Below are positions 1 through 64,000 of a DNA stretch of 64,000 bases, in pieces (the first letter of the stretch is position 1; each line of letters starts with the position of its first letter). The position numbers and the translations under genes are program-made. The stretch spans positions 18,410 to 82,409 of the forward strand of contig JAKCDL010000010.1 of the NCBI GenBank assembly GCA_021841935.1, written 5' to 3'. Origin of the DNA: Actinomycetes bacterium (GTDB taxonomy: Bacteria; Actinomycetota; Acidimicrobiia; Acidimicrobiales; Acidimicrobiaceae). The notes under the pieces were generated by a model that saw nothing but the letters and a program-made list of their open reading frames with translations, made no database searches and was not told the DNA's origin.

Positions 1-92
1 AGCAGTAGAATAAAGGGATCGACGAATTGATACCGATCGTCAAAGTCGATAACTTATAGATTTAATTTGATCCTTACTGGAGCCGTGGCCAT

Positions 93-644
93 CTAGCTAC
101 TGCGGTGGCGAAGTCTATAGCTTCTCATAACCAACCAAAAGATGGCATTTACACCGTCCGTGGCCCAACTCAAAGATCGCTGACCAAGATATTCAATGAA
201 AAAGCTCAGTGCGATCAAGGTAAAAATAATCGTCCACTGAATGACGGCTAATTTGTCGAACCTTGATGGTATTCGATCCAAATTATCGGTGATCAATGAA
301 GCATCTACCGCTTTGATAGCGGCAACAACCTCATCGATAGTGGGGTTCACCAAGTTGAAGTTACATATCACTACCGTAGGAACAGTTTCGTTCCCATTCG
401 CTACCTTCCTAACGAATGCACTCGCTGAAGGATCCTCCCAAATGTTGTGTTCCACGGTTGAAATACCTAATTTGTCGAGCTGACGGCGAAGATGAAGACA
501 ATCAGGACATTTGGGACGCCAATATAGGTCAATCAGTGAGTCGCTCATGGAGGCCATAACTACCCGATACTCTAAGACATTTCCAGATTGTATTAAATCG
601 CAATCATTCTGGCAAGAATCACAATGGCACTCCATCGACTTCAA
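93..644 (-). CDS. Glutaredoxin-like thiol oxidoreductase with C-terminal membrane segment
   Basis: The open frame has 183 codons from a TTG. Residues about 33-115 form a glutaredoxin/mycoredoxin-like thioredoxin fold with a CPDC redox motif at residues 46-49, preceded by a short beta strand (LIDLYW) as in mycoredoxins, and a TVPTVV cis-proline motif further on. A hydrophobic stretch at about 133-155 is a likely transmembrane helix, which free mycoredoxins lack. The first 29 residues are unusually Cys-rich (CHCDSC...C) and have no good ribosome site, so the true start could be the ATG at residue 30 or 33. Family membership implies reduction of mixed disulfides or disulfides, probably with mycothiol in an actinobacterium; membrane anchoring would place it at the inner face. 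The substrate is unknown. Confidence 0.6.
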   Translation of the reverse strand: MKSMECHCDSCQNDCDLIQSGNVLEYRVVMASMSDSLIDLYWRPKCPDCLHLRRQLDKLGISTVEHNIWEDPSASAFVRKVANGNETVPTVVICNFNLVNPTIDEVVAAIKAVDASLITDNLDRIPSRFDKLAVIQWTIIFTLIALSFFIEYLGQRSLSWATDGVNAIFWLVMRSYRLRHRSS

Positions 645-1185
645 TCAAGCTGGCATCGGCTTATTTGAGCTGCTGTTCGTGGAAAGTCAGCACTGACGTC
701 GCGGTGAAAACCTCCGAGTTCGCAGTCCAAAAAAGGCAAATTCAGAGATACAGAGTTGAAATCGATCCTTTTGCCGATAATTTCACTTCACCAAATCGCA
801 ACCACGAAGTTCAGATGGGCAGACATTGCTCAGAACTGATCTCTAGCAATGAGTGACCCACTAAATGTCCCTCTCAACGAGCGTTCACTCGACCCATTCT
901 CTACAGAATAACTTAGATCTAACGACGAATTTAACGAGACATTGGCTAATCCGAGATTGACAAATAATAGTAATTTCTCTCCGGTGTATAAATTCGCGAT
1001 GATAGCGGCAATACTTCTGAGTATATGGATTCCCAATTGAAAGTCCAAAGTGATACACCCTCATGTAATGCTAGATAATTGCTAGAGCTACCTATCTCTT
1101 CACAGGGTTAAAGCTACCTAGTACACAAATTGAAAATACTTTTGACGCACTAGGAAGCGTCGTAAAAGAAAAAAAGGGGGAGAAG
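645..1185. other. Intergenic region, no recognised gene
   Basis: No convincing coding region is seen. A strong ribosome site (AAGGGGGAG) at the right end belongs to the next gene. A small inverted repeat, GACGC...GCGTC, lies at about 1143-1160. Confidence 0.4.
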
Positions 1186-1689
1186 ATGGTTAAGTCAAGA
1201 AGTTTTACATTTGATGGAGGGGCCTTAACTTACTGGGGAACTCAGTTACTAGCTTTGCTTATCACTTTAGTAACATTTGGGTTTGGTTATCCATTTGGCC
1301 TCGTTCTAAAGTTGAGATGGCGAAGTAAGCACACTCGAGTGAATGGTATTGCGTTAGCCTTCAACGGATCGGCACTGGGACTTATAGGTCATTGGCTACT
1401 GTGGTGGTTATTGACCTTAATAACGGTCGGATTCTACAGTTTCTGGGTATCACCACAGTTGAATAAGTGGATCGTTGAGCACACGGATTTCGATAGCTCT
1501 TCATCGCTTCCAGCATCTATTTCTATCAATGGAGTTATCTACGTCCAGCTTCAAAGTTCTACCAGCCCACAACTTCAACTTGAAGAATCAGTATCCGAAT
1601 TAGAGGGTCAAATGCCGGTTAGTACCTTGGAGCAAGAGTCAACAGTGGGCGAATCCAAGACTCTTGACGACGCTGAAGGGGCTGAATAA
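1186..1689 (+). CDS. DUF898-like small membrane protein
   Basis: This 167-residue protein starts at ATG five bases after the strong ribosome site AAGGGGGAG. It has two hydrophobic blocks (about residues 14-40 and 61-86) in a duplicated arrangement. Each is preceded by an F-x-G-x-G/S-like strand (FTFDGGAL and LAFNGSAL) and followed by basic KxRW or W-x-S-P-Q-L-x-K-W segments. This doubled pattern is typical of DUF898/YjgN-type membrane proteins. Residues about 100-167 form a polar, acidic, Ser/Glu-rich tail without recognised domain. The function of the family is not established. It stands alone, with no operon partner visible. Confidence 0.6.
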   Translation: MVKSRSFTFDGGALTYWGTQLLALLITLVTFGFGYPFGLVLKLRWRSKHTRVNGIALAFNGSALGLIGHWLLWWLLTLITVGFYSFWVSPQLNKWIVEHTDFDSSSSLPASISINGVIYVQLQSSTSPQLQLEESVSELEGQMPVSTLEQESTVGESKTLDDAEGAE

Positions 1690-2336
1690 GTAAGGTTCAG
1701 ATTCGCTCGAAGGTTAATCGGACATAAATCTATAGAGTGCTGGCTGCGGGGGGCACATAATCTCAGAGGCGCCGACGCCGTTGCAGGGTTCAGCGAAGAT
1801 ATCTCCGAGTTATATTGCGCATTGTGGATCAGTTCATCAACGTCTTTAGCGAGACGAGGTATCTTTGTAAAGGGAGACTGCGTTTTCAGGAAATTTGGTA
1901 ACTTTCAGCAGCGTCAAGTGTATTGTGCATACACCATCACATTAGGTTCCCACTTTCATATGGCTATACAAAAGGAGTGAATACCATCTCACCTTGGTCA
2001 ATATATTCCATTACTTTACTCAAAGACAGCCCGGCGATGGTCTCTAAAGGCTCAAGTATCTCTGAAACATCTTTCTACTCTGGGACTCCAAGGGTCGATA
2101 TAGGAGATTGATAATAGTGAGCTTAGAGCTTCAGTTACTTTGATTAGCAGTCCTTATTGAACTTAGATCTTTCGGTATCTAAAGCTATCTTCTCTCAAAT
2201 CTCGTAAATAATCTTTCGACTTAATAATTCAAAAACCATTTGACGTTATCTTTTAGCGATGATCAAATATGGAAGCAGTCAAAGCATTCGAAGGGCCAAA
2301 AATAGTAACGAAAAGCCCTTTCGGCACTTAAATCAT
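1690..2336. other. Gene-poor region upstream of the YHYH lipoprotein
   Basis: Only short, unconvincing reading frames are present. The AT-rich stretch from about 2150 to 2260 probably carries the promoter of the following lipoprotein gene, but I could not choose specific -35/-10 boxes. Confidence 0.35.
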
Positions 2337-3449
2337 ATGAAAAATGGTTCATCTAATACATTTAAAGCCACTAGAGATACTGTTGGATTTGTGCCGCTAG
2401 TAATCTCTTTGGCAGGTTGCTCATCGTCGGCAACTTCGTTACCTCCCGTTGGATCACAGGCGACGTCGTCTCACGGCTCTGCACCAACGTCGGTCACTTC
2501 GCAATCGCTTCTTTCGCCATCCGCACCGTCGCCATCGACAGCATCTTCACCATCGTCTACGCTTCTTTCATCAACTCCGTCCACTATCACAGCGACATCG
2601 ATACCAGTTGGGACGTTACCGATCGGAGATGGAAACGTCTTAAGTAAAAGTGCAAAAGTTGGCTACGTCGACTCATGTTCAACGCTGAATACCAACATGC
2701 GAATGGTGCACGGCGGACCTTGGATAGATAGCGCTAGTGGGACATGGACACCTTCACTAAAAGCAGTAGTACAAGGAAGCAACTACTTCTCAAATGCCTA
2801 CTACCACATGTCGATCTCCGGTGGAGTTCGAACTATATCAACTGATTCAGTTCCAGTGAATATGCCGGTTGGTAATTTTCCTATTTCACCAAGTGACCCG
2901 GCATATCAATATGACACCAATCCGAATCACGTAACCGCCCGAGCTTTGAATATAACTTTGCCTGCCAACCCTACGGTCGCCCAATCGGTCACATGTCTGC
3001 CGCAAGGCGCAATTGGTGTACTCACTAATGGAGTGAAGCTCTACAGTGCACTTGATGCCGGAACCCTAGACGCAGTTGCCCACGAAACACAAGACAGCTG
3101 TGGCGGTCACCCTGACCGTCAAGGGACCTACCACTATCACGACATCTCACCGTGCGTCATAGCCCAGACTACTCATTCATCATCGACCCTAGTAGGATAC
3201 GCCCTCGACGGATTTGGAATATATGTGGAGCGAAATAGTAATGGCTCACTTGTGACTAACTCTCAACTTGACCAGTGTCACGGTAGGATCTCCCCGATCA
3301 ATTGGGATGGTCAAACAGTAACTATGTTCCATTACGACGCTACTAATGAATATCCATATACCTTAGGTTGTTTCGAGGGGACGATAACGCAAAGTGCGGT
3401 AATGTCGATCGGAGATCCACCTCCTGCATATTATGCCATGGTTGGATAA
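2337..3449 (+). CDS. YHYH-domain secreted lipoprotein
   Basis: The reading frame is open from 2259, but I prefer the ATG at 2337: it gives a normal lipoprotein signal of 27 residues with basic n-region, hydrophobic VGFVPLVISLAG and a lipobox ending LAG-C. Neither start has a clear ribosome site. After the lipobox Cys comes a long Ser/Thr/Pro-rich linker (about 80 residues), then a globular domain of roughly 250 residues. That domain contains the diagnostic GTYHYHD motif of the YHYH family (PF14240), followed by a GYALDGFGIY motif, also typical of the family. The role of YHYH proteins is not firmly known; they are predicted extracellular and possibly metal-binding through the His residues. The linker suggests the domain is held away from the membrane. 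The gene is monocistronic and convergent with the ABC operon. Confidence 0.75.
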   Translation: MKNGSSNTFKATRDTVGFVPLVISLAGCSSSATSLPPVGSQATSSHGSAPTSVTSQSLLSPSAPSPSTASSPSSTLLSSTPSTITATSIPVGTLPIGDGNVLSKSAKVGYVDSCSTLNTNMRMVHGGPWIDSASGTWTPSLKAVVQGSNYFSNAYYHMSISGGVRTISTDSVPVNMPVGNFPISPSDPAYQYDTNPNHVTARALNITLPANPTVAQSVTCLPQGAIGVLTNGVKLYSALDAGTLDAVAHETQDSCGGHPDRQGTYHYHDISPCVIAQTTHSSSTLVGYALDGFGIYVERNSNGSLVTNSQLDQCHGRISPINWDGQTVTMFHYDATNEYPYTLGCFEGTITQSAVMSIGDPPPAYYAMVG

Positions 3450-3450
3450 G

Positions 3451-3480
3451 GGCAAATCATTGGCAAGTCAATGATTTGCC
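3451..3480 (+). terminator. Perfect 12-bp stem hairpin after the YHYH gene
   Basis: GGCAAATCATTG (3451-3462) and its exact complement CAATGATTTGCC (3469-3480) flank a 6-base loop directly after the stop codon. There is no T-tract, so it may be a U-less terminator or an mRNA 3' stabiliser. Confidence 0.55.
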
Positions 3481-3936
3481 GTCGACATTGAATCCACAAC
3501 ATATCGACTTAACTCTCGGTGGAATTTCGTTTTTATATGTCGTGGTACATTCAGGTCTTTTCCCTGTAGGTGGCATTCCTAGTAGTCGTAAAGCTTTGAT
3601 TGTCGCCGATCGTTGACCATAGGTGATACCGGGAAGGTTTTAGCGGAGGCTCCTGCCCAAGGATTCAATAGACCAACTCGTCAGAAACCCCTCAACTTGC
3701 CCTTTGAGAATTGCTAGTGGTGATCCGACAATCACACTTAAAGTTTTCTCGAAGCAACCCACCGTATAATTTGTTAGTTCATTCACCGCGAATGCCGGCA
3801 ATTCAATGACCAGCATCTTGCAGCGCCAGAATTGCTAGCTGTACGCGTGACACTAGAGCGATGAGAACTTTGTTCATTTTGAAAAGGTTCTCTAGGAGTT
3901 ACAACCCCAGTACCTCCAGTGACAGGTACTCAATCA

Positions 3937-3964
3937 AGAAGGCGCCCCTACTGAGGCGCCTTCT
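3937..3964. terminator. Candidate terminator between convergent genes
   Basis: AGAAGGCGCC (3937-3946) pairs perfectly with GGCGCCTTCT (3955-3964) around an 8-base loop, and T-rich sequence follows on the plus strand. It lies in the convergent gap between the YHYH gene and the ABC operon and could act in both directions. Confidence 0.6.
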
Positions 3965-4064
3965 CTTTAGACGAAATGCTTACGGAAAGCTGACTTATTG
4001 GCAACGCGCTAAGCATGAGCACACGTTTTTACTATTCGCTTTTGTTCACCACTATTGGACTTGG

Positions 4065-5156
4065 CTACTTACCTTTGACCAAGAGAGCTTGGCCCCTTGA
4101 ATAAAGATTTACAGCGTCTACGCCTTCAACTAGAGCAGCATCGGACGTTGGGATCGCTACAGAAATGAGGCGATCGGTCCTATCAAGAAGGGTAATCTTT
4201 ATCGTCGATCCAAGAAAGCTTTTGGCGAGAATTCGACAACCCGCGTCGCTACCTTCACGGATACCAATCGACTCAGGTCTTACTAAAACTTCAACCTCAG
4301 AGCCCGTAGCAAAACTGGAGTCGGACTTATATTCGACCAAGCCGACGTTATGAACGTCAACGTGACTCGAATCTACGATGCGGCCTGGCAGGCGATTTAC
4401 GGTACCTACAAATTCAGCTACGAACTCAGTAGCGGGGTTAGTATAGACCGCTAGGGGAGTATCAAGTTGCTCTAGTTGACCTTGATGCATTACGGCGATC
4501 CGGTCAGCTATTGCGAGTGCCTCTTCTTGATCGTGAGTAACGAAAAAGGTAGTAATACCTAATTCGAGTTGAATGCGACGAATCTCATCGCGAAGATTAG
4601 ATCTGACCTTAGCATCGAGTGCGGAGAGCGGCTCATCCAAAACTAATACTTCAGGTTGGACAGCCAAGGCGCGCGCTAGAGCCACACGTTGCTGCTGACC
4701 ACCCGAGAGCTGATGGGGGTAGCGATCTGATTGACTCTTTAGACCGACGAGCTCGAGTAATTCACCAGATCGAGTAGATCGATCACTTTGACTTTGCCCC
4801 CGTACTCGAAGTCCGAACTCTACATTCTCCTTCGCTGTCATATTCGGGAAGAGGCTATAACTCTGGAAGACCATTCCGATGTTGCGCTTAGCTGAGGGGA
4901 GCGAGGTTACATCGTGGTCGCCGATGATAACCCTTCCACTATCTGGCATCTCAAGGCCGGCGAGAACACGAAGCGCGGTCGTCTTACCGCAACCAGAGGG
5001 TCCAAGCAGCACAATCAACTCGCCTGGCTCGGCATCAAGGTTGAACGACTTGAGGGCTGCCACATCTTTAAAGTTTCGGGCTACATTTTCGAATTTAACG
5101 GGCAAACCGGAACGACTATAGCGTCCACCTTTGATGCTGGTCATACTCGACATCAT
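4065..5156 (-). CDS. ABC importer ATPase (PotA/FbpC-like class)
   Basis: This 363-residue protein carries all ABC ATPase motifs in order: Walker A GPSGCGKTT near residue 53, the Q-loop, signature LSGGQQQR, Walker B VLVLDEP, and the switch His in FVTHDQEEA. A C-terminal regulatory region of about 120 residues looks like a TOBE domain (RPESIGI motif). That layout is that of importers for spermidine, Fe(III) or 2-aminoethylphosphonate. The start is ATG (a second ATG follows directly) behind AAAGGAG. It is the last gene of a minus-strand operon with binding protein and two permeases. The ATPase would energise uptake at the inner membrane; its sequence does not decide the substrate. Confidence 0.85.
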   Translation of the reverse strand: MMSSMTSIKGGRYSRSGLPVKFENVARNFKDVAALKSFNLDAEPGELIVLLGPSGCGKTTALRVLAGLEMPDSGRVIIGDHDVTSLPSAKRNIGMVFQSYSLFPNMTAKENVEFGLRVRGQSQSDRSTRSGELLELVGLKSQSDRYPHQLSGGQQQRVALARALAVQPEVLVLDEPLSALDAKVRSNLRDEIRRIQLELGITTFFVTHDQEEALAIADRIAVMHQGQLEQLDTPLAVYTNPATEFVAEFVGTVNRLPGRIVDSSHVDVHNVGLVEYKSDSSFATGSEVEVLVRPESIGIREGSDAGCRILAKSFLGSTIKITLLDRTDRLISVAIPTSDAALVEGVDAVNLYSRGQALLVKGK

Positions 5157-5237
5157 TTAATTCTCTACTCCTTTTACAAATCATCATCGACACACCGGCA
5201 CAGACACGAACGCTAAAACAGTCTTGAAGGCACTTTT

Positions 5238-6089
5238 CTACTCATCAGCCACCGCGATAGAACGGCTTGCCCTACGCTGGGAGAAGACAAGAGTTATTAC
5301 CGCTAGTGGAATCCACGTAAAGAGCAGCGCGATGAGTGACAAAGCAACAGCTTGGCTCGCAGCAAGTTGTCCTACCTGAACCAAGAAGACTGGGAATGTC
5401 GTAAAGCTCAGAAGCGATGCAACTGCAAATTCCCCCAGGCAGAACGCAAAGGTCAGAATCGATGCACCAATGATTCCACCTCGAATGTTTGGCAGGAGAA
5501 CATAACGAAGTAGCTTTATCCAGCCCGCCCCTAGTGATTGTCCCGCTTCAACGAGTGTCTTTAGATCGATGGCCTGAACTGATGAATCGAGGGCTCTGTA
5601 GCTAAAGGGGAGTGCAAGCACGACGTACTCTAACGAAAGGATCACTGGCGTTCCGTAGATAATGTTTGGTAATCCTCGGAAGGATGTGATCACGCCCAAA
5701 GTAACGACTACTGAAGGAACAACTAACGGAAGTAGCGAGATAGCCTCAAAGATCCTTCGCATCTTCGGAAGTCGTACGTGTACCCAAACCACCGTTGGAA
5801 TCAATAAGACAAGGGTCAAGAAAACCGTTCCAATCCCCACCTTGACCGAGAGGAAGAGGGTGCTCCAAAACTGCGCGGTTCCAAAAAGCTGTGTATAGGC
5901 CGAGATTGTAAAGGAGTTATGGTTCCCAAGGAACGAAAAGCGAGCCGAAGATACGATCGGCACGATGAAAAATAGACCCACAAGTGTTAGCACTATGTAA
6001 CGGAATGGGCGTCCAAGCTTTAGAACGTCACTTGAGTTGTTGCTATTCGACTTAGTACTTGGCGTTAGATCTGGAGCTATCGTAGCCAT
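5238..6089 (-). CDS. ABC importer permease (PotC-like)
   Basis: This 283-residue protein has about six hydrophobic helices and the binding-protein-dependent permease loop (EAGQSLGAGWIKLLRYVLLP, about residues 178-197) that contacts the ATPase. An ATG start lies downstream of AAGGAG. The first codons overlap the end of the neighbouring permease gene by 13 bases, showing translational coupling. It forms the second half of the heterodimeric channel. Its length and helix count suit the PotC/PhnV-like partner of two-permease systems. Confidence 0.85.
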   Translation of the reverse strand: MATIAPDLTPSTKSNSNNSSDVLKLGRPFRYIVLTLVGLFFIVPIVSSARFSFLGNHNSFTISAYTQLFGTAQFWSTLFLSVKVGIGTVFLTLVLLIPTVVWVHVRLPKMRRIFEAISLLPLVVPSVVVTLGVITSFRGLPNIIYGTPVILSLEYVVLALPFSYRALDSSVQAIDLKTLVEAGQSLGAGWIKLLRYVLLPNIRGGIIGASILTFAFCLGEFAVASLLSFTTFPVFLVQVGQLAASQAVALSLIALLFTWIPLAVITLVFSQRRASRSIAVADE

Positions 6090-7018
6090 CGAGAAGTTCT
6101 CCTTTGGATCGTTGCATAGATGACGCCAGCAAGTACTACTACCAAAATCATGCCTGCGCCCAAGGCATCGCCGAGGTTAGTTTGACCAGCCAGAACATTA
6201 CCGGAAATCAATGCACCAAGTTGGATAGGAACTAGCGGAATAGTACCTGATGTAAGTGCTTGCGCAGTTGCATATGCAGCGAAAGAGTCCGTGAAAAGGA
6301 CGATGAATGCTGCAAAGATGGGGGGAAGTAGAAGGGGGATTCCGATCCACCGCCAAAATTGTGAGCGCGAGGCCCCCAATGACTGCGATGCATCGACCCA
6401 CTCTTTTCTAATCGCCTGGATTGGCGGAAGCATTATAAGAACCATAAGAGGGATCAAGAAGTACTGATAAACAATCGCTAAACCAGTCACCGAATAAAGA
6501 GAAAATCCATGTGCATAGATGTCAATTCCAGCAGACTTCAATAACTTCGTTATGATTCCAAAGTTGCCGACTGTGGCAATGAAGGAGAAGGCGAGTGGGA
6601 CGCCTCCCGTGTTAGCAAAGACACCCGATCCTGCAGTAACCAGAGAACGTACAACTCGATTGGTCGTCGAACTTACAGCTAATGCTGCCAGCAGACCTAC
6701 AACTACAGCCACTAAGGCTGCAACAAATGATAGTTCAATACTCGCGACGAAGCTCTTGAAGTAAACTCCATGGACAGCCTCGTTGAAGTTAGAAAGCGTA
6801 AATTTTCCGTTACCGTCTTGAAATGCAGTTGTGATAACAGATATTGCTGGGAGCGCCAAGAACACTCCGATATATGCGATAAAAGGAATTGCACCTAGCG
6901 CATTTCTTAAGCCCCTACGGCGCCCCCGCGAACTTCGCCCAACAGGTATTTGGGCTTCTTCCCTGTTACCTGTTGGGCGAACATCCGAATCGAGGAGCTC
7001 GTCGTCGTACTTTGTCAA
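6077..7018 (-). CDS. ABC importer permease (PotB-like)
   Basis: The frame is open from a TTG at 7036, but the TTG at 7018 has an AAGGAG ribosome site five bases upstream and is preferred, giving 313 residues. After a basic, Arg-rich N-terminus come about six to seven hydrophobic helices and an EAA-type loop (DASQSLGASRSQFWRW). Together with the downstream permease it would form the channel. The gene lies 31 bases after the binding protein gene, so the four genes form one transcription unit. Confidence 0.85.
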   Translation of the reverse strand: MTKYDDELLDSDVRPTGNREEAQIPVGRSSRGRRRGLRNALGAIPFIAYIGVFLALPAISVITTAFQDGNGKFTLSNFNEAVHGVYFKSFVASIELSFVAALVAVVVGLLAALAVSSTTNRVVRSLVTAGSGVFANTGGVPLAFSFIATVGNFGIITKLLKSAGIDIYAHGFSLYSVTGLAIVYQYFLIPLMVLIMLPPIQAIRKEWVDASQSLGASRSQFWRWIGIPLLLPPIFAAFIVLFTDSFAAYATAQALTSGTIPLVPIQLGALISGNVLAGQTNLGDALGAGMILVVVLAGVIYATIQRRTSRWLR

Positions 7019-7049
7019 CTTCGCTCCTTGCGACAAGTTTTTACCTAAT

Positions 7050-8201
7050 TTAGCCTGTTATTGAGGTCCACTGGTTAGCCACAAGAGTCTGCGCTGCAGA
7101 CAACTCAGATTGGGTTGGGAACTGAGGTGTTCCACTTACCGATGGCAGAAGGCTCATATAGGACGAATTTACGGTACCTGCGGACTGCATTGCCGGCAAA
7201 AGTACTGGACGCGCCAGGCCCTTTAGGTAAAGGTTTTGGCCTTCAGCGGAGTAGAGGTACTCTTCCCAGAGGCGAGCTGCTGCGGGGTGCGGTGCATTCG
7301 CAGAGATTGCCTGAGCGTAGTAGGAGGCGTACTGACCTTGTGCGGGAACGAATACCTTCCAATTCACCTTGCCCTTGGTTGCAATTGCGTACGCGGCGTT
7401 GAGGTAGTCCCAGTCAATGTTCACCTTGATCTGACCGCTTTCAATTACAGCCGGGGAGCTTTGTACTGGCACAAAGTTGCCGGCGGCAGATAGCTGCTTG
7501 AAGTAGTCAAGACCTGGTTGGATGTTAGAGAGCGAACCACCATTTGCCAAAGCAGCTGCATAAACAGCACCAAATGCCGCGCCTGCGCTAGTTGGGTTAC
7601 CGTCTAGAGCTACAGCACCCTTGTATTGAGGTTGAAGCAGGCTAGCGAAGCTCGTTGGGGGGTTCGATCCAAATGCGTCGGCGTTGTATCCGATCGAGAT
7701 ATAGCCGCCGTAATCGTAGTACCAATTCCCAGCCGAGTCCTTGGAGTTGGCTGGAATTTGATTCCATGATGCAACCTTGTAAGGACTAAAGAGACCCTGC
7801 TGTGCGCCGAGGAGGGCGAATGAAGGTCCGACGTCAACTACGTCTGGCTCCTTGGAGGTTCCCTTCTCTGCCTTTAGTGCTGCAAGTTCTTGGGCAGATG
7901 ATCCATTTGGGTTTTCACTATTGATGGTGATGCCATACTTCTTCTCGAAGGAAGAGATGATTTCTCCATAGTTAGCCCAACCTGGTGGTAGTGCAATAAC
8001 GTTGAGGGTTCCCTCTTTCTTTGCCGCTGCAATGAGGGCGTTCATTCCGCCACCAGCTTGTGCGGATGTAACCGTCGCCCAATTTGTCGATGCCGTGCTG
8101 CTCTGAGTAGAGCTACTAGAACTACTAGCACTCGACCCACAGGCGGCCAACATAATTGCCATAGCTGAGCTGCCAACGGCAATCTTTACGCTCTTTTTCA
8201 C
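7050..8201 (-). CDS. ABC importer substrate-binding lipoprotein
   Basis: This 383-residue protein starts at GTG behind GAGAGGAG. The N-terminus KKSVKIAVGSS...MLAACGSS is a lipoprotein signal with lipidated Cys at residue 21. A Ser/Thr-rich tether follows, then an extracellular solute-binding protein of the PotD/AfuA type 2 periplasmic fold: NVIALPPGWANYGEII strand-helix start, DVVDVGPSFALL hinge region, and IGYNADAF. It is first in the importer operon and probably sets specificity. Related proteins bind polyamines, ferric ion or phosphonates, and I cannot tell which from sequence alone. It is not of the sulfate-binding (Sbp/CysP) type by its motifs, so a link to the distant sulfation genes is not supported. 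Confidence 0.8.
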   Translation of the reverse strand: MKKSVKIAVGSSAMAIMLAACGSSASSSSSSTQSSTASTNWATVTSAQAGGGMNALIAAAKKEGTLNVIALPPGWANYGEIISSFEKKYGITINSENPNGSSAQELAALKAEKGTSKEPDVVDVGPSFALLGAQQGLFSPYKVASWNQIPANSKDSAGNWYYDYGGYISIGYNADAFGSNPPTSFASLLQPQYKGAVALDGNPTSAGAAFGAVYAAALANGGSLSNIQPGLDYFKQLSAAGNFVPVQSSPAVIESGQIKVNIDWDYLNAAYAIATKGKVNWKVFVPAQGQYASYYAQAISANAPHPAAARLWEEYLYSAEGQNLYLKGLARPVLLPAMQSAGTVNSSYMSLLPSVSGTPQFPTQSELSAAQTLVANQWTSITG

Positions 8202-8370
8202 CTAAGCTCCTCTCGATGTCAGGTTTTATGAAATCGCCTCAATGGAAGATAGCACTCAAAATAAAAAATATCCGTCACATCTGTAATGTTTAAAGATCTG
8301 TTAATCGGGATGTTAAAAACGATTTACAAAAAGTTCATCATCAGAACGAACTACCAGTCTTTATAACTTT

Positions 8371-8397
8371 AAACAAATATATTATTACTATTTGTTT
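8371..8397. promoter_or_regulatory. Inverted repeat upstream of the ABC operon
   Basis: AAACAAATA (8371-8379) and its exact complement TATTTGTTT (8389-8397) are separated by 9 bases. The repeat lies about 170 bases upstream of the binding-protein start in an AT-rich, gene-free stretch (8202-8550). It could be a regulator site for the operon. Confidence 0.35.
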
Positions 8398-8555
8398 CTT
8401 TTCACTAGGTTTTCCGCCATTGGAACGACACTACAACGACACTTAAGGTAAGACCTTACACCATCAAAACACTACTAGTTGGAACTTCAAGCAATAAAAA
8501 CGGCTCGAATTAGATAATTACCTATCGCCGCAGGCGAAAGAGAGAGAGACAGTCA

Positions 8556-9170
8556 GCGGTCGTCTCACGCGATGCATAAGACCGTATACCAAGACGATTG
8601 CAGCGGCCGTAGAGGGATGAATATGCCCGCCGCCGATCTTGGCGCTGCTGCGACAGAGCTAATCAACCGTCAGGTCGGTGCGCTCCGAGACGAACGGTGG
8701 TATATACCGCAACAGCGCGTCATCGAAGGTCTCGCCGTTGCTGTGCAGTCTGTGCACTGCACACTCCAGCTAGACCATTTTCTTCTTTACGATGACTGCC
8801 ATCACCGTTCCCTGCTTGATCGAGGTTGGCAAGGCGCAGGATTTCCTCCTAATTGGCGCGGACATGCTTAATTTTTGACCGTGCCGCCGATCATTGGCTT
8901 GAGCTCTCCATAGACGGCATCGCTTTCAGGATGTGGTGCTTGGAGTAGCCGAGGTCGCGGATCCGCAACGCGAAGCGGAAGCCCAGTAGGCGCATCAGCA
9001 CGACGACGTGTTCGTTCAAGTCCACCATTCGATATAGTGCCCTTTGACCTGCAGGTCGGATTCGTGAAACAGTAGGCCATCGAGCACGTAGGTCGAGTCT
9101 TACATGTCGACATTCACGACCTTGGTGTGGAACGGCGGGTATTGATCAGAAATGTGGGTATTGAAGGTCC
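8556..9170 (-). mobile_element. Tn3-family transposase remnant (3' part of tnpA plus terminal repeat)
   Basis: Translating the minus strand across frameshifts gives the C-terminal third of a Tn3-family TnpA. Recognisable pieces, in order, are THISDQYPPFHTKVVNVD, YVLDGLLFHESDLQVKGHY, LMRLLGFRFALRIRDLGYSKH, LKPMIGGT and EEILRLAN. Several stops and frameshifts break it, so it is not functional. Just past the expected gene end lies GCGGTCGTCTCA (8556-8567), close to the GGGGTCGTCTCA-type terminal repeat of Tn3/Tn21-group transposons, in the expected place. The segment looks richer in GC than its neighbours, consistent with foreign origin. The 5' part, resolvase and the other end are missing. Confidence 0.75.
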
Positions 9171-9648
9171 GCCTCGGACTGTTTCTGTATTCCAGGTTGA
9201 TTTGTCTGGTGCTCTTGACCTTTCTTTGCTGACATAAATTCAAGGATTCGTAGCAAGTAGCTACCACAGCAGCATGTTCCGACGAGGAATTGGCGATCAA
9301 TCTCTTAGTTTCAAAACGTATGGTCGATCGCAGCCACTTGGACGATTCGGTATTTGAAATCTAGAGTGTCTTCACAGTCATAGATTCCCACTGTAAATTC
9401 AACGTCTGTATTTCCCAAGATGCACACCGCACATGTGTACGTAAATTAGGGTAGTCAATACATTTCTAGGGGTATCATCCACCTGGAAGGGCAATCAGGA
9501 AATACCGATTTATCCGCAAAACAACCCAGGCCGCGCTAGCAGCGAAAGCAGATTTGCATTGCAGCATCCTCACGGCCATAGAAAACGCGCTCTCGTCTGA
9601 GCAACTCACTTTTATTATGAAGACGCTTGAATATTCTCGAACTCGAGA

Positions 9649-9960
9649 TTGTCCTTCTTGAAAGAAGCAAATAACATTCGCGTTGGTCAAATTCCACTCT
9701 GGAATGCTCTTAGTTGCCGGATTACGACAGTGCGCAGCAGCGAAGAAAGACAACTCATCACATGGAAAGATGGCAGGGAAACTGAGATGCCTGAGGTAAG
9801 AATAGATCGCTTACTAATAGATCAAACGACCAAATAGTCTTCTCCTCTCTTTGACGAAGCACTCACCACCTACTTTAGAAGGGAATTTGGTGTACCCATC
9901 GATGAAACCTTGGGGCTATTCGTAAGCGGCAAGCAACAGATTGGCTCAGTTATTATTCAA
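9649..9960 (+). pseudogene. Stop-interrupted open frame of unknown family
   Basis: One frame reads through 62 codons, hits a single TAG at 9835-9837, and continues about 40 further codons (SSPLFDEALTTYFRREFGVPIDETLG...) to TAA at about 9960. Composition on both sides of the stop looks protein-like. I do not recognise the family. It may be a decayed gene carried with the Tn3 remnant; the stretch 9171-9648 before it shows nothing clear. Confidence 0.25.
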
Positions 9961-10179
9961 TAACTGATATCCGAGGCTAAATCCTGGGGAACTCCACGAG
10001 AAAGAGTGATCAAGGTAATTGCGACTACCTGTGAATGGCCATCAACAAATTGTGCATACACCGTGACTAGCAACGCAATTGCGAGCAGCGAAGGTACTTT
10101 GAGCAGTAACACACAACCTTTGGTATGGGATCCGAATCTGCTAACTCTAATTACCTTCAAGATAACTGACATTTGCGAA

Positions 10180-10218
10180 ATACACTAACCGTACATACAT
10201 TGTGTATAGTTAGTGTAT
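10180..10218 (+). promoter_or_regulatory. vapBC operator and probable leaderless promoter
   Basis: ATACACTAAC (10180-10189) is an exact inverted repeat of GTTAGTGTAT (10209-10218) with 19 bases between; the right arm overlaps the vapB ATG at 10217. A good -10 box, TATAGT (10205-10210), sits six bases before the ATG with no ribosome site, so transcription probably starts at or next to the start codon, giving a leaderless mRNA. Binding of a VapBC complex here would cover both promoter and start. Confidence 0.6.
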
Positions 10219-10426
10219 GGGAAAGATTAGAACGAACATTGACATTGAAAGCGTTTATCTAGAGGCCATTATGGATCGCTATGGCATCCACACTAAGACG
10301 GAAGCTGTCAATTTAGCTCTGCGGTGGATGGCGGGGCAGCCTATGAACCGGGAAGAAGCTCTTGCAATGCGTGGTGCAAATGCTATTGGTGAAGTTCCGG
10401 AAGACGTCGATCCGAGGCCTCAATGA
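10217..10426 (+). CDS. vapB: Type II antitoxin, VapB family
   Basis: This 69-residue protein has the VapB/DUF2191 pattern: an N-terminal ribbon strand (IRTNIDIES) followed by helix with KTKTEAVNLALR, a ribbon-helix-helix-like DNA-binding unit. The acidic C-terminal tail (EVPEDVDPRPQ) would wrap the toxin. Its stop overlaps the toxin start (ATGA), so the two are translationally coupled. It is expected to neutralise VapC and repress its own promoter through the palindrome at its start codon. Confidence 0.8.
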   Translation: MGKIRTNIDIESVYLEAIMDRYGIHTKTEAVNLALRWMAGQPMNREEALAMRGANAIGEVPEDVDPRPQ

Positions 10427-10833
10427 TATTGGCAGATACATCAGCGTGGGTCGAGTTCGACCGTGCAACAGGAAGCTCTGCCGACTTGCGAATCACTAAC
10501 CTTATTCGAGATGACGGTCCATTAGCTGTAACTGAACCAGTAATAATGGAGATAATGGCCGCGGCGCGAAGTAAAAAGCAAGAAACTGATTTGCGCCGAC
10601 TTTTGCTAAGTTTCAACCTTATTAGATTTGATGCATCCATCGATTTTGACGGTGCTGTCCGACTATACCGCAAGTGTCGCCTCGAAGGCATAACACCTCG
10701 TGGAATGGTTGATTGCATGATCGCTTCGGTAGCGAACAGAGTTCGAGCGTCACTGCTAACTTTTGATGCAGACCTAATCAGGATCGCAAGGGTCGCCCAA
10801 ATTAAAATCGACGATGCTTCACTTTTGCAGTGA
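10423..10833 (+). CDS. vapC: PIN-domain toxin, VapC family
   Basis: This 136-residue PIN-domain protein begins MILADTSAWVEF, with the first catalytic Asp (ADTSAW). Next come the conserved Glu in a VTEPVIMEIMAA helix and the acidic cluster MVDCMIASVANR. A final Asp follows in LLTFDADLIRIA. All four acidic positions of active VapC ribonucleases appear present. VapC toxins cleave specific tRNAs or rRNA with Mg2+/Mn2+; the target cannot be read from sequence. It overlaps vapB by four bases. The pair is intact in a region full of broken genes and may have survived because loss of the antitoxin is harmful. Confidence 0.85.
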   Translation: MILADTSAWVEFDRATGSSADLRITNLIRDDGPLAVTEPVIMEIMAAARSKKQETDLRRLLLSFNLIRFDASIDFDGAVRLYRKCRLEGITPRGMVDCMIASVANRVRASLLTFDADLIRIARVAQIKIDDASLLQ

Positions 10834-11296
10834 TATCCGACTAGAAGCCCTGACGAAGCCGTGGATGATTTACAGTGCATTCCTGATCAATTTTTAGCAA
10901 ATTCACAAGCACTCACCGTAATTCGTGTTACTTTTCGATCTGAGTAATATCCTCATTGGAGCGTTGATGAAGTCAAGTTTAAGGGGCAACTGAAGATTCT
11001 GAAAGCGCTTACCCCGTAGTTCGACACTGCAAAAGATTACAGTTGACGTCGAAGATTATTGCGACTGATATACCTTTACCAAAAAAGCCAAAGGGCGATG
11101 AGTTATTTGGCCGACTGCTTCAAAAGTGCCATTGCAAACATCACTAAAGTTACTGTAACCCCTCAAAAAGGAGTTGGCTAATGTGATATTTGTCTAACCG
11201 GCAACGTACATAAACTAATGCTAACGTCGCATCGAAGCCGTGATGAACTTCGGGTGCAAACAATCTGATGTCGCCTCGACGAAGATTATGCGTTTA
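10834..11296. other. Gene-poor stretch
   Basis: Only short open frames broken by stops are present, suggesting decayed coding sequence that I could not assign. Confidence 0.35.
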
Positions 11297-11860
11297 TCAA
11301 AGGCCAAATTCCGAAAGGTCGATGCCTTCCAAGGTGTCAAGTGGATCCTTCATTGACTTGTCAGCTACTTCTCGAGCTCGTTCCAAGTCGAACCAACTGA
11401 TCTCTTGACTCTCGCCTTCAGGTGGTGACGGATCTTCCTTTCCACCTAAAACGAGGTATTGAGAGTCCAGATGAAAGTGTTCGCCTGCTGGATGGCATGA
11501 GATATGAAAAAGTAGGGGAGTGGCGTTCGGATGCACAAGCTGTAATCCCGTCTCCTCCCTTCCTTCCCGGAGGGCAGAATCCCATGGACTTTCGCCGGGA
11601 TCAATGTGACCTCCGGGCTGAATCCACGCGTTGAACTTTTTGTGCTTATGAAGAATGATGCCGCGGGGACCAACGACCATAGCGGAAGCTGTTGCGTGCC
11701 TTGGATTTGCGAATCGATCAAAAAAATCCACTCGGCTGGTCGCTTCAGCGATGATCATTGTCTTGTCAGCTTGCTGCTGCTCGTTCCTAGCATTGAAGTC
11801 TCTTATCGACTGAATCCAATTTTCATACCAATCCAAGACAAGCTCCCTGTGGCAAAACAA
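11297..11860 (-). CDS. NUDIX hydrolase
   Basis: This 187-residue protein starts at TTG. The NUDIX box is complete at about residues 84-106: G-HIDPG-E ... ALREGREETGL, matching GX5EX7REUXEEXGU with the catalytic Glu residues. The preceding AMVVGPRGIILHKHKK is the usual first strand. The N-terminal 45 residues (helical, before the domain) are extra relative to minimal NUDIX proteins. It should hydrolyse a nucleoside diphosphate linked to another group; the substrate is not predictable. It is followed by a carbonic anhydrase gene on the same strand 222 bases away, and a broken copy of the same pair lies at 14.7-15.8 kb. Confidence 0.8.
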   Translation of the reverse strand: MFCHRELVLDWYENWIQSIRDFNARNEQQQADKTMIIAEATSRVDFFDRFANPRHATASAMVVGPRGIILHKHKKFNAWIQPGGHIDPGESPWDSALREGREETGLQLVHPNATPLLFHISCHPAGEHFHLDSQYLVLGGKEDPSPPEGESQEISWFDLERAREVADKSMKDPLDTLEGIDLSEFGL

Positions 11861-12029
11861 ACGCGCAAGTTGAAACCGTGACCATACTTTTGGAACGATA
11901 CCTATAGGCCAGTTGAAAAAACGTTAGCCCAATATTGCGCAAAAAGGCTCGATTTCATTTTCTTCTTTTGGGGGAATCTTTTGAATTTGGTCGTCAATAC
12001 CAGACCTATTAGAAGTCGCAAAACGAATT

Positions 12030-12997
12030 TTGATGGCCGAGATGCGATGATATCAAAGAGTCTCGACCATCAGAATTAACGCTATTGAGCCTTACCTATG
12101 GTCGTCGCCTCTTCAACCTCAATCAACTTTCCTGAAGCGACGTCAAAGATGTATCCATAGACGGGAATCGATGACGGTATCAATGGGCTGTTTTTAATTC
12201 GAGTAACGTCTTCCTTCACCGAAGTTACTTGGTCAGCGATCGTTAGCCAATTGATGTACTTTCCGTCAGTGGCGCCAGGACCACTTCCAACGTCTTTGAA
12301 GCCCTCTTCAGTAAGTGCTGCTGTTTCGAGACTCGATTCAAGAAGGTTACCCATCAATTCACTGGTGAAGAACTCCATCCCACAGTTTGTGTGGTGGATG
12401 ACAAAGAACTCCTTCGTTCCCAGTAACTTGTATGAAATAACTAGGGAGCGAATGGCGTCGTCGCTTGCACGTCCGCCGGCATTTCGTATTACGTGAGCAT
12501 CACCTTCGCTAAGCCCAGCAAACTTTGCTGGATCGAGACGAGCGTCCATACAGGTTAAGACCGCAAAGCGACGTGATGGTGGCATGGCAAGATTTGCCCT
12601 ATCGCCAAAGCTGGCCGCATATGCGGCATTTGATGTAAGAACCTCATTTAGCACTGACATTATCTTCCTTTCGACACACTCGCAACTTTCAAGTGGAGAT
12701 ACTAATTCAATTTATGACTTAATTGATCGGATTTATCAAATATTCCTAAGTTCGGATCAATGCCTATGAGATGGTTGAAAATTGTTGTCTGGTAACCCTG
12801 CAAACTTCTGAGTTAGATAGCTCAGCTGTTTAGAAGAACATAATTTTTGGGTAGCCATCCCCACGATTACTTTCATTTCTCGATTACATTTGAGCATTTA
12901 AAAGAGCTCTGATCTAAGTAGCGGAACGTTTCGTATTTTCATCCTTAATGCCGTCGAAAGTGAACTTAGGAATACCGAGCGCCAGGCACACGTGTAG
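12030..12997. repeat. 968-bp near-identical direct repeat, copy 1 (contains carbonic anhydrase)
   Basis: This segment matches 18530-19497 with an exact offset of 6500 bases. I found only two differences, at 12909 (C versus T) and 12967 (T versus C), both outside the gene. Identity stops abruptly at both ends. The right border touches an IS3-type end (13000-13075). Confidence 0.9.
12082..12660 (-). CDS. Beta-carbonic anhydrase (copy 1)
   Basis: This 192-residue protein interconverts CO2 and bicarbonate. The zinc site is clear: CMDARLD near residue 38 (Cys ligand and the Asp/Arg dyad) and HHTNCG (His and Cys ligands) near residue 89. The sequence resembles the small actinobacterial Rv1284-type enzymes ([30 protein letters not shown]), with about 25 extra residues between the zinc site and the C-terminal strand. 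ATG start with AAGGAAG five bases upstream. The protein is identical to that at 18582-19160. It probably acts in the cytoplasm, supplying bicarbonate or helping pH balance. Confidence 0.9.
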
Positions 12998-12999
12998 AT

Positions 13000-13075
13000 G
13001 GAGTTGCTCACCAAAGGCAACATATTCGCAACTTTGCTAAGCAACCTTCAATATGACCGACTTTTCATACTCAAT
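13000..13075 (-). mobile_element. IS3-type element end, shared with 58148-58223
   Basis: This 76-base stretch closely matches 58148-58223, including most of TTTGCTAAGCAACCTTCAAT. At the second location it is the 3' end of a decayed IS3-family transposase (minus-strand reading ...GISPIEYEKSVILKVA). Here only the tip remains, abutting the duplicated carbonic anhydrase segment. Confidence 0.5.
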
Positions 13076-13299
13076 TCCCTAGGTGTAAATCAACCGGAAC
13101 TGTACAGGATTTGGAACGTTACCAATTCTCACGACGTCTTTCCAACTTGGTTGATATTAGAAACGCCTATTGATCATTGCATCTCCATGATGGCGAAAAG
13201 TCAAATCGGATAGTGACAGCTGGCAAACTAGATGACTCCCCGAGCACTATTCTTCGTCCGTATTCAGAGAAATGCCATCAGATTTTCAACAAAATCCCT

Positions 13300-13938
13300 T
13301 TAGAGGTTTCTCCCATTGAAGACCAAAGTGCAGCTCATTTGCGAAGGATATGTCGACGCCCAATGGAGGTAGCCATCGCAACCATTTAATGTTATCGAGT
13401 CACCATTTCGAGTTGCCGTAACTGTCGATCCGGCTGAAAGTGTCGATTCGGGTACACCTCCCGGAGTCAAAGAGGCGTCAGCGTTTGCCGTAATCGCAAG
13501 CTCTCCGTTGTAACTGTAACTAATTGAGATAGGGAAGATTGTGTTCACTCGTCCATCTTGATAGAGAAAATCAAGATTTCCGCTGGCACTTTCAGGGGTA
13601 CTAGCGGTAACTGCGAGTACGTAGGAGGGTCTCCCTGGAGGACTGTCGACGTAATCCCCTTGAGCAATTAGGTCTGCGTTCGAGGTATTTGCAGTAGTGG
13701 AGGTTGAAGTTGTAACAACGGTAGGGGTGGTAGTCGAGGCCGTGGACGGAGCTGCAATTGGCGATGTTATAACTTCGCTTGTAGCGGCAGCGGACTTAGC
13801 CTGGACCGACCCATTGGCCCCCGCCTTATGACTCTGCGACGTGATCAACGCTGCCGATACACCGGCGAGCACTACCACCGCTGTGGCAGACGCTATTGCG
13901 GGAGCTAGGAATTTACGGTCGCCCTTCACATCGATCAC
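13300..13938 (-). CDS. Secreted or membrane-anchored protein with Ser/Thr-rich stalk, unknown domain
   Basis: This 212-residue protein starts at GTG with AAGGAA six bases upstream. Residues about 10-33 are a hydrophobic signal or anchor (FLAPAIASATAVVVLAGVSA). Residues about 40-90 are a Thr/Ser/Ala stalk. The C-terminal 120 residues look like a beta-rich extracellular domain (SYSYNGELAITANADASL, NGDSITLNGCDGYLHW) with two Cys that could form a disulfide. The family is not recognised. It probably faces the cell exterior. No operon partners are visible. Confidence 0.6.
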   Translation of the reverse strand: MIDVKGDRKFLAPAIASATAVVVLAGVSAALITSQSHKAGANGSVQAKSAAATSEVITSPIAAPSTASTTTPTVVTTSTSTTANTSNADLIAQGDYVDSPPGRPSYVLAVTASTPESASGNLDFLYQDGRVNTIFPISISYSYNGELAITANADASLTPGGVPESTLSAGSTVTATRNGDSITLNGCDGYLHWASTYPSQMSCTLVFNGRNL

Positions 13939-14684
13939 TTAATTCCTTGTGAGAGATATTGACGTAGTGTAGCAAAATATTTTCCAGTATGAATATACCA
14001 CCATTACCAACTTCTTTAAGGAAAAGAAAAGCCCCCACTTGGAAAGCAAAAACGACTAATTGAATCGCCTTAGTCAAACCCCCACAAGTCATCAGCTAAA
14101 ACTGAACGGCGATCCACAGCTGCAATTCACTTGGCAGTCGCGCCAAAAATTTGTTCAACGACGGAGCATACGCGAACCAAGATTACAAACCAAGGGCGCC
14201 CGCGACCATCAAATCAAATACAGTTGAAAGCCACACTCCGACTAAGTCACACAGAGACTTTCAATCCGTTTGATTGAGGAAAACAAGTCCACGAGGAGCC
14301 GGCGGATAGAGGATTGACCTATGGCAAAAACTAGGCAATCGAGGTGTAATTTGTACGCTGTCAATCAATCGCCCGATCAATACCCTTGTGGGATCTCTTC
14401 CATTATGCTCAGCGAATACCGCATGAATAGACCAGTCAGAGGACAGTCAAATCGAGCACCGTTCCGCCCGAAGTCGAAGACGGTTCACCGTCCTCGTTTC
14501 AATATAGTAGCTTCCATGCAGACGCTTCAATTCTGGCGCCTTACTCCTAAGTCGAAGTGTCGATCTCACGCTCCAAATTGGATGCATGGATTGCATCTAA
14601 GTAAACTTAGCGGTCCAGCGTCGCCGAAACAGTGAGGTGTCGAACGTACCCCGCGTCATATCTAGCGCTGAAAAGAGTGACGAG
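13939..14684. other. Gene-poor region
   Basis: Nothing is recognised here; short frames have no family signal or ribosome site. The first about 50 bases should hold the promoter of the minus-strand secreted protein. Confidence 0.35.
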
Positions 14685-15250
14685 CTACTCGATTCCAAAT
14701 ACCGACAGATCAGTGAACACCAAATTGTCCAGTACATCCTTCATCGATTCATCGGCGACTACTCGAGCGCTCTCGAGGTCGAACCAACCAATCTCTTGAC
14801 TCTCGCCTTCAGGTGGTGATGGATCTTCGTTTCCACCTAGGAATAGGTATTGAGAGTCCAGATGAAAGTGTTCGCCGGCTTGATGACACGATATGTGAAA
14901 GAGTAGGGGAGTGTGGTTGGGATGTGCAAGCTGCAATCCTGTCTCTTCAATTCCTTCACGAAGGGCTGAATCCCATGGACTTTCGCCGGGATCAATGTGA
15001 CCTCCGGGTTGAATCCATGCGTTGAACTTTTTGTGCTTATGAAGAATGATGCCACGAGGACCAACGACCATAGCAGAAGCGGTGGCATGCCTTGGAATTG
15101 CAAATCGATCAAAAAATCCGATCTGCTCGTCGCTTCGTCGATGATCATTTTCTTATCAGCTTCCTGTTGATCACTTCTTGGGTTGAATTCTCGTATCGAC
15201 TGAATCCAACTTTCAAACTAATCCAAGACAAACTCCCAATCACATATCAA
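14685..15250 (-). pseudogene. Decayed NUDIX hydrolase, paralogue of 11297-11860
   Basis: The C-terminal 128 codons remain open and keep the whole NUDIX box (GHIDPGE...REGIEETGL), nearly identical to the intact copy. The N-terminal part is broken twice. The run of seven A in the intact gene is six A here (15111-15116), shifting the frame, and a Trp codon has become TAG about 30 codons further upstream. An internal ATG could still give a truncated NUDIX domain, but no ribosome site supports it. The decayed carbonic anhydrase follows at the same spacing as in the intact pair. Confidence 0.75.
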
Positions 15251-15464
15251 ACGCGTAAGTTGAACCTTCGACTTTACATTGAGAATAGTTCGCATCGCAA
15301 AATCGACGCGAACTCAGAGACATCACGAATAAGAGTTCGAAATAGCCCCCGCAGGAGGATCTACTGCATAAGTGCACGACAGCCTTCACGACGTGGCTCC
15401 ATGGTACAAAGTTTGTAAACGAGAGCGAATGGAATCAAAGGCTTTAAGCCGTCAAGCCCGCGAT

Positions 15465-15760
15465 ATCGACCTCCGCCCATCGATGTTACCTCTTCGACCT
15501 CGATCAGTTTGCTCAACGCAACGTCACAGATATTTAGATTGTCACGAACTGAAGACGGCATAAAGGTCTGTTTTTGATTTGTGAATCATCTTCACTGACC
15601 GAAGTTACTTGTCTAGCGAATGGAAGACAGTTGAGGTACTCACAATCCGATGCTCAGGGTCCACTTCCGACTTCCTTGATGCCCCCTTTGGCAAGGGCTT
15701 GAAGTCTCGGAGACTTGATTTGAGAAGGCGAGCAATCAATTCACCGATGGGGGTCTCAAT
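15465..15760 (-). pseudogene. Decayed carbonic anhydrase fragment
   Basis: The nucleotide sequence aligns by eye with the C-terminal half of the carbonic anhydrase gene (shared ACCGAAGTTACTTG, CAATTCAC and others), but has many indels and lacks the N-terminal half with the zinc ligands. With the neighbouring broken NUDIX gene it represents an old duplication of the NUDIX-carbonic anhydrase pair. Confidence 0.7.
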
Positions 15761-15957
15761 CTACAATTAGTAAATCGATCGCAGCGTGGTCGTCCCCACC
15801 TCTAGAGTGTCGCAGGAGTCATAGTCAACATATCTGATACCCACTAAATAGCTGACCACGTCGACAGATGATCACCTCGATTATCAGCAACAATGTGAAC
15901 TTCACCGACGCAAAGCTCAGTTGAGAACCGTTTTACTCTTCTAATGACTCCACCCTC

Positions 15958-16206
15958 TTGATACTTAGAGCCTCCAACTTTGACGGGTCGCATCAGCTAG
16001 GCGGCGTAACTATCACGGTGGAAAAGCACCTACTCGGTTGCGGGAGTACAAATCACTTAGCAAATACAGGTCTTCAATACTTGTATTGGTACAGAGATAA
16101 GAAAATCGTGGACTATTCATATGAAATAAAACCTGATGATCTATTGTGGCCGGGATTTGTCAACGGAGCGAGGTCTGCTTTTTTGGTTGTGAATGAGTCA
16201 CCGTAA
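15958..16206 (+). CDS. Small hypothetical protein
   Basis: This 82-codon frame starts at TTG, 58 bases upstream of the photolyase-like gene on the same strand. Composition looks protein-like (many aromatic residues: LQYLYWYRDKKIVDYSYEI), but no domain, signal or clear ribosome site is seen. It may be a remnant of a longer gene. Confidence 0.3.
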   Translation: MILRASNFDGSHQLGGVTITVEKHLLGCGSTNHLANTGLQYLYWYRDKKIVDYSYEIKPDDLLWPGFVNGARSAFLVVNESP

Positions 16207-16264
16207 GCAGTCAGCGACTCTTGGCGAAGTCAACTAAGTACTGAAGCATAGCTAACATAAGGCG

Positions 16265-17551
16265 ATGGGTGAAATTTCTATACCTCCTAGTCCAGTCCGT
16301 CGTGACGTAGTTGCGAATCGCCAAGAGGTTGAAAGTTGGGTAAGACAGCACCTCTCCGGACTGTATCTAGAAGAACCAGAAGAAGCACACGGTTCGAGCT
16401 CATTTTTCGGAGGTCAAGACATTGCTGACAAAGCATTGGAGACTCTAGATATCACGGGTTACGCAAGCAAGCGAAGCAGGGTAGCACCAGAGGCTCTCAG
16501 AGGCGCTACACGGCTATCGCCGTATATTCGCCACGGTCTACTGACTTTGCCTGAAGTCTGGCAGGCGGTGAAAGGCGGGAGTTACGAAGACCTTAAAAGT
16601 TTCCGAAATGAGCTGTTGTGGCAGGATTACAGTCGTCATCTTTATAACTTTCTCGGACGAAATTCTCAAGAGCCTATTCGATATGAACTCTCCCAAATTG
16701 ATACAGCAATGGAGATCGTGGAAGTTCTGGCCTACGACGAAGATATGGAATGCTTACGCCGGTGTAACGAGGAGTTGCGCGAGAGCGGTTGGCTCGTGAA
16801 TCAAACCCGAATGTGGATGGCCTCTCACCACTCGATCCGCGAAGGACAACCCTTTGATATAGGAGAGGACGAATTTTTCAGACACCTTCTTGATGGTTCT
16901 CGAGCAGCTAATCGTCTTGGCTGGCAATGGGTGGCGGGAACTCTGACCGGAAGACCATATGGATTTAGCCGAAGTCAAGTCACTAGGCAGGCGCCGCAGT
17001 GGTGTAACGAGTGCGCCCTTCGCAGTCGATGTCCGATCGATACGATGCCCGATTCCCCTGAGTATGTGGTCCGACGAGAGTCGGCTTCACTTCGGATTCA
17101 GGAGGATCTCGGTCCGAAAGCCGAGATAAAAGATGGCCCTGATGCCGATTGCGTGTGGCTCACAGCCGAACTACTTTCACTTCGTCAGTCTGCCTTAGTT
17201 CAAAACCCGAATCTACCCGCGGTATTCGTCTTTGATCGTGCGTTACTTGGGCAATTACGACTGTCCTTCAAGCGATTGGTCTTCCTAGCGGAAACACTCT
17301 TTGCCATTGGTGCCGAGCGTACACTTGAACTTCACGTCGGAGATCCGACTGAAGTGCTTAGCGGTCGTCGAATCGCGGCAACGTGGACACCAGTACCTGG
17401 ATGGAAGAAGCGACAAAAGAACCTCAACATCACCGAACTCCACCCTTGGCCGTGGTTATGTGTGAGCAAGGGTGTCATTTCCCTAGGCTCATTTAGCGCT
17501 TGGAGCAAGGCTGCTGTCTTTGCCGATGGCCGTCGGCACAACTTTCGGTAA
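16265..17551 (+). CDS. Photolyase/cryptochrome-like FAD protein with permuted domain order
   Basis: In this 428-residue protein, residues about 80-245 match the FAD-binding helical domain of DNA photolyases: TRLSPYIRHGLLTLPEVW, ELLWQDYSRHLY, GWLVNQTRMWMASHH, and NRLGWQWVAGT followed by YGFSRSQVTRQ. Next is a Cys-rich turn, WCNECALRSRC (about 246-256), which could hold a metal. Residues about 293-428 resemble the alpha/beta (antenna) domain that normally comes first: CVWLTAELLSLRQSAL...PAVFVFDRALLGQLRLSFKRLVFLAETL...LELHVGDPTEVL. The order is therefore FAD domain then alpha/beta domain. It probably binds FAD and may repair UV lesions or sense light. ATG start; only a weak AAGGCG ribosome site. 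Confidence 0.7.
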   Translation: MGEISIPPSPVRRDVVANRQEVESWVRQHLSGLYLEEPEEAHGSSSFFGGQDIADKALETLDITGYASKRSRVAPEALRGATRLSPYIRHGLLTLPEVWQAVKGGSYEDLKSFRNELLWQDYSRHLYNFLGRNSQEPIRYELSQIDTAMEIVEVLAYDEDMECLRRCNEELRESGWLVNQTRMWMASHHSIREGQPFDIGEDEFFRHLLDGSRAANRLGWQWVAGTLTGRPYGFSRSQVTRQAPQWCNECALRSRCPIDTMPDSPEYVVRRESASLRIQEDLGPKAEIKDGPDADCVWLTAELLSLRQSALVQNPNLPAVFVFDRALLGQLRLSFKRLVFLAETLFAIGAERTLELHVGDPTEVLSGRRIAATWTPVPGWKKRQKNLNITELHPWPWLCVSKGVISLGSFSAWSKAAVFADGRRHNFR

Positions 17552-18529
17552 ATTCAAATTCGACGGGTGGGACACTTACACGGCGGAGACGGACATATAA
17601 CATCGTTGGTGTTTTTATCTCGCGTTGATATTCGACTGTGGAGTACTAACTTCGCATACCAATGTTGTGATAGGGCAGGCGACCCCCAAACCTACATCCA
17701 ACTATTTAGACACTGGAGCGACTTCGAATTGAGAATCGACGGGTCGCTAAAGACGCCGTGGAGGGGGTACCATTTGACGTTGCTAGTCGTGTCAAAGTCC
17801 CGCTATACGCTTGTTAGCGAAAGTGCAATTGAGTTAGCTGATACTTGAAAATATCCACCCTTATCCATGCGCACGAAGCCGTATTGGACTGATCCGTCAA
17901 GACCACTTCACTGTCGGTTCCCGTAATTATTTTCACGAAGGCCGTTACTGTGCGGGAGATAGCGTCTCCGTTAGATTTCGTGGCCTTTCATGTAATTGGA
18001 CCGAATACTCATTTGCTTGAGCGCTAGTTGTTGTGACAGCGATTAACGCTCCTCGGCGCACGACGGTTGGAACGAGCCAAGTCCATTTACCGAGAAATTT
18101 CTGGTTGGGGAGTTGTCTCAATTGGATATTCCATACCCCATGCTCAATCAAACGAATTCTGGACCTGAAGACGGTTTCTGATCCCACCTTTGCTTGCACG
18201 TTAGTCAACACCGCAACACCAGTTGTTGCGGACTCCTCTAATAAGGCCACGAGCTCGCTTTCTCGAGAGCGAGCTCGGGACTATCAATAGGAGAATAAGC
18301 TCTACAAGATGTAAAGGCTTAGACAACGTTGGTACCTATCTAAACAAGTTCACGTACTTTACTCCGTGGACCGCCACGATCATCGCAGAAAGGATATTCG
18401 CTAAATCCGAGGAACTACAAACTGCAATTTTTGGTACGTCCTGAAAGCTTGAAGAACAGAACGCTTTTACGGAGGATATGTTTCACAGATTTAGAGTAGC
18501 AAAACAGCAAGAAACACCAGAATTAATAG
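17552..18529. other. Gene-poor region with one possible minus-strand remnant and a hairpin
   Basis: A minus-strand frame at 17945-18250 (about 100 codons, GTG, no ribosome site) has protein-like composition (FLGKWTWLVPTVVRRGALIAVTT) but no recognised family; it may be a fragment of a secreted protein. Just upstream of it a strong hairpin, CGAGCTCGCT (18250-18259) with AGCGAGCTCG (18268-18277), is seen. The rest shows nothing. Confidence 0.3.
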
Positions 18530-19497
18530 TTGATGGCCGAGATGCGATGATATCAAAGAGTCTCGACCATCAGAATTAACGCTATTGAGCCTTACCTATG
18601 GTCGTCGCCTCTTCAACCTCAATCAACTTTCCTGAAGCGACGTCAAAGATGTATCCATAGACGGGAATCGATGACGGTATCAATGGGCTGTTTTTAATTC
18701 GAGTAACGTCTTCCTTCACCGAAGTTACTTGGTCAGCGATCGTTAGCCAATTGATGTACTTTCCGTCAGTGGCGCCAGGACCACTTCCAACGTCTTTGAA
18801 GCCCTCTTCAGTAAGTGCTGCTGTTTCGAGACTCGATTCAAGAAGGTTACCCATCAATTCACTGGTGAAGAACTCCATCCCACAGTTTGTGTGGTGGATG
18901 ACAAAGAACTCCTTCGTTCCCAGTAACTTGTATGAAATAACTAGGGAGCGAATGGCGTCGTCGCTTGCACGTCCGCCGGCATTTCGTATTACGTGAGCAT
19001 CACCTTCGCTAAGCCCAGCAAACTTTGCTGGATCGAGACGAGCGTCCATACAGGTTAAGACCGCAAAGCGACGTGATGGTGGCATGGCAAGATTTGCCCT
19101 ATCGCCAAAGCTGGCCGCATATGCGGCATTTGATGTAAGAACCTCATTTAGCACTGACATTATCTTCCTTTCGACACACTCGCAACTTTCAAGTGGAGAT
19201 ACTAATTCAATTTATGACTTAATTGATCGGATTTATCAAATATTCCTAAGTTCGGATCAATGCCTATGAGATGGTTGAAAATTGTTGTCTGGTAACCCTG
19301 CAAACTTCTGAGTTAGATAGCTCAGCTGTTTAGAAGAACATAATTTTTGGGTAGCCATCCCCACGATTACTTTCATTTCTCGATTACATTTGAGCATTTA
19401 AAAGAGCTTTGATCTAAGTAGCGGAACGTTTCGTATTTTCATCCTTAATGCCGTCGAAAGTGAACTCAGGAATACCGAGCGCCAGGCACACGTGTAG
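18530..19497. repeat. 968-bp near-identical direct repeat, copy 2 (contains carbonic anhydrase)
   Basis: Copy of 12030-12997 with two mismatches (19409 and 19467). The flanks differ completely from those of copy 1 on both sides, and no terminal inverted repeats of its own are visible. Confidence 0.9.
18582..19160 (-). CDS. Beta-carbonic anhydrase (copy 2)
   Basis: The protein of 192 residues is identical to the one at 12082-12660 and keeps the same zinc ligands, start and AAGGAAG ribosome site. The copied segment also brings about 340 bases upstream, so the promoter is duplicated too. Both copies should be expressed, doubling dosage. The absence of coding differences indicates a recent duplication or ongoing gene conversion. 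Confidence 0.9.
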
Positions 19498-20285
19498 GCC
19501 TCTATACTCGGCCGCAGTCCGAGATGATAGCCTTCCCGCATCTCTCGACTTTCTCCCAAAGTCATCCCCGATCTTCATCGGAAACGATTCTCATGCATAG
19601 TGGAAGTTGTATCGTGATCTACATATTTTTGCTTTCATTGACGCAGGTCTATCATGTATTTGAAGACTCCTGCTCGGCCGTATTCTTCGGATCCATTTGA
19701 TAATAGTGTTCGAGTAACTGATGCTTCATAAAGAAGGATGCGCCGACTAAGTTGTTTGCCACGTAGCAGCAAGTACCTAGGCACCTAGATTCGCTCAAAA
19801 GCGACTCTCTTACGATAGCACTGCGCTTGCACCGTCCCTGGGGGCTTTTGTGCGCCGCATGACTTACGTAGTCGCTAGAAGTCAACGTTCTGGCTTTATG
19901 AAATCGCGTAGGAGGTGGTTGAGAAACCTTGGTTCAGGTTGGTTGAGACCTTTTCGATTGAAGTTTGAAGAGCTGGTCGGGAGAGAATTTCGAGTAACGA
20001 TGAAAACCTATTCGATCGAACGGAAAGATGCTATCATTACGTAGATCCTAGCTTTGTTGTCAGATCCGAATCCGCCAAGGGGAGCTTTCGCACAACATTC
20101 AAAAGGGGAGCAAGATCCCACACCTCAATAAGCGGAAAAAGAATGTTGAAGTTGAGTTGCATCATCAGGATAAGATTCACTCGAATTGCAATCTTTAGCT
20201 TCGGGGATTGCCTTTGCCACAGTGGAGCCTTCAAAAAGATGGGAATATTGGGTCTAAACCATATAGAAGGGGACAAAAGATTTAC
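19498..20285. other. Gene-poor region
   Basis: Short frames occur on both strands but none has a family signal or a ribosome site. I see no terminator for the DUF4407 gene that ends at 20286. Confidence 0.35.
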
Positions 20286-21635
20286 TTAGAGTTGGTGACC
20301 TCTGGAGAACTCTAGCCGTGTTGATGTCGCTAATATGGCGTCTGCCGCTGCTGTCCTGAGGTGAGCAAGAGCGGTTATAACGTCAGGATTGTCAGCCTTA
20401 GATAATTGTTGGAATATGATCTCCGACGATTCTAAGTGTGCGCGGGAGATGATTTCGATGGTTCTAATTAAATGGGCCAACTCCATTTCAGTAGCAAGAG
20501 CAGCGATGTGCGCCTCGGCTACCTCTTTGCTCTCTAGTGCCGCTCGCCTGCGTTCCTTCGACACAAGGACATCGACGATCGCTTCTTGTGTACTTGCATC
20601 AAGTGCGATTTCATAAACTCCAGCAGGAGTCGAAAGTTTCAGGAAGAGTGCCGTCAAATCTATTGAGAAGAAGAATAGAAAGAGAAATATCTCAAGGATC
20701 AAAACTTCGGGATGAACCCTCGCAACCTGTTGCAGGGCTTGCAAGCGAGCAGGGTAGTCACTACTAAATGCAGAGAGATACTGATTTATCTCAGTAGTCG
20801 TCTGATGATCAATGGCGATATATTTATTGCTAACGCTGCTACTAAGGGCATCGACTCTCTGTTGGAGTTGAGGAATTACGACATTATCCAGACGTAGCTT
20901 TCGTGAAAGATCGCTCCGATATATCGGCCCCTGTGAAATGTTGCCAGAACTACTCCCGCAGGAAAGTTTCGCAGCTACTCCGCTCTGCTCGTCAGAGAGG
21001 AGTGTTCCAAGACACTGTGACCTAACCTGCTCATTCGTGAGTTCCAACTTTGCGGCATCAAGGCCAGATGACCTATTTAGGGCAGCTTTCTCCCTCTCTG
21101 CGTTAGCTAGCATCGTCGAAACAGCCGCAGTCTTATCTGAATTCAATTGCGCTCGAATAGTACCTGAGTTGATCAACAAAACTATTGGATCAGAGATAAC
21201 TGCACTTAGGAGAAGGGTAAATACCACGCGGGAAAGAAGCGGAAGTATAGGCATCCCTCGCAGAGCCTTCAATCTGTTGCGACCGTCCTCACTGTTACCA
21301 TAATTTCGAACTATCTTCCCCGCGCTCGTTTGGGACTTGTGGAGCGTTGAAACGATATATCGATCTATCGACAAAACAACTAATCCAAAGAAAAGGCCGA
21401 TCAAGATCGACGCCAATATGCTACTTGACACGGTAGAGACCAGATACATCATCGAACCGGTAGCGAGGGTCGCCGGTATAAGGACCAAGGCACCTTGGGA
21501 CGCCAACCTTCGAGTTTCATATTCTCGCATCGAGCCACACCGCTCCAGGATGGCGGGATCTGCTCCCACCATCCATAAGAGCACAGATTGTAAACTAATT
21601 GCGAGCTGCTTGAATTTCGAATTCAAACTCTGCAC
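20286..21635 (-). CDS. DUF4407-type polytopic membrane protein
   Basis: The frame opens at ATG 21650, but GTG at 21635 has AAAGGAG five bases upstream and is the likely start (449 residues). The architecture is that of DUF4407 (PF14362): two adjacent helices at about 50-95 ending in LSIDRYIVSTL, a third at about 132-155 (SRVVFTLLLSAVISDPIVLLI), and a long polar, partly coiled-coil outer region with four Cys. A strongly hydrophobic helix (EIFLFLFFFSIDLTALFLKL) near 320 follows, and then a charged helical cytoplasmic tail. The family function is unknown. The gene is preceded by a small soluble helical protein in the same operon and divergent from an XRE-type regulator. Confidence 0.8.
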   Translation of the reverse strand: MQSLNSKFKQLAISLQSVLLWMVGADPAILERCGSMREYETRRLASQGALVLIPATLATGSMMYLVSTVSSSILASILIGLFFGLVVLSIDRYIVSTLHKSQTSAGKIVRNYGNSEDGRNRLKALRGMPILPLLSRVVFTLLLSAVISDPIVLLINSGTIRAQLNSDKTAAVSTMLANAEREKAALNRSSGLDAAKLELTNEQVRSQCLGTLLSDEQSGVAAKLSCGSSSGNISQGPIYRSDLSRKLRLDNVVIPQLQQRVDALSSSVSNKYIAIDHQTTTEINQYLSAFSSDYPARLQALQQVARVHPEVLILEIFLFLFFFSIDLTALFLKLSTPAGVYEIALDASTQEAIVDVLVSKERRRAALESKEVAEAHIAALATEMELAHLIRTIEIISRAHLESSEIIFQQLSKADNPDVITALAHLRTAAADAILATSTRLEFSRGHQL

Positions 21636-21670
21636 TTCTTCTCCTTTCATCTCACAACTGATATTGAGAC

Positions 21671-22246
21671 CTATCTCACAACTCGTCCGCTGAGACTCTT
21701 CACGAACCCGGACAACAACTTGTTCATCGTTTCAAATTGCATATCTAGCTGACAGTTGAGTTGCTCCTTGGCACGAATGTAAAGCTCTGGTCGCCCCTGG
21801 TGCAGTTCGATCTGATCGGCAGCGGGACCGTAGCTTTCCATGAACCGATTCCGCATTTCGGTAATCGTCGCATGGAGTTGAAAGACCTGCTCGGCAGCGA
21901 AGGATGCCAGCGAATTCTGAAGGGATATTCCTACTGAAGCAATTAGTGTGTCTGCCTGCTTTCTGGCAATCTCGAGTCGAGTTTCGGTATATATCTCCAT
22001 CATCGCAGCCCTGCGGGCTGCCTGCTCCTTCATACCTCGAACTGCCAGATCTTGACGGGCTCTCTCAACTTTAGAGGGAGGAAGTAGCCGAGAGAGAATT
22101 CCTCCACTTCTATCGAATGCAACACTGAGTTCCCTCTGGGAGGTCGTGTCGTCATCCCTGAGCGCCATCCCAATCGTCTTGCTAATTTCCCCTAAGTCAT
22201 TGACTGTAACGTCAGACTCAGTTCGAGAAAGTTGTTGATAATTCAT
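21671..22246 (-). CDS. Small soluble helical (coiled-coil) protein, partner of DUF4407 gene
   Basis: This 191-residue protein starts at ATG behind AGGGGGAT. It has no membrane segment or signal. From residue about 55 on it is almost entirely helical and rich in Ala, Glu, Arg and Gln (KVERARQDLAVRGMKEQAAR, FQLHATITEMRNRFMES), fitting a coiled coil. No family recognised. It is first in a two-gene unit with the DUF4407 membrane protein (35 bases between), so it may bind that protein's cytoplasmic tail, which is also helical. This partnership is inference from position only. Confidence 0.65.
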   Translation of the reverse strand: MNYQQLSRTESDVTVNDLGEISKTIGMALRDDDTTSQRELSVAFDRSGGILSRLLPPSKVERARQDLAVRGMKEQAARRAAMMEIYTETRLEIARKQADTLIASVGISLQNSLASFAAEQVFQLHATITEMRNRFMESYGPAADQIELHQGRPELYIRAKEQLNCQLDMQFETMNKLLSGFVKSLSGRVVR

Positions 22247-22429
22247 AGTATTATCCCCCTTATTTATCGGACAAAAGGCTGATTCATGCTTTTTTTCACT
22301 GCAATTATGCGAAATGAAGGAGTCAAATTAGATTCTTCCACTTGCTAAAAAGGCTCGTCATTGCCTTGGAGCTAGAAGCTACAGCCATGAATTTGATAAG
22401 TCAATCGATATTGTTCGATTACAAAGAAC

Positions 22430-22458
22430 TCCGGACATCTGCATAAAATGTGTCCGGA
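22430..22458. promoter_or_regulatory. Palindromic candidate operator in the divergent promoter
   Basis: TCCGGACA (22430-22437) and its exact complement TGTCCGGA (22451-22458) are separated by 13 bases. Between the arms lies TAAAAT (22444-22449), a possible -10 box for the rightward XRE gene, with TTACAA (22419-22424) as a poor -35. Binding of the regulator here would repress its own gene and could affect the leftward pair. Confidence 0.5.
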
Positions 22459-22469
22459 TTAAAAGGGAA

Positions 22470-23939
22470 TTGAATTCAACGAAGCCATCGCGACTAATTG
22501 GCAGTGATAACTTCTTAGCTATGTGGAAGAGTTCAGGTGATCTATTACGTATGTGGAGGACGCAAGTGGCGAAGCTATCGCTTCGTGACCTCGCAGCCAA
22601 GACCTACCTTAGCAAGACAACTCTATCTGATTGGGAGAACAATAAGGTCGACCCTGATCTAGAGATTTTGGAGCAGGTCTTCGAATCAGGTGGAACGCTT
22701 GAAGACCTTTACCTGGCTACTAATAAGTTGCTTCCGCCTCGATGGGAGTGGGCACATAATTATCAGAACAGCAATGGTACCAAGGTTGGGGGTCCGGTTT
22801 GGGTTCTACTTAGGCCCGGTCCAGATTCTCCAAATAGAGTTAGGGCCAAAATCAGATGGGGGCTATTCGGAGTCGTAGTAGATGAACAATGCAATGAAGA
22901 CGGAATCTTTATTACATGTCGGGTAAGCACCCCTCATCCAGCCGCATTTGTCTATTTCTACGATGGTCCGGGGTGGGCGAATTTTGGAAGAGGAAGGCTT
23001 CCTAATCGAGAACTTGGTGTTGTAGCACACCCTGAATTGAGAATAATCGATGCCGTTGAAGTATCTGAATCGGTCAGGCGTCTCGTGAAGGAAGGGCTTC
23101 GTTATATGGGTCGATCCTTTGTTGGCATGATGATTTACGGGGATCCGAAGGAAAATAGAGAGGTCGCCCTCACCAAAGGACTACTCAAAGTAGATAATCA
23201 CACGACAACAGCCCACAGAGTTACAAACCATCAGGCGGAGAGAAAGATAGAGCAGTGGCACCAATTTGATCATAACGAATACCTTCAGCTACGACAGAGT
23301 TTGAGGCTATCTAGGGAGGCCGTGGTAAGAATTATTAACGCTGAAGGTGTCAAACTATCAAAGGCTGATCACCATATCTATCCAAATCAAATGGTCGCGC
23401 AGGTAATCACAATCGACCAACTTAAGTACTTTGAAGAGACAGGGAGAACGACTGTATCTAACCTGTCGTCAAGACTTGACATGGTCTATCGTCTCGATGG
23501 ATTTAGTTGTCGAGAGGAAGTGAGTCCGACATCTATTACAAGCGATTTTGGAAAACAGAGAGCAAAGATAGAGTTCCCGATTCATTATGTGGGACCCGTA
23601 GTAGTGACTGCAATGGCACCAACAGATGACGAAGTCGAAGGCGAGATAACCCTCTACTGGGGACCTTGGAAGACATCGATAATTGTTCAAAGTGGAATTG
23701 GGGTAACTTGTCGCAAGGATAAGCCAGGTGCAGGAGCTCCCTTAGAGGTCGAGTATCCATTGAATTGGATTGTACGTGCATCAATTGGCTATAGCCCCGA
23801 CGCTGTTTCTATTAATAACGATATTTGGGATCCCAGAGATATTGAAGCTGGTGCATCCATAATCGAGAGATACATACCACTCTTTACAAGCCTTTGGCGT
23901 GGAAGTAAAGAAGAGGGGAGCCGACTTCCTTGGAGATGA
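22470..23939 (+). CDS. XRE-type HTH protein with long unassigned C-terminal region
   Basis: This 489-residue protein starts at TTG (22470) close behind AAGGG; an ATG at 22521 is an alternative. Residues about 24-80 are a Cro/C1-type helix-turn-helix (SLRDLAAKTYLSKTTLSDWENNKV). The next 400 residues contain two similar-looking beta-rich parts. Around residues 95-250 are PVWVLLRPGP and AKIRWGLFGVVVDEQ...FITCRVSTPHPAAFVYFYDGPGW; around 375-470 are EFPIHYVGPVVVTA and ITLYWGPWKTSIIVQ. In between sits a second helical segment (YLQLRQSLRLSREAVVRII) that could be another HTH. The C-terminus is not assigned to a family. It is divergent from the DUF4407 operon and probably regulates it in response to a ligand. 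Confidence 0.65.
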   Translation: MNSTKPSRLIGSDNFLAMWKSSGDLLRMWRTQVAKLSLRDLAAKTYLSKTTLSDWENNKVDPDLEILEQVFESGGTLEDLYLATNKLLPPRWEWAHNYQNSNGTKVGGPVWVLLRPGPDSPNRVRAKIRWGLFGVVVDEQCNEDGIFITCRVSTPHPAAFVYFYDGPGWANFGRGRLPNRELGVVAHPELRIIDAVEVSESVRRLVKEGLRYMGRSFVGMMIYGDPKENREVALTKGLLKVDNHTTTAHRVTNHQAERKIEQWHQFDHNEYLQLRQSLRLSREAVVRIINAEGVKLSKADHHIYPNQMVAQVITIDQLKYFEETGRTTVSNLSSRLDMVYRLDGFSCREEVSPTSITSDFGKQRAKIEFPIHYVGPVVVTAMAPTDDEVEGEITLYWGPWKTSIIVQSGIGVTCRKDKPGAGAPLEVEYPLNWIVRASIGYSPDAVSINNDIWDPRDIEAGASIIERYIPLFTSLWRGSKEEGSRLPWR

Positions 23940-24249
23940 AATTGGAATACTGCATCGATCTTGCCCACTGTACGACGAGAGTTGTCTTGGTACCCCTACA
24001 AGGTAGATTATCCCGCCATCATTGCTTCATAACTTCTGGTCGGCTAGTGGCAATTTGTTCGTGCACCGATCGAAGACTACCGTAAACTCCAATGGATTTG
24101 CCGTCGAAGGGCATAAATCGATGAGCAATTAGTTTCATATCCAAAATTACTTGTGATTTTTAAAATGGCGAATTAATTCGGCACTTTCGCCAGATCCGCA
24201 CTGCGCTGGTAGACGTTTTTTCTCTCGCCGATTTTGAAAGCCTTTTGAG

Positions 24250-24715
24250 ACCTTTGAGTTTGTCAGCTAAAAATGGACACAATGGCTATTTGGCGCTAGC
24301 GGATTCAAACGCGTGTAGTCCATAACCGACTTACAGAGATGTTGCCGATCTGTAAGTACCGCCGTTTAAGGTTATAAAAGTCCATATCGACCCTAATCCA
24401 AGCCTTCAATTTCGATATATCTTCAAATACATAGCGGTAGAAGTACTCATGATCAAAGTTGTCGACCAGAACGACTTTGGCGGTTGCGTGATCGTAGCAA
24501 GATCTGGTTTTACCCATTGATCTTTGTATCCCGTTAGCTTCACACAAGTTCCACGACTCAGACAATCGTTCAATTGGCTTGTACCCTATTATATGAAAAA
24601 TGCACCTTTGCTCGGCTTCAGGGGTGAGCGCAACGGTCGAGAGGAATTCACTGGTGCATAATTCAACCAGAGGAGTATCGTTGACCACACATTTGAACAT
24701 TGAGCTCAAGAGCGC
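24250..24715 (-). mobile_element. ISx (IS3 family) 3' fragment
   Basis: The minus strand encodes the C-terminal part of an IS3-family OrfB: SESWNLCEANGIQRSMGKTR, SCYDHATAK, then FYNLKRRYLQIGNIS. It matches the copies at 45.1 and 59.5 kb. A degraded right end (TTTGAG...AATGGACACA) lies at about 24256. The N-terminal catalytic part and OrfA are missing, so it is inactive. Confidence 0.75.
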
Positions 24716-24854
24716 TTGGCAGGCGCCTTCGGAGTAGAGGCTGGAGTCTTAGAGCTATCGCGAAACAGGTTGGTTGTGGCCACTTCGGGATTGACGTCGT
24801 GTTGAATGGTAAATCCTAAGAGGTGCGGCCGATCGAGTTGATTTAACGACATGA

Positions 24855-25800
24855 TGCACCTACCATCTCTGAACCCTAGGAGATCTCCCGTCGGCTCAGC
24901 CGCGGCGACTCACTCTAGTGCCATTGTCCTTCAACTCGGATGTGCTCCCTGCAGAAATAACACGAGAGGTGGGTAAGGGTGGGTTAGGACGGCTTATCGA
25001 ATATGGCAAGCACACTGCCGCGCTCGTGAGCGTGCCAAGCGCCCCAAGAGGAAGAAGCTAAGCTATGTGTCGCTGGCGAAGCGAGTCACGAGTGATCTCG
25101 AGAAGCTCTTCTCGCCCGAGGAGATCTCCCGTTAGCCAAAGAGAGCTCGGGGAGAAGGAGCCGCGAATGAACCTTTGCCACGAGACCATCTATGAGTTCC
25201 TCTACGTACAGGAGAAAGGTTAGCTGAGCAGGGAACTCGCCCGCTGTATACGTTATGGCCACACCATCCGTCAAGCACAGGGATCGCGCAAGAAGTCAGG
25301 CCCTATTGCCAAAACCTCCGATCGACCACCAGAAGTGAAAGACCGTGCTATACCAGGGCATTTATGAGGGTGATTTGACCATCGTTGCTCGTGGCGCAAG
25401 GGCCACCGGCACGCTTCTCGAGCGCACTAACCGCTTTGTCATGCTCCTCCATCTCTCATACGGTCACGGCGCAAAAGAGGTCGAAACAGCAATTGGGGGA
25501 GAGATCAGGACGCTTCTAAAGTCACTCACCAAGACCATCCCTAACGTCCAGGTAAGCGAACTTCCTCAACACGTGGGAGTTCACCGTCGCGACCGGCGTG
25601 TGCACTTGTACTTACTCGATACCTACTCCCCATGGCAGCTAGGATCGAACGAGAACACCATTGGACTCCTTCGTCAATACATAACAATACCTATTAGGAG
25701 GGGCACTGACCTCTCCACGTACTGCCGAGCCGATCTAAAACGCATCCAAGACAACTTGAACGATCGTCCGAAAATAGACCCTAGGATTTCTCAAACGAGT
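24855..25800 (+). pseudogene. IS30-family transposase remnant
   Basis: Joining frames gives an IS30-type transposase. The N-terminal part has an HTH region (SAIVLQLGCAP) and RAKRPKRKKLSYVSLAKRV...LEKLFSPEEIS. The DDE region has EGDLTIVARGARATGTLLERTNRFVML, then THSPW-like TYSPWQLGSNENTIGLLRQY. Frameshifts before 25345 and loss of the conserved strand carrying the second Asp (expected LTWDQG) show that it is dead. The 199-codon open part at 25345-25944 should not be read as a functional gene. Confidence 0.8.
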
Positions 25801-27028
25801 GGAGAAACTTGCCTAGCTCGTTGCGCTGACGACTTGAAGGGGCCCACAGAAACTAAAGTCCAACCGCTACACCAGAAGCACATTCTGACGAAAATCAATC
25901 GACTGCACGCGGTGTTTGAAGTACTACAGCCTATTTACACGTAGCGAAGAATTTGATGGGGTAGTAATGATTGAGTAATATCCACCAAGAGCCTCACGAT
26001 AGTGGATCAAGCAAGACGGAGATCGAAAAGTCAGCAAATCGTCTGCGCAAAACTGAAGCAACTAGTCCATCGAATAAAAAACGAGGAGTCCGCGCAAAGG
26101 TTATCCAGTATCTCGTTCGTAATTTCGCGGTTTCGTTGCATGCTTAGCTACGTCATCCGCCATTTATCCCTCCACTACTATGAGAAGGAGCTACCGCAGA
26201 CGTTAGCCCTGCGATTGGAATTTCAGTTGGAGTAGTCGCCTTGGCCTTCGACGCTAGGGGCATTCGCAAATTGCGGGCGATCTGGTATCGTTACAAGTGT
26301 CAGATGACGACGATCTACCTAATGGATATGGCGCTAGTCTCATACCTAGTAATAGTTGACGTGACCCCCTTCTTCACAAAGTAGCGTGATCCTTTAGAGA
26401 AAAAATTCTCAAATTGCTATGTTCGTTCTTTAGACCACGGTACCGGAATTTTTCGCCTCATTTTTGTTGTTCCAAACACCTACGTTTATGAGAATATTCA
26501 CTAGGTGGATTTACTCCTCGAATGCGAAACAAGCTCTAAATTATTTACGCTACCTTCAACTTAGCTGACTGAATGATCTATTTCGTTGGAGCACAGCCGA
26601 TCGAACTTTGCCTTCTTCAAAAGTGCTATTAGATCCACTCGAATATCCTTGATTTTGCCTCCTCTCTGGTATCGGAGGTCTTTAAATAGATCGTCTAAAA
26701 CTTGGTCTCATCAGACTAATTACGTAAACGTAAGTAACTTTTATTTACCTCTTTGTCGGACTCAGCCGACGTCCGGCTCTTTTTATTAGCTACAAAAAAT
26801 TAATAAATTATTGATAATACTCCTTGAGACACCTCGATACAGAGCCACTCTTAGGAGGGACCAGTTACCAAGTTCAACAATCTTGGCTAAATTCAGGCTC
26901 GAACCAAAGAGTTAGGCAACTCAATCAATGCTACCTTTTGTGTATTGAACTGGCTTCTCTGCCATTTTTCTGGGATCAGGATAGAGTCGTGTCGAGTATC
27001 CTGAGAAGGTTCAGATCTTCTAACTTTG
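25801..27028. other. Gene-poor region with an IS3 fragment
   Basis: A minus-strand stretch at 26590-26700 encodes FKTSDTREEAKSRIFEWI, matching the C-terminal part of an IS3-family OrfB also seen near 41.6 kb. The remainder shows no recognisable gene; 26340-26560 and 26780-26830 are AT-rich. Confidence 0.45.
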
Positions 27029-28135
27029 CTAAGGTACAACCGAGAGAGCATCAACGATAACCGCATTCCACTGTCTAGCCACTTGCTCCTTACCATAAAA
27101 CTGATCCAACCACTCCGACTGCTTCGCTAGTCGATCTTGAGTGCAAGCTGGATCTTCAACGGTTTCGAGAACCTCTTGAACTTTATGAGCAAAATTGTTC
27201 AGATCGCACTCGATCATGCCAGAAGTTAGTGTCAAACCTTCGAATGCAAGTTTGGTTCCTACTACCTGCTTACCGTGCGCGAAGTAGTGCAGTACCTTTG
27301 TCTTCACCCCTGCACCCGATGCAAGGGGAGCTATACAAAGATCTGACGCCCCTATCACGGAGTCCACGTCAGCGACGAAACCGAGACCTTTGACTTTCGC
27401 ACCCGCACCACCTTCCCTTTGGAATTGCTCGCTACCTTCTCCGCACAAAAGGATGGATACAGATTCAGGAAGATTTGGTGCGAGATTTTCAACGATCCAT
27501 TTGACCGCGGCAAGATTTTGCTTACCAGAAATTGCACCCACGAAACATACTATTTTGTCATCAATTGGAGAGTTTGTCTTTGCCAATACTTCCTCCTTAG
27601 TTGACGCGGGTGGCTTTGCAGTCCAAGCGATTGAATGGTTTACTACTCGCACCTTCTTATTCAAACGTGGGAACAATCTCACCCACTCCCTAGCCTCTTG
27701 GTCACTTATCGCCACAAAAAAACTTGCGCAAGATGCTGCGGTCGCTTCTATGAGGTACCAGATTGCATAGCGAATGCGATTTTGTAGAGTTCGAGGCAAT
27801 CTTGAAAGGTGCAGAGTTTGACATTCTCCCAATTCAATTATCAGGGGAATCTTAGATGTTGATAATTTCAGCAAAAGGACAATAAACGGTGTCTGGCATA
27901 TAATCGCACCGTACGATGCGTAATTTCGCCTCAACCATAGAGCAAGCCCCAAGGTTTTCAAGGGCTCAGCCCAAGGCTTACTACTGATATATTTGCAATC
28001 AAAGTCGTAGTTCATTGCTTCAAGTGCAGATCTAGTGGAGATATTTCGAACTTTCGATCCATGCATTTGATCATTTTCGAAAAGTGAACTTAGAACGAGT
28101 AGACGACTAGAGCCAAATTTGGAAGAATTGAACAT
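27029..28135 (-). CDS. Glycosyltransferase, GT4-like (GT-B fold)
   Basis: This 368-residue protein starts at ATG behind GGTGAAGAG. The N-terminal half has the acceptor-side fold (RLLVLSSLFENDQMHGSKVR). The C-terminal half carries the nucleotide-sugar domain: IVCFVGAISGKQN, SILLCGEG, GFVADVDSVIGASDLCIAPLASGAGVKTKVLHYFAHGKQVVGT, the last being the usual sugar-donor loop of GT4 enzymes. It probably acts at the inner face of the membrane on a lipid-linked glycan. It is on the same strand as the GT-C protein and flippase, separated by an IS remnant. Donor and acceptor are unknown. Confidence 0.75.
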   Translation of the reverse strand: MFNSSKFGSSRLLVLSSLFENDQMHGSKVRNISTRSALEAMNYDFDCKYISSKPWAEPLKTLGLALWLRRNYASYGAIICQTPFIVLLLKLSTSKIPLIIELGECQTLHLSRLPRTLQNRIRYAIWYLIEATAASCASFFVAISDQEAREWVRLFPRLNKKVRVVNHSIAWTAKPPASTKEEVLAKTNSPIDDKIVCFVGAISGKQNLAAVKWIVENLAPNLPESVSILLCGEGSEQFQREGGAGAKVKGLGFVADVDSVIGASDLCIAPLASGAGVKTKVLHYFAHGKQVVGTKLAFEGLTLTSGMIECDLNNFAHKVQEVLETVEDPACTQDRLAKQSEWLDQFYGKEQVARQWNAVIVDALSVVP

Positions 28136-28289
28136 TACTCTTCACCGTTTCCATGTTTGGGCAAGCGAAGAAGTGTTGAATTTTCAGACTCTATATCAAT
28201 TGCTTTCACGCCCACCTCAATGTTTAATGTAAGTTAGTTGCAGTTAAAAATCTAATCCTAACCCGCTCACCATCGGACCCTAAAGTGAC

Positions 28290-28690
28290 ATGGTCAAACA
28301 TAACTTCGACAGGGGAAGAACCAACATGGTCCTCGCCTCAAACATAAATTGTCTGCGGCTTATCAAGAAGGAATTTTCACGGACTGTGTATGCCATTCAT
28401 TGCGAGCATTCGCGCCGAGTGTTTGGATCCGTAAATGACCGCCGTTTTAGAACGAGTCTTACATAAGTAACATTCAGACTGCCACTACCAATCATCGGCA
28501 AAGATATCCAAAGTGCGACATTCCGTAGCGAAAGAGGGAGATAATTTATCGATTGCCCTTTCGATTGAACTCTTTGAAGCTTGAGGGAAGCAAAGATCGA
28601 TGAGAAATACCGGATCTTGCAACGACCATGCAACCGCTGAATCGATTTGTTCGACAAAGTTGCTTGCGGTAACTCTACCGAAAAGCATTC
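28290..28690 (+). mobile_element. Heavily decayed ISx (IS3 family) fragment
   Basis: The plus strand aligns by eye with the OrfB region of ISx at 59.35-59.70 kb (shared GGGAAGAA, CAACATGGTC, ACTCTGTGT-like and GCAACGACCATGCAACCGCTGA). Many indels. It lies between the GT4 and GT-C genes; 28691-29150 holds nothing recognisable. Confidence 0.6.
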
Positions 28691-29150
28691 ACATCTACGT
28701 CCGAGCTAAGGATTGGAATTAGGCCATAAACAAACTTTTACAACGGAATTCATTGCTACTCAGGGATCGGCAACTTCTCACTGATTGCTTATGAAGCGGG
28801 CTAGAAGTTGCTTTTATAATTTGGTTTTACTACAAAAGCAAAGGACAAAGCTGAACTTGGCTCTTATGGAGCCTCGCTGTCTTTGCAAAGAACATGAACC
28901 ACTTTTAGATCGACTTGGGCGACTAGTAAGCTTTGGGCACGAGCATTGATTGACAACATTGTGGTTTGGATCAAAAAATTTAGAACCACCTTTAGCTAAT
29001 CTCTATAGCTCACACTTGCGTCTTTCAATTCGCGCAGCGACCAAGTTATTGAATGGTCAAATTGCCATGATGTTATCTAAATGAGCCAAAGCTCTTTGAA
29101 AGTTAGCTAACACTTTTGTACTACGATCGGACGCGGTTCGAGTTCGTTCA

Positions 29151-32100
29151 TTAGAAACGACTTGCTTGCGCGGACTTTAGAAGGGATTTAATTTCTGCTT
29201 TCGTATCGGGAGCGCTGGCCGGCGTATTTGAGATAGCCCTAGAAAATGATTGTGCTGCCGCAGAAGCTTCACCGTAAGCGAGGTAGTAGCGACCGAGTGA
29301 TGTAAGAAGATTGGAAATTCCAAGGCCACTTACACCGGTTGGCTGTGCATATGGCCCGACGGTTGCCACATAGTACTGGATAGCCGATTTTTCATCGCTA
29401 ATCGCCTTTTGAAGATTACCAGTATCTGCCTCTATCGCTGCAAGATCATCCAATGTACCCGATTGGGTGGGGGTAATTTTGAGCGATTCATCGCAAAGCT
29501 GTATTGCCTCGCCATATTGGTGGCGACTCAAGTAAAACTCACATGCATACCGTTCTACCTCGCCCTGAATTATTCGACTAGATCCAGAGGCTGAGAGGCG
29601 CAAGGCTTCGTTAATCGATGAAACGGCATTGGATTCTTGCCCTGCAACTATTTGAAGACGTGCTCCTGTAATCAAGACTATGGGATTATTTGGAAAGAGT
29701 TGTGAATCTAATGCAAACGTCTTAGTGGCATAGTAAGTGAGGTGGTTGTCGATAAAAAAGTTAACTAACTGCCTAAACAGATTGGGGGAAACATTGGGTG
29801 CGTTAGCAAGTTTGAGAGCAGTAGTAAAAGAATGTTGGTCCTGCCCGGCTGCCAACTGCATCTCAGAATAGAAATAAAGTATGTTTGCATCCGTTGGCCT
29901 GAGCGCTAAAGCGCGCGCTGCGTCTGCTAGCATCCCGTTAAAGAGCCTTGAATCGGGACTCGCGTAACATATAGCTCGACCGATGTAGAGCGACGCAACG
30001 TTGGGGAATTGTTGGAGCGCAGCCGTGTAGTTCGCAATGCACGACGGGGCATTCTTCACTGCATATCCGAGTTGTGCGTCTGCGATTGAGAATCCAGTTA
30101 TTTTTGGTGACGGAGCCCCTGCCGAAAGTGCTTTGTCGACGTACAAGTTTGAGGTCGAGAAAGGTGCTATACCGCAGGATGCGACGATCATTCCGAGAAT
30201 TGCGAGAGGAATGGCCTTCCAGCGCGACTGAGTACGCTGTTTTGACCATACTTTAGAGCTCGCATTATCGCCAACAAATCGTCGAATGACTCTGTATACG
30301 AGTGCAGAAGTGATCAGAAGTGACGTCATAGTGACGAAGATGTCGGGCAATAAGTAGGGATCGGAATTTGGAGTTGTCCAGGGAAATTTTGAAGCAATTC
30401 CGGTCGACGTATAGATCTGTGCGAGTACCGCAAGGGACATTAAAGTAAGCGCGACTCTATTCAGAGCTGGCGCAAAGACGTTTGAATTAAATAACGGAAG
30501 AGCTGCATCTGGACCAAGATCTCGTAATTTTAATCTTCTACTGAATGTTAGAAATAACAATATTACGAGAAGTCCGGTGGCGGAGAGTGCGATTCCTTCA
30601 AGCTGGTACGGATAACTCGAGTATTCAAAGGTGAGTCGTTGGGGAGCGTTCGGAAGGTAGAACAGATTGAATAGCTGATCTCCCAGCGCCTTTGTGAAGT
30701 GTGCCCCACTTTTCCATGCCGTATCGTAAGATACTGCAAGTTCGTACCATGGTCCTTGTCGATGAACTATCGTACCAGCGTAAGATTGGCCATTGGGTGC
30801 ATTTCGGAGTTGCGAGTAGGCGACTTTTGAATGCAGTGCGCGCAGCGCAATGTTATTCCACTCTACTGCGGGTCCGATTAAAGTTCCGGAAGCGCTAACT
30901 GACTGGTTTCCTATAGCTAAATTTACGGGACCATAAGCACTCCACCCCTTTACGTTTTCGAAAGATGCCGCTCGAAGTAGAGTTGCAGTGACGTTATTTA
31001 TTGTAAAAGTCATTGACTTTTCGCTCGACTGTGCGAGTATCACGTACTTTGCCGGCACCGCATTTCTATACCCGAGACCATTGATATAGGGATCAAGCGC
31101 GAGACTATCCGGATACTTTCCTGTTGCAGCAGGTTGATCGAGCTGATTGAACGTAGCAGTGAATGTAACCTCAAGATGAAATGCGTCAATCGCCGGTAGA
31201 TCAGACTGTAGAGTCCAAGGACCGCTATACACAACGCCGATTGCCGGATAATTTCGAATGGCTGAGTAGGACGATGGTATGTGCCAAACGTAGATTGCAG
31301 TGTCACCCGAACCAAGAACCTTTGGGGTACCGTATACAGCTGCAACCTGGCTTTCTAGCCATCCGTACGAGACGTTTCCAGCGGGCGCCCCTAGGGCTGA
31401 ACCTTTAGGACTTACTAAATAGGTGGTATTCGTTTGCTGAGTTAAATAAGGCAGGAGAGTACTGTTCAAATAGCAATAGGGCTGTTTGGGATCGTTGCAG
31501 AACGTTTGAAACGGGTCGCTCGCTACAACAGCTTGGGAGCTAACGTTTCCTCCGAGAAGGGCTAGGGGATGCAAAGGTGAGGAAATGTTGTATTCATGCG
31601 AAGTATTGGACGAGTCAAAGTAGTGAGGGGCACCCAGCCATAGAACCTGGCCCGGACTATGGTCATTCGCTAACACAGATGTCAGGTTAGAAAAGGACGT
31701 TGGTTCACTTACCGGTATCGTCGTAGACCTAAGTGAACCGTTGAGTTGAGACCACGATGTTGCAGCAAAGAGTGAAAGGATCGCCACTAGCGACACGACC
31801 CTTATAAATTTATTTGTGACGAGTGCGATTCTACTTACGACAGTGGTCCGACTCTCCCACATGTCCTTGAACGCGCTAGGTACGAGTATTGATAGCGCCA
31901 TTGCAACAGGGAAAAGGAACTTTGATCCTTCGCGAAAGAGATTAAAGCTTGGAAAAAATCTGTACAGAAGTTCGTAAATAAATCCAAATGGTGCAGTCGT
32001 TGTTTTGGCTAGAAAGCCAAAGATAACAACGGTAAACCCTAGCCACAGATAGTCGACCGAAAGCTTTTTCCGAAGCAGCACCACGAATGCTATGAGAGGA

Positions 32101-33050
32101 ACAACGAGGAACAATGGATTTAGTACAGATGCTACGACCGGAGCGGGTTTAGCCCCAGTCCACTCGGACAATACTCCCGCAATTCCGTGAAGATAATCAA
32201 TTATGTTCACGTCGGGTGCAGATGGAATTGGAAGCTTCAGTCCGCCGTGGTAGAACTTTATAGGTAGGAGCCATGTAAGTTGCAGAACCAGGTAGACACC
32301 GCCCGCAACACCCGCTAGAAGAAGGCGATTGACGATCGCTCGACCTTTCGGATCGGCGATTACAACTAAAATCATGTACATGGCGAGCATGTAAGCTGTT
32401 ACAACTGAAGGTCGAATGTCCACTGCGGTAGAAAGAGCCATAAACAGGCCAGTGAAGATTGCCCATCTTATCGATCTTCTCCGCATCGCGACAATGAAAG
32501 CTCCGATGGTAAAACATGAAATGGCCTCCGAAACAGCAAGCGGGGGCTCAGTGGCTGTAGTCACCAAGATGTATGTGTTCGCTACGAAAAGAAGCGGGAC
32601 AAGAAACGTCCAACGAGTTTTTCCCATAATCTGCCGGGATAGCCACCAAGGTGCCGCGGGAATCACAGCTGCTCCAGGAAGATACATAACTGCGCGTTCG
32701 GCTATGTTCCAATGAAACCCAAGGTGTGCAAATATTCCGTAGAGCATGTATACCGGAAAACGAAATGCATTGAATGCGACAGCGCTTCCTCCGATGCCAT
32801 GTGTGGTATCCCAAAATCCAGGCCAAGGAAAGTATGTTGCAAAGCGAGCGATGGTTGGCCAGCCTTGGTCGCCGGCTACCAATGGGGCGGTGTTCAGCCA
32901 TCTAAACCTAAAGGCTAGGCCAAGAATCGCGAGAATCACCATCGTCCAAGCTGGATGGTCCAACAACCAAGCGGATTTTTCTTCCCAAAATATACGAATG
33001 TTTGAATATTTTCGCTCGTCTGTTTTAGCGCTGCTTATATCGGTCATCAC
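29151..33050 (-). CDS. Large GT-C-like membrane protein with C-terminal TPR domain
   Basis: This 1299-residue protein starts at ATG. The first roughly 430 residues have about ten membrane helices, with an acidic loop after helix 1 (VAGDQGWPTIARF) and LFREGSKFLFPVAMALS, as in GT-C or YfhO/AftD-type lipid-sugar glycosyltransferases. Residues about 450-800 form a long non-membrane, probably extracytoplasmic region, then four or so further helices (about 815-970). The last 280 residues are TPR repeats (NILYFYSEMQLAAGQ, YGEAIQLCDESLKITP, YYLAYGEASAAAQSFSRAIS). It is translationally coupled to the flippase (4-base overlap). It probably transfers sugars from lipid carriers outside the membrane. The TPR fusion is unusual. 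Confidence 0.6.
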   Translation of the reverse strand: MMTDISSAKTDERKYSNIRIFWEEKSAWLLDHPAWTMVILAILGLAFRFRWLNTAPLVAGDQGWPTIARFATYFPWPGFWDTTHGIGGSAVAFNAFRFPVYMLYGIFAHLGFHWNIAERAVMYLPGAAVIPAAPWWLSRQIMGKTRWTFLVPLLFVANTYILVTTATEPPLAVSEAISCFTIGAFIVAMRRRSIRWAIFTGLFMALSTAVDIRPSVVTAYMLAMYMILVVIADPKGRAIVNRLLLAGVAGGVYLVLQLTWLLPIKFYHGGLKLPIPSAPDVNIIDYLHGIAGVLSEWTGAKPAPVVASVLNPLFLVVPLIAFVVLLRKKLSVDYLWLGFTVVIFGFLAKTTTAPFGFIYELLYRFFPSFNLFREGSKFLFPVAMALSILVPSAFKDMWESRTTVVSRIALVTNKFIRVVSLVAILSLFAATSWSQLNGSLRSTTIPVSEPTSFSNLTSVLANDHSPGQVLWLGAPHYFDSSNTSHEYNISSPLHPLALLGGNVSSQAVVASDPFQTFCNDPKQPYCYLNSTLLPYLTQQTNTTYLVSPKGSALGAPAGNVSYGWLESQVAAVYGTPKVLGSGDTAIYVWHIPSSYSAIRNYPAIGVVYSGPWTLQSDLPAIDAFHLEVTFTATFNQLDQPAATGKYPDSLALDPYINGLGYRNAVPAKYVILAQSSEKSMTFTINNVTATLLRAASFENVKGWSAYGPVNLAIGNQSVSASGTLIGPAVEWNNIALRALHSKVAYSQLRNAPNGQSYAGTIVHRQGPWYELAVSYDTAWKSGAHFTKALGDQLFNLFYLPNAPQRLTFEYSSYPYQLEGIALSATGLLVILLFLTFSRRLKLRDLGPDAALPLFNSNVFAPALNRVALTLMSLAVLAQIYTSTGIASKFPWTTPNSDPYLLPDIFVTMTSLLITSALVYRVIRRFVGDNASSKVWSKQRTQSRWKAIPLAILGMIVASCGIAPFSTSNLYVDKALSAGAPSPKITGFSIADAQLGYAVKNAPSCIANYTAALQQFPNVASLYIGRAICYASPDSRLFNGMLADAARALALRPTDANILYFYSEMQLAAGQDQHSFTTALKLANAPNVSPNLFRQLVNFFIDNHLTYYATKTFALDSQLFPNNPIVLITGARLQIVAGQESNAVSSINEALRLSASGSSRIIQGEVERYACEFYLSRHQYGEAIQLCDESLKITPTQSGTLDDLAAIEADTGNLQKAISDEKSAIQYYVATVGPYAQPTGVSGLGISNLLTSLGRYYLAYGEASAAAQSFSRAISNTPASAPDTKAEIKSLLKSAQASRF

Positions 33051-34432
33051 TCTCTTGCATCATCGGTCGGAGGGGCGGTCTCATGGGATTTCGTTCCAAA
33101 GACTTGATTTTTTCTATGGACTTCACTTTCGTCTTTCAGGAACATTGCGAAGAGTGAAGTTGCAAAAACTAGAACTAGGGCATCGGTAACTAGGACTACT
33201 TGAAGCGGCGATTTATGAAACAAAAGTAACAGTGCTACACGAGCTACGAGCGCAGGTATTAGAGCCCACAATAGTGTAAACCGATTACGTACTTGCTGAG
33301 CATGCATAAGGGTAGTTGACCAGCTTAGAATTCCCATACCGATCGCGTACCATCCCAGATAAGAGGCTCCTCCTATGTACCTACTTCCAGCGTAAAACCT
33401 AAGTATTTCAGCTCCAAAGAACTGTAAGAAGATTGCTCCAATAGCTGTTCCAAGTGCGAAGATCCCGATAATTGAGAACACGATCGGACCTGCGGATAAC
33501 CCTTTACTTTGGCGTTCTGCGACATATGGAAACATAACGTTAACCACCCCCGTAGTAACGGAGAATAAAATGTTACCAATTGCGGCTACTACCGCATACT
33601 GTCCTGAAACTTGGTGTGAGAGATAGTGCTGGATAACAACGACGTCCGCACTAAGAAATACACCGTTGGTAAGTGTTGCCACTATACCGTTCGTCAAGAA
33701 TGGGAGATCTTTGAGCCATGGTACCTTCATTGGTACCCTCACGGCTCTTGCGAGTGACTGCCGAAGGACTGCAACGCATACGAAAAACCCAATCGTTGAT
33801 CCCAATGCCATTGCGAGGAGCACGCCAAAAACTTGAAAATTTGTTAGCAGGCTAACCACGCCAACAACATAGAGTGCTGGGACCATGACATTGATAGCGC
33901 TCCATGTTAGAAAACGACGCTCACCCTCCAAAGCTCCTTTCAGGGTTTGAAGGCCGAGAACAAACGGTGCTGCCCATGCTGTTACGAGAACGTCAGATGG
34001 CTTTGCGTGGAAGAAATTCGCTATCACCGCCGAGTACGCAGTAGAGATGAGGCCAATGACAATACCCGCGGAAAACAACCAAAGAGTAAGTCGAAGCAAA
34101 ACTGAGTCCGCTAACGATGGCCCATTTATCTCTTCGTCGGAACGTCTGCTCATATGCCAAGCCACTTGTCTTCCGAAAGAGCGCGCTGGCCTTGTTAGGA
34201 TCCCGTAGAAGCCAAAAAGCGCAAAGGTACGTCCGTAATTTGCGGGAGACATGTTATGACCGGCATAAGACTGTAAACCGAACGTCAATGTCCCGGTAGC
34301 GACAGTTGCGATTGCTGAAATGAGATTGTCTTTCAGGAAACGCATCGAGAGACCTGAGTCTCGTAATGACTTTGATTCTCGTTCGGTCGATCGAGTGCGC
34401 GCTCGATTAGGTGCGTGTGGACTCGGTGTCAT
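33047..34432 (-). CDS. Wzx/MATE-like polysaccharide flippase
   Basis: This 461-residue protein has about 12-14 hydrophobic helices, beginning at FLKDNLISAIATVATGTLTFGLQSYAG, with short charged loops. The pattern is that of oligosaccharide flippases (PST/MOP superfamily), for example a GALEGERRFLTWSAINVM loop. A charged N-terminal extension of about 30 residues and a polar C-terminal tail are cytoplasmic. Flippases move lipid-linked repeat units to the outer face. It overlaps the GT-C gene by four bases and is divergent from a beta-helix gene. This placement supports export of a surface glycan. Confidence 0.75.
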   Translation of the reverse strand: MTPSPHAPNRARTRSTERESKSLRDSGLSMRFLKDNLISAIATVATGTLTFGLQSYAGHNMSPANYGRTFALFGFYGILTRPARSFGRQVAWHMSRRSDEEINGPSLADSVLLRLTLWLFSAGIVIGLISTAYSAVIANFFHAKPSDVLVTAWAAPFVLGLQTLKGALEGERRFLTWSAINVMVPALYVVGVVSLLTNFQVFGVLLAMALGSTIGFFVCVAVLRQSLARAVRVPMKVPWLKDLPFLTNGIVATLTNGVFLSADVVVIQHYLSHQVSGQYAVVAAIGNILFSVTTGVVNVMFPYVAERQSKGLSAGPIVFSIIGIFALGTAIGAIFLQFFGAEILRFYAGSRYIGGASYLGWYAIGMGILSWSTTLMHAQQVRNRFTLLWALIPALVARVALLLLFHKSPLQVVLVTDALVLVFATSLFAMFLKDESEVHRKNQVFGTKSHETAPPTDDARE

Positions 34433-34599
34433 TCTTCTATCGTATACATCTTTTGTCGGCGTGCATTTGAATTGAAACCTATTCCTTGAAAAAGCTCAGC
34501 TGATTAGCAAGATTTGCCAATCGCTATCTCAAGTTGCTGGTTGGAGTTTTGCCCGGAACTTAGCGCTCTGCAAATCAATATGACACTAAATCACTCAGA

Positions 34600-34613
34600 G
34601 TGTTTATAAACAC
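34600..34613. promoter_or_regulatory. Perfect 14-bp palindrome in the flippase/beta-helix divergent promoter
   Basis: GTGTTTATAAACAC is self-complementary and sits in the 342-base gap between the leftward flippase and the rightward beta-helix gene, a good position for a shared operator. The regulator is unknown. Confidence 0.4.
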
Positions 34614-34774
34614 CTGTGGTAATTAAATCTCAACAAAAATATGAATTTGGACTTGAGAATCTACTCAATGTGGTCGATGGCATTGGTAATAGCCACTAAG
34701 AGTGTCTTCTTTTTCGAAGCAACACTTGATAACGGCTCGTTTTGTGCATATTCGATTGATAGGGAGCAATAGTC

Positions 34775-36328
34775 GTGGTTCAAATGAGGTCATCTTCCCT
34801 TAAGAGTTTCGTTAAACTCGCGAAAAAGTCAACAGTCGCAGGAATAATTCCCACACTCGTCGTTGGAGCATTTACAGCAACTGGTACAGGCAAGATTATG
34901 TATCCGTCGCCGTCCGATTCCGTTAAGATAAACCCGGGCTTATCCCCGATTGCAAGCGGGCTGCATAGTTCATCTTCGCGTGCAGTTAGTCCTAGTGTTG
35001 TACCAAAAACACAGTTACCAAGAAAGGCGAACGTAATTGGGGTTTCATCAATTTCGGCGCCTTCAAATACCGGTTCATCGCTATCCCAAGCAAATGAAAA
35101 ATTAGCCACCTATCCTGGCTCTTCGGGGTTGGTACAACCTCCGTCGGTAACAACTTCATCGAACGGCACCGCTACCGCGTCGAATCTATCTCCAGCAACG
35201 GCTACGACTAGAACGATGGAACTAAGCGCGGAGTTAACGTCGGCTACAATACCTGCGATTGAGCCAATCGGTGGTAAGAATATCGTAATAACTAGCTTCA
35301 TAAATGTCGTAGATTACGGTGCTGACCCCACCGGGCAGAGCGACTCAACCAATGCAATCATTGCAGCAATAGCTGCGGCTGAATCGCTGAATGATCATGC
35401 GACTGTGTATTTTCCTGCAGGCAGATACATATTGACGAGACCACTGAATCGACTGTTCGACTTTGTCGTGTCCTCGCCTCTCAATTTGGTTGGTGCGGGT
35501 CAAGGTCTAACAGTAATTGAGAACGAGGTCGGTATCGACACTGGCGCTACCGTCCCACCTGGCATGTTTAAAATATCGGGGTCGGGTGGACCTACGCCTG
35601 GTGGTGCAGATGGAACCATAATCGGCGATATGACTTTGGATGTGATGACATACCAATCTGGTACCGCGGTTACCGACTATGGAAACAACACCACCATAGG
35701 TAACTTGACCGTCTACGCTCCCACAAGTACAAATAAATACAATCCAAATCAATTTGGAATTCGCGTAATTGCCGTTTGCAATCCAACCAACATCTTCACG
35801 AATTATCGCGTTGGCAATCTAGTTCAAAATGTTTACATAGCAGGCAACGGTTGGGATGGCAACACTGAGCTCGACATATCCTGCCAGGAAAACACCACTG
35901 TTAACGGAGCAACGATCGTTGGAAATGGCGTTGATATCTACATGAGTCGCGACGACAGCCTCTCAAACCTCAAACTTACGGGTGGGAATAACGGAGCAGC
36001 TAATTACTTCACTTGGGTTATTACTGATTCGCAGAATATCAACTTAACTAATGTTGTAACTACAGGTCAGCCAGGCGTCATAGAACAGTCTTCCGGCGAT
36101 ACTACTTCAAACGTTGTGATAAACAACGAAGTTTCGAATTCCCCCGCAGCGCATATACGGATTGGAGACGCCCTCGATACGACCATCGAAAACAGTAACT
36201 TGGGCGGCATATATCTCGATCCGAGTCGAGTACTAGATGGCCTTACTGTGCAAAATTCAACCTTCGGTAACATCTACTGTGTAAAACCAAGCTACATAAG
36301 GGGATTGTCAGGTCTCGAATGCCCCTAG
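34775..36328 (+). CDS. Secreted right-handed beta-helix protein (pectate-lyase-3 type), paralogue 1
   Basis: This 517-residue protein starts at GTG with AGGGAG eight bases upstream. A signal or anchor at about 18-35 (VAGIIPTLVVGAFTATG) is followed by a Ser/Thr-rich stalk of about 130 residues. From about 180 on is a right-handed beta-helix starting with the pectate-lyase-3 motif VVDYGADPTGQSDSTNAI and FPAGRYILT. Repeated N-x-[ST] coils follow (LVQNVYIAGN, LDISCQENTTVNG, ISNLKL-like). Such domains bind or cleave polysaccharides in phage tails and exopolysaccharide loci. It closely resembles 38916-40163, and both are followed by a sulfotransferase gene. It may act on the exported glycan, for example as lyase or epimerase; the catalytic residues are not evident. 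Confidence 0.75.
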   Translation: MVQMRSSSLKSFVKLAKKSTVAGIIPTLVVGAFTATGTGKIMYPSPSDSVKINPGLSPIASGLHSSSSRAVSPSVVPKTQLPRKANVIGVSSISAPSNTGSSLSQANEKLATYPGSSGLVQPPSVTTSSNGTATASNLSPATATTRTMELSAELTSATIPAIEPIGGKNIVITSFINVVDYGADPTGQSDSTNAIIAAIAAAESLNDHATVYFPAGRYILTRPLNRLFDFVVSSPLNLVGAGQGLTVIENEVGIDTGATVPPGMFKISGSGGPTPGGADGTIIGDMTLDVMTYQSGTAVTDYGNNTTIGNLTVYAPTSTNKYNPNQFGIRVIAVCNPTNIFTNYRVGNLVQNVYIAGNGWDGNTELDISCQENTTVNGATIVGNGVDIYMSRDDSLSNLKLTGGNNGAANYFTWVITDSQNINLTNVVTTGQPGVIEQSSGDTTSNVVINNEVSNSPAAHIRIGDALDTTIENSNLGGIYLDPSRVLDGLTVQNSTFGNIYCVKPSYIRGLSGLECP

Positions 36329-36573
36329 AAGAGTCTCGAAAGGTAATCAACTTCCCTTATGGTACCGAGGTGCGCGAAACGCATACGAGGGAATGAACTA
36401 TCTTCCTAGTTGATTGATATCTTCTTCATTGACTTTATAGTTGAATACGAGAGATGCGTCGTAGGGGTTAATGCTAGGTTTTGCACCCGTCTCGATTTGG
36501 CATTTAGTTATGGAGCTAGTTCAATCAACTAGAACATGCGGCGTAACCGCGATAGGTTAGTAAGGTGAAGTAA

Positions 36574-37554
36574 TTGCAGTCGATTTTGGATATTCGGGAT
36601 ATGCCAAACAGAGGTCGAACTGACAGGATCCTAATTGTCGGTGTCGGTCGAACCGGAAGTACATGGCTCACAAAGGCTCTAGGTCAAACGACAGGATCAG
36701 TGCCATGGTTCGAGCCAGACAGAATCGACGCAGCCCAAATTCCTGGAAAGGACTTTGGAAGATCTGGATTTGGGCCCTACCCCATAATCGACCCGGACGA
36801 TCCGGGAAGTGTCTACCGGCCACTTTGGGACGTGGTTTTCAAAGGCGCGATTACGTCCGACCAACTTCGCCGAATGACTCCTCTCCTGCAACCTTTCCTA
36901 AAGTTACCAAAGCCAATTTTACATCCTCTGGTAAAAGCGGGAGGTACCGTTCTTTCAGCCTTACCACGCAAGAATGTTCGCAACATTGCAAAAACAATAT
37001 TTGCGTGCTTCTCAATCGAGTGGATAGTCAATAACTACGATCCGCAGGTCATCGTGGCGCAGCGTCATCCGTACAGCGTAGTAGCTAGCTGGAGAGAGTT
37101 GGATTTGCCGAAATTCGACATTCTGAATCGTCACGAAATTCTAAAGCGTTATGGCGATCTGTTCGAAGGCAATCCGCCTAGTTCTTCTGACTCTGAACTT
37201 ACGCAGATTGCTTGGATTGTGGGGCTTCAAACCGCTGCCTTGGGTGCCGCGGCGGAACGTCACCCCGAATGGGTCGTGGTAAATCATGAGGATATGTGCG
37301 TCGATCCAATAGAGAAGTTCAAAGCTCTCTGTAAGATCCTTCAGATTCCGTGGTCAGATAATGTTGCAGAATTCCTCGAATCCTCGAATCGCCCAGGGCA
37401 AGGAAAATTGACCAATCGAGTCGCAAGCGAGCAAGTAAACAAGTGGCGTCGAGTCCTCTCGGACGGTGAGGTAGACGAAATTGCATCGGTGCTACAGCGC
37501 TTTCCCAACTACGGCTGGGTAGTAAAGCCAGATGACTGGGCGGAGCTCATCTAG
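36574..37554 (+). CDS. PAPS-dependent sulfotransferase, paralogue 1
   Basis: This 326-residue protein starts at TTG with AAGGTG six bases upstream. Residues 20-31 are the 5'-phosphosulfate-binding loop (LIVGVGRTGSTWL), and residues about 159-175 are the 3'-phosphate-binding segment (VIVAQRHPYSVVASW), as in sulfotransferases. VVNHEDMCVDP is the usual following region. It would move sulfate from PAPS to a hydroxyl, releasing PAP. It lies 245 bases after the beta-helix gene and is closely similar over its length to 43248-44234. PAPS synthesis and PAP removal genes lie 17 kb downstream. The acceptor is probably a glycan or glycolipid, by context. Confidence 0.8.
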   Translation: MQSILDIRDMPNRGRTDRILIVGVGRTGSTWLTKALGQTTGSVPWFEPDRIDAAQIPGKDFGRSGFGPYPIIDPDDPGSVYRPLWDVVFKGAITSDQLRRMTPLLQPFLKLPKPILHPLVKAGGTVLSALPRKNVRNIAKTIFACFSIEWIVNNYDPQVIVAQRHPYSVVASWRELDLPKFDILNRHEILKRYGDLFEGNPPSSSDSELTQIAWIVGLQTAALGAAAERHPEWVVVNHEDMCVDPIEKFKALCKILQIPWSDNVAEFLESSNRPGQGKLTNRVASEQVNKWRRVLSDGEVDEIASVLQRFPNYGWVVKPDDWAELI

Positions 37555-37630
37555 CAGCGGCATTTCTCATATTAGAAAATTCAGATAACTGAGTTTTTGT
37601 GCGTTTGCCCGTCTGCAACTGATTTCAATG

Positions 37631-37651
37631 CACGGTGGTTAGTCCACCGTG
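37631..37651 (+). terminator. Hairpin after sulfotransferase 1
   Basis: CACGGTGG (37631-37638) pairs exactly with CCACCGTG (37644-37651) around TTAGT, 77 bases after the sulfotransferase stop. No T-tract follows, so termination is uncertain. Confidence 0.45.
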
Positions 37652-38256
37652 ATTAGCTTCGCTACGTAAATCACAGTTTAGATAACCTTTTGGTCGCTAA
37701 TCAGGTATCCTGCATTAGTTCGTATCAGCAAGAAAGCGTCTTCAACATCTCATAGTAAAGAACTTTGCGGTTGAAATTTTGGAGATAACTTCTCACTTAC
37801 TTTTTTTGCACGAATCTTGCGGCAGGCGCATTGGGTCGATCAATGCAAATTCCTCATGTTCTGTTTGACTGTTTTTTGAGGGCATTTTCAACTATCGAAT
37901 ACACCGCCTTGGATGCGGCAATACAGCTGTACTGGTTTGCGACCGTTCGAAAGCTAGCAGACTTTGTTCGGAATGCTCGACGACTGGATTCGAACTATCT
38001 AATTTCCATCTTCAGTCACCTCTAGCATGTGAATTTGCCTGATGTATTCGGCGATGGATAGACTTAATGGCGCTACCAGCACACTCACATCAAATGCGAA
38101 ATTCGAAGGTTCCGGTGGAAGAGCTACATAGTTGCGGCTTGGGCTCTATCCGCGAATAGGGCGATACTGGATTTCGCAACGTGCGTCGGGGATTGCCAAC
38201 TGGATCGCTCTATCTTTTCGGGAGGTAATAGGCTTCGTACTGGTAATGGTACGTCA

Positions 38257-38283
38257 ATTCCGCCTTTGCTCGAAAGGCGGAAT
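38257..38283. repeat. Perfect 11-bp stem hairpin in gene-free DNA
   Basis: ATTCCGCCTTT (38257-38267) pairs exactly with AAAGGCGGAAT (38273-38283) around GCTCG. No T-tract and no adjacent gene. Confidence 0.5.
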
Positions 38284-38915
38284 CACAATATGTAGTGGGA
38301 GATTGGTACCAACAGTAGTGTCTCACTCTAAGACGATCCCATTTCTGGAATTCGGGAAGTCGCTAGTTCATACAGAATAATTATGTTGGTCAGCGATTGC
38401 GGCGTAGCCGAAAACGGGATCCCCGTAATGCTTTTTGGTAGCGAACTATATTGAAAAAAAATAGTGCCTGGAACAGCGTTATCGAATTGACGACTTGGTG
38501 CATTACGAGATCCTTTAGCGGCGTATGCGAACACTTCAAAATTGCATCAAATCAAGGTCCGGAAGCCAATTTTTTCCATAATCTTGCACCCTATGAGGGC
38601 AGCAAGGCCACGAGGGTAACTTCGCAAAAGGTTAGGTTGCAGTTTTGGACATGATTGGTGCAGCGTCTAAACAATGGCGATTCCGTAGCGAAATTCGTTC
38701 GTGCAAAGTTAAGTCTTAGAGTAAGAGCCTTCTTTGAGTATTTATGCCATCAAAAACCAGAACACCGAACGATATGACCAACTTAGACGCTAATCCTGCT
38801 TGGGAACATATCTGTATGGTGTTCCCCCAAATTTCATTGGGTTCGAACTATAGTATTTCGTAGGTATCTAATGTCTGAGCCAGACGTATTGGAGCAATAG
38901 TGTGGGGCAAACTAA

Positions 38916-40163
38916 TTGAAAGATAAAAGAATCCGCGTAGCGATTGCGGCTTTAGCCTTCGCATTGGTTCCCGCAATAATCTTTGGATTTATAGTAAAAT
39001 TTCAATCTTCTAAACGGATAACTACGTCGTCAACTACTTCAACAACGTTAGCTAGCACGACTACACAACCGTCTACATCTTCGACAACAGTATCAACAGT
39101 TCCGAATGCATCAATAGTTCAATTTAACGGAAGGGTTGTAAACGTACTCAACTTTGGCGCTGACCCGACAGGTGTCAAAGATTCGCGTGCAGCCATCGAT
39201 TCTGCTCTACTTTCAGCCGAAAAAGAACCGGGATCGGAACTCTTTTTCCCACCTGGTACGTATATTCTCACGAGTACAACGACAAAAGTAGGCGACTTTG
39301 TAGTTACCACGCCCATAAGAATTGTAGGGGCTGGCACTTCAGCTACAAAGATAATCAATGAAGTCGGACTTAAAACAGGATCTTCTTCAGCGCCTCCCGT
39401 TTTCGTGATAAAGGGCGGGGGTTCTCCGACGCCCAGCATGGCAAGCGGCACGTTGGTAGAATCATTAACAATTGACTGCTCTACATATATATCTGGTACG
39501 GCAGTTATGGACTTCGCAGACAATACTGCCATAGAAAACCTACTGGTGTACGCGCCTAAGAGTACAGACAACTACAACACAGATCAGTTTGGCGTACGTG
39601 TCATTGCTATTTGTAATCATTCGAATTATCAGACGATATACCGAACTGGAAACCTAGTTCAAAATGTCTCGATTATAAGCGGCGGAAGCGTAGGTAATAC
39701 GGGTCTTGATATTTCCTGCCAGCTGAATACTAATGTTTCGAATGTAACGATACAGGGAAACGGCCTCGACGTTTACTTCAGTCGCAATGTAAATTTGACT
39801 AATCTCCGACTCACTTCTGGACTAAACGGCGAGCAGGGATATTTCACTTGGGTGGTAGTTGGTTCACACAATATCAACTTGTCGAACATCGTTACCGTAG
39901 GAAATGGTGGTGAAATTACACCAGCAACGAAGTCCTTGTCGACGGATATAACGTTAGATAACGAAGTAATGATGTCCAAGACGAAAGACATTTACATTGG
40001 CGACGCAGATGGGGTAAAAATCATCAACAGCCAACTCGGCGGAGTTGCGTTTACACCATCAATTAGGACATCCAACGTACAATTTGTCGGAAGCTCCTAC
40101 AGCGGAGTTCGTTGTCCCCTAGCTTCTAAAGTCAACAATTTATCGGGGATTGCATGCGGATAG
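38916..40163 (+). CDS. Secreted right-handed beta-helix protein (pectate-lyase-3 type), paralogue 2
   Basis: This 415-residue protein starts at TTG; a GGGG-type site precedes it. A signal or anchor at about 8-27 (VAIAALAFALVPAIIFGFIV) leads into a short Thr-rich stalk, then a beta-helix with VLNFGADPTGVKDSRAAI and FPPGTYILT. It matches paralogue 1 through the helix (GNLVQNVSI, GLDISCQLNTNVS, SGIACG at the end versus SGLECP). The stalk is about 100 residues shorter. The old GTG start used in paralogue 1 would run into TGA here, so this copy has shifted to a new start. It is predicted to act outside the cell. Confidence 0.75.
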   Translation: MKDKRIRVAIAALAFALVPAIIFGFIVKFQSSKRITTSSTTSTTLASTTTQPSTSSTTVSTVPNASIVQFNGRVVNVLNFGADPTGVKDSRAAIDSALLSAEKEPGSELFFPPGTYILTSTTTKVGDFVVTTPIRIVGAGTSATKIINEVGLKTGSSSAPPVFVIKGGGSPTPSMASGTLVESLTIDCSTYISGTAVMDFADNTAIENLLVYAPKSTDNYNTDQFGVRVIAICNHSNYQTIYRTGNLVQNVSIISGGSVGNTGLDISCQLNTNVSNVTIQGNGLDVYFSRNVNLTNLRLTSGLNGEQGYFTWVVVGSHNINLSNIVTVGNGGEITPATKSLSTDITLDNEVMMSKTKDIYIGDADGVKIINSQLGGVAFTPSIRTSNVQFVGSSYSGVRCPLASKVNNLSGIACG

Positions 40164-40272
40164 TATAACTTGCTTGGTCGGCACGCAAGTTTGGATACTG
40201 CAATAGCGTTCGCGAAGCAATTAGGTTTATTCAAATCCCGTGCTCATTGTGAAGTTTGAAGCAATCTTTTTT

Positions 40273-41525
40273 TTGGACAACAACCTAAACTTGCGAATAG
40301 AGTTCGACTCTGGGAGGCGTCAGTGCCCGCAAGAAGAAATAAGTACAAAGCTGAGTTCAGAGCCAAGTTGGATCTTGAAGCTGTAAAGGGTGGCAAGTCC
40401 ACAGCTGAGCTAGTTCATCCGTATTGAGTTCATCTAGCCATAGTTACAAACTAAGAAGAAGCAACACATCGAAAATGCTCAATTTGCTTTTGAACAAAAG
40501 AACAGTTCTGTTAGTAGTGAATCCAAGATAGATGCGGATGCTCTATTTCGTAAAACTGGCCATCTCAAAGTGGAAAGGCATTTTTAGCCTTGAGGGAAGG
40601 CGACGTCTTTCAATCAAAGATAGACGACAGATTATTGACCATGCCATGAAACACTTAATGACACTAATCATTGTGATTTCCTGGGATTATCTAGATCTAC
40701 CTAAAAATAACAGTGCAAAGACAACTCAGAATGCGACCAGAACCTCGTCCTCATGGAACGTATGGACGGGTTGTGGACTAACCATCCTGCATTTGGATCT
40801 AGAAAGTCACCTCAATATTTAAAAGACAAGTTGAAGAGACAAACTGCAAGCGAGTTAACAGATGGTGGGCGTAATGGATATCAGCTCGCTTTTGTCAAAG
40901 CCAAGCATTACAAAGGCAAATAAAGCCCACCATAAGTATCCGTACCTTCTCAAAGGGAGCAAGTGTTGATCACCCAAACCAAGTTTGGTGAAACGACATT
41001 ACATTCATCCCTTACAAGAAGGGAATCTTCTACCTGGGAGCAGTGATCGACTGGTATTTAGAAAAGGTCTCAGCGTGGCGACTATCCAGCACCGATACAA
41101 TTCAGCTTTGCAACTCGAATCCCAATGAAGCGCTTACAAAATACGGTAGATGCGGAATCTTCAACTCCGACCAGGGGGCTAAATTAATTCCTGCCAATAT
41201 AGGTCGATCCTACATGGGGCTGAAATCGCAATGTCGATGGATGGCAAAGGACGTGCTATCGACGATGACTTCTCGATCAGACTTTGGGGAACAGTGAAGT
41301 ACGATTGCATATATCTCGAGTCCTACTGACAACGCGTCCGAGCTAAAGGAGTCAATTGCGACATGCATAATAACCTTCTACAACCAAGACCGACCTCACG
41401 ATGGCTTAGGTGGATCAACTCCCGATGAGGTTTACTTCGATACAAGTTCAAATCACCAGCTAGTAGCCTGATAAATGCAAATGAAAATCACTTCCATTTC
41501 TTAGCAAGTCGGTAGGACTGTCCAA
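40273..41525 (+). mobile_element. IS3-family element, decayed (OrfA and OrfB)
   Basis: Near 40323 a GTG opens an OrfA start (RRNKYKAEFRAKLDLEAVKGGKST), soon broken by stops. OrfB pieces follow across frames: LSIKDRRQIIDHAMKHL, RMDGLWTNHPAFGSRK, FIPYKKGIFYLGAVIDWYLEKVSAW, FNSDQGAKL and, near the end, PHDGLGG. Possible ends are TTGGACA at 40273 and TGTCCAA at 41519-41525, giving about 1.25 kb, typical for IS3. Frameshifts make it inactive. It lies between beta-helix paralogue 2 and its sulfotransferase. Confidence 0.75.
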
Positions 41526-41529
41526 AGGA

Positions 41530-41760
41530 GGGGGTCCACCTCGTTCTACTTCTCATTTGCCATTGGATCCAATCGAATACCTCTGATCTTGCCTCCTCCT
41601 TAGTATTGAAGATTTTCCTTTTCCTGTAGGCAATCTCTTTCTTTAGAGGTGCCATAGGGCCTCTGCTAGGGCGTTATCGTAGGAATCGCCAACGCCTTCC
41701 ATCGATCGTGCGAATCGCGATAGGTTTAATGTTTCTCTGAATCTACTCCTCGTGCACCCA
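41530..41760 (-). mobile_element. IS3-family OrfB 3' fragment
   Basis: The minus strand reads RSMEGVGDSYDNALAEALWHL and, after a frameshift, KEEARSEVFDWIQWQM: the SMSxxGxxxDNAxAE and following region of an IS3 OrfB. A related fragment lies at 26.6 kb and another at 58.3 kb. Confidence 0.7.
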
Positions 41761-41829
41761 AGACCCGTGTTCGCAAGTGAAAGCGGGTGCTTGTTGCATT
41801 CCTAATCCTTGGCTTCTCATAATCCGGTT

Positions 41830-42260
41830 CAGACGGTAAATATATCTCTGAGCAGCTAAAGGTAGTTGTTAAGAGAGCTCATACTAGAGAGAAAGGTCTA
41901 CCGAAAGTCATCCATAGTGACAATGGCCCACCCATGAAGGAGTGGTCACTAGTTGAATACCTATACGAGTTAGATGTAGATATATTGAGTCCAAGACCTC
42001 GGGTATCTAACGAGAATGCCCATATCAAGTCCCTCTTCAAAAGAAGTTAAGTATCTTCTGAGACCTATCCCTATTTCACGGCCCTTTCTCGTCTTTGGGA
42101 GTTGTTCAAACCCAATCATGCCGAAGACAAGGGCCTCCATTCTTCTTTTTTCCTTAAAAGTGATAGCCAGAAGACCATGGTGTCAACAACTCTTGGATCG
42201 ATTAGATCTAAAAGCGGTTGATCACGCTAGGCGTTCATCGCGTATGCAATTTTCGTGGCC
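41830..42260 (+). mobile_element. IS3-family DDE transposase C-terminal fragment
   Basis: The plus strand reads PKVIHSDNGPPMKEWSL and LSPRPRVSNENAHIKSLFK with a following TYPYFTALSRLWELF: the Asp-to-Glu half of a second IS3-type OrfB, unrelated in detail to its neighbours. One stop interrupts it. Confidence 0.65.
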
Positions 42261-42504
42261 ATAATCATTCATTCCAAATGGCCATATTCTTGCATTTTCT
42301 AATATCCGTTGACATACGGGACGAATCAATAATCCCGACTACCAAGCCTGCGATAAGAGTATCAAAAGAGAGGCAAAAGGAGTTAGCTTAGGTTGTGCGA
42401 AAGTCACAACTTTCTCGGCAGGCTCCGGTAGTTCTCCGAAAAGCAATTGAAGATTTAGCTATAATTCCGAACCTTGACATAATTGTAGATATCAACTTTC
42501 GACT

Positions 42505-43115
42505 TCACCAGAGATCGGTTTGATATTTGAGTTCCTTTTGAATTCTTCGAGTACCATGCGTACCCTGTGAAGCTTTGAAGTTCGCCCTGATACGAACTTC
42601 GATTGCTGAGATTCGATTAGTTCTAACGAAGTTACCCCTATTAGACCAAGAGTAATAATCAGAACACGAAACTTTCAATATATTAGCCAACCGTGAAATT
42701 GACAATGGCCACTCTCCGCCCTCACCAGGGAGATTCAACGATTCTGTGGCATGTACGTAAGAGTACACGCATGGCTTTCCCATAGAACTAATTGTCCTTT
42801 TTGAGCTCTGCTCTTCTCACGACGAACTTTTATGAGGTCTCTTCTTTCTTCAACACTAAGTGATCCTTCATTTGATCCAGATGCAGCTTCTAGACGTCGA
42901 CTTTAATCTATAACCATCGATAATGCGACACCAGAGAAATGGATAATTCCTTTACGACTTCTGGAACATTCCCTCCAGAATCTTCGACCAGAAGAGTGAG
43001 TTTCTCATCTTGAACGAGAGGGGGAATTCATGCCTTGTCTTCGACAAAAATAACTCCCTTTCTATCAACAAAATATGTTGGATTAAGAGATGTCAAACTA
43101 ATCTGGGAAACCTCA
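42505..43115 (-). mobile_element. ISx (IS3 family) 5' fragment
   Basis: On the minus strand the left end TGAGGTTTCCCAGATTAG ends at 43115, followed by OrfA remnants and the OrfB N-terminus (LANILKVSCSDYYSWSNRG, IRANFKASQGTHGTRRIQKEL). The catalytic half is absent. It is the last piece of IS debris before sulfotransferase 2. The gap 42261-42504 shows nothing clear. Confidence 0.7.
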
Positions 43116-43247
43116 TTAGATATCAGTCTCAATCATTCTGAGTAAATCAAAAACTTCGAGCTTCAGCGTGGCGGGTTCTCCAGCTTTGATTTGTTAGGAT
43201 AGTCCCAAGCTCGAATAAGTACTACATGTTTGAAGTAAGGGTGCGAT

Positions 43248-44234
43248 TTGGAATCAATACTTAACGCTAAGCCCAGTCTGCGTAATGGACGGGATGACAG
43301 GATACTTATAGCTTCAATTTCGCGAACAGGAAGTACGTGGCTTGTGAATGCCCTGGCAAATACGCCGGGAACCAGAAGTTGGCCTGAGCCGGACGGCATT
43401 GGCACAAGTCTTGACGCGACAGAAAAGTATGGTTCAACGGGGTTCAGACCATATCCGATATTGAAAGCGGGAGATGACGGAGGCGTGTATCGTGCGCTCT
43501 GGGATATAGTCTTCAAAAGCGCCGTATCTGAAAAAATGGCATCTACCGTGGAACCGATGTTGAAGCCTTTCCTTAAGCTTCCGAAGCCAATACTTGAACC
43601 ACTTGTGCGCGCTGGTGGCAAGGCCCTAACAATGCTACCCAGCCGCGCTGAACGCAATCTAGTCAAAACTGTATACGGCTGCTTCGCTCTTGACTGGTTT
43701 GTTGACGTATACGACCCTCGGGTTATTGTTACACAACGACATCCATTGAGCGTAATCGCTAGCTGGCGTGATGTGGGGATACCTCAGTACGATCTAATTA
43801 CACGGCCAGAATTTCAAGAGGCTTACTCTGATTGGTACGAGGGTAACCCGCCAAGCGAACGTGACTCTAATATGACTCGAATCGCATGGATCGTTGGCTT
43901 TTTAACCACTGTTATGAGCGATGCTTATGATCGTCACCCCGAATGGCTATTGGTTAATCACGAAGATATGTGCATCGATCCCGTCAGGAAATTCAAAGCA
44001 CTCTGTAACGTAGTGGGTATACCGTGGTCAGATAAAGTGGCGGACTATCTCACGAAATCGAATCGACCAGGAGAAGGTCTTAAACCCGAGAGGATCACCT
44101 CGGAGCAGGTTGACAAATGGCGCTCGATTCTTACCGAAAATGAAGTACGTGAAGCTGTAGAAGTGCTTATGCGATTTCCAAACAAAGGTTGGATTCGGCG
44201 GCCCGAAGATTGGGAAGAACTGCTTCAACTTTAG
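43248..44234 (+). CDS. PAPS-dependent sulfotransferase, paralogue 2
   Basis: This 328-residue protein starts at TTG with AAGGGTG upstream. The PAPS 5' loop ILIASISRTGSTWL (residues 19-32) and 3' loop VIVTQRHPLSVIASW are intact, and VNHEDMCIDP is conserved. It aligns end to end with paralogue 1 (both finish RRPEDWEELL or KPDDWAEL) but differs enough to suggest divergent acceptors. Originally it probably followed beta-helix paralogue 2 directly, as in module 1; about 3.1 kb of IS remnants now separate them. Releases PAP, which CysQ in this locus can degrade. Confidence 0.8.
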   Translation: MESILNAKPSLRNGRDDRILIASISRTGSTWLVNALANTPGTRSWPEPDGIGTSLDATEKYGSTGFRPYPILKAGDDGGVYRALWDIVFKSAVSEKMASTVEPMLKPFLKLPKPILEPLVRAGGKALTMLPSRAERNLVKTVYGCFALDWFVDVYDPRVIVTQRHPLSVIASWRDVGIPQYDLITRPEFQEAYSDWYEGNPPSERDSNMTRIAWIVGFLTTVMSDAYDRHPEWLLVNHEDMCIDPVRKFKALCNVVGIPWSDKVADYLTKSNRPGEGLKPERITSEQVDKWRSILTENEVREAVEVLMRFPNKGWIRRPEDWEELLQL

Positions 44235-44529
44235 TAAAATTTTCTCAGAATGAAATAAGGGCATTGGCAGCATATGGAATGCTCGTTAGCAAGGACTTGG
44301 GCCCTCTCACCCCACGCGAAACGACCTACCCTTATTTATGGAAGAATGGTAGAGGCGCCAGTTGAATCCCCTCAAAGGGTAACGTACGAAAGAGGCACGC
44401 CACTTGAGTCCAGGCGTGACTTTATTCAAGTTGGTTGAAGTTGGCAATTAGTTCATCTGAAAAGTCGCTCTAGATGCAAGCCTTTCGAGAGGAACTCTAA
44501 GTAACTCAGGTATGTACAGCTAAGAAAGA

Positions 44530-45090
44530 AAGCAAAGCTTCAACTTGATCCAGTCAAGATCTCGTTGAAGATGATATATTTCAGCGAAAAGAGAATGAGC
44601 AGCCCAAGATGAAGCGTGTTGCAGAGTGACTTTTCCACAATCTTTGGACCACCTAAATATCGATCTGATTAGCTTGCCTTGACGTTTGTATTAAGTCGCA
44701 AATGATAAGGCTTTATGTAAGGTCTTCAAGGTGCCTATGGTCTCGTTTTACCGTTTGTTCGATAGGAGAGATGTCATTAGAGATATAGCGGTTGCACGTG
44801 AAGGGCTAAAGGAGATGCTCCTTGAGGCCATTGTAACAAACAGGAAGATCTATGGAGTAGAAAAAGTTTACCTATGAACTTAGATCCATGGGTGTAGATA
44901 TCAAACGGGCAACCGTTAGTCGCCTGATGGCAGAGTTATCCATCTCTGGTGCTTGTGGAAGGGCTCAAATAATCACTACTAGACCTGATAGGCACCATCG
45001 AAAGAGCGTTGATTTTTCAACTATTTCTGAACTTCTCTGAAAATGAACCTAACAAGCTCACGGGTAAGTGGCCTGACTTATGTAGGTACC
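44530..45090 (+). mobile_element. IS3-family OrfB N-terminal remnant
   Basis: The plus strand reads KIYGVEKVYL, MGVDIKRATVSRLMAELSISGACG, TTRPDRHHRKSVDFS and, after a frameshift, DLTYVGT: the HTH_21/DDE start of an IS3 OrfB. It stops where ISx begins at 45102, suggesting that ISx inserted into it. Confidence 0.65.
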
Positions 45091-45101
45091 TAGAGAAGGT
45101 T

Positions 45102-46409
45102 TGAGGTTACCCAAAAGTAATGGAAACATAGACTACGCCGCCTTGGCGGACTCCAATGATGTTAGTTCATAACCAATTGGTGAGATGTTGCCGATCTTCG
45201 AGTACCGCCTTTTATGGTTATAAAAATTCATGTAAATCCTAATCCCAGCCCTCAATTCGGACATACCTTCAAATACGTGCCGGTAGAGGTACTCACGATC
45301 AACGGTATCGACCAGAACGACCTTGGATGTTGCGCGATCGTAGCAAGATCCAGTTTTACCCTTTGAACGGATAATGCCATTCTGTTCACACAAGTTCCAC
45401 GACTCAGACGATCGGTGAATTGGCTCCCGCAGTCTTATGTGAAGAATTACACCTTGTATAACCTTGTCCCTGAGCAATATTGCCCGTTGAAGTGCCTCTA
45501 AAACAAGGCTTGTCCTCATATGACGATCAATTGCATATCCAAGTACTCGTCCCGAATGCTCGTCACGAATGGCCCACAGTATTCGTGAAGAATCCCACTC
45601 CTATGCGCAGGTAGGTGATATCTAATGCAAGAACCATCTTGATTCTTCCCTTGTCGAAGCCACGCGCGACCAGGTCCCTTGGATACATCGCTTTTGAGTC
45701 AACGTTAATGGTCTCCACCTTGAATGAACTCGGTGATTTACCCTCAACACCAAAATCTCTCATTCGAACTGAAACTGGAAAGACTTTTCTTGCTTATCGA
45801 TTCAACTCGAACATGAAGCTCAGCAGTAATCCATGGAGCACCATAAGTACCATTTGATTCACTATGAATATAGAGAATCTTGGCCTCTAGATCATCGATA
45901 GCCACTCGTGTATCAGTTGGATTTTCTAACCGCAGCGGATAGGCGTATTGTCCAGATCGAGATACTTCAAGTAGTGTTGGCATCTGTGAAATTTCAAAGC
46001 TGGCGCACTCTACTTCTATCAGGGCAAATCTACGGCCTTATGGCTTGGACCCGAAATACGCGATTGGCTTTCCCATAGAACTCGATGTCCTTCATGAGCT
46101 CCGCTCTTCTCTCGGCGAAGTTCTATGAGCTCTCTTCTTACCCCAGCAGTAAGTGGCTCTTCATTAGAGTTAGATGCTACTTCTAGACATCGTCTTTCGT
46201 CTCTTGTCCACCGTTAAAATGACTCTTGGTCAATGGATAGCTCTCTTGCAACTTCTGGAACCAAAGTTTCGGAATCTATTACTCGATGAGTGAGCGTCTT
46301 ATCTTGAATTCAAGGGTGACCTTACAACTCGTCTTCGAAAAAAATGACTTCTTTTCGACCAACAATCTATATTGGCTTAACTTAGATCCACTAAGCCTGG
46401 GTAACCTCA
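45102..46409 (-). mobile_element. ISx copy, full length (1308 bp), decayed
   Basis: Minus-strand element with left end TGAGGTTACCCAGGCTTAG (ending 46409) and right end TGAGGTTACCCAAAAG (starting 45102). It carries broken OrfA (46.05-46.35 kb) and OrfB pieces at 45744-45983 (LLEVSRSGQYAYPLR, TYGAPWITAEL), 45563-45763 (DKGRIKMVLALDITYLRIG) and 45133-45519 (SESWNLCEQNGIIRSKGKT, FYNHKRRYSKIGNISPIGYE). It is disrupted by several frameshifts. Confidence 0.8.
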
Positions 46410-46653
46410 TAGTGAGTAATTACCAGTCGATGTGACGAAGAACTACAGCTTGGATCGCTCAGCGAGACACTCCGCTCGGCTGGATCCGAGAATTAAGTGT
46501 GGTCACTATCTAGCCTTAGGCATAGATTTGAGTTGTCTTGATTGCTTTAGCTAGTAGAATATCGGCCGCTAGTGTCGAGCGCTAAGGGGCGAAAGGTTTC
46601 GGTTAGATGCGATTCGGTCATGTAAATTTTAGGATTAGCTCTGGAAAGTCGTT

Positions 46654-47466
46654 ATGAACCAAAAGGTATCAATCGTCGTTCCGACTTTCAACTCGTCGGC
46701 AACGCTTGAACGATGTCTCAAGTCAATAAATGAGCAGACCATTGCGTGCGAAACGATTGTCGTGGATAATTTTTCGACCGACAATACGTTAGAAATCGCC
46801 AGAAAATATGCCGACCATGTATTTTCGCAAGGGCCGGAACGTTCTGCACAGCGTAACTACGGGTTGCAACAGGCAACTAGTTCCGTAATTGGATTCATTG
46901 ACTCCGATATGAGGCTCGAACCCGATGTCGCCGCCGAAGCCTACTCGAGGATTATGGAAGGTGATTCAGGCGTAGTTGTTCCGGAATATACGGTCGGAAC
47001 AACCTATTGGGCGCACGTACGAGCCTTCGAACGAGAAATGTACCTAGGTGTTTCGGCAGTGGAGGCAGCTCGGTTTTTCCCCCGTACACTTGTGGTCGAC
47101 CTAGGCGGATACAATGAGCAGCTTACTGGTGGGGAAGATTGGGATTTGGATTTGCGGGTACGCAAACATGGAACAATCGGACGTACTCTCGCCCGTATCG
47201 AACATGATGAAGGTGAAGTTCGACTTTTAGCTGCGTGGCGAAAAAAAGCGTATTATGCTGACGGCTACCTTGCTTTCGGTTCCACCCACGGATTCTCGTC
47301 CCTGCTGAAGGTGGTTCGACAGTGGCCTTACCTTAGATCACCGAAGGTTCTCCTAAATCGATTTGGACCAGGCTTGATTGTACTTAAAGTCGGCGAAGGA
47401 GTGGCAATTGCTCTTCATGTCATTCGAGGACGCCTGGCAAAAGTCAACCGCTTCCGCCGGCGATAG
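46654..47466 (+). CDS. Glycosyltransferase family 2
   Basis: This 270-residue GT-A glycosyltransferase starts at ATG behind GGAAAG. It shows VSIVVPTFNSSATLERCLKSI, ETIVVDNFSTDNT, GFIDSDMRLEPD (DxD metal site) and GGEDWDLDLRVRKHG (ED acceptor motif). It lacks membrane helices and probably works at the inner face. It stands after the second sulfotransferase and an ISx copy, in the same direction as the glycan genes downstream. Donor and acceptor are not predictable. Confidence 0.8.
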   Translation: MNQKVSIVVPTFNSSATLERCLKSINEQTIACETIVVDNFSTDNTLEIARKYADHVFSQGPERSAQRNYGLQQATSSVIGFIDSDMRLEPDVAAEAYSRIMEGDSGVVVPEYTVGTTYWAHVRAFEREMYLGVSAVEAARFFPRTLVVDLGGYNEQLTGGEDWDLDLRVRKHGTIGRTLARIEHDEGEVRLLAAWRKKAYYADGYLAFGSTHGFSSLLKVVRQWPYLRSPKVLLNRFGPGLIVLKVGEGVAIALHVIRGRLAKVNRFRRR

Positions 47467-47953
47467 TTTCGAGACTGGATACGAACCATAACTTCGGTCA
47501 CCTTATTTTGATTGCGATAGCAGAACGGTTCAAATTGAGTGAACGGTCACTCGAAGTAACATAATCTGCGTCAAAAAGCTTAAATAGCCACTTAGAGCAT
47601 TCGTAATGAACCACAACTCGTGAAAAATTTTTTTCCGTAGTCAAAAAAAGGCGATGATTTTCAAGTTAGGCGAAAATAATTAGGGTATTCTTATTCTCGG
47701 TGGACGAGGAGTGAGAACTTGAAAGCCGCTCAAAGAGTCGTATTCAAACTTCTGGATTAACTTGAGAGTTAAATAAGTAGGCTAAGCCAAGTTAACGATA
47801 TGTTCACACCCGTGTAAACGTATCGAAAAGCTTGTCCGTTACATTTGGTAATGCAAGGGCTAGAGGAGATTTATATAAAGTGTTTTTGCCTTCCATGCAT
47901 GATTATGATCTCTCAATTCAGTTGCACCTATTCTCCAATTTCGAGGCCGTAAT
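47467..47953. other. Intergenic region
   Basis: A short palindrome, GAGTGA-ACGG-TCACTC, lies at 47537-47552, possibly an operator or weak terminator. No gene is recognised; it presumably holds the promoter for the following glycosyltransferase genes. Confidence 0.35.
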
Positions 47954-50284
47954 ATGACTACTCATAAGTTACTCGGCATGAACCGTAACGAACTTGAGAG
48001 AAAAATTGTTTTTTCTTTCATTATTGACTTCACGTTACGCTCAAATGATATTGCGGACGTCAGCTATTGGCAAAATTTTGGTAAAGATCCTCGGTGCGAA
48101 ATAATTGGCATCATTGAGGAGTCTCACATACGGTCGAAGAGCTGGGATTTTGAATGCGTTGAAGCGCAAGAATCTTTGGCTTTGCAGTACGATCAGGCGG
48201 CGAAGGTTGCTCAGGGTGAGATCCTGTTGATGCTAGATGCCAGTGTCCGGGTCCCACTTTCATTCATCGACCGGCTTATTGAAATCTTTGACGACCCCAA
48301 TCTCAAAGTGGTGCGAAGCCGAATAGATCGGATAGTCGAGCCAAAGGGAGTATCTAAAGCTCTCAACGTTGCGACCTCAGAACTCCTACATAGCAGGGTG
48401 CAACTAGGAGGCAATGACGACAGTTTGTCTCCTTACAGCTTTTTGCAAGAGATTCTTTTGGCAGTTCGTCGCGAAGACTTCTCGAAAGTTGGTGGATTTA
48501 GGGTTTTGGCGAACGGGTATGGTGCGAGTGGAAGGCTCGCAATGAAGATCTCCGAGTTAGAAGGGTCAAAGCAACTTGACCTTAGCGACCTGGAGCTTCG
48601 TCGTCCAGCCTTTAAAGGAATTAGAGAAGTTAGAAACTCGATTCGCTCTGCGTCAAGAGAGCTCGGATATCTACAGCGAAGAATACCAGAATTTGCTACT
48701 AGTTCCAGGATTATTTGGAGAACTTTGTCAGCAGCTCTGGCCATCACGGGATTTTGTTTGGCTTTGCTGAACCCAAATCTCGAAACCACCGCTATAGGAA
48801 TCAGCCTCGCGACCATAGTCACAATTGTTGCTATTGTTCGTTCAAGCAAAAGCTCGTTGGTCACCATCAAATCCGAGCCTAAAGGGTTGAAGAGAGTATT
48901 TTTTGCTATTCAACTGCTCTTAGCTCGCTGCTTGGTCCTGGCAATAGAGTTGCCATATTTCTTGGGTAGGTTTATTAGACCAAATCTTGACGAAAGAGTG
49001 CAAGACAAGAAAAGTGGAGAGACCCGTCTGCGGGTTCTAGTTCTCAATTGGCGAGACCGTACGCATCCGAGGTCTGGCGGGGCAGAAAACTACGTGTACC
49101 ACCTCGCTCAACATTGGATAGAGCACGGTATCCAAGTTGGCTGGCTGACACAAAAACCTCGTGGAGGAAAGGCTCATGAGCAAATTGGCGGAATTGAATA
49201 CTTTCGTGTTGGTGGTGCGCTAACTCAATATTTTCTTGTGCCGCTCAAGTATCTCATATCCTTAAGAGGTTCCTATGACGTCATTATTGACTGCGAAAAC
49301 GGAATACCATTCTTCTCTCCCTTCTTTTCAAGGCTCCCAAAAATTCTTCTCGTTCATCATGTACATCAGGAGATATTTCGCCGTGAACTACCGACGCCCT
49401 TCCGACAAATAGCAATGGCGCTCGAAGCCAAGCTGATGCCACTCGCTTATCGAAATGTGGAAGTTGTCGCCGTTGCAAACCAGGTGAAGAAAGACCTCAT
49501 GGACATTGGCTTTGACGCAGAAAGAATCTCCGTAGTAAAAAATGGAGTGCACCTGCCTGAAAGGGGCATATCGTCTCCAGGTCCCATTCCTTCCTTGCTT
49601 TGCCTTGGACGACTTGTCCCGCAAAAGTCAGTTGATGTTTTGATTCGGTCAGTCCCGAAGATGATTAGTGAGTTAGGTGACATAACCATTAACGTCGTTG
49701 GACAGGGACCTGAAAGATTACGTCTGGAACGACTAGCCCTTTCCCTGGGCGTGGCATCTAATGTCCACTTCCATGGACACGTTAGCAACGAAGAGCTTAA
49801 TCGCCTTTCTGCCGAGGCATGGATTTCGGTTTGTCCGAGTGCGTATGAGGGCTGGGGATTGGTATGCATGGAGGCTAGCGCTAGGGGCATACCTGTCGTA
49901 GCTTCAAACGTACCCGGCTTGCGGGAGTCGGTTAGGGATGGGGAGACCGGAGTTCTCTTTCCTTACGGAGACCATGAGAAACTGGCCACGACGTTGATAG
50001 AACTGATTAACGACGACAAAACTCGTAAATCTTTAGGTTTAGCTGGAAAGCGTTGGGCGTCCATGCACTCATGGAGTACCAGTGCAGATCTCTTCGAGAG
50101 ACTGCTATTCGATATTTCGGGTCTGCAGAAAACTGTGGGCATTGAAATAAGCCGTAGAGTCATTGTCGACTTTCGATCCCCACAAGGAGAGAGTCAAGTT
50201 GGCGGCTACGACAGGGAGTCTATCGATCTCAATATCGACGGATCTCCTTATGATCCATTCGAAAAAACTAGCGAATTGTGGTGA
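47954..50284 (+). CDS. Bifunctional glycosyltransferase: GT2-like domain, membrane helices, GT4 domain
   Basis: This 776-residue protein has three parts. Residues about 20-230 resemble a GT2 domain (AAKVAQGEILLMLDASVRVP, VRREDFSKVGGF), though the canonical DxD is weak (LDAS). Residues about 256-340 contain three hydrophobic helices. Residues about 357-735 are a GT4 domain: LVLNWRDRTHPRSGGAENYVYHLA, LLCLGRLVPQKSVDVLI, and the donor loop CPSAYEGWGLVCMEASARGIPVVAS with its E-x7-E. A single chain could thus add two sugars, or the first part could serve as a scaffold. It is followed after 7 bases by a DPM-like GT2. Confidence 0.75.
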   Translation: MTTHKLLGMNRNELERKIVFSFIIDFTLRSNDIADVSYWQNFGKDPRCEIIGIIEESHIRSKSWDFECVEAQESLALQYDQAAKVAQGEILLMLDASVRVPLSFIDRLIEIFDDPNLKVVRSRIDRIVEPKGVSKALNVATSELLHSRVQLGGNDDSLSPYSFLQEILLAVRREDFSKVGGFRVLANGYGASGRLAMKISELEGSKQLDLSDLELRRPAFKGIREVRNSIRSASRELGYLQRRIPEFATSSRIIWRTLSAALAITGFCLALLNPNLETTAIGISLATIVTIVAIVRSSKSSLVTIKSEPKGLKRVFFAIQLLLARCLVLAIELPYFLGRFIRPNLDERVQDKKSGETRLRVLVLNWRDRTHPRSGGAENYVYHLAQHWIEHGIQVGWLTQKPRGGKAHEQIGGIEYFRVGGALTQYFLVPLKYLISLRGSYDVIIDCENGIPFFSPFFSRLPKILLVHHVHQEIFRRELPTPFRQIAMALEAKLMPLAYRNVEVVAVANQVKKDLMDIGFDAERISVVKNGVHLPERGISSPGPIPSLLCLGRLVPQKSVDVLIRSVPKMISELGDITINVVGQGPERLRLERLALSLGVASNVHFHGHVSNEELNRLSAEAWISVCPSAYEGWGLVCMEASARGIPVVASNVPGLRESVRDGETGVLFPYGDHEKLATTLIELINDDKTRKSLGLAGKRWASMHSWSTSADLFERLLFDISGLQKTVGIEISRRVIVDFRSPQGESQVGGYDRESIDLNIDGSPYDPFEKTSELW

Positions 50285-50291
50285 ATAAATA

Positions 50292-51059
50292 ATGCCAGTA
50301 ATTGATATGACATTAACCCTAGTAGTCCCAGTATTCAATGAAGAAATTCGTGTTTCAGAGTCATTTGATGCCCTCTTCGATTACGTGGCAGATTGGAACT
50401 GGGGAAGTAGATTGGTCTTCGTTGACGACGGAAGCACGGATCGCACCGTTGCCGTATTACGCGAGAAGATCGAATCTAAGGATCTTAATTTTGCGTCGGT
50501 AATCGAACGGCCCCACCTAGGTAAAGGTGCATCAGTTCGATGGGGTCTAAAAACAGCAGGTACTGACATCGCTGCTTTTTGCGACGTCGATTTAGCGACA
50601 CCTTTAGACGAATTAGATCGAATTATTCAACGCAGTGTCGAAATAGAGGGCTTGGCAATAGGATCGCGTTCCATTCCTGGTTCAAATGTTGTTCAAAGAG
50701 AGAGTATCAAGCGTGAAATTGCTGGGAGGGCATTCAATCGCCTTGTACAAATTCTCGCATGCCCTGGTATTTACGATACTCAATGTGGTGCAAAAGCAGC
50801 ACCAGTTGGTGTCTGGCGACTTGTATTGAATGATTCTGTAGAAGACGGGTTCGCATGGGATGTTGAGGTTGTATCAAGGGCTCTTTATGAGGGAATTAAG
50901 GTATCAGAGATGCCAATTAGGTGGTCTCATGATAACCGATCTCGCGTAAATGTACTTTCCGATGGACTCAAGATGACGCGAGCCATTTTTCGAATGCGAT
51001 CGCAGCAGATTATTCGTCGAGATCTTAGATCCGGTACCCGATCGACTGAGATTCTGTAA
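50292..51059 (+). CDS. GT2 polyprenyl-phosphate sugar synthase-like (DPM/ALG5 type)
   Basis: This 255-residue protein has LTLVVPVFNEEIRV, RLVFVDDGSTDRTV, GKGASVRWGLKTAGTDIAAFCDVDLATPL (DxD) and GSRSIPGSNV. These are the motifs of dolichol/polyprenyl-phosphate mannose or glucose synthases. No C-terminal membrane helices, so it is the short, soluble form. Such enzymes charge a polyprenyl phosphate with one sugar, which GT-C enzymes then use outside the membrane; this fits the 1299-residue GT-C protein nearby. The start is ATG 7 bases after the GT2-GT4 gene, so they are co-transcribed. Confidence 0.8.
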   Translation: MPVIDMTLTLVVPVFNEEIRVSESFDALFDYVADWNWGSRLVFVDDGSTDRTVAVLREKIESKDLNFASVIERPHLGKGASVRWGLKTAGTDIAAFCDVDLATPLDELDRIIQRSVEIEGLAIGSRSIPGSNVVQRESIKREIAGRAFNRLVQILACPGIYDTQCGAKAAPVGVWRLVLNDSVEDGFAWDVEVVSRALYEGIKVSEMPIRWSHDNRSRVNVLSDGLKMTRAIFRMRSQQIIRRDLRSGTRSTEIL

Positions 51060-51270
51060 TTCGAACTCTAACTCAACTGCATTGATTGAGATACGTCTGA
51101 TCGATGTATGGAAAATTCGCCCGCAATGCCCTTACTCCGTAACGAACGAATAGGGGCATTGTTGACGAGAGGCGAAATCGGCTTTGGGTATTTCTATCTG
51201 CGCTAGCATTTTCTTGGCGTATTCGCTAATACACACATTGTTACTTTTTGGAATTAGGATAGGGGAGTAA

Positions 51271-52725
51271 GTGTCAAATAGCTTCGTGCGATGGTTTGTA
51301 GCTGTTGTGACTGGGCTCCTCATTGTAGGTTCAATAGCTTTCGGTGTCAGGCTCGTCATGCCTGCTACAGCTCCTTCGGTTTTGCAGCCCCAACTTGCAA
51401 CGGTCGCGCGAACAAGTTTTCAAAAAGCCGTTAACGTTACGGGTACGGTCGTACCTGTAACTGAAGCGGTGGTTGGCTTTCATGCTGGAGGAACCATATC
51501 CTCTATAAACGTGAAAGTAGGTGAGAATGTAACTTCAGGCACCGTCCTCGCAACTTTGGCGGATCCAAATGGTGCAAACTCTGTGGCTCAAGCGCAAGCG
51601 AATCTTCAAAATGCGCAAGCTCAACTCGCGAGTGCCCAAAATCCATCAAATCCTGGGCAAATTGCCCAATTGCAAACGGCTTTAACGGATGCCCAAAGTA
51701 ATCTCTCGCAAACACAATCGACAGTCCAAAGCATAAATAGTAGCGACGCGCAACGAATTCAAGAACAACAAACTTTGGTAAACACGGCGCAGACCAACTA
51801 CACAAATGGCGGATGTGCAAGCCAACCGACATCCTCTAATTGCTTGTCGTTACAAAGCTCTCTTACAGCTGCCCAGCAGGTGCTCGCTGACTTGCAGACG
51901 GCTCAGTCAAAAGACAGCGCGAACGGTCAGTTACAGGTCGCGCATGCACAAGCAACAGTAGATGCAGCCCAAGCGGCGCTTACTGCGGCCTCTACTCCCG
52001 ACCCTAATGCTGTCGCAGCTGCTCAAGCCAAAGTGAGCGGTGCCCAGTCTGCTCTCGCAAATGCGAGTGCTATTGCGGCCGAGGCAAATCTTGTCTCGCC
52101 AATTAACGGGACCGTCTTACAGATCAATGGCAATGTAGGAGACGTAGTCTCAGGGGGTCAACCTACCTCCGTCGCACTTCCAGGTATTTCTGCTCCAGCA
52201 TCCGCCCTTGCCTCATCTTCGGGGGGAACGGGCAGCGGGGGACTTCCATTTATAGTCATTGGAACTCCCAATGACTTAGCGGTTGCGTTCTCGTTTCCTG
52301 CATCCGATCTTGGTACAGTCTCTGTTGGAAACTCCGCTGCAGTCACGGGCGCACCAACCAACTTTGCGTCAATCGATGGCTCAGTCATCGGGGTGTCACA
52401 AGATACTGTTGTCTTGGGTGGTGTTCCGTCCTACTACGCAACAATGTCCCTGAAGAGCGCTGGAAGCCTGAAAGCGGGGGAGACTCTAGATGTATCGGTA
52501 ACTTCATCTCTGCTTAAAAATGTCCTATCCGTACCAAGTTCTGCAGTGTATCAACTCGGTGGGTCCCCCTATGTTGATGTCTGGAATGGGAAGCAGGGTG
52601 TACCTACGCCGATTACTGTTGGTGTTCAAGGGACAAGGTTAGTACAAGTTTTAGGCGGTCTTAGAGACGGCCAACAGGTTGTCTTGGTGGCGAATCAAGG
52701 TTTTAGCCAGTTGGTTAATCCATGA
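51271..52725 (+). CDS. Periplasmic adaptor of MacA/HlyD type
   Basis: This 484-residue protein starts at GTG with AGGGGAG four bases upstream. A single N-terminal membrane helix (about 7-28) is followed by a biotinyl/lipoyl-like half (TGTVVPVTEAVVGFHAGGTISSINVKVG). A long coiled-coil hairpin comes next (Gln/Ala-rich AQAQANLQNAQAQLASAQ, about 100-260). Then come the second lipoyl half (EANLVSPINGTVLQINGNVGD), a beta-barrel, and a VLSVPSSAVYQ membrane-proximal domain. This is the standard adaptor layout. The stop overlaps the permease start (ATGA). In a Gram-positive-type cell it may link the permease to the outer envelope or act as a secreted-substrate chaperone. Confidence 0.8.
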   Translation: MSNSFVRWFVAVVTGLLIVGSIAFGVRLVMPATAPSVLQPQLATVARTSFQKAVNVTGTVVPVTEAVVGFHAGGTISSINVKVGENVTSGTVLATLADPNGANSVAQAQANLQNAQAQLASAQNPSNPGQIAQLQTALTDAQSNLSQTQSTVQSINSSDAQRIQEQQTLVNTAQTNYTNGGCASQPTSSNCLSLQSSLTAAQQVLADLQTAQSKDSANGQLQVAHAQATVDAAQAALTAASTPDPNAVAAAQAKVSGAQSALANASAIAAEANLVSPINGTVLQINGNVGDVVSGGQPTSVALPGISAPASALASSSGGTGSGGLPFIVIGTPNDLAVAFSFPASDLGTVSVGNSAAVTGAPTNFASIDGSVIGVSQDTVVLGGVPSYYATMSLKSAGSLKAGETLDVSVTSSLLKNVLSVPSSAVYQLGGSPYVDVWNGKQGVPTPITVGVQGTRLVQVLGGLRDGQQVVLVANQGFSQLVNP

Positions 52726-53975
52726 ACGAAACAACTTCGTCCGAATCAGACATACCTGGCGGTTACGAAACCGCTGCTTCTAGAGACGGTCGGAAGCTAG
52801 TGACAGCCGCATTCTTTGACATTGGGTTTATAACTCTTGCTACTATCATCATGACTCTCGCACTTGCATCAGCAAACATTGTTAACTTGCTTAGCCAAAG
52901 CGATGTTGGTGGTATTTCAAAGACCGCAGTAATGGTTACTTCGATACCGACCTACGCGAACGGTCTGGAATATGGGCTTAACACAAAAAGCATCAGTAGC
53001 GAAGATATAACCGCGCTAAGCAGTCCCGGCGCGATCCCAGCAGCTTCATTTGTAGCCCCCGTTTCACTGTCGACGAGAGTAGTCAGTTACACATACCGTA
53101 GCGATAACACTGTTGAAATTAAAACTACGCCTGCTTATCTTCCTGCATCGGGCTACAAGCTTAAATTGGGCTCTTTTCTTTCATATGCTAACGTTAGCCT
53201 CAATCAAGATGTGGTAGTTATCGGATCTTCGGTTGAGAAGGGCTTGTTTGGAACGAGTGATCCAATTGGACAAAGTGTCTCCATCGGAGGAGGGAGCTAT
53301 AAGGTCATCGGTACATTAGCTACCCGAGGGTTTGCGTCTGCACTCGACTTGGACAACGTCATCATTGTTCCTTTGAATTCAGCTAGCTCGGTAACCAGTA
53401 GCTTTAGTGGAGTATCTCAAGTTCTAATTGGTACACGATCGCCGGCACTTGCGCAGCAAGCTGCACAGCAGGCCCAAGCAGAGCTTCTGTCCCTAAATCA
53501 AATTACCGATCCCGCGCAGGCGAACTTCACTATTTTGACCCATGATTCGTTCGTGGGTTCCCAACTTGCCGAGTTGAAAACCTTGAAGAGATCCCTTACT
53601 TTCTTCGCGTTACTTCTGTTCGTCATTTCTGCAGTTCATCTTGCTCGGATTTCTTCGAGGAACACTAGACGGTACGAAAATCAAGGTGAAACTGATGGAG
53701 AGTCCCTTCGAATCGTAGATCTCGCACGAGTGCTAACGATTGGCATTATTGGCGGTGTTGCCGGCGTTGGAATTGGAATTTTCGTCACTCCGTTCCTTAG
53801 GGTTTTAGCTCCCGGAGCACAACTTCTTGGTGGCATTAGTCTCACCGATGCGGGTTTGACACTGCTCATAGCCACTAGTTTTGCGATTGCATCATTATTT
53901 CCAGCTGCAATCGGATTTATACGTCAAGGCGGTAGTAAGGATTCTAGATTAAGTCCCACCGCTCGAGAAGAATAG
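52722..53975 (+). CDS. MacB/FtsX-like permease without ATPase
   Basis: This 417-residue protein has the one-plus-three helix topology of FtsX/MacB: helix 1 at about 30-52, a large extracytoplasmic core (QDVVVIGSSVEKGLFGTSDPIGQSVSIGG, VIGTLATRGFAS), then helices at about 290-308, 336-360 and 378-400. The family normally pairs with an ABC ATPase, none of which lies in this operon or elsewhere in the window apart from the import ATPase. It overlaps the adaptor gene by four bases and precedes cysQ by 18 bases. An orphan ATPase elsewhere would have to serve it. Confidence 0.75.
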   Translation: MNETTSSESDIPGGYETAASRDGRKLVTAAFFDIGFITLATIIMTLALASANIVNLLSQSDVGGISKTAVMVTSIPTYANGLEYGLNTKSISSEDITALSSPGAIPAASFVAPVSLSTRVVSYTYRSDNTVEIKTTPAYLPASGYKLKLGSFLSYANVSLNQDVVVIGSSVEKGLFGTSDPIGQSVSIGGGSYKVIGTLATRGFASALDLDNVIIVPLNSASSVTSSFSGVSQVLIGTRSPALAQQAAQQAQAELLSLNQITDPAQANFTILTHDSFVGSQLAELKTLKRSLTFFALLLFVISAVHLARISSRNTRRYENQGETDGESLRIVDLARVLTIGIIGGVAGVGIGIFVTPFLRVLAPGAQLLGGISLTDAGLTLLIATSFAIASLFPAAIGFIRQGGSKDSRLSPTAREE

Positions 53976-53993
53976 AAGGAGATTGATTAAGTT

Positions 53994-54836
53994 TTGAGTG
54001 GAGATTTCCAAGAAACGAATGTCCAACCGTACGCAGGAATGGAAGACACGTCCGAAGATGCGCGACTTGCTGCAGAAATTGCGGAGAGTGCTGGACGGTT
54101 ATTAATTGAGTTGAGAGAGCAAGCATTCCGGGGAGAATATGATCCACGTGAACTTGGTAAGATTGGCGATTCGTCCTCTGATCTTTTCATCCGTCAACAA
54201 CTTGAGCAACTTCGTCCGGATGACGCCATTCTTTCTGAAGAGGAACTTAAGAGTGATCTCCGACGCCATTCGGTAGATCGTGTTTGGATCGTTGATCCAC
54301 TAGATGGAACCCGTGAGTTTGGTATGACGGGGCGAGTCGATTGGGCGGTCCATGTAGCGCTTTGGGATCGTCGAGCCGATTCAATCGACGGTAGGCCGGG
54401 CGATCTTGTGGCCGGAGCTGTGGCGCTTCCCGCACAAGGTGTGACTTTGGAAACATCGTATGCGAAAAGAACGCAATTTGATGATAAGCGGCGGCCTATC
54501 ATCTTGGTAAGTCAAAGTCGGCCACCCGCATGGGCGGAATACGTTGCGACGGCTATTGATGGCGTTCTAGTTGGTATGGGATCAGCTGGAGCTAAATGCG
54601 CTGAAGTTATTCTCGGCAGAGCTGATGCCTACCTTCATGCGGGTGGGCAGTACGAATGGGACTCTGCCGCTCCTGCGATTGTTGCACGCAAGGCCGGATT
54701 GCACGTCTCACGCATAGACGGCACACCGCTCACTTACAATCATGAAGATCCCTACAGTCCTGATCTCGCAATCTGTCGTACAGACCTGTGGCCGAAGATA
54801 TTTTCTGCACTTTTAGAAGGTGGTGCTCTTGAATAA
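53994..54836 (+). CDS. cysQ: 3'(2'),5'-bisphosphate nucleotidase, CysQ-like
   Basis: This 280-residue protein starts at TTG; GAAGGAG lies 12 bases upstream. It belongs to the inositol-monophosphatase-like superfamily with SEEE (metal site 1), DPLDGTREF at about residues 101-109, and the C-terminal [16 protein letters not shown]. The sequence style is actinobacterial CysQ. It converts PAP, the by-product of sulfotransferases, to AMP; this needs Mg2+. Its place between export genes and the sulfate-activating genes supports a role in a sulfation pathway. Inositol phosphate activity is also possible. Confidence 0.8.
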
Positions 54837-55737
54837 GTCGAAACCTCGTCATCTGCAACAGCTTGTGGACGAAAGCATTTTTATCTTTCGTGAAGCAGTT
54901 TCGGAAGCGGAAAGACCTGTTTTACTGTATTCAATCGGTAAAGATTCATCAGTCTTGTTGAATCTTGCGCTCAAGGCCTTTGCTCCTGGAAAGCCTCCCT
55001 TTCCGTTGCTGCACGTCGATACCACGTGGAAGTTCAAGGCTATGTATGCCTTTCGCGACGATTTGGCGAAGCGCTACGAAATGGATCTAATTGTCCACCA
55101 AAACCCTTATTGTCTAGAGAACAATATCAACCCTTTCGATCACGGATCGGCACGTCATACTGAACTTTGGAAGACGGATGGTCTCATCCAAGCTCTCCAA
55201 CAACACAAGTTCGATGTTGCATTTGGTGGTGCGCGTCGGGATGAGGAGCGATCTCGTGCGAAGGAGCGAGTCTTCTCCGTGCGTTCTCCATCACAAGGAT
55301 GGGATCCCAAACAACAGCGTCCAGAGCTCTGGAATACCTACAACAACAAACTAGCGCAAGGTCAAAGTATTAGGGTTTTTCCACTTTCCAATTGGACTGA
55401 GTTAGACATTTGGCAATACATAGCTATCGAAGAGATAGATATTGTGCCACTATACTTTGCGGCACCGCGCCCCGTCGTCGACCGCGATGGTTTAATAATT
55501 ATGGTCGACGACGATCGGTTTAGATTCTTGCCTGATGAAAAGCCTGAAATTAGAAGCGTACGTTTTAGGACATTAGGTTGCTATCCACTATCAGGCGCCA
55601 TCGAGTCCAACGCCACGTCGATCAATGACATAATTCGTGAGCTCGAGACAGGTACAACGTCAGAACGACAAGGGCGTGTGATCGACAAAGATGGTATTGC
55701 ATCGATGGAACGGAAGCGTCAGCGAGGTTATTTTTAG
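54829..55737 (+). CDS. cysD: Sulfate adenylyltransferase subunit 2 (CysD)
   Basis: The frame is open from a GTG at 54820, but TTG at 54829 has AGAAGG eight bases upstream and overlaps the cysQ end; I prefer it (302 residues). The PP-loop [10 protein letters not shown] lies near residue 35-44. [12 protein letters not shown], the [18 protein letters not shown] block and a conserved C-terminal [11 protein letters not shown] are all typical of CysD. It uses ATP and sulfate to make APS with the CysN GTPase. Operon member; cysNC follows after two bases. Confidence 0.92.
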
Positions 55738-55739
55738 AT

Positions 55740-57641
55740 ATGTCAAGCTCTCATAATGACTCCGGAATTTCTGGTTTAGTTAGCGGCTCTGAAGATTTGG
55801 GGCTCCTTAGATTTCTCACTTGTGGAAGTGTGGATGATGGTAAATCCACACTTATTGGTCGCCTTTTATACGATAGGAAGCTAGTTTACGACGACGTCGT
55901 GGATCAGCTGCGCGAGGAGTCAAAGAGATTTGGGACACAAGGAGATGAGATCGATTTCGCACTTCTTGTTGACGGATTAGAAGCTGAGCGCGAACAAGGT
56001 ATAACAATTGATGTCGCATATCGTTACTTTTCAACAGACCGCCGCCGATTTATGGTCGCCGATACTCCCGGACATGAGCAGTACACAAGGAATATGGTTA
56101 CCGGTGCATCAAATGCCGATGTTGCACTAATTCTCGTTGACGCGAGCAAAGGGGTTCGACTTCAGACTAGGCGTCACAGCTTTATAGTAAACCTGCTCGA
56201 CTTGGAGCATGTCGTTCTAGTTGTAAACAAGATGGATCTTGTGGACTATTCGCAAAGTCGATTCAATGGTATAGTCGACGAGTACCGCCTATTTGCCGAT
56301 GGAATCGGATTAAAGTCAGTTACCGAAATTCCGGTCTCGGCACTCCGTAGCGATAACCTTACGTATCGTAGTACTAATATGAGTTGGTTCGACGGACCAA
56401 GCTTATTGGAATACCTAGAAACGGTTGAGGTCTCTAACCGAAGCGTGCTTAGACCAAGTAGATTGCCAGTACAAAGGGTGGTTCGCCCAGACTCTGAATT
56501 TCGTGGTTATGCAGGGACAATTGCAACTGGCACCATCAAGGTTGGCGATGAACTTATTGCCGCGCCACGTCGAGATCAATTTAAGGTTACATCGATTCTG
56601 ACTGCTGATGGCGAAGTTGACGAGGCCGAAGCAGGTAGAGCAGTAACTGTGACTATCGACAGTGAAGTTGACATTAGCAGAGGTGATGTTCTAGCAAAGG
56701 CGACAGAACTGCCCCAAAGCTCCGACAGACTCCAGGCAAGCATTGTTTGGATGTCGACATCACCTATGCTTCCCGGAAGACCCTACATAATCAAGATGGG
56801 ACACAAAGTCGCCGTAGCTAGCTTTGAAGCTCCAAGATTCGTTTGGAACGTAACAACACTTGAGCACGTCGCGGCTCGCACACTTGAGCTCAACTCAATT
56901 GGCGTTTGTCACATTGATCTTGATACGGCAGTAGTCTTTGAACCATACGTCGAATCAAAGGCCATGGGGTCATTTATAGTTATCGATCGGGAGACTTTAG
57001 AAACAGTGGCAGCGGGGATGATCCAATTCGGTCTTCGCCGCTCTGAAAATATTCATTGGCACACATTTGAAGTTAACCGCGATACTCGCCGAGAGCTTAT
57101 GGGCCATGACTCTGGAGTTGTCTGGATGACAGGACTGTCCGGTGCAGGCAAGTCCACTATTGCAAACCTGCTCGAGCGCAGACTTGCCTCTTTAGGTGTT
57201 CACACCTACATTCTCGATGGCGACAACGTTCGGCAAGGTTTGAATAAGGATCTCGGTTTCACCGATGCGGATAGGGTTGAAAACATACGTCGAGTGGCCG
57301 AGGTAGCAAAACTAATGGCAGACTCCGGAATCGTTGTGATCGTATCGTTCATCTCTCCATTTCGAGCGGAACGTGAATTCGCCAGACGTATTATGCCCGA
57401 AGGAACGTTTTTTGAAGTCCATGTCGATGTTTCAGTAGCGGTTGCCGAATCAAGAGATCCAAAAGGGCTCTACCTGAAGGCACGCGCCGGGAAATTACCC
57501 AATTTTACTGGAATCGACTCCCCGTACGAGGTGCCAGAGTTTCCCGAAGTGCGCATCAATGCGGCCGAAAGTAGCCCAACAGAGTCAGCGGATATTATCG
57601 TTGCTGCGCTAGTTGAAGCAGGAATAGTTAGAGCATCGTAA
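55740..57641 (+). CDS. cysNC: Bifunctional sulfate adenylyltransferase subunit 1 / APS kinase
   Basis: This 633-residue fusion starts at ATG. The CysN part (about 1-440) is an EF-Tu-like GTPase: P-loop GSVDDGKST at 29-37, DTPGHEQY at about 108, NKMD at about 162, and beta-barrel domains. The CysC part (about 450-633) has its own P-loop GLSGAGKST near 464, ILDGDNVR and VIVSFISPFRAERE. Together with CysD it turns sulfate into PAPS. CysNC fusions are widespread in actinobacteria. The downstream end forms a terminator hairpin. No cysH or sulfite reductase accompanies it, so PAPS here is likely spent on sulfotransferases. Confidence 0.92.
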   Translation: MSSSHNDSGISGLVSGSEDLGLLRFLTCGSVDDGKSTLIGRLLYDRKLVYDDVVDQLREESKRFGTQGDEIDFALLVDGLEAEREQGITIDVAYRYFSTDRRRFMVADTPGHEQYTRNMVTGASNADVALILVDASKGVRLQTRRHSFIVNLLDLEHVVLVVNKMDLVDYSQSRFNGIVDEYRLFADGIGLKSVTEIPVSALRSDNLTYRSTNMSWFDGPSLLEYLETVEVSNRSVLRPSRLPVQRVVRPDSEFRGYAGTIATGTIKVGDELIAAPRRDQFKVTSILTADGEVDEAEAGRAVTVTIDSEVDISRGDVLAKATELPQSSDRLQASIVWMSTSPMLPGRPYIIKMGHKVAVASFEAPRFVWNVTTLEHVAARTLELNSIGVCHIDLDTAVVFEPYVESKAMGSFIVIDRETLETVAAGMIQFGLRRSENIHWHTFEVNRDTRRELMGHDSGVVWMTGLSGAGKSTIANLLERRLASLGVHTYILDGDNVRQGLNKDLGFTDADRVENIRRVAEVAKLMADSGIVVIVSFISPFRAEREFARRIMPEGTFFEVHVDVSVAVAESRDPKGLYLKARAGKLPNFTGIDSPYEVPEFPEVRINAAESSPTESADIIVAALVEAGIVRAS

Positions 57642-57652
57642 GGTGCTCTAAC
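57627..57652 (+). terminator. Rho-independent-like terminator overlapping the cysNC stop
   Basis: GTTAGAGCA (57627-57635) pairs exactly with TGCTCTAAC (57644-57652). The stop codon TAA (57639-57641) is in the loop, and CTCTTAT follows. It closes the export/PAPS operon. Confidence 0.65.
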
Positions 57653-58147
57653 CTCTTATCGAACAATCAGCCCGTCATCGCCGTCGAAGAGCGATATGAT
57701 GCCTAAAAGCCACAACGATCGACAACGACACTATCTATGTATGGTAGGTCATGGAGGTAGATAGCCAACCTACAAAAATTTTGTTGCCCGTAAAGCTCTT
57801 TCATCCTTGAGCATTGACATCCTGACCCTTATATAGAAAATTTAACGAGCGACCTTTAGTTGGGAATGCATCTCAATAATCGCGAATTTGGGTCAAAGTT
57901 ATTTGCCACCATTCATTGCTAAATTTCTAGTAGAGTCTTTCAATACGTTGTTGATAGACGATCGCTGCATAAGGGTTTGGACACCTCCCAGCTTTAGAAA
58001 TGAGACCCTACTGGCCTCCAGTAAATTTCAGTTGCGACTCATCCCTGTAGAAGCTTATATCCAACTACATCTGGAGGAAATAGATTCGATACGAAGTGTT
58101 AGTCAATACGGCATGCGGGATCAAGCGCTAAAAAGTATTAGTCGCTT
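57653..58147. other. Gene-poor region
   Basis: No gene is recognised. A plus-strand frame at 57888-58343 overlaps the opposite-strand IS3 remnant and shows no family match, so it is not called. Confidence 0.4.
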
Positions 58148-58560
58148 GGAGTTATTCACCAAACGCAACACATTCGCAGCTTTGCTAAGCAACCTTCAAT
58201 ATAACCGACTTTTCATACTCAATCGGAGAGATGCCACCAAGACCGTAAATGCCTTCTTTTTCGCATGTACCATTGCAGAGTTAGTAAAGCTGTGTATCTC
58301 TGCCGTTTCCTCCTCTTTAGGTCTCGAAGACTGTGCGATATAGAAAACTCTTTCTCATACGAGCGTAGAAGCGATTCAGCCATTTACGTTGTCATATGAA
58401 TCACCAACGCTCCCCATCGACCTAAGAGAACTGGGAGAGGTCGTAGCATCTCCCTGAATTCATTACTTTGAGTACCAAAGATCCGTGATCAGAGTGAAAA
58501 ATGGTATCTGACATCAATACCTTCCCCCTTTGTAGATCTTGGCCTATCGAGGCAATCGAT
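58148..58560 (-). mobile_element. IS3-family OrfB 3' remnant
   Basis: The minus strand reads FREMLRPL, RSMGSVGDSYDN, then YGLGGISPIEYEKSVILKVA: the end of an IS3 OrfB with frameshifts. Its tip (58148-58223) also occurs at 13000-13075 next to the carbonic anhydrase repeat. Confidence 0.6.
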
Positions 58561-58585
58561 GAAGATCTGGGTGTCCATTGAATTG

Positions 58586-59910
58586 TGAGGTTACCCAGAT
58601 TTAGTGGACATCTGTTTAGTCAACATAGATTGTTGACGGAAAGGGTGTCATTCTTGTCGAAGGTAAGACGTAAATTCACTCTTTGGTTCAAGATGAGAAG
58701 CTCACTCATAGAGTTATAGATTCCGTACGGAGCATTCCGGAGGTAGCTATTGAGCTATCTACCTCTTTCAAGAGGTACTTTATCGATGGGTAAGAGATGA
58801 ACGAAGACGCTGTAGAAGCTGAGAATCGAGTTCTAATGAACAACCACTTAGTGCCTATGGGTGACGAGAGCTCATAAAGGGGTACTGCTATTTGGCAGAG
58901 CTCAAAAAAGATAATGAGTTCTATGGGAAAGCAAGCTGAGAGCTTTTACATACAACCCAGTCAAACGAGGGTGATTCGCCGTGATGGAAGCACCTGTTAG
59001 AGATATTACTGCGCTAACTTTGAGATAGCACGAATGGCACGACTACTTGGATGTATCCCGGTCTTATCTACTATGCCTAGATACATCGGTTAGAGAACCC
59101 AGCCGATGCCAAGGTGGCTATCGGTGACCTTGAGGTAATGATACTCTCCATACACAGGGAATCTAATTACAACTTATGGTGCCCCAAGAATTACTTCCAG
59201 AGCTATACGATCGCGGGGAGGTAATAAGCAAAAATAGTGTTGCAACTTCGATGTGAGATCTAGCTATTGTGGGTATCTCCCCGAGGTCATTCAAGGTCAA
59301 GACCACTACCGCTGATCTAAAGGCTTGTTATCCCAGCGACCTTTCTCCAACGTGACTTTGACAAGGGAAGAATCAACATGGTCTTGACATCGGATATCAC
59401 ATACCTGCGAGTTGGAGAGGGCTTCTTCAAGGACTCTGTGTGCTATTCGTGACGAGCACTCTGGCAGGGTACTTGGATATTTAGTAAACCGCCACATAAA
59501 GATGCGTCTTGTAAAAGAAGCACTAGACCAAGCAATCTCTCTCAGGGGAGACGATATCCAAGGGGTAATTTTTCATATAAGATCGCGGGAGCCAATTCAC
59601 CGATCGTCTGAGTCGTGGAACTTGTGTGAAGCTAACGGGATACAAAGATCAATGGGTAAAACCAGATCTTGCTACGACCATGCAACAGCTGAGTCGTTCT
59701 GGTCAATTTTTAAACACGAGTACTTCTACCGGCACGTATTTGAAGGTATGTCCGAATTTACGGCTGGAATTAGGAGTTACATGGACTTTTATAACCATAA
59801 AAGGCGGTACTTACAGATCGGCAACATCTCACCAATTGGTTATGAACTAACATTATTGGAGTCCGCTAGCGCGGCGTAGTCAATGTGTCCATTATTTGTG
59901 GGTAACCTCA
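58586..59910 (+). mobile_element. ISx copy, full length (1325 bp), decayed
   Basis: Left end TGAGGTTACCCAGATTTAG (58586) and right end, read in reverse, TGAGGTTACCCACAAATAATG (ending 59910) form imperfect terminal repeats. OrfA and the OrfB N-terminus are broken (ARMARLLGCIP is recognisable near 59030). The C-terminal 155 codons (59412-59879) are open and read AIRDEHSGRVLGYLVNRHIK through SSESWNLCEANGIQRSMGKT and CYDHATAESFWSIFKHE to GNISPIGYEL. No target duplication is visible in the three bases on either side. It is not functional. Confidence 0.8.
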
Positions 59911-60585
59911 CTCTTAGAAACAAAAATCAAGTTGGGTGACAACTTCCTTGGCAGAGAGGGTATCATTCACCGGACGTATCATTGAAAATCTTTATTGAAT
60001 TGATAGAACTTTAAAATATTTGAAGTCGAAACCACTTGATCCGACAATAAAAATCCAGACTTGGCATTAAAATCCGATCTGCATGTCTATGCGCATGACA
60101 GTTGCGCAATCTATTCGAACGTATCCGAACCAAGGTTACATTCCAGGATCTGGTTATAAAGGCAAGGTAGACCAAAAAACATTATCGAAATTATAAATGA
60201 GATAACTCGCAGGATAAAAATTATATACGTATGAAATATGGAAAGCATTACGAGAATTGCAATTAAAAAATTAGTAGCTTAAACGAGCCATACTCAGAAA
60301 CTTTCATTGTAAAAATAACATAATTTTCGTTCGAACATTCTTTTGACTAAAAAGTTCTGACAACTTCAAACTCTCTGTAAAACTATCATAAATCGCGACA
60401 TCTCCTTGGATACTCAAGATTGTCGCCTTAAAGTCGAGCACCAATAGACACTCTAGGGCCTTTCAAAGATTCAATCTCGTTTTCGCAACTTGAAAATTAA
60501 TTAGACTCGGAGATAGGGATAAGCGCTGCTAAAACCGTCCGTAAATGTTTCAATGGGAACGACATAGGGTTTTCAAGTAGCGAAC
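59911..60585. other. AT-rich region without recognised gene
   Basis: The stretch is AT-rich (notably 60180-60400) and has no convincing open frame on either strand. It is downstream of the minus-strand glycosyltransferase gene. Confidence 0.4.
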
Positions 60586-61689
60586 CTAGTTTACAACTAC
60601 ATGGTTAGAGGAGTAAATTACCAAATTATCAGATCTAAACTTAACCATATCTTCGTGAATAGTTTTAACATTTTCAATTGAATTTATATCTTCAATAAAC
60701 ATTGTTACACCCATAGAGCGTGATGTACGCACTATATTACTGATAAAACTTCTAACGATTCGATCACCTGAAAGATCAACAATAGTAACTTCGTCTCCGT
60801 GCTGGATAACAGACTTTGCCTCTTCAATTATCTGAGTTGCAGAATATAAATTCCCGGTGATCTTGACTTTCGCTAAATTTCCTGTTGGCCTCGGGTCTCC
60901 CAAATTCTCAACGCGATCACCGAAAAACTGAATTGGAACCATATCACTATCTAACCATTTTTCATTGAGGCGATCGAGGTTCTTTCTGATTCCGTCGCTG
61001 CTCATGGTCCACTTACGTGTCGACGATTCATCGTGTATCAATACCGAACGTGGTTCGTACCACACCGAACGACCCGTCTCTCTAACGCGCAGATTTAGAT
61101 CCACGTCCTCACAAGCATTGGTAAAGCCTTCATCAAAACCTCCTAGTTGGTCATAAAGGTCTTTCCTGATAGCAAAGCATGCACCGGTAACGGAATCCAC
61201 CTCACGGGCAACTCTGTAGGCAGGATTCGATGGCGAATCTCCAAAACCAATGTTGAAAGGAAGAATTGGCCAGGGGCCGGGGCTAAAAAGTCCCATTCCT
61301 GCGTGTTGTACTCTCAGATCGGGAAACAGTAGTAACGATCCAGCGATACCAACGTTTTTAGCATCCAGACGTTCACATAGAGGAGTTACCCAGTCGTCTG
61401 TCGTAATTGTATCGTTATTGAGCATTATCAGCTTTTCACCAGCAGCAAAGCTAGCCCCAAGATTACAGGCAGCGGCATATCCTCGATTTTGCTCACATTT
61501 AATTACGCTTACAATACCTGGAAATGCATCAACTACATCTTGAGCAGAATTATCAGGAGAACCGTCGTCAACGACGATCACCTCAACGTCCTGCCTGACA
61601 CCCATGAGACATTTCTCGATAAGTGAACTAATTGCCCTTATTGTGAGATGCGACTTGCCATACTGAGGAATTACTACGGATATATCCAC
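60586..61689 (-). CDS. Glycosyltransferase family 2 (rhamnosyltransferase-like)
   Basis: The frame extends to 61776, but GTG at 61689 has TAGGAG six bases upstream and begins directly with the GT2 fold (DISVVIPQYGKSHL), so it is preferred (367 residues). Motifs are VIVVDDGSPDNSA, GYAAACNLGASFAAGEKLIMLNNDT (donor site), AGMGLF, and GGFDEGFTNACEDVDLNLRVRETG (acceptor/catalytic ED). The C-terminal 110 residues are a separate alpha/beta part of unknown role. It is divergent from a GT4 gene. This is a WbbL-type enzyme by style; the donor is not certain. Confidence 0.78.
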   Translation of the reverse strand: MDISVVIPQYGKSHLTIRAISSLIEKCLMGVRQDVEVIVVDDGSPDNSAQDVVDAFPGIVSVIKCEQNRGYAAACNLGASFAAGEKLIMLNNDTITTDDWVTPLCERLDAKNVGIAGSLLLFPDLRVQHAGMGLFSPGPWPILPFNIGFGDSPSNPAYRVAREVDSVTGACFAIRKDLYDQLGGFDEGFTNACEDVDLNLRVRETGRSVWYEPRSVLIHDESSTRKWTMSSDGIRKNLDRLNEKWLDSDMVPIQFFGDRVENLGDPRPTGNLAKVKITGNLYSATQIIEEAKSVIQHGDEVTIVDLSGDRIVRSFISNIVRTSRSMGVTMFIEDINSIENVKTIHEDMVKFRSDNLVIYSSNHVVVN

Positions 61690-61870
61690 AACTGCTCCTA
61701 ACTCGAAACATGTAATCGACAAATAAATATGCTCGCTTGAGATAATTGACTTTTGAAGCGATTGGACCAGACGCACACCGATAGAACTTGCTCCTTAAGT
61801 CGACTCGCTAAACACAAAAGAGTACAAGCACAAAGTAAAGATTTCAAGCAAAATTGTCGAAGATCGATGA
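61690..61870. promoter_or_regulatory. Divergent promoter region between two glycosyltransferase genes
   Basis: 181 bases separate the leftward GT2 and rightward GT4 starts. I could not assign specific boxes. Confidence 0.3.
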
Positions 61871-63844
61871 GTGACGAAAATAATTATCGAAGGTTCATTC
61901 GACCTGACGAAAAGCTACGGAATAGTCAACTACAACTTAGCTCTGAATCTGTCCAAATTAGGCAAAGACATTTCGATCTATCCACTAGAAGTCAGCTCTA
62001 CCGATACGGCTGCGATTCCGAATAATAAACCCGAGCAGCCTATCAAGATTGCTTATGCTACAGACCGTTGCGATATTCGTATCCGTCACATATGGCCTCC
62101 GATGTGGGAAAAGAGAAGCAAAGACGAAAAACTGATTGTGATTCAACCCTGGGAATATGGCTCCATTCCAGTCTCGTGGCTGAAGGGTATTGAACAAGTT
62201 GACCAGATCTGGGTTCCCAGCGATTACGTGAAAAAAGGCTATGTGCAATCAGGTGTTGAACCGTGCAAAGTTCTAGTTGTACCAAATGGCGTAAGTAACG
62301 AGGAGCTTACTTTGGGTGAGCTCAAGTTACATCAAGCCACAGAGCCCACGGATGACCAAGCCTTGAGATTGCTTTTCATTGGGGGTACCATTTTCAGAAA
62401 AGGCATCGACATTCTTCTGGAGTCCATAAAACTGTTGACGCCCGCTGAGCGATCACAAATCAATCTGACTATCAAGCAGGTTGGAAATGATGGAGCATAC
62501 AGCGGTCAGTCAATACTTGATTCTGTACTCATCGGTTCTCCAGAGCTATCCAAGATGACGACTGTTATTGATAAATACCTAGACAACAATGAACTTCGAA
62601 ACCTTATACATTCTTCCGACGTTCTGATTCACCCCTACCGAAGCGAAGGATTTGGCATGCCAGTTCTCGAAGCGATGGCACTTGGTACTCCCGTGATCCA
62701 CACGGCCAACGGAGCAACTAACGAATTCTGTCCTCCGAGCGCTTCAATTGCAATTCCGTCGGAACTGATACTTGAACCAAATGCGTCTGTGAGTGGTTCG
62801 ATACTTGCTGACTACCTTTGGTACTATCAATGTTCACCGAATGATACTGCAGTTGCAATTCGTAACATTCTTTATCGGCGTTCAGCGCTTGATTCAATTG
62901 CGCTAAAGGCTTACAACCTTGCGAAAAACTACTTGTGGGAGAACATTGCCAAAATCGCAGACCAGTCCATGGGACTTCTTTCCGGCGAGCAACACCCCCC
63001 CGATCTTTACCACTTTATCACCGAAGGAATCGAACAGCTCGGTAGCGGTAAAACAGTGAGCGATTCATTAGCGATGAACGTAATTCAAAACCTAGTAAAC
63101 ATAGGAGATTTTCGCAGTGCGCAGCTAGTGATTACACTCCTTCCGCAACCGAGATCCTCGCAGATCATCACAATAGATAATCAATTAAAGGAAATCGTCC
63201 CAACAAAGATTGATCTATGGTCGAGATCGCTCCATCGATTTGCACTAGCGTCCAAAGTTGGCCAGGCGATCTTGGCGGAGCAAAATAGTACTATCAGCAC
63301 CATTGAGTATCAAAAAAAGCTAGCGTTTCGCAAGTCATTTGAATACTTCGAAAATAAGAAAAACATACTGTTGTTCACGTATGTACAGAGTGAAGACGAA
63401 AATAACTTTGACGATCCGAGAGTTAGAACAATTTCTGTGGATAATACGGATTCATTTATTGATTGTGACCAAGATCAATTCTTTGACCAGATAGACGACT
63501 ACATTTCCGCTAGGGTACCTCGGAACAATGCTAGGGATATAGATGGCGTTTTTATTACAAACTTTATTGAACGCCTTTCCCCGAAAAATGTCGAGAAGTT
63601 TATGTCCGCGCTGTCCAAGATGCTCGAACCCAAGACAGAAATTTTGATCGTCACGCCGACCGTTGACGACTATCGAAATGCAACGGCATTCTTTTGGTCC
63701 AACCCCAAAAACGTACGGCCATATCCCCTTGCCTTAGCTAAAACAATCATTACGAAAGCAGGGTTTATCCCAGTAGAGGGTGCGTGCAGAATAATTGCTG
63801 AAGTAACGCCAACCTTCACCATGGTCGCCGGTATCAAGATCTAG
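61871..63844 (+). CDS. GT4 glycosyltransferase with C-terminal extension
   Basis: This 657-residue protein starts at GTG. Residues about 1-370 are a GT4 domain: SFDLTKSYGIVNYNLALNLSKLG, WVPSDYVKKGYVQSGVE, LLFIGGTIFRKGIDILLESI, and HPYRSEGFGMPVLEAMALGTPVIHT with the E-x7-E donor loop. The remaining 290 residues are helical, then an alpha/beta region (NILLFTYVQSEDEN, GVFITNFIERLSPKNVEKFMSALSKML) that resembles the later half of SAM methyltransferases but has no clear glycine-rich SAM motif. It could be a degenerate methyltransferase or binding domain. The ribosome site is weak. Confidence 0.72.
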   Translation: MTKIIIEGSFDLTKSYGIVNYNLALNLSKLGKDISIYPLEVSSTDTAAIPNNKPEQPIKIAYATDRCDIRIRHIWPPMWEKRSKDEKLIVIQPWEYGSIPVSWLKGIEQVDQIWVPSDYVKKGYVQSGVEPCKVLVVPNGVSNEELTLGELKLHQATEPTDDQALRLLFIGGTIFRKGIDILLESIKLLTPAERSQINLTIKQVGNDGAYSGQSILDSVLIGSPELSKMTTVIDKYLDNNELRNLIHSSDVLIHPYRSEGFGMPVLEAMALGTPVIHTANGATNEFCPPSASIAIPSELILEPNASVSGSILADYLWYYQCSPNDTAVAIRNILYRRSALDSIALKAYNLAKNYLWENIAKIADQSMGLLSGEQHPPDLYHFITEGIEQLGSGKTVSDSLAMNVIQNLVNIGDFRSAQLVITLLPQPRSSQIITIDNQLKEIVPTKIDLWSRSLHRFALASKVGQAILAEQNSTISTIEYQKKLAFRKSFEYFENKKNILLFTYVQSEDENNFDDPRVRTISVDNTDSFIDCDQDQFFDQIDDYISARVPRNNARDIDGVFITNFIERLSPKNVEKFMSALSKMLEPKTEILIVTPTVDDYRNATAFFWSNPKNVRPYPLALAKTIITKAGFIPVEGACRIIAEVTPTFTMVAGIKI

Positions 63845-63873
63845 CCAACTTAGCGGAAAGCAAAAGTATGAGG

Positions 63874-64000
63874 TGAGGTTACCCAGATTTAGTGGACATC
63901 TGTTTAGTCAACATAGATTGTTGGCAGAAAGGGTGTCATTCTTGTCGAAGGTAAGACGTAAATTCACTCTTTGGTTCAAGATGAGAAGCCCACTCATAGA
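63874..64000 (+). mobile_element. ISx left end, truncated by window edge
   Basis: Begins TGAGGTTACCCAGATTTAG and matches 58586-58712 with about three differences by eye. The element continues beyond the window. It starts 30 bases after the GT4 stop. Confidence 0.8.

What the first reader, a model, noticed from the sequence alone, without database searches (positions are those of the whole stretch)
34775..57641. Apparent dedicated locus for a sulfated extracellular glycan
One region holds two sulfotransferases, sulfate activation (cysD, cysNC), PAP removal (cysQ), a flippase, several glycosyltransferases, a GT-C-like protein and two secreted beta-helix proteins. No sulfite-forming or reducing gene is present. 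PAPS made here would therefore feed sulfotransferases, and CysQ would relieve PAP inhibition. Sulfated surface glycans are well known in mycobacteria (small sulfolipids) and in algae or animals, but a full polymer-type locus of this build in a non-mycobacterial actinobacterium would be novel.
Basis: partly seen in the sequence, partly recalled or inferred. Interest (0 to 1): 0.75.

Follow-up and report, generated by a model that had tools for sequence, protein, structure and literature searches.

The report
Gene cluster for sulfated surface glycan
A bacterial gene cluster, found in similar form in several relatives, joins genes for activating sulfate with sulfotransferase genes and genes for sugar-chain assembly and export, and it likely makes a sulfate-decorated sugar coat; in some of the relatives no gene for the usual nutritional use of sulfate was found, so there the activated sulfate would serve only for decoration.

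Summary
The genes are real, but the flippase and the GT-C-like protein lie outside the stated interval (29151-34432, minus strand). In the family (42 genomes) the sulfotransferase (6) occurs only where cysD (9) occurs. The window's own genome has a second, complete assimilatory operon (sat, cysC, cysH, sir) on another contig, so cysDNC here looks redundant for cysteine synthesis. In 4 of the 6 sulfotransferase genomes no sat, cysH or sir was detected, so PAPS there has no visible use but sulfation. In five relatives the sulfotransferase directly precedes the flippase, and in six database proteins the flippase is fused to the GT-C/TPR protein, which ties sulfation to glycan export. A dedicated sulfated-glycan locus is well supported by genomics. 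Polymer type is not: no Wzy, initiating transferase or chain-length protein was found; a sulfated lipoglycan, glycoprotein glycan or protein remains possible. The kind is known (Cobetia, Vibrio capsules; Actinoplanes predicted). New are the lineage, the assembly machinery, and sulfate activation without detected reduction. No chemistry was tested.

The parts
27029..28135 (-). GT4 glycosyltransferase; possible module member (a 43% homologue lies in the G148 locus only)
29151..33050 (-). 1299-aa membrane protein: GT-C-like N-terminal region (13 hydrophobic segments in all, GDQGW at residue 60), a lipobox-like motif at residue 956, then TPR repeats; predicted lipid-linked-sugar-dependent transferase
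   Evidence: overlaps the flippase gene by 4 bp
33047..34432 (-). multispanning flippase-like protein; homologues fused to the GT-C/TPR protein in 6 database proteins
   Evidence: no Pfam match above a cut-off, so the name rests on its fused homologues and hydropathy
34775..36328 (+). beta-helix protein BH1 (PF12708)
36574..37554 (+). sulfotransferase ST1 (PF13469); no hydrophobic segment found, PAPS-site motifs present
38916..40163 (+). beta-helix protein BH2 with N-terminal hydrophobic segment; model matches mannuronan C5-epimerase A-modules
43248..44234 (+). sulfotransferase ST2, 53% identical to ST1
46654..47466 (+). GT2 glycosyltransferase (GT2a)
47954..50284 (+). GT2-GT4 fusion glycosyltransferase
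50292..51059 (+). GT2b, related by sequence to dolichol-phosphate mannose and undecaprenyl-phosphate sugar transferases; predicted polyprenyl-phosphate sugar synthase
51271..52725 (+). HlyD-type membrane-fusion protein
52722..53975 (+). MacB_PCD protein, no ATPase gene beside it
53994..54836 (+). CysQ-like phosphatase, predicted to remove PAP
54820..55737 (+). CysD, sulfate adenylyltransferase small subunit
55740..57641 (+). CysNC, sulfate adenylyltransferase large subunit fused to APS kinase

Best explanation
The locus likely makes a sulfated cell-surface glycan: CysD and CysNC would turn sulfate into PAPS, cytoplasmic ST1 and ST2 would pass the sulfuryl group to a lipid-linked sugar chain built by the locus glycosyltransferases, CysQ would clear the PAP left over, and the flippase with its GT-C/TPR partner would bring the chain out and extend or attach it. 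Shown here: gene content, conserved linkage in five relatives (a sixth in part), a separate assimilatory operon beside which this cysDNC is redundant, no detected reductive genes in four sulfotransferase-bearing relatives, and flippase/GT-C fusions. Inferred: substrate, topology and chemistry of every step, the outside action of the beta-helix proteins (epimerase, lyase or hydrolase fold) and the part played by HlyD-MacB. In four relatives a PatA/LpxL-type acyltransferase belongs to the set, so the product may be lipid-anchored; in the window's genome no such copy was detected.
Against: No chemical evidence of any sulfate ester. G199 has CysH and Sir but no Sat, so its module CysDNC may also feed cysteine synthesis. 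G148 has BH, cysDNC and glycosyltransferases but no detected ST and no adjacent cysQ. BH homologues occur in G020, G043, G073 and G088 without a detected ST, so BH is not tied to sulfation. Of the 18 distant ST places, 12 were read with 6.9-19.9 kb around them, and only 1 has cysD nearby. The best fold match of ST is tyrosylprotein sulfotransferase, which does not favour a sugar acceptor. In the window itself ST and flippase are not in one operon (BH1 lies between, strands differ). Absences rest on draft genomes (76-98% complete) and on a loose first-look search that missed the window's own sulfotransferases when asked by family.
Confidence: 0.7

Rival explanations
1. Protein or peptide (tyrosine) sulfation with dedicated export, working like the rax system of Xanthomonas: the ST would sulfate a secreted protein, perhaps the neighbouring beta-helix protein, and HlyD-MacB would help export it.
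For: ST model is nearest to tyrosylprotein sulfotransferases; HlyD and MacB sit in one run of genes with cysQ-cysD-cysNC in the window, G199, G406, G407 and G408; the rax locus pairs ST with a membrane-fusion protein and an ABC transporter and uses raxP/raxQ for PAPS (PMC4216712, passages); each window ST has a BH beside or near it, and both paralogue pairs are old; one BH tyrosine is invariant in 21 of 21 rows.
Against: ST adjoins the flippase, not HlyD-MacB, in all five relatives that have ST and flippase; BH occurs without a detected ST in four genomes; no C39-peptidase ABC transporter among the 30 window proteins scanned; small peptide genes were not searched for.
Confidence: 0.12
2. A sulfated glycolipid or lipoglycan, in the manner of mycobacterial sulfolipids, rather than a polysaccharide: a short sulfated sugar head built on an acylated lipid and exported. 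This overlaps the main reading, which leaves the size and anchor of the glycan open, so the two odds do not exclude each other.
For: A PatA/LpxL-type acyltransferase (PF03279) beside or near GT2a in G280, G199, G406 and G407, each of which has a second copy elsewhere; CysQ nearest to 5djf, which I recall as the M. tuberculosis enzyme; no Wzy, initiating or chain-length gene among the proteins scanned.
Against: No module acyltransferase was detected in the window or its draft genome; the flippase and the GT-C/TPR protein suggest outside assembly of a larger glycan (inference).
Confidence: 0.3
3. cysDNC and cysQ serve ordinary sulfate assimilation, and their position beside sulfotransferases is incidental.
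For: G199 lacks detected sat but has CysH and Sir, so its CysDNC could feed them; in G416 cysD follows sat and sir in a row.
Against: The window's genome has a complete separate operon; four ST-bearing relatives have CysD without detected CysH or Sir; the G416 and G174 cysD copies are only 59% identical to the window copy, against 66-73% for the six module copies.
Confidence: 0.08

Closest known systems
Cobetia marina KMM 1449 sulfated capsule cluster (PMC11766843; passages seen)
   Same: cysNC, cysD and cysQ in a cluster with sulfotransferase and glycosyltransferase genes; sulfated capsule structure reported
   Different: ABC-transporter (Kps) export in a marine bacterium, with a sulfate permease; no flippase-GT-C/TPR unit in the passages seen
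Vibrio sp. KMM 8419 sulfated capsule cluster (PMC11641403; passages seen)
   Same: second copies of cysC, cysN and cysD with sulfotransferases in a capsule cluster; structure reported
   Different: ABC-type export, three sulfotransferase genes (one assigned to O-antigen), marine Vibrio; cysQ not mentioned
Actinoplanes missouriensis wps-1 (PMC13390465; passages seen)
   Same: actinobacterial cluster with two sulfotransferases; a neighbouring sulfate adenylyltransferase/APS kinase family gene is needed for normal sporangia
   Different: Wzx/Wzy/Wzz type; sulfated product predicted only; the neighbouring gene was not activated together with the cluster; cysQ not mentioned
Synechan xss cluster of Synechocystis 6803 (PMC8205485; passages seen)
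   Same: two sulfotransferases, glycosyltransferases and flippase; sulfated exopolysaccharide shown
   Different: has Wzy and a co-polymerase; the term PAPS does not occur in the text held; cysD was not looked for
Rhizobial nodPQ-nodH and Xanthomonas raxPQ-raxST (PMC4216712; passages seen; nodPQ from a title in its reference list and recall)
   Same: sulfate-activating genes devoted to a sulfotransferase for an exported product
   Different: lipo-oligosaccharide or peptide signal; different export genes

Membership tests
PAPS-dependent sulfotransferases (PF13469) | family score above cut-off and PAPS-site residues | tested here: met
   34.5 and 28 bits against 27; R26, G28, R164 and S172 invariant in 24 rows (their role is recalled); fold match
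CysD / CysNC | NCBIfam scores above cut-offs | tested here: met
   485/413 and 923.3/715 bits
CysQ (TIGR01331 equivalog) | score above curated cut-off | tested here: not met
   84.5 of 228.8 bits; yet E 2.3e-62 to the PAP phosphatase 5djf, so it is called CysQ-like
Sulfated capsule/EPS cluster with its own PAPS supply (Cobetia, Vibrio type) | cysDNC plus sulfotransferase plus glycosyltransferases in one locus | tested here: met
Sulfated capsule/EPS cluster with its own PAPS supply (Cobetia, Vibrio type) | sulfate ester in the glycan | not testable with these tools
   needs chemistry
Wzx/Wzy polysaccharide locus | Wzy polymerase, initiating phosphoglycosyltransferase, chain-length protein | tested here: inconclusive
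   none among 30 of the 48 window ORFs of 120 aa or more scanned with Pfam; the N-terminal two thirds of the 1299-aa protein have no Pfam match, so a polymerase role is not excluded
Mannuronan C5-epimerase (AlgE A-module) | right-handed beta-helix fold | tested here: met
Mannuronan C5-epimerase (AlgE A-module) | catalytic residues and activity | not tested
   the sequence alignment covers the first ~75 residues well and the rest weakly
rax-type peptide sulfation system | ST in an operon with a membrane-fusion protein and a C39-peptidase ABC transporter | tested here: not met
   HlyD and MacB are present but no C39 ABC transporter was seen among the proteins scanned, and ST is not in their run of genes

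The most novel reading that the evidence does not exclude
A lineage of actinobacteria that activates sulfate only to decorate its surface glycan, as animals do, having no reductive sulfate assimilation, and that assembles this glycan with an undescribed machine in which flippase and GT-C/TPR transferase form one unit (fused in relatives) and secreted epimerase-fold proteins remodel the chain outside: a bacterial counterpart of sulfated glycosaminoglycan making.
Probability: 0.2. Interest if true: 0.78.

Novelty: new variant of a known kind. Interest (0 to 1): 0.56.

Why it matters
Sulfated polysaccharides are described in papers of 2021 and 2026 as nearly confined to cyanobacteria among bacteria, while two marine bacterial capsules have reported sulfated structures. 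A conserved, compact module with its own PAPS supply in this actinobacterial family would widen that range. The relatives that have PAPS synthesis genes but no detected sulfate reduction give a natural test of what PAPS is for. The flippase/GT-C/TPR pairing points to an uncharacterised export-assembly unit. If the cells are acidophilic iron oxidisers, as I recall for cultured members of the order's type family (not shown here), a strongly acidic sulfate ester would stay charged at low pH and could bind metals.

Tried and rejected
Ordinary cysteine assimilation as the role of cysDNC: disfavoured by the separate C29 operon and by relatives without detected CysH/Sir.

A lost acyltransferase gene or extra BH/ST copies in the gene-poor stretches: blastx of nine gaps against the proteins in hand and against ORFs of related loci found only IS3-type transposase remnants and the ORF at 57888, itself in the query set.

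Genes upstream of ST in G406 and G408 (M15 peptidase, also in G407; DAO oxidoreductase; amino-acid permease; GntR regulator) were taken as neighbours, not module members: no homologues in the window.

ST is less often found with Sat (1 of 6 ST genomes, 21 of the 36 others), but not beyond chance (p 0.087), nor is CysD against Sat (p 0.27).

The PF13469 family search of the own genome found nothing although the window holds two such proteins; I changed to protein queries. Negative family searches carry the same risk.

The single genome-contig scan gave one distant relative, from Halobacillus. PDB searches gave no match for the flippase profile, and for the 1299-aa profile the 60 of 73 matches shown all fall on its TPR part. 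Literature: a four-term search on sulfated exopolysaccharide in actinobacteria gave none; sulfotransferase with Acidimicrobi- gave 3 papers and sulfotransferase with exopolysaccharide, acidophil- and actinobacteri- gave 4, none relevant by title and start of abstract; (133 papers, 15 listed) was not followed further. Searches (15 of 41 listed; 10 of 46 listed) brought the Vibrio and Cobetia papers; no listed title pointed to a bacterium with sulfate activation without reduction. These searches cover open-licence PMC papers only, so absence from print is not shown.

Full report
What is there. The window is G000:C15:18410-82409, to the end of the contig, in an unnamed 2.53-Mb draft genome of 30 contigs, 86.6% complete. 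Pfam and NCBIfam confirm two sulfotransferases (36574-37554, 43248-44234), two beta-helix proteins (34775-36328, 38916-40163), a GT2, a GT2-GT4 fusion and a second GT2 (46654-51059), HlyD and MacB_PCD proteins, and a CysQ-like, CysD, CysNC run (53994-57641). The flippase (33047-34432) and a 1299-aa membrane protein with C-terminal TPR repeats (29151-33050) lie just upstream on the other strand, outside the stated interval; they overlap by 4 bp. The genes I annotated cover 54% of the window and 71% of 29151-57641; the rest holds IS3-type transposase remnants and stretches without recognisable genes.

Where the genome makes cysteine. The genome's only other PF01507 match and its NIR_SIR matches (one protein) lie on contig C29. 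There sir, a sirohaem-synthesis-type gene, cysC, cysH and an ATP-sulfurylase (sat) stand in one row on one strand; sat, cysH, cysC and sir each pass at least one NCBIfam cut-off. The C29 CysH shows the cysteine pattern CC...CxxC, which I recall as that of APS reductases; if so, even the assimilatory route does not need PAPS. This is a lead, not a test. The window's cysDNC is thus a second sulfate-activating system.

Who else has it. Close relatives of the sulfotransferase are rare: of 397 genomes drawn from the order, 20 have a match at E 1e-10 or better, and apart from the window's own genome only G280 and G199 match at about 50% identity; the other 17 match at 24-39%. In the 42 genomes searched in the family, ST is found in 6 (G000, G280, G199, G406, G407, G408), CysD in 9 (those six, G148, G174, G416) and Sat in 22. 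ST genomes are a subset of CysD genomes (Fisher p 1.6e-5, without correction for kinship). Of the six, only G000 has Sat. In a CysD tree the seven module copies group together, though with support below the tool's star (92/95).

Synteny. On one contig G406 has ST, flippase, GT-C/TPR, GT2b, GT2-GT4, an acyltransferase, GT2a, cysNC, cysD, cysQ, MacB, HlyD, a further GT2-like gene and BH; G280 has cysQ-cysD-cysNC, GT2a, acyltransferase, GT2-GT4, GT2b, BH, ST and part of the flippase at the contig end. G199, G407 and G408 have much the same genes split over contigs (HlyD-MacB-cysQ-cysD-cysNC on one, ST-flippase-GT-C on another); a close GT2a was not found in G408, nor GT2-GT4 and GT2b on the G199 stretches read. 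G148 has BH (cut), cysD, cysNC, a GT4, GT2b and a homologue of the GT4 half of GT2-GT4, but no detected ST and no adjacent cysQ. ST stands directly before the flippase on the same strand in all five relatives that have both; three measured gaps are 9, 15 and 18 bp. In the window this order is broken: BH1 lies between, and the flippase runs the other way.

A functional tie to export. Of 21 database relatives of the 1299-aa protein, 6 (1711-1826 aa) carry a flippase homologous to the window's at their N-terminus; four of these are named by their source 'O-antigen/teichoic acid export membrane protein/tetratricopeptide (TPR) repeat protein'. The GDQGW motif and a lipobox-like site before the TPR part are present in the five module copies aligned. 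GT2b resembles dolichol-phosphate mannose synthase and undecaprenyl-phosphate sugar transferases. The reading that GT2b feeds a lipid-linked sugar to the GT-C protein on the outer face is inference.

Sulfate activation without detected reduction. Among the nine CysD genomes, a CysH-type protein was found in three (G000, G174, G199), and NIR_SIR in five (G000, G280, G174, G199, G416), the G280 one being a nitrite-reductase-type protein beside a molybdopterin oxidoreductase. So G280 (91% complete), G406 (88), G407 (96), G408 (76) and G148 (98) have CysD but no detected Sat, CysH or Sir. G199 has CysH and Sir but no Sat, so its module CysDNC could serve both uses. G416's cysD stands with sat and sir, apparently assimilatory, and G174's is not linked to the module in the 19.9 kb read. 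These absences come from drafts and a fast search; the same search missed the window's own ST when asked by family.

Mechanism and rivals. The best account is a dedicated sulfation line for a surface glycan: PAPS from CysD-CysNC, transfer by cytoplasmic ST to a lipid-linked glycan, PAP removal by CysQ, export by the flippase, outside assembly by GT-C/TPR, remodelling by BH. In M. tuberculosis, CysQ degrades PAP, which inhibits at least one sulfotransferase (PMC3141025, passages seen). Whether the product is a polymer is open: no Wzy, initiating or chain-length gene was seen in 30 scanned window proteins, and in four relatives an acyltransferase of the PatA/LpxL kind belongs to the set. A rax-like protein-sulfation reading is kept because of the TPST-like fold and HlyD-MacB, but ST goes with the flippase, not with HlyD-MacB.

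Against what is known. Cobetia marina (cysNC, cysD, cysQ, sulfotransferase, sulfated capsule structure), Vibrio KMM 8419 (second cysC, cysN and cysD copies, sulfotransferases, sulfated capsule structure), Actinoplanes wps-1 (two sulfotransferases, sulfated product predicted, neighbouring Sat/APS kinase family gene) and synechan show that the kind exists, and one predicted case is already in an actinobacterium. New here, as far as these papers and searches go: this family, the flippase-GT-C/TPR unit, the beta-helix and HlyD-MacB partners, and relatives with PAPS synthesis but no detected sulfate reduction. A further order member from another family, G342, has ST, glycosyltransferases, a PF00953 transferase and cysD-cysNC together, so such loci may have arisen more than once; but of the 12 distant ST places read (of 18) only this one has cysD nearby.

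Noticed in passing
window 24305-24709, 28362-28795, 45133-45519, 59412-59879: Remnants of IS3-type (rve) transposases scattered through the region; together with long gene-poor stretches they suggest past insertion and decay.
   Followed up: partly
window 51271-53975: HlyD and MacB_PCD genes overlap by 4 bp but no ABC ATPase gene stands beside them; the pair stands next to cysQ also in G199, G406, G407 and G408.
   Followed up: partly
window 29151-33050: A lipobox-like site (VASCG; LSSCG or LSACT in the four module relatives) follows a hydrophobic segment just before the TPR part, as if a TPR lipoprotein had been fused to a GT-C protein.
   Followed up: partly
window 42764-42909 and 46057-46202: A 146-bp direct repeat, 78% identical, in gene-poor stretches on both sides of ST2.
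   Followed up: no
window 16265-17551: A 428-aa ORF matches only a short part of the DNA photolyase FAD domain.
   Followed up: no
L038 (G342:C8): A genome of another family of the order has a sulfotransferase, two GT4, a GT2, a DegT aminotransferase, a PF00953 transferase and cysD-cysNC within about 19 kb.
   Followed up: partly
L058, L059, L060, L056/L057 (G088, G073, G020, G043): Beta-helix homologues in two other families without a detected sulfotransferase; the flanking genes scanned in G020 and G073 are metabolic, regulatory or housekeeping types.
   Followed up: partly
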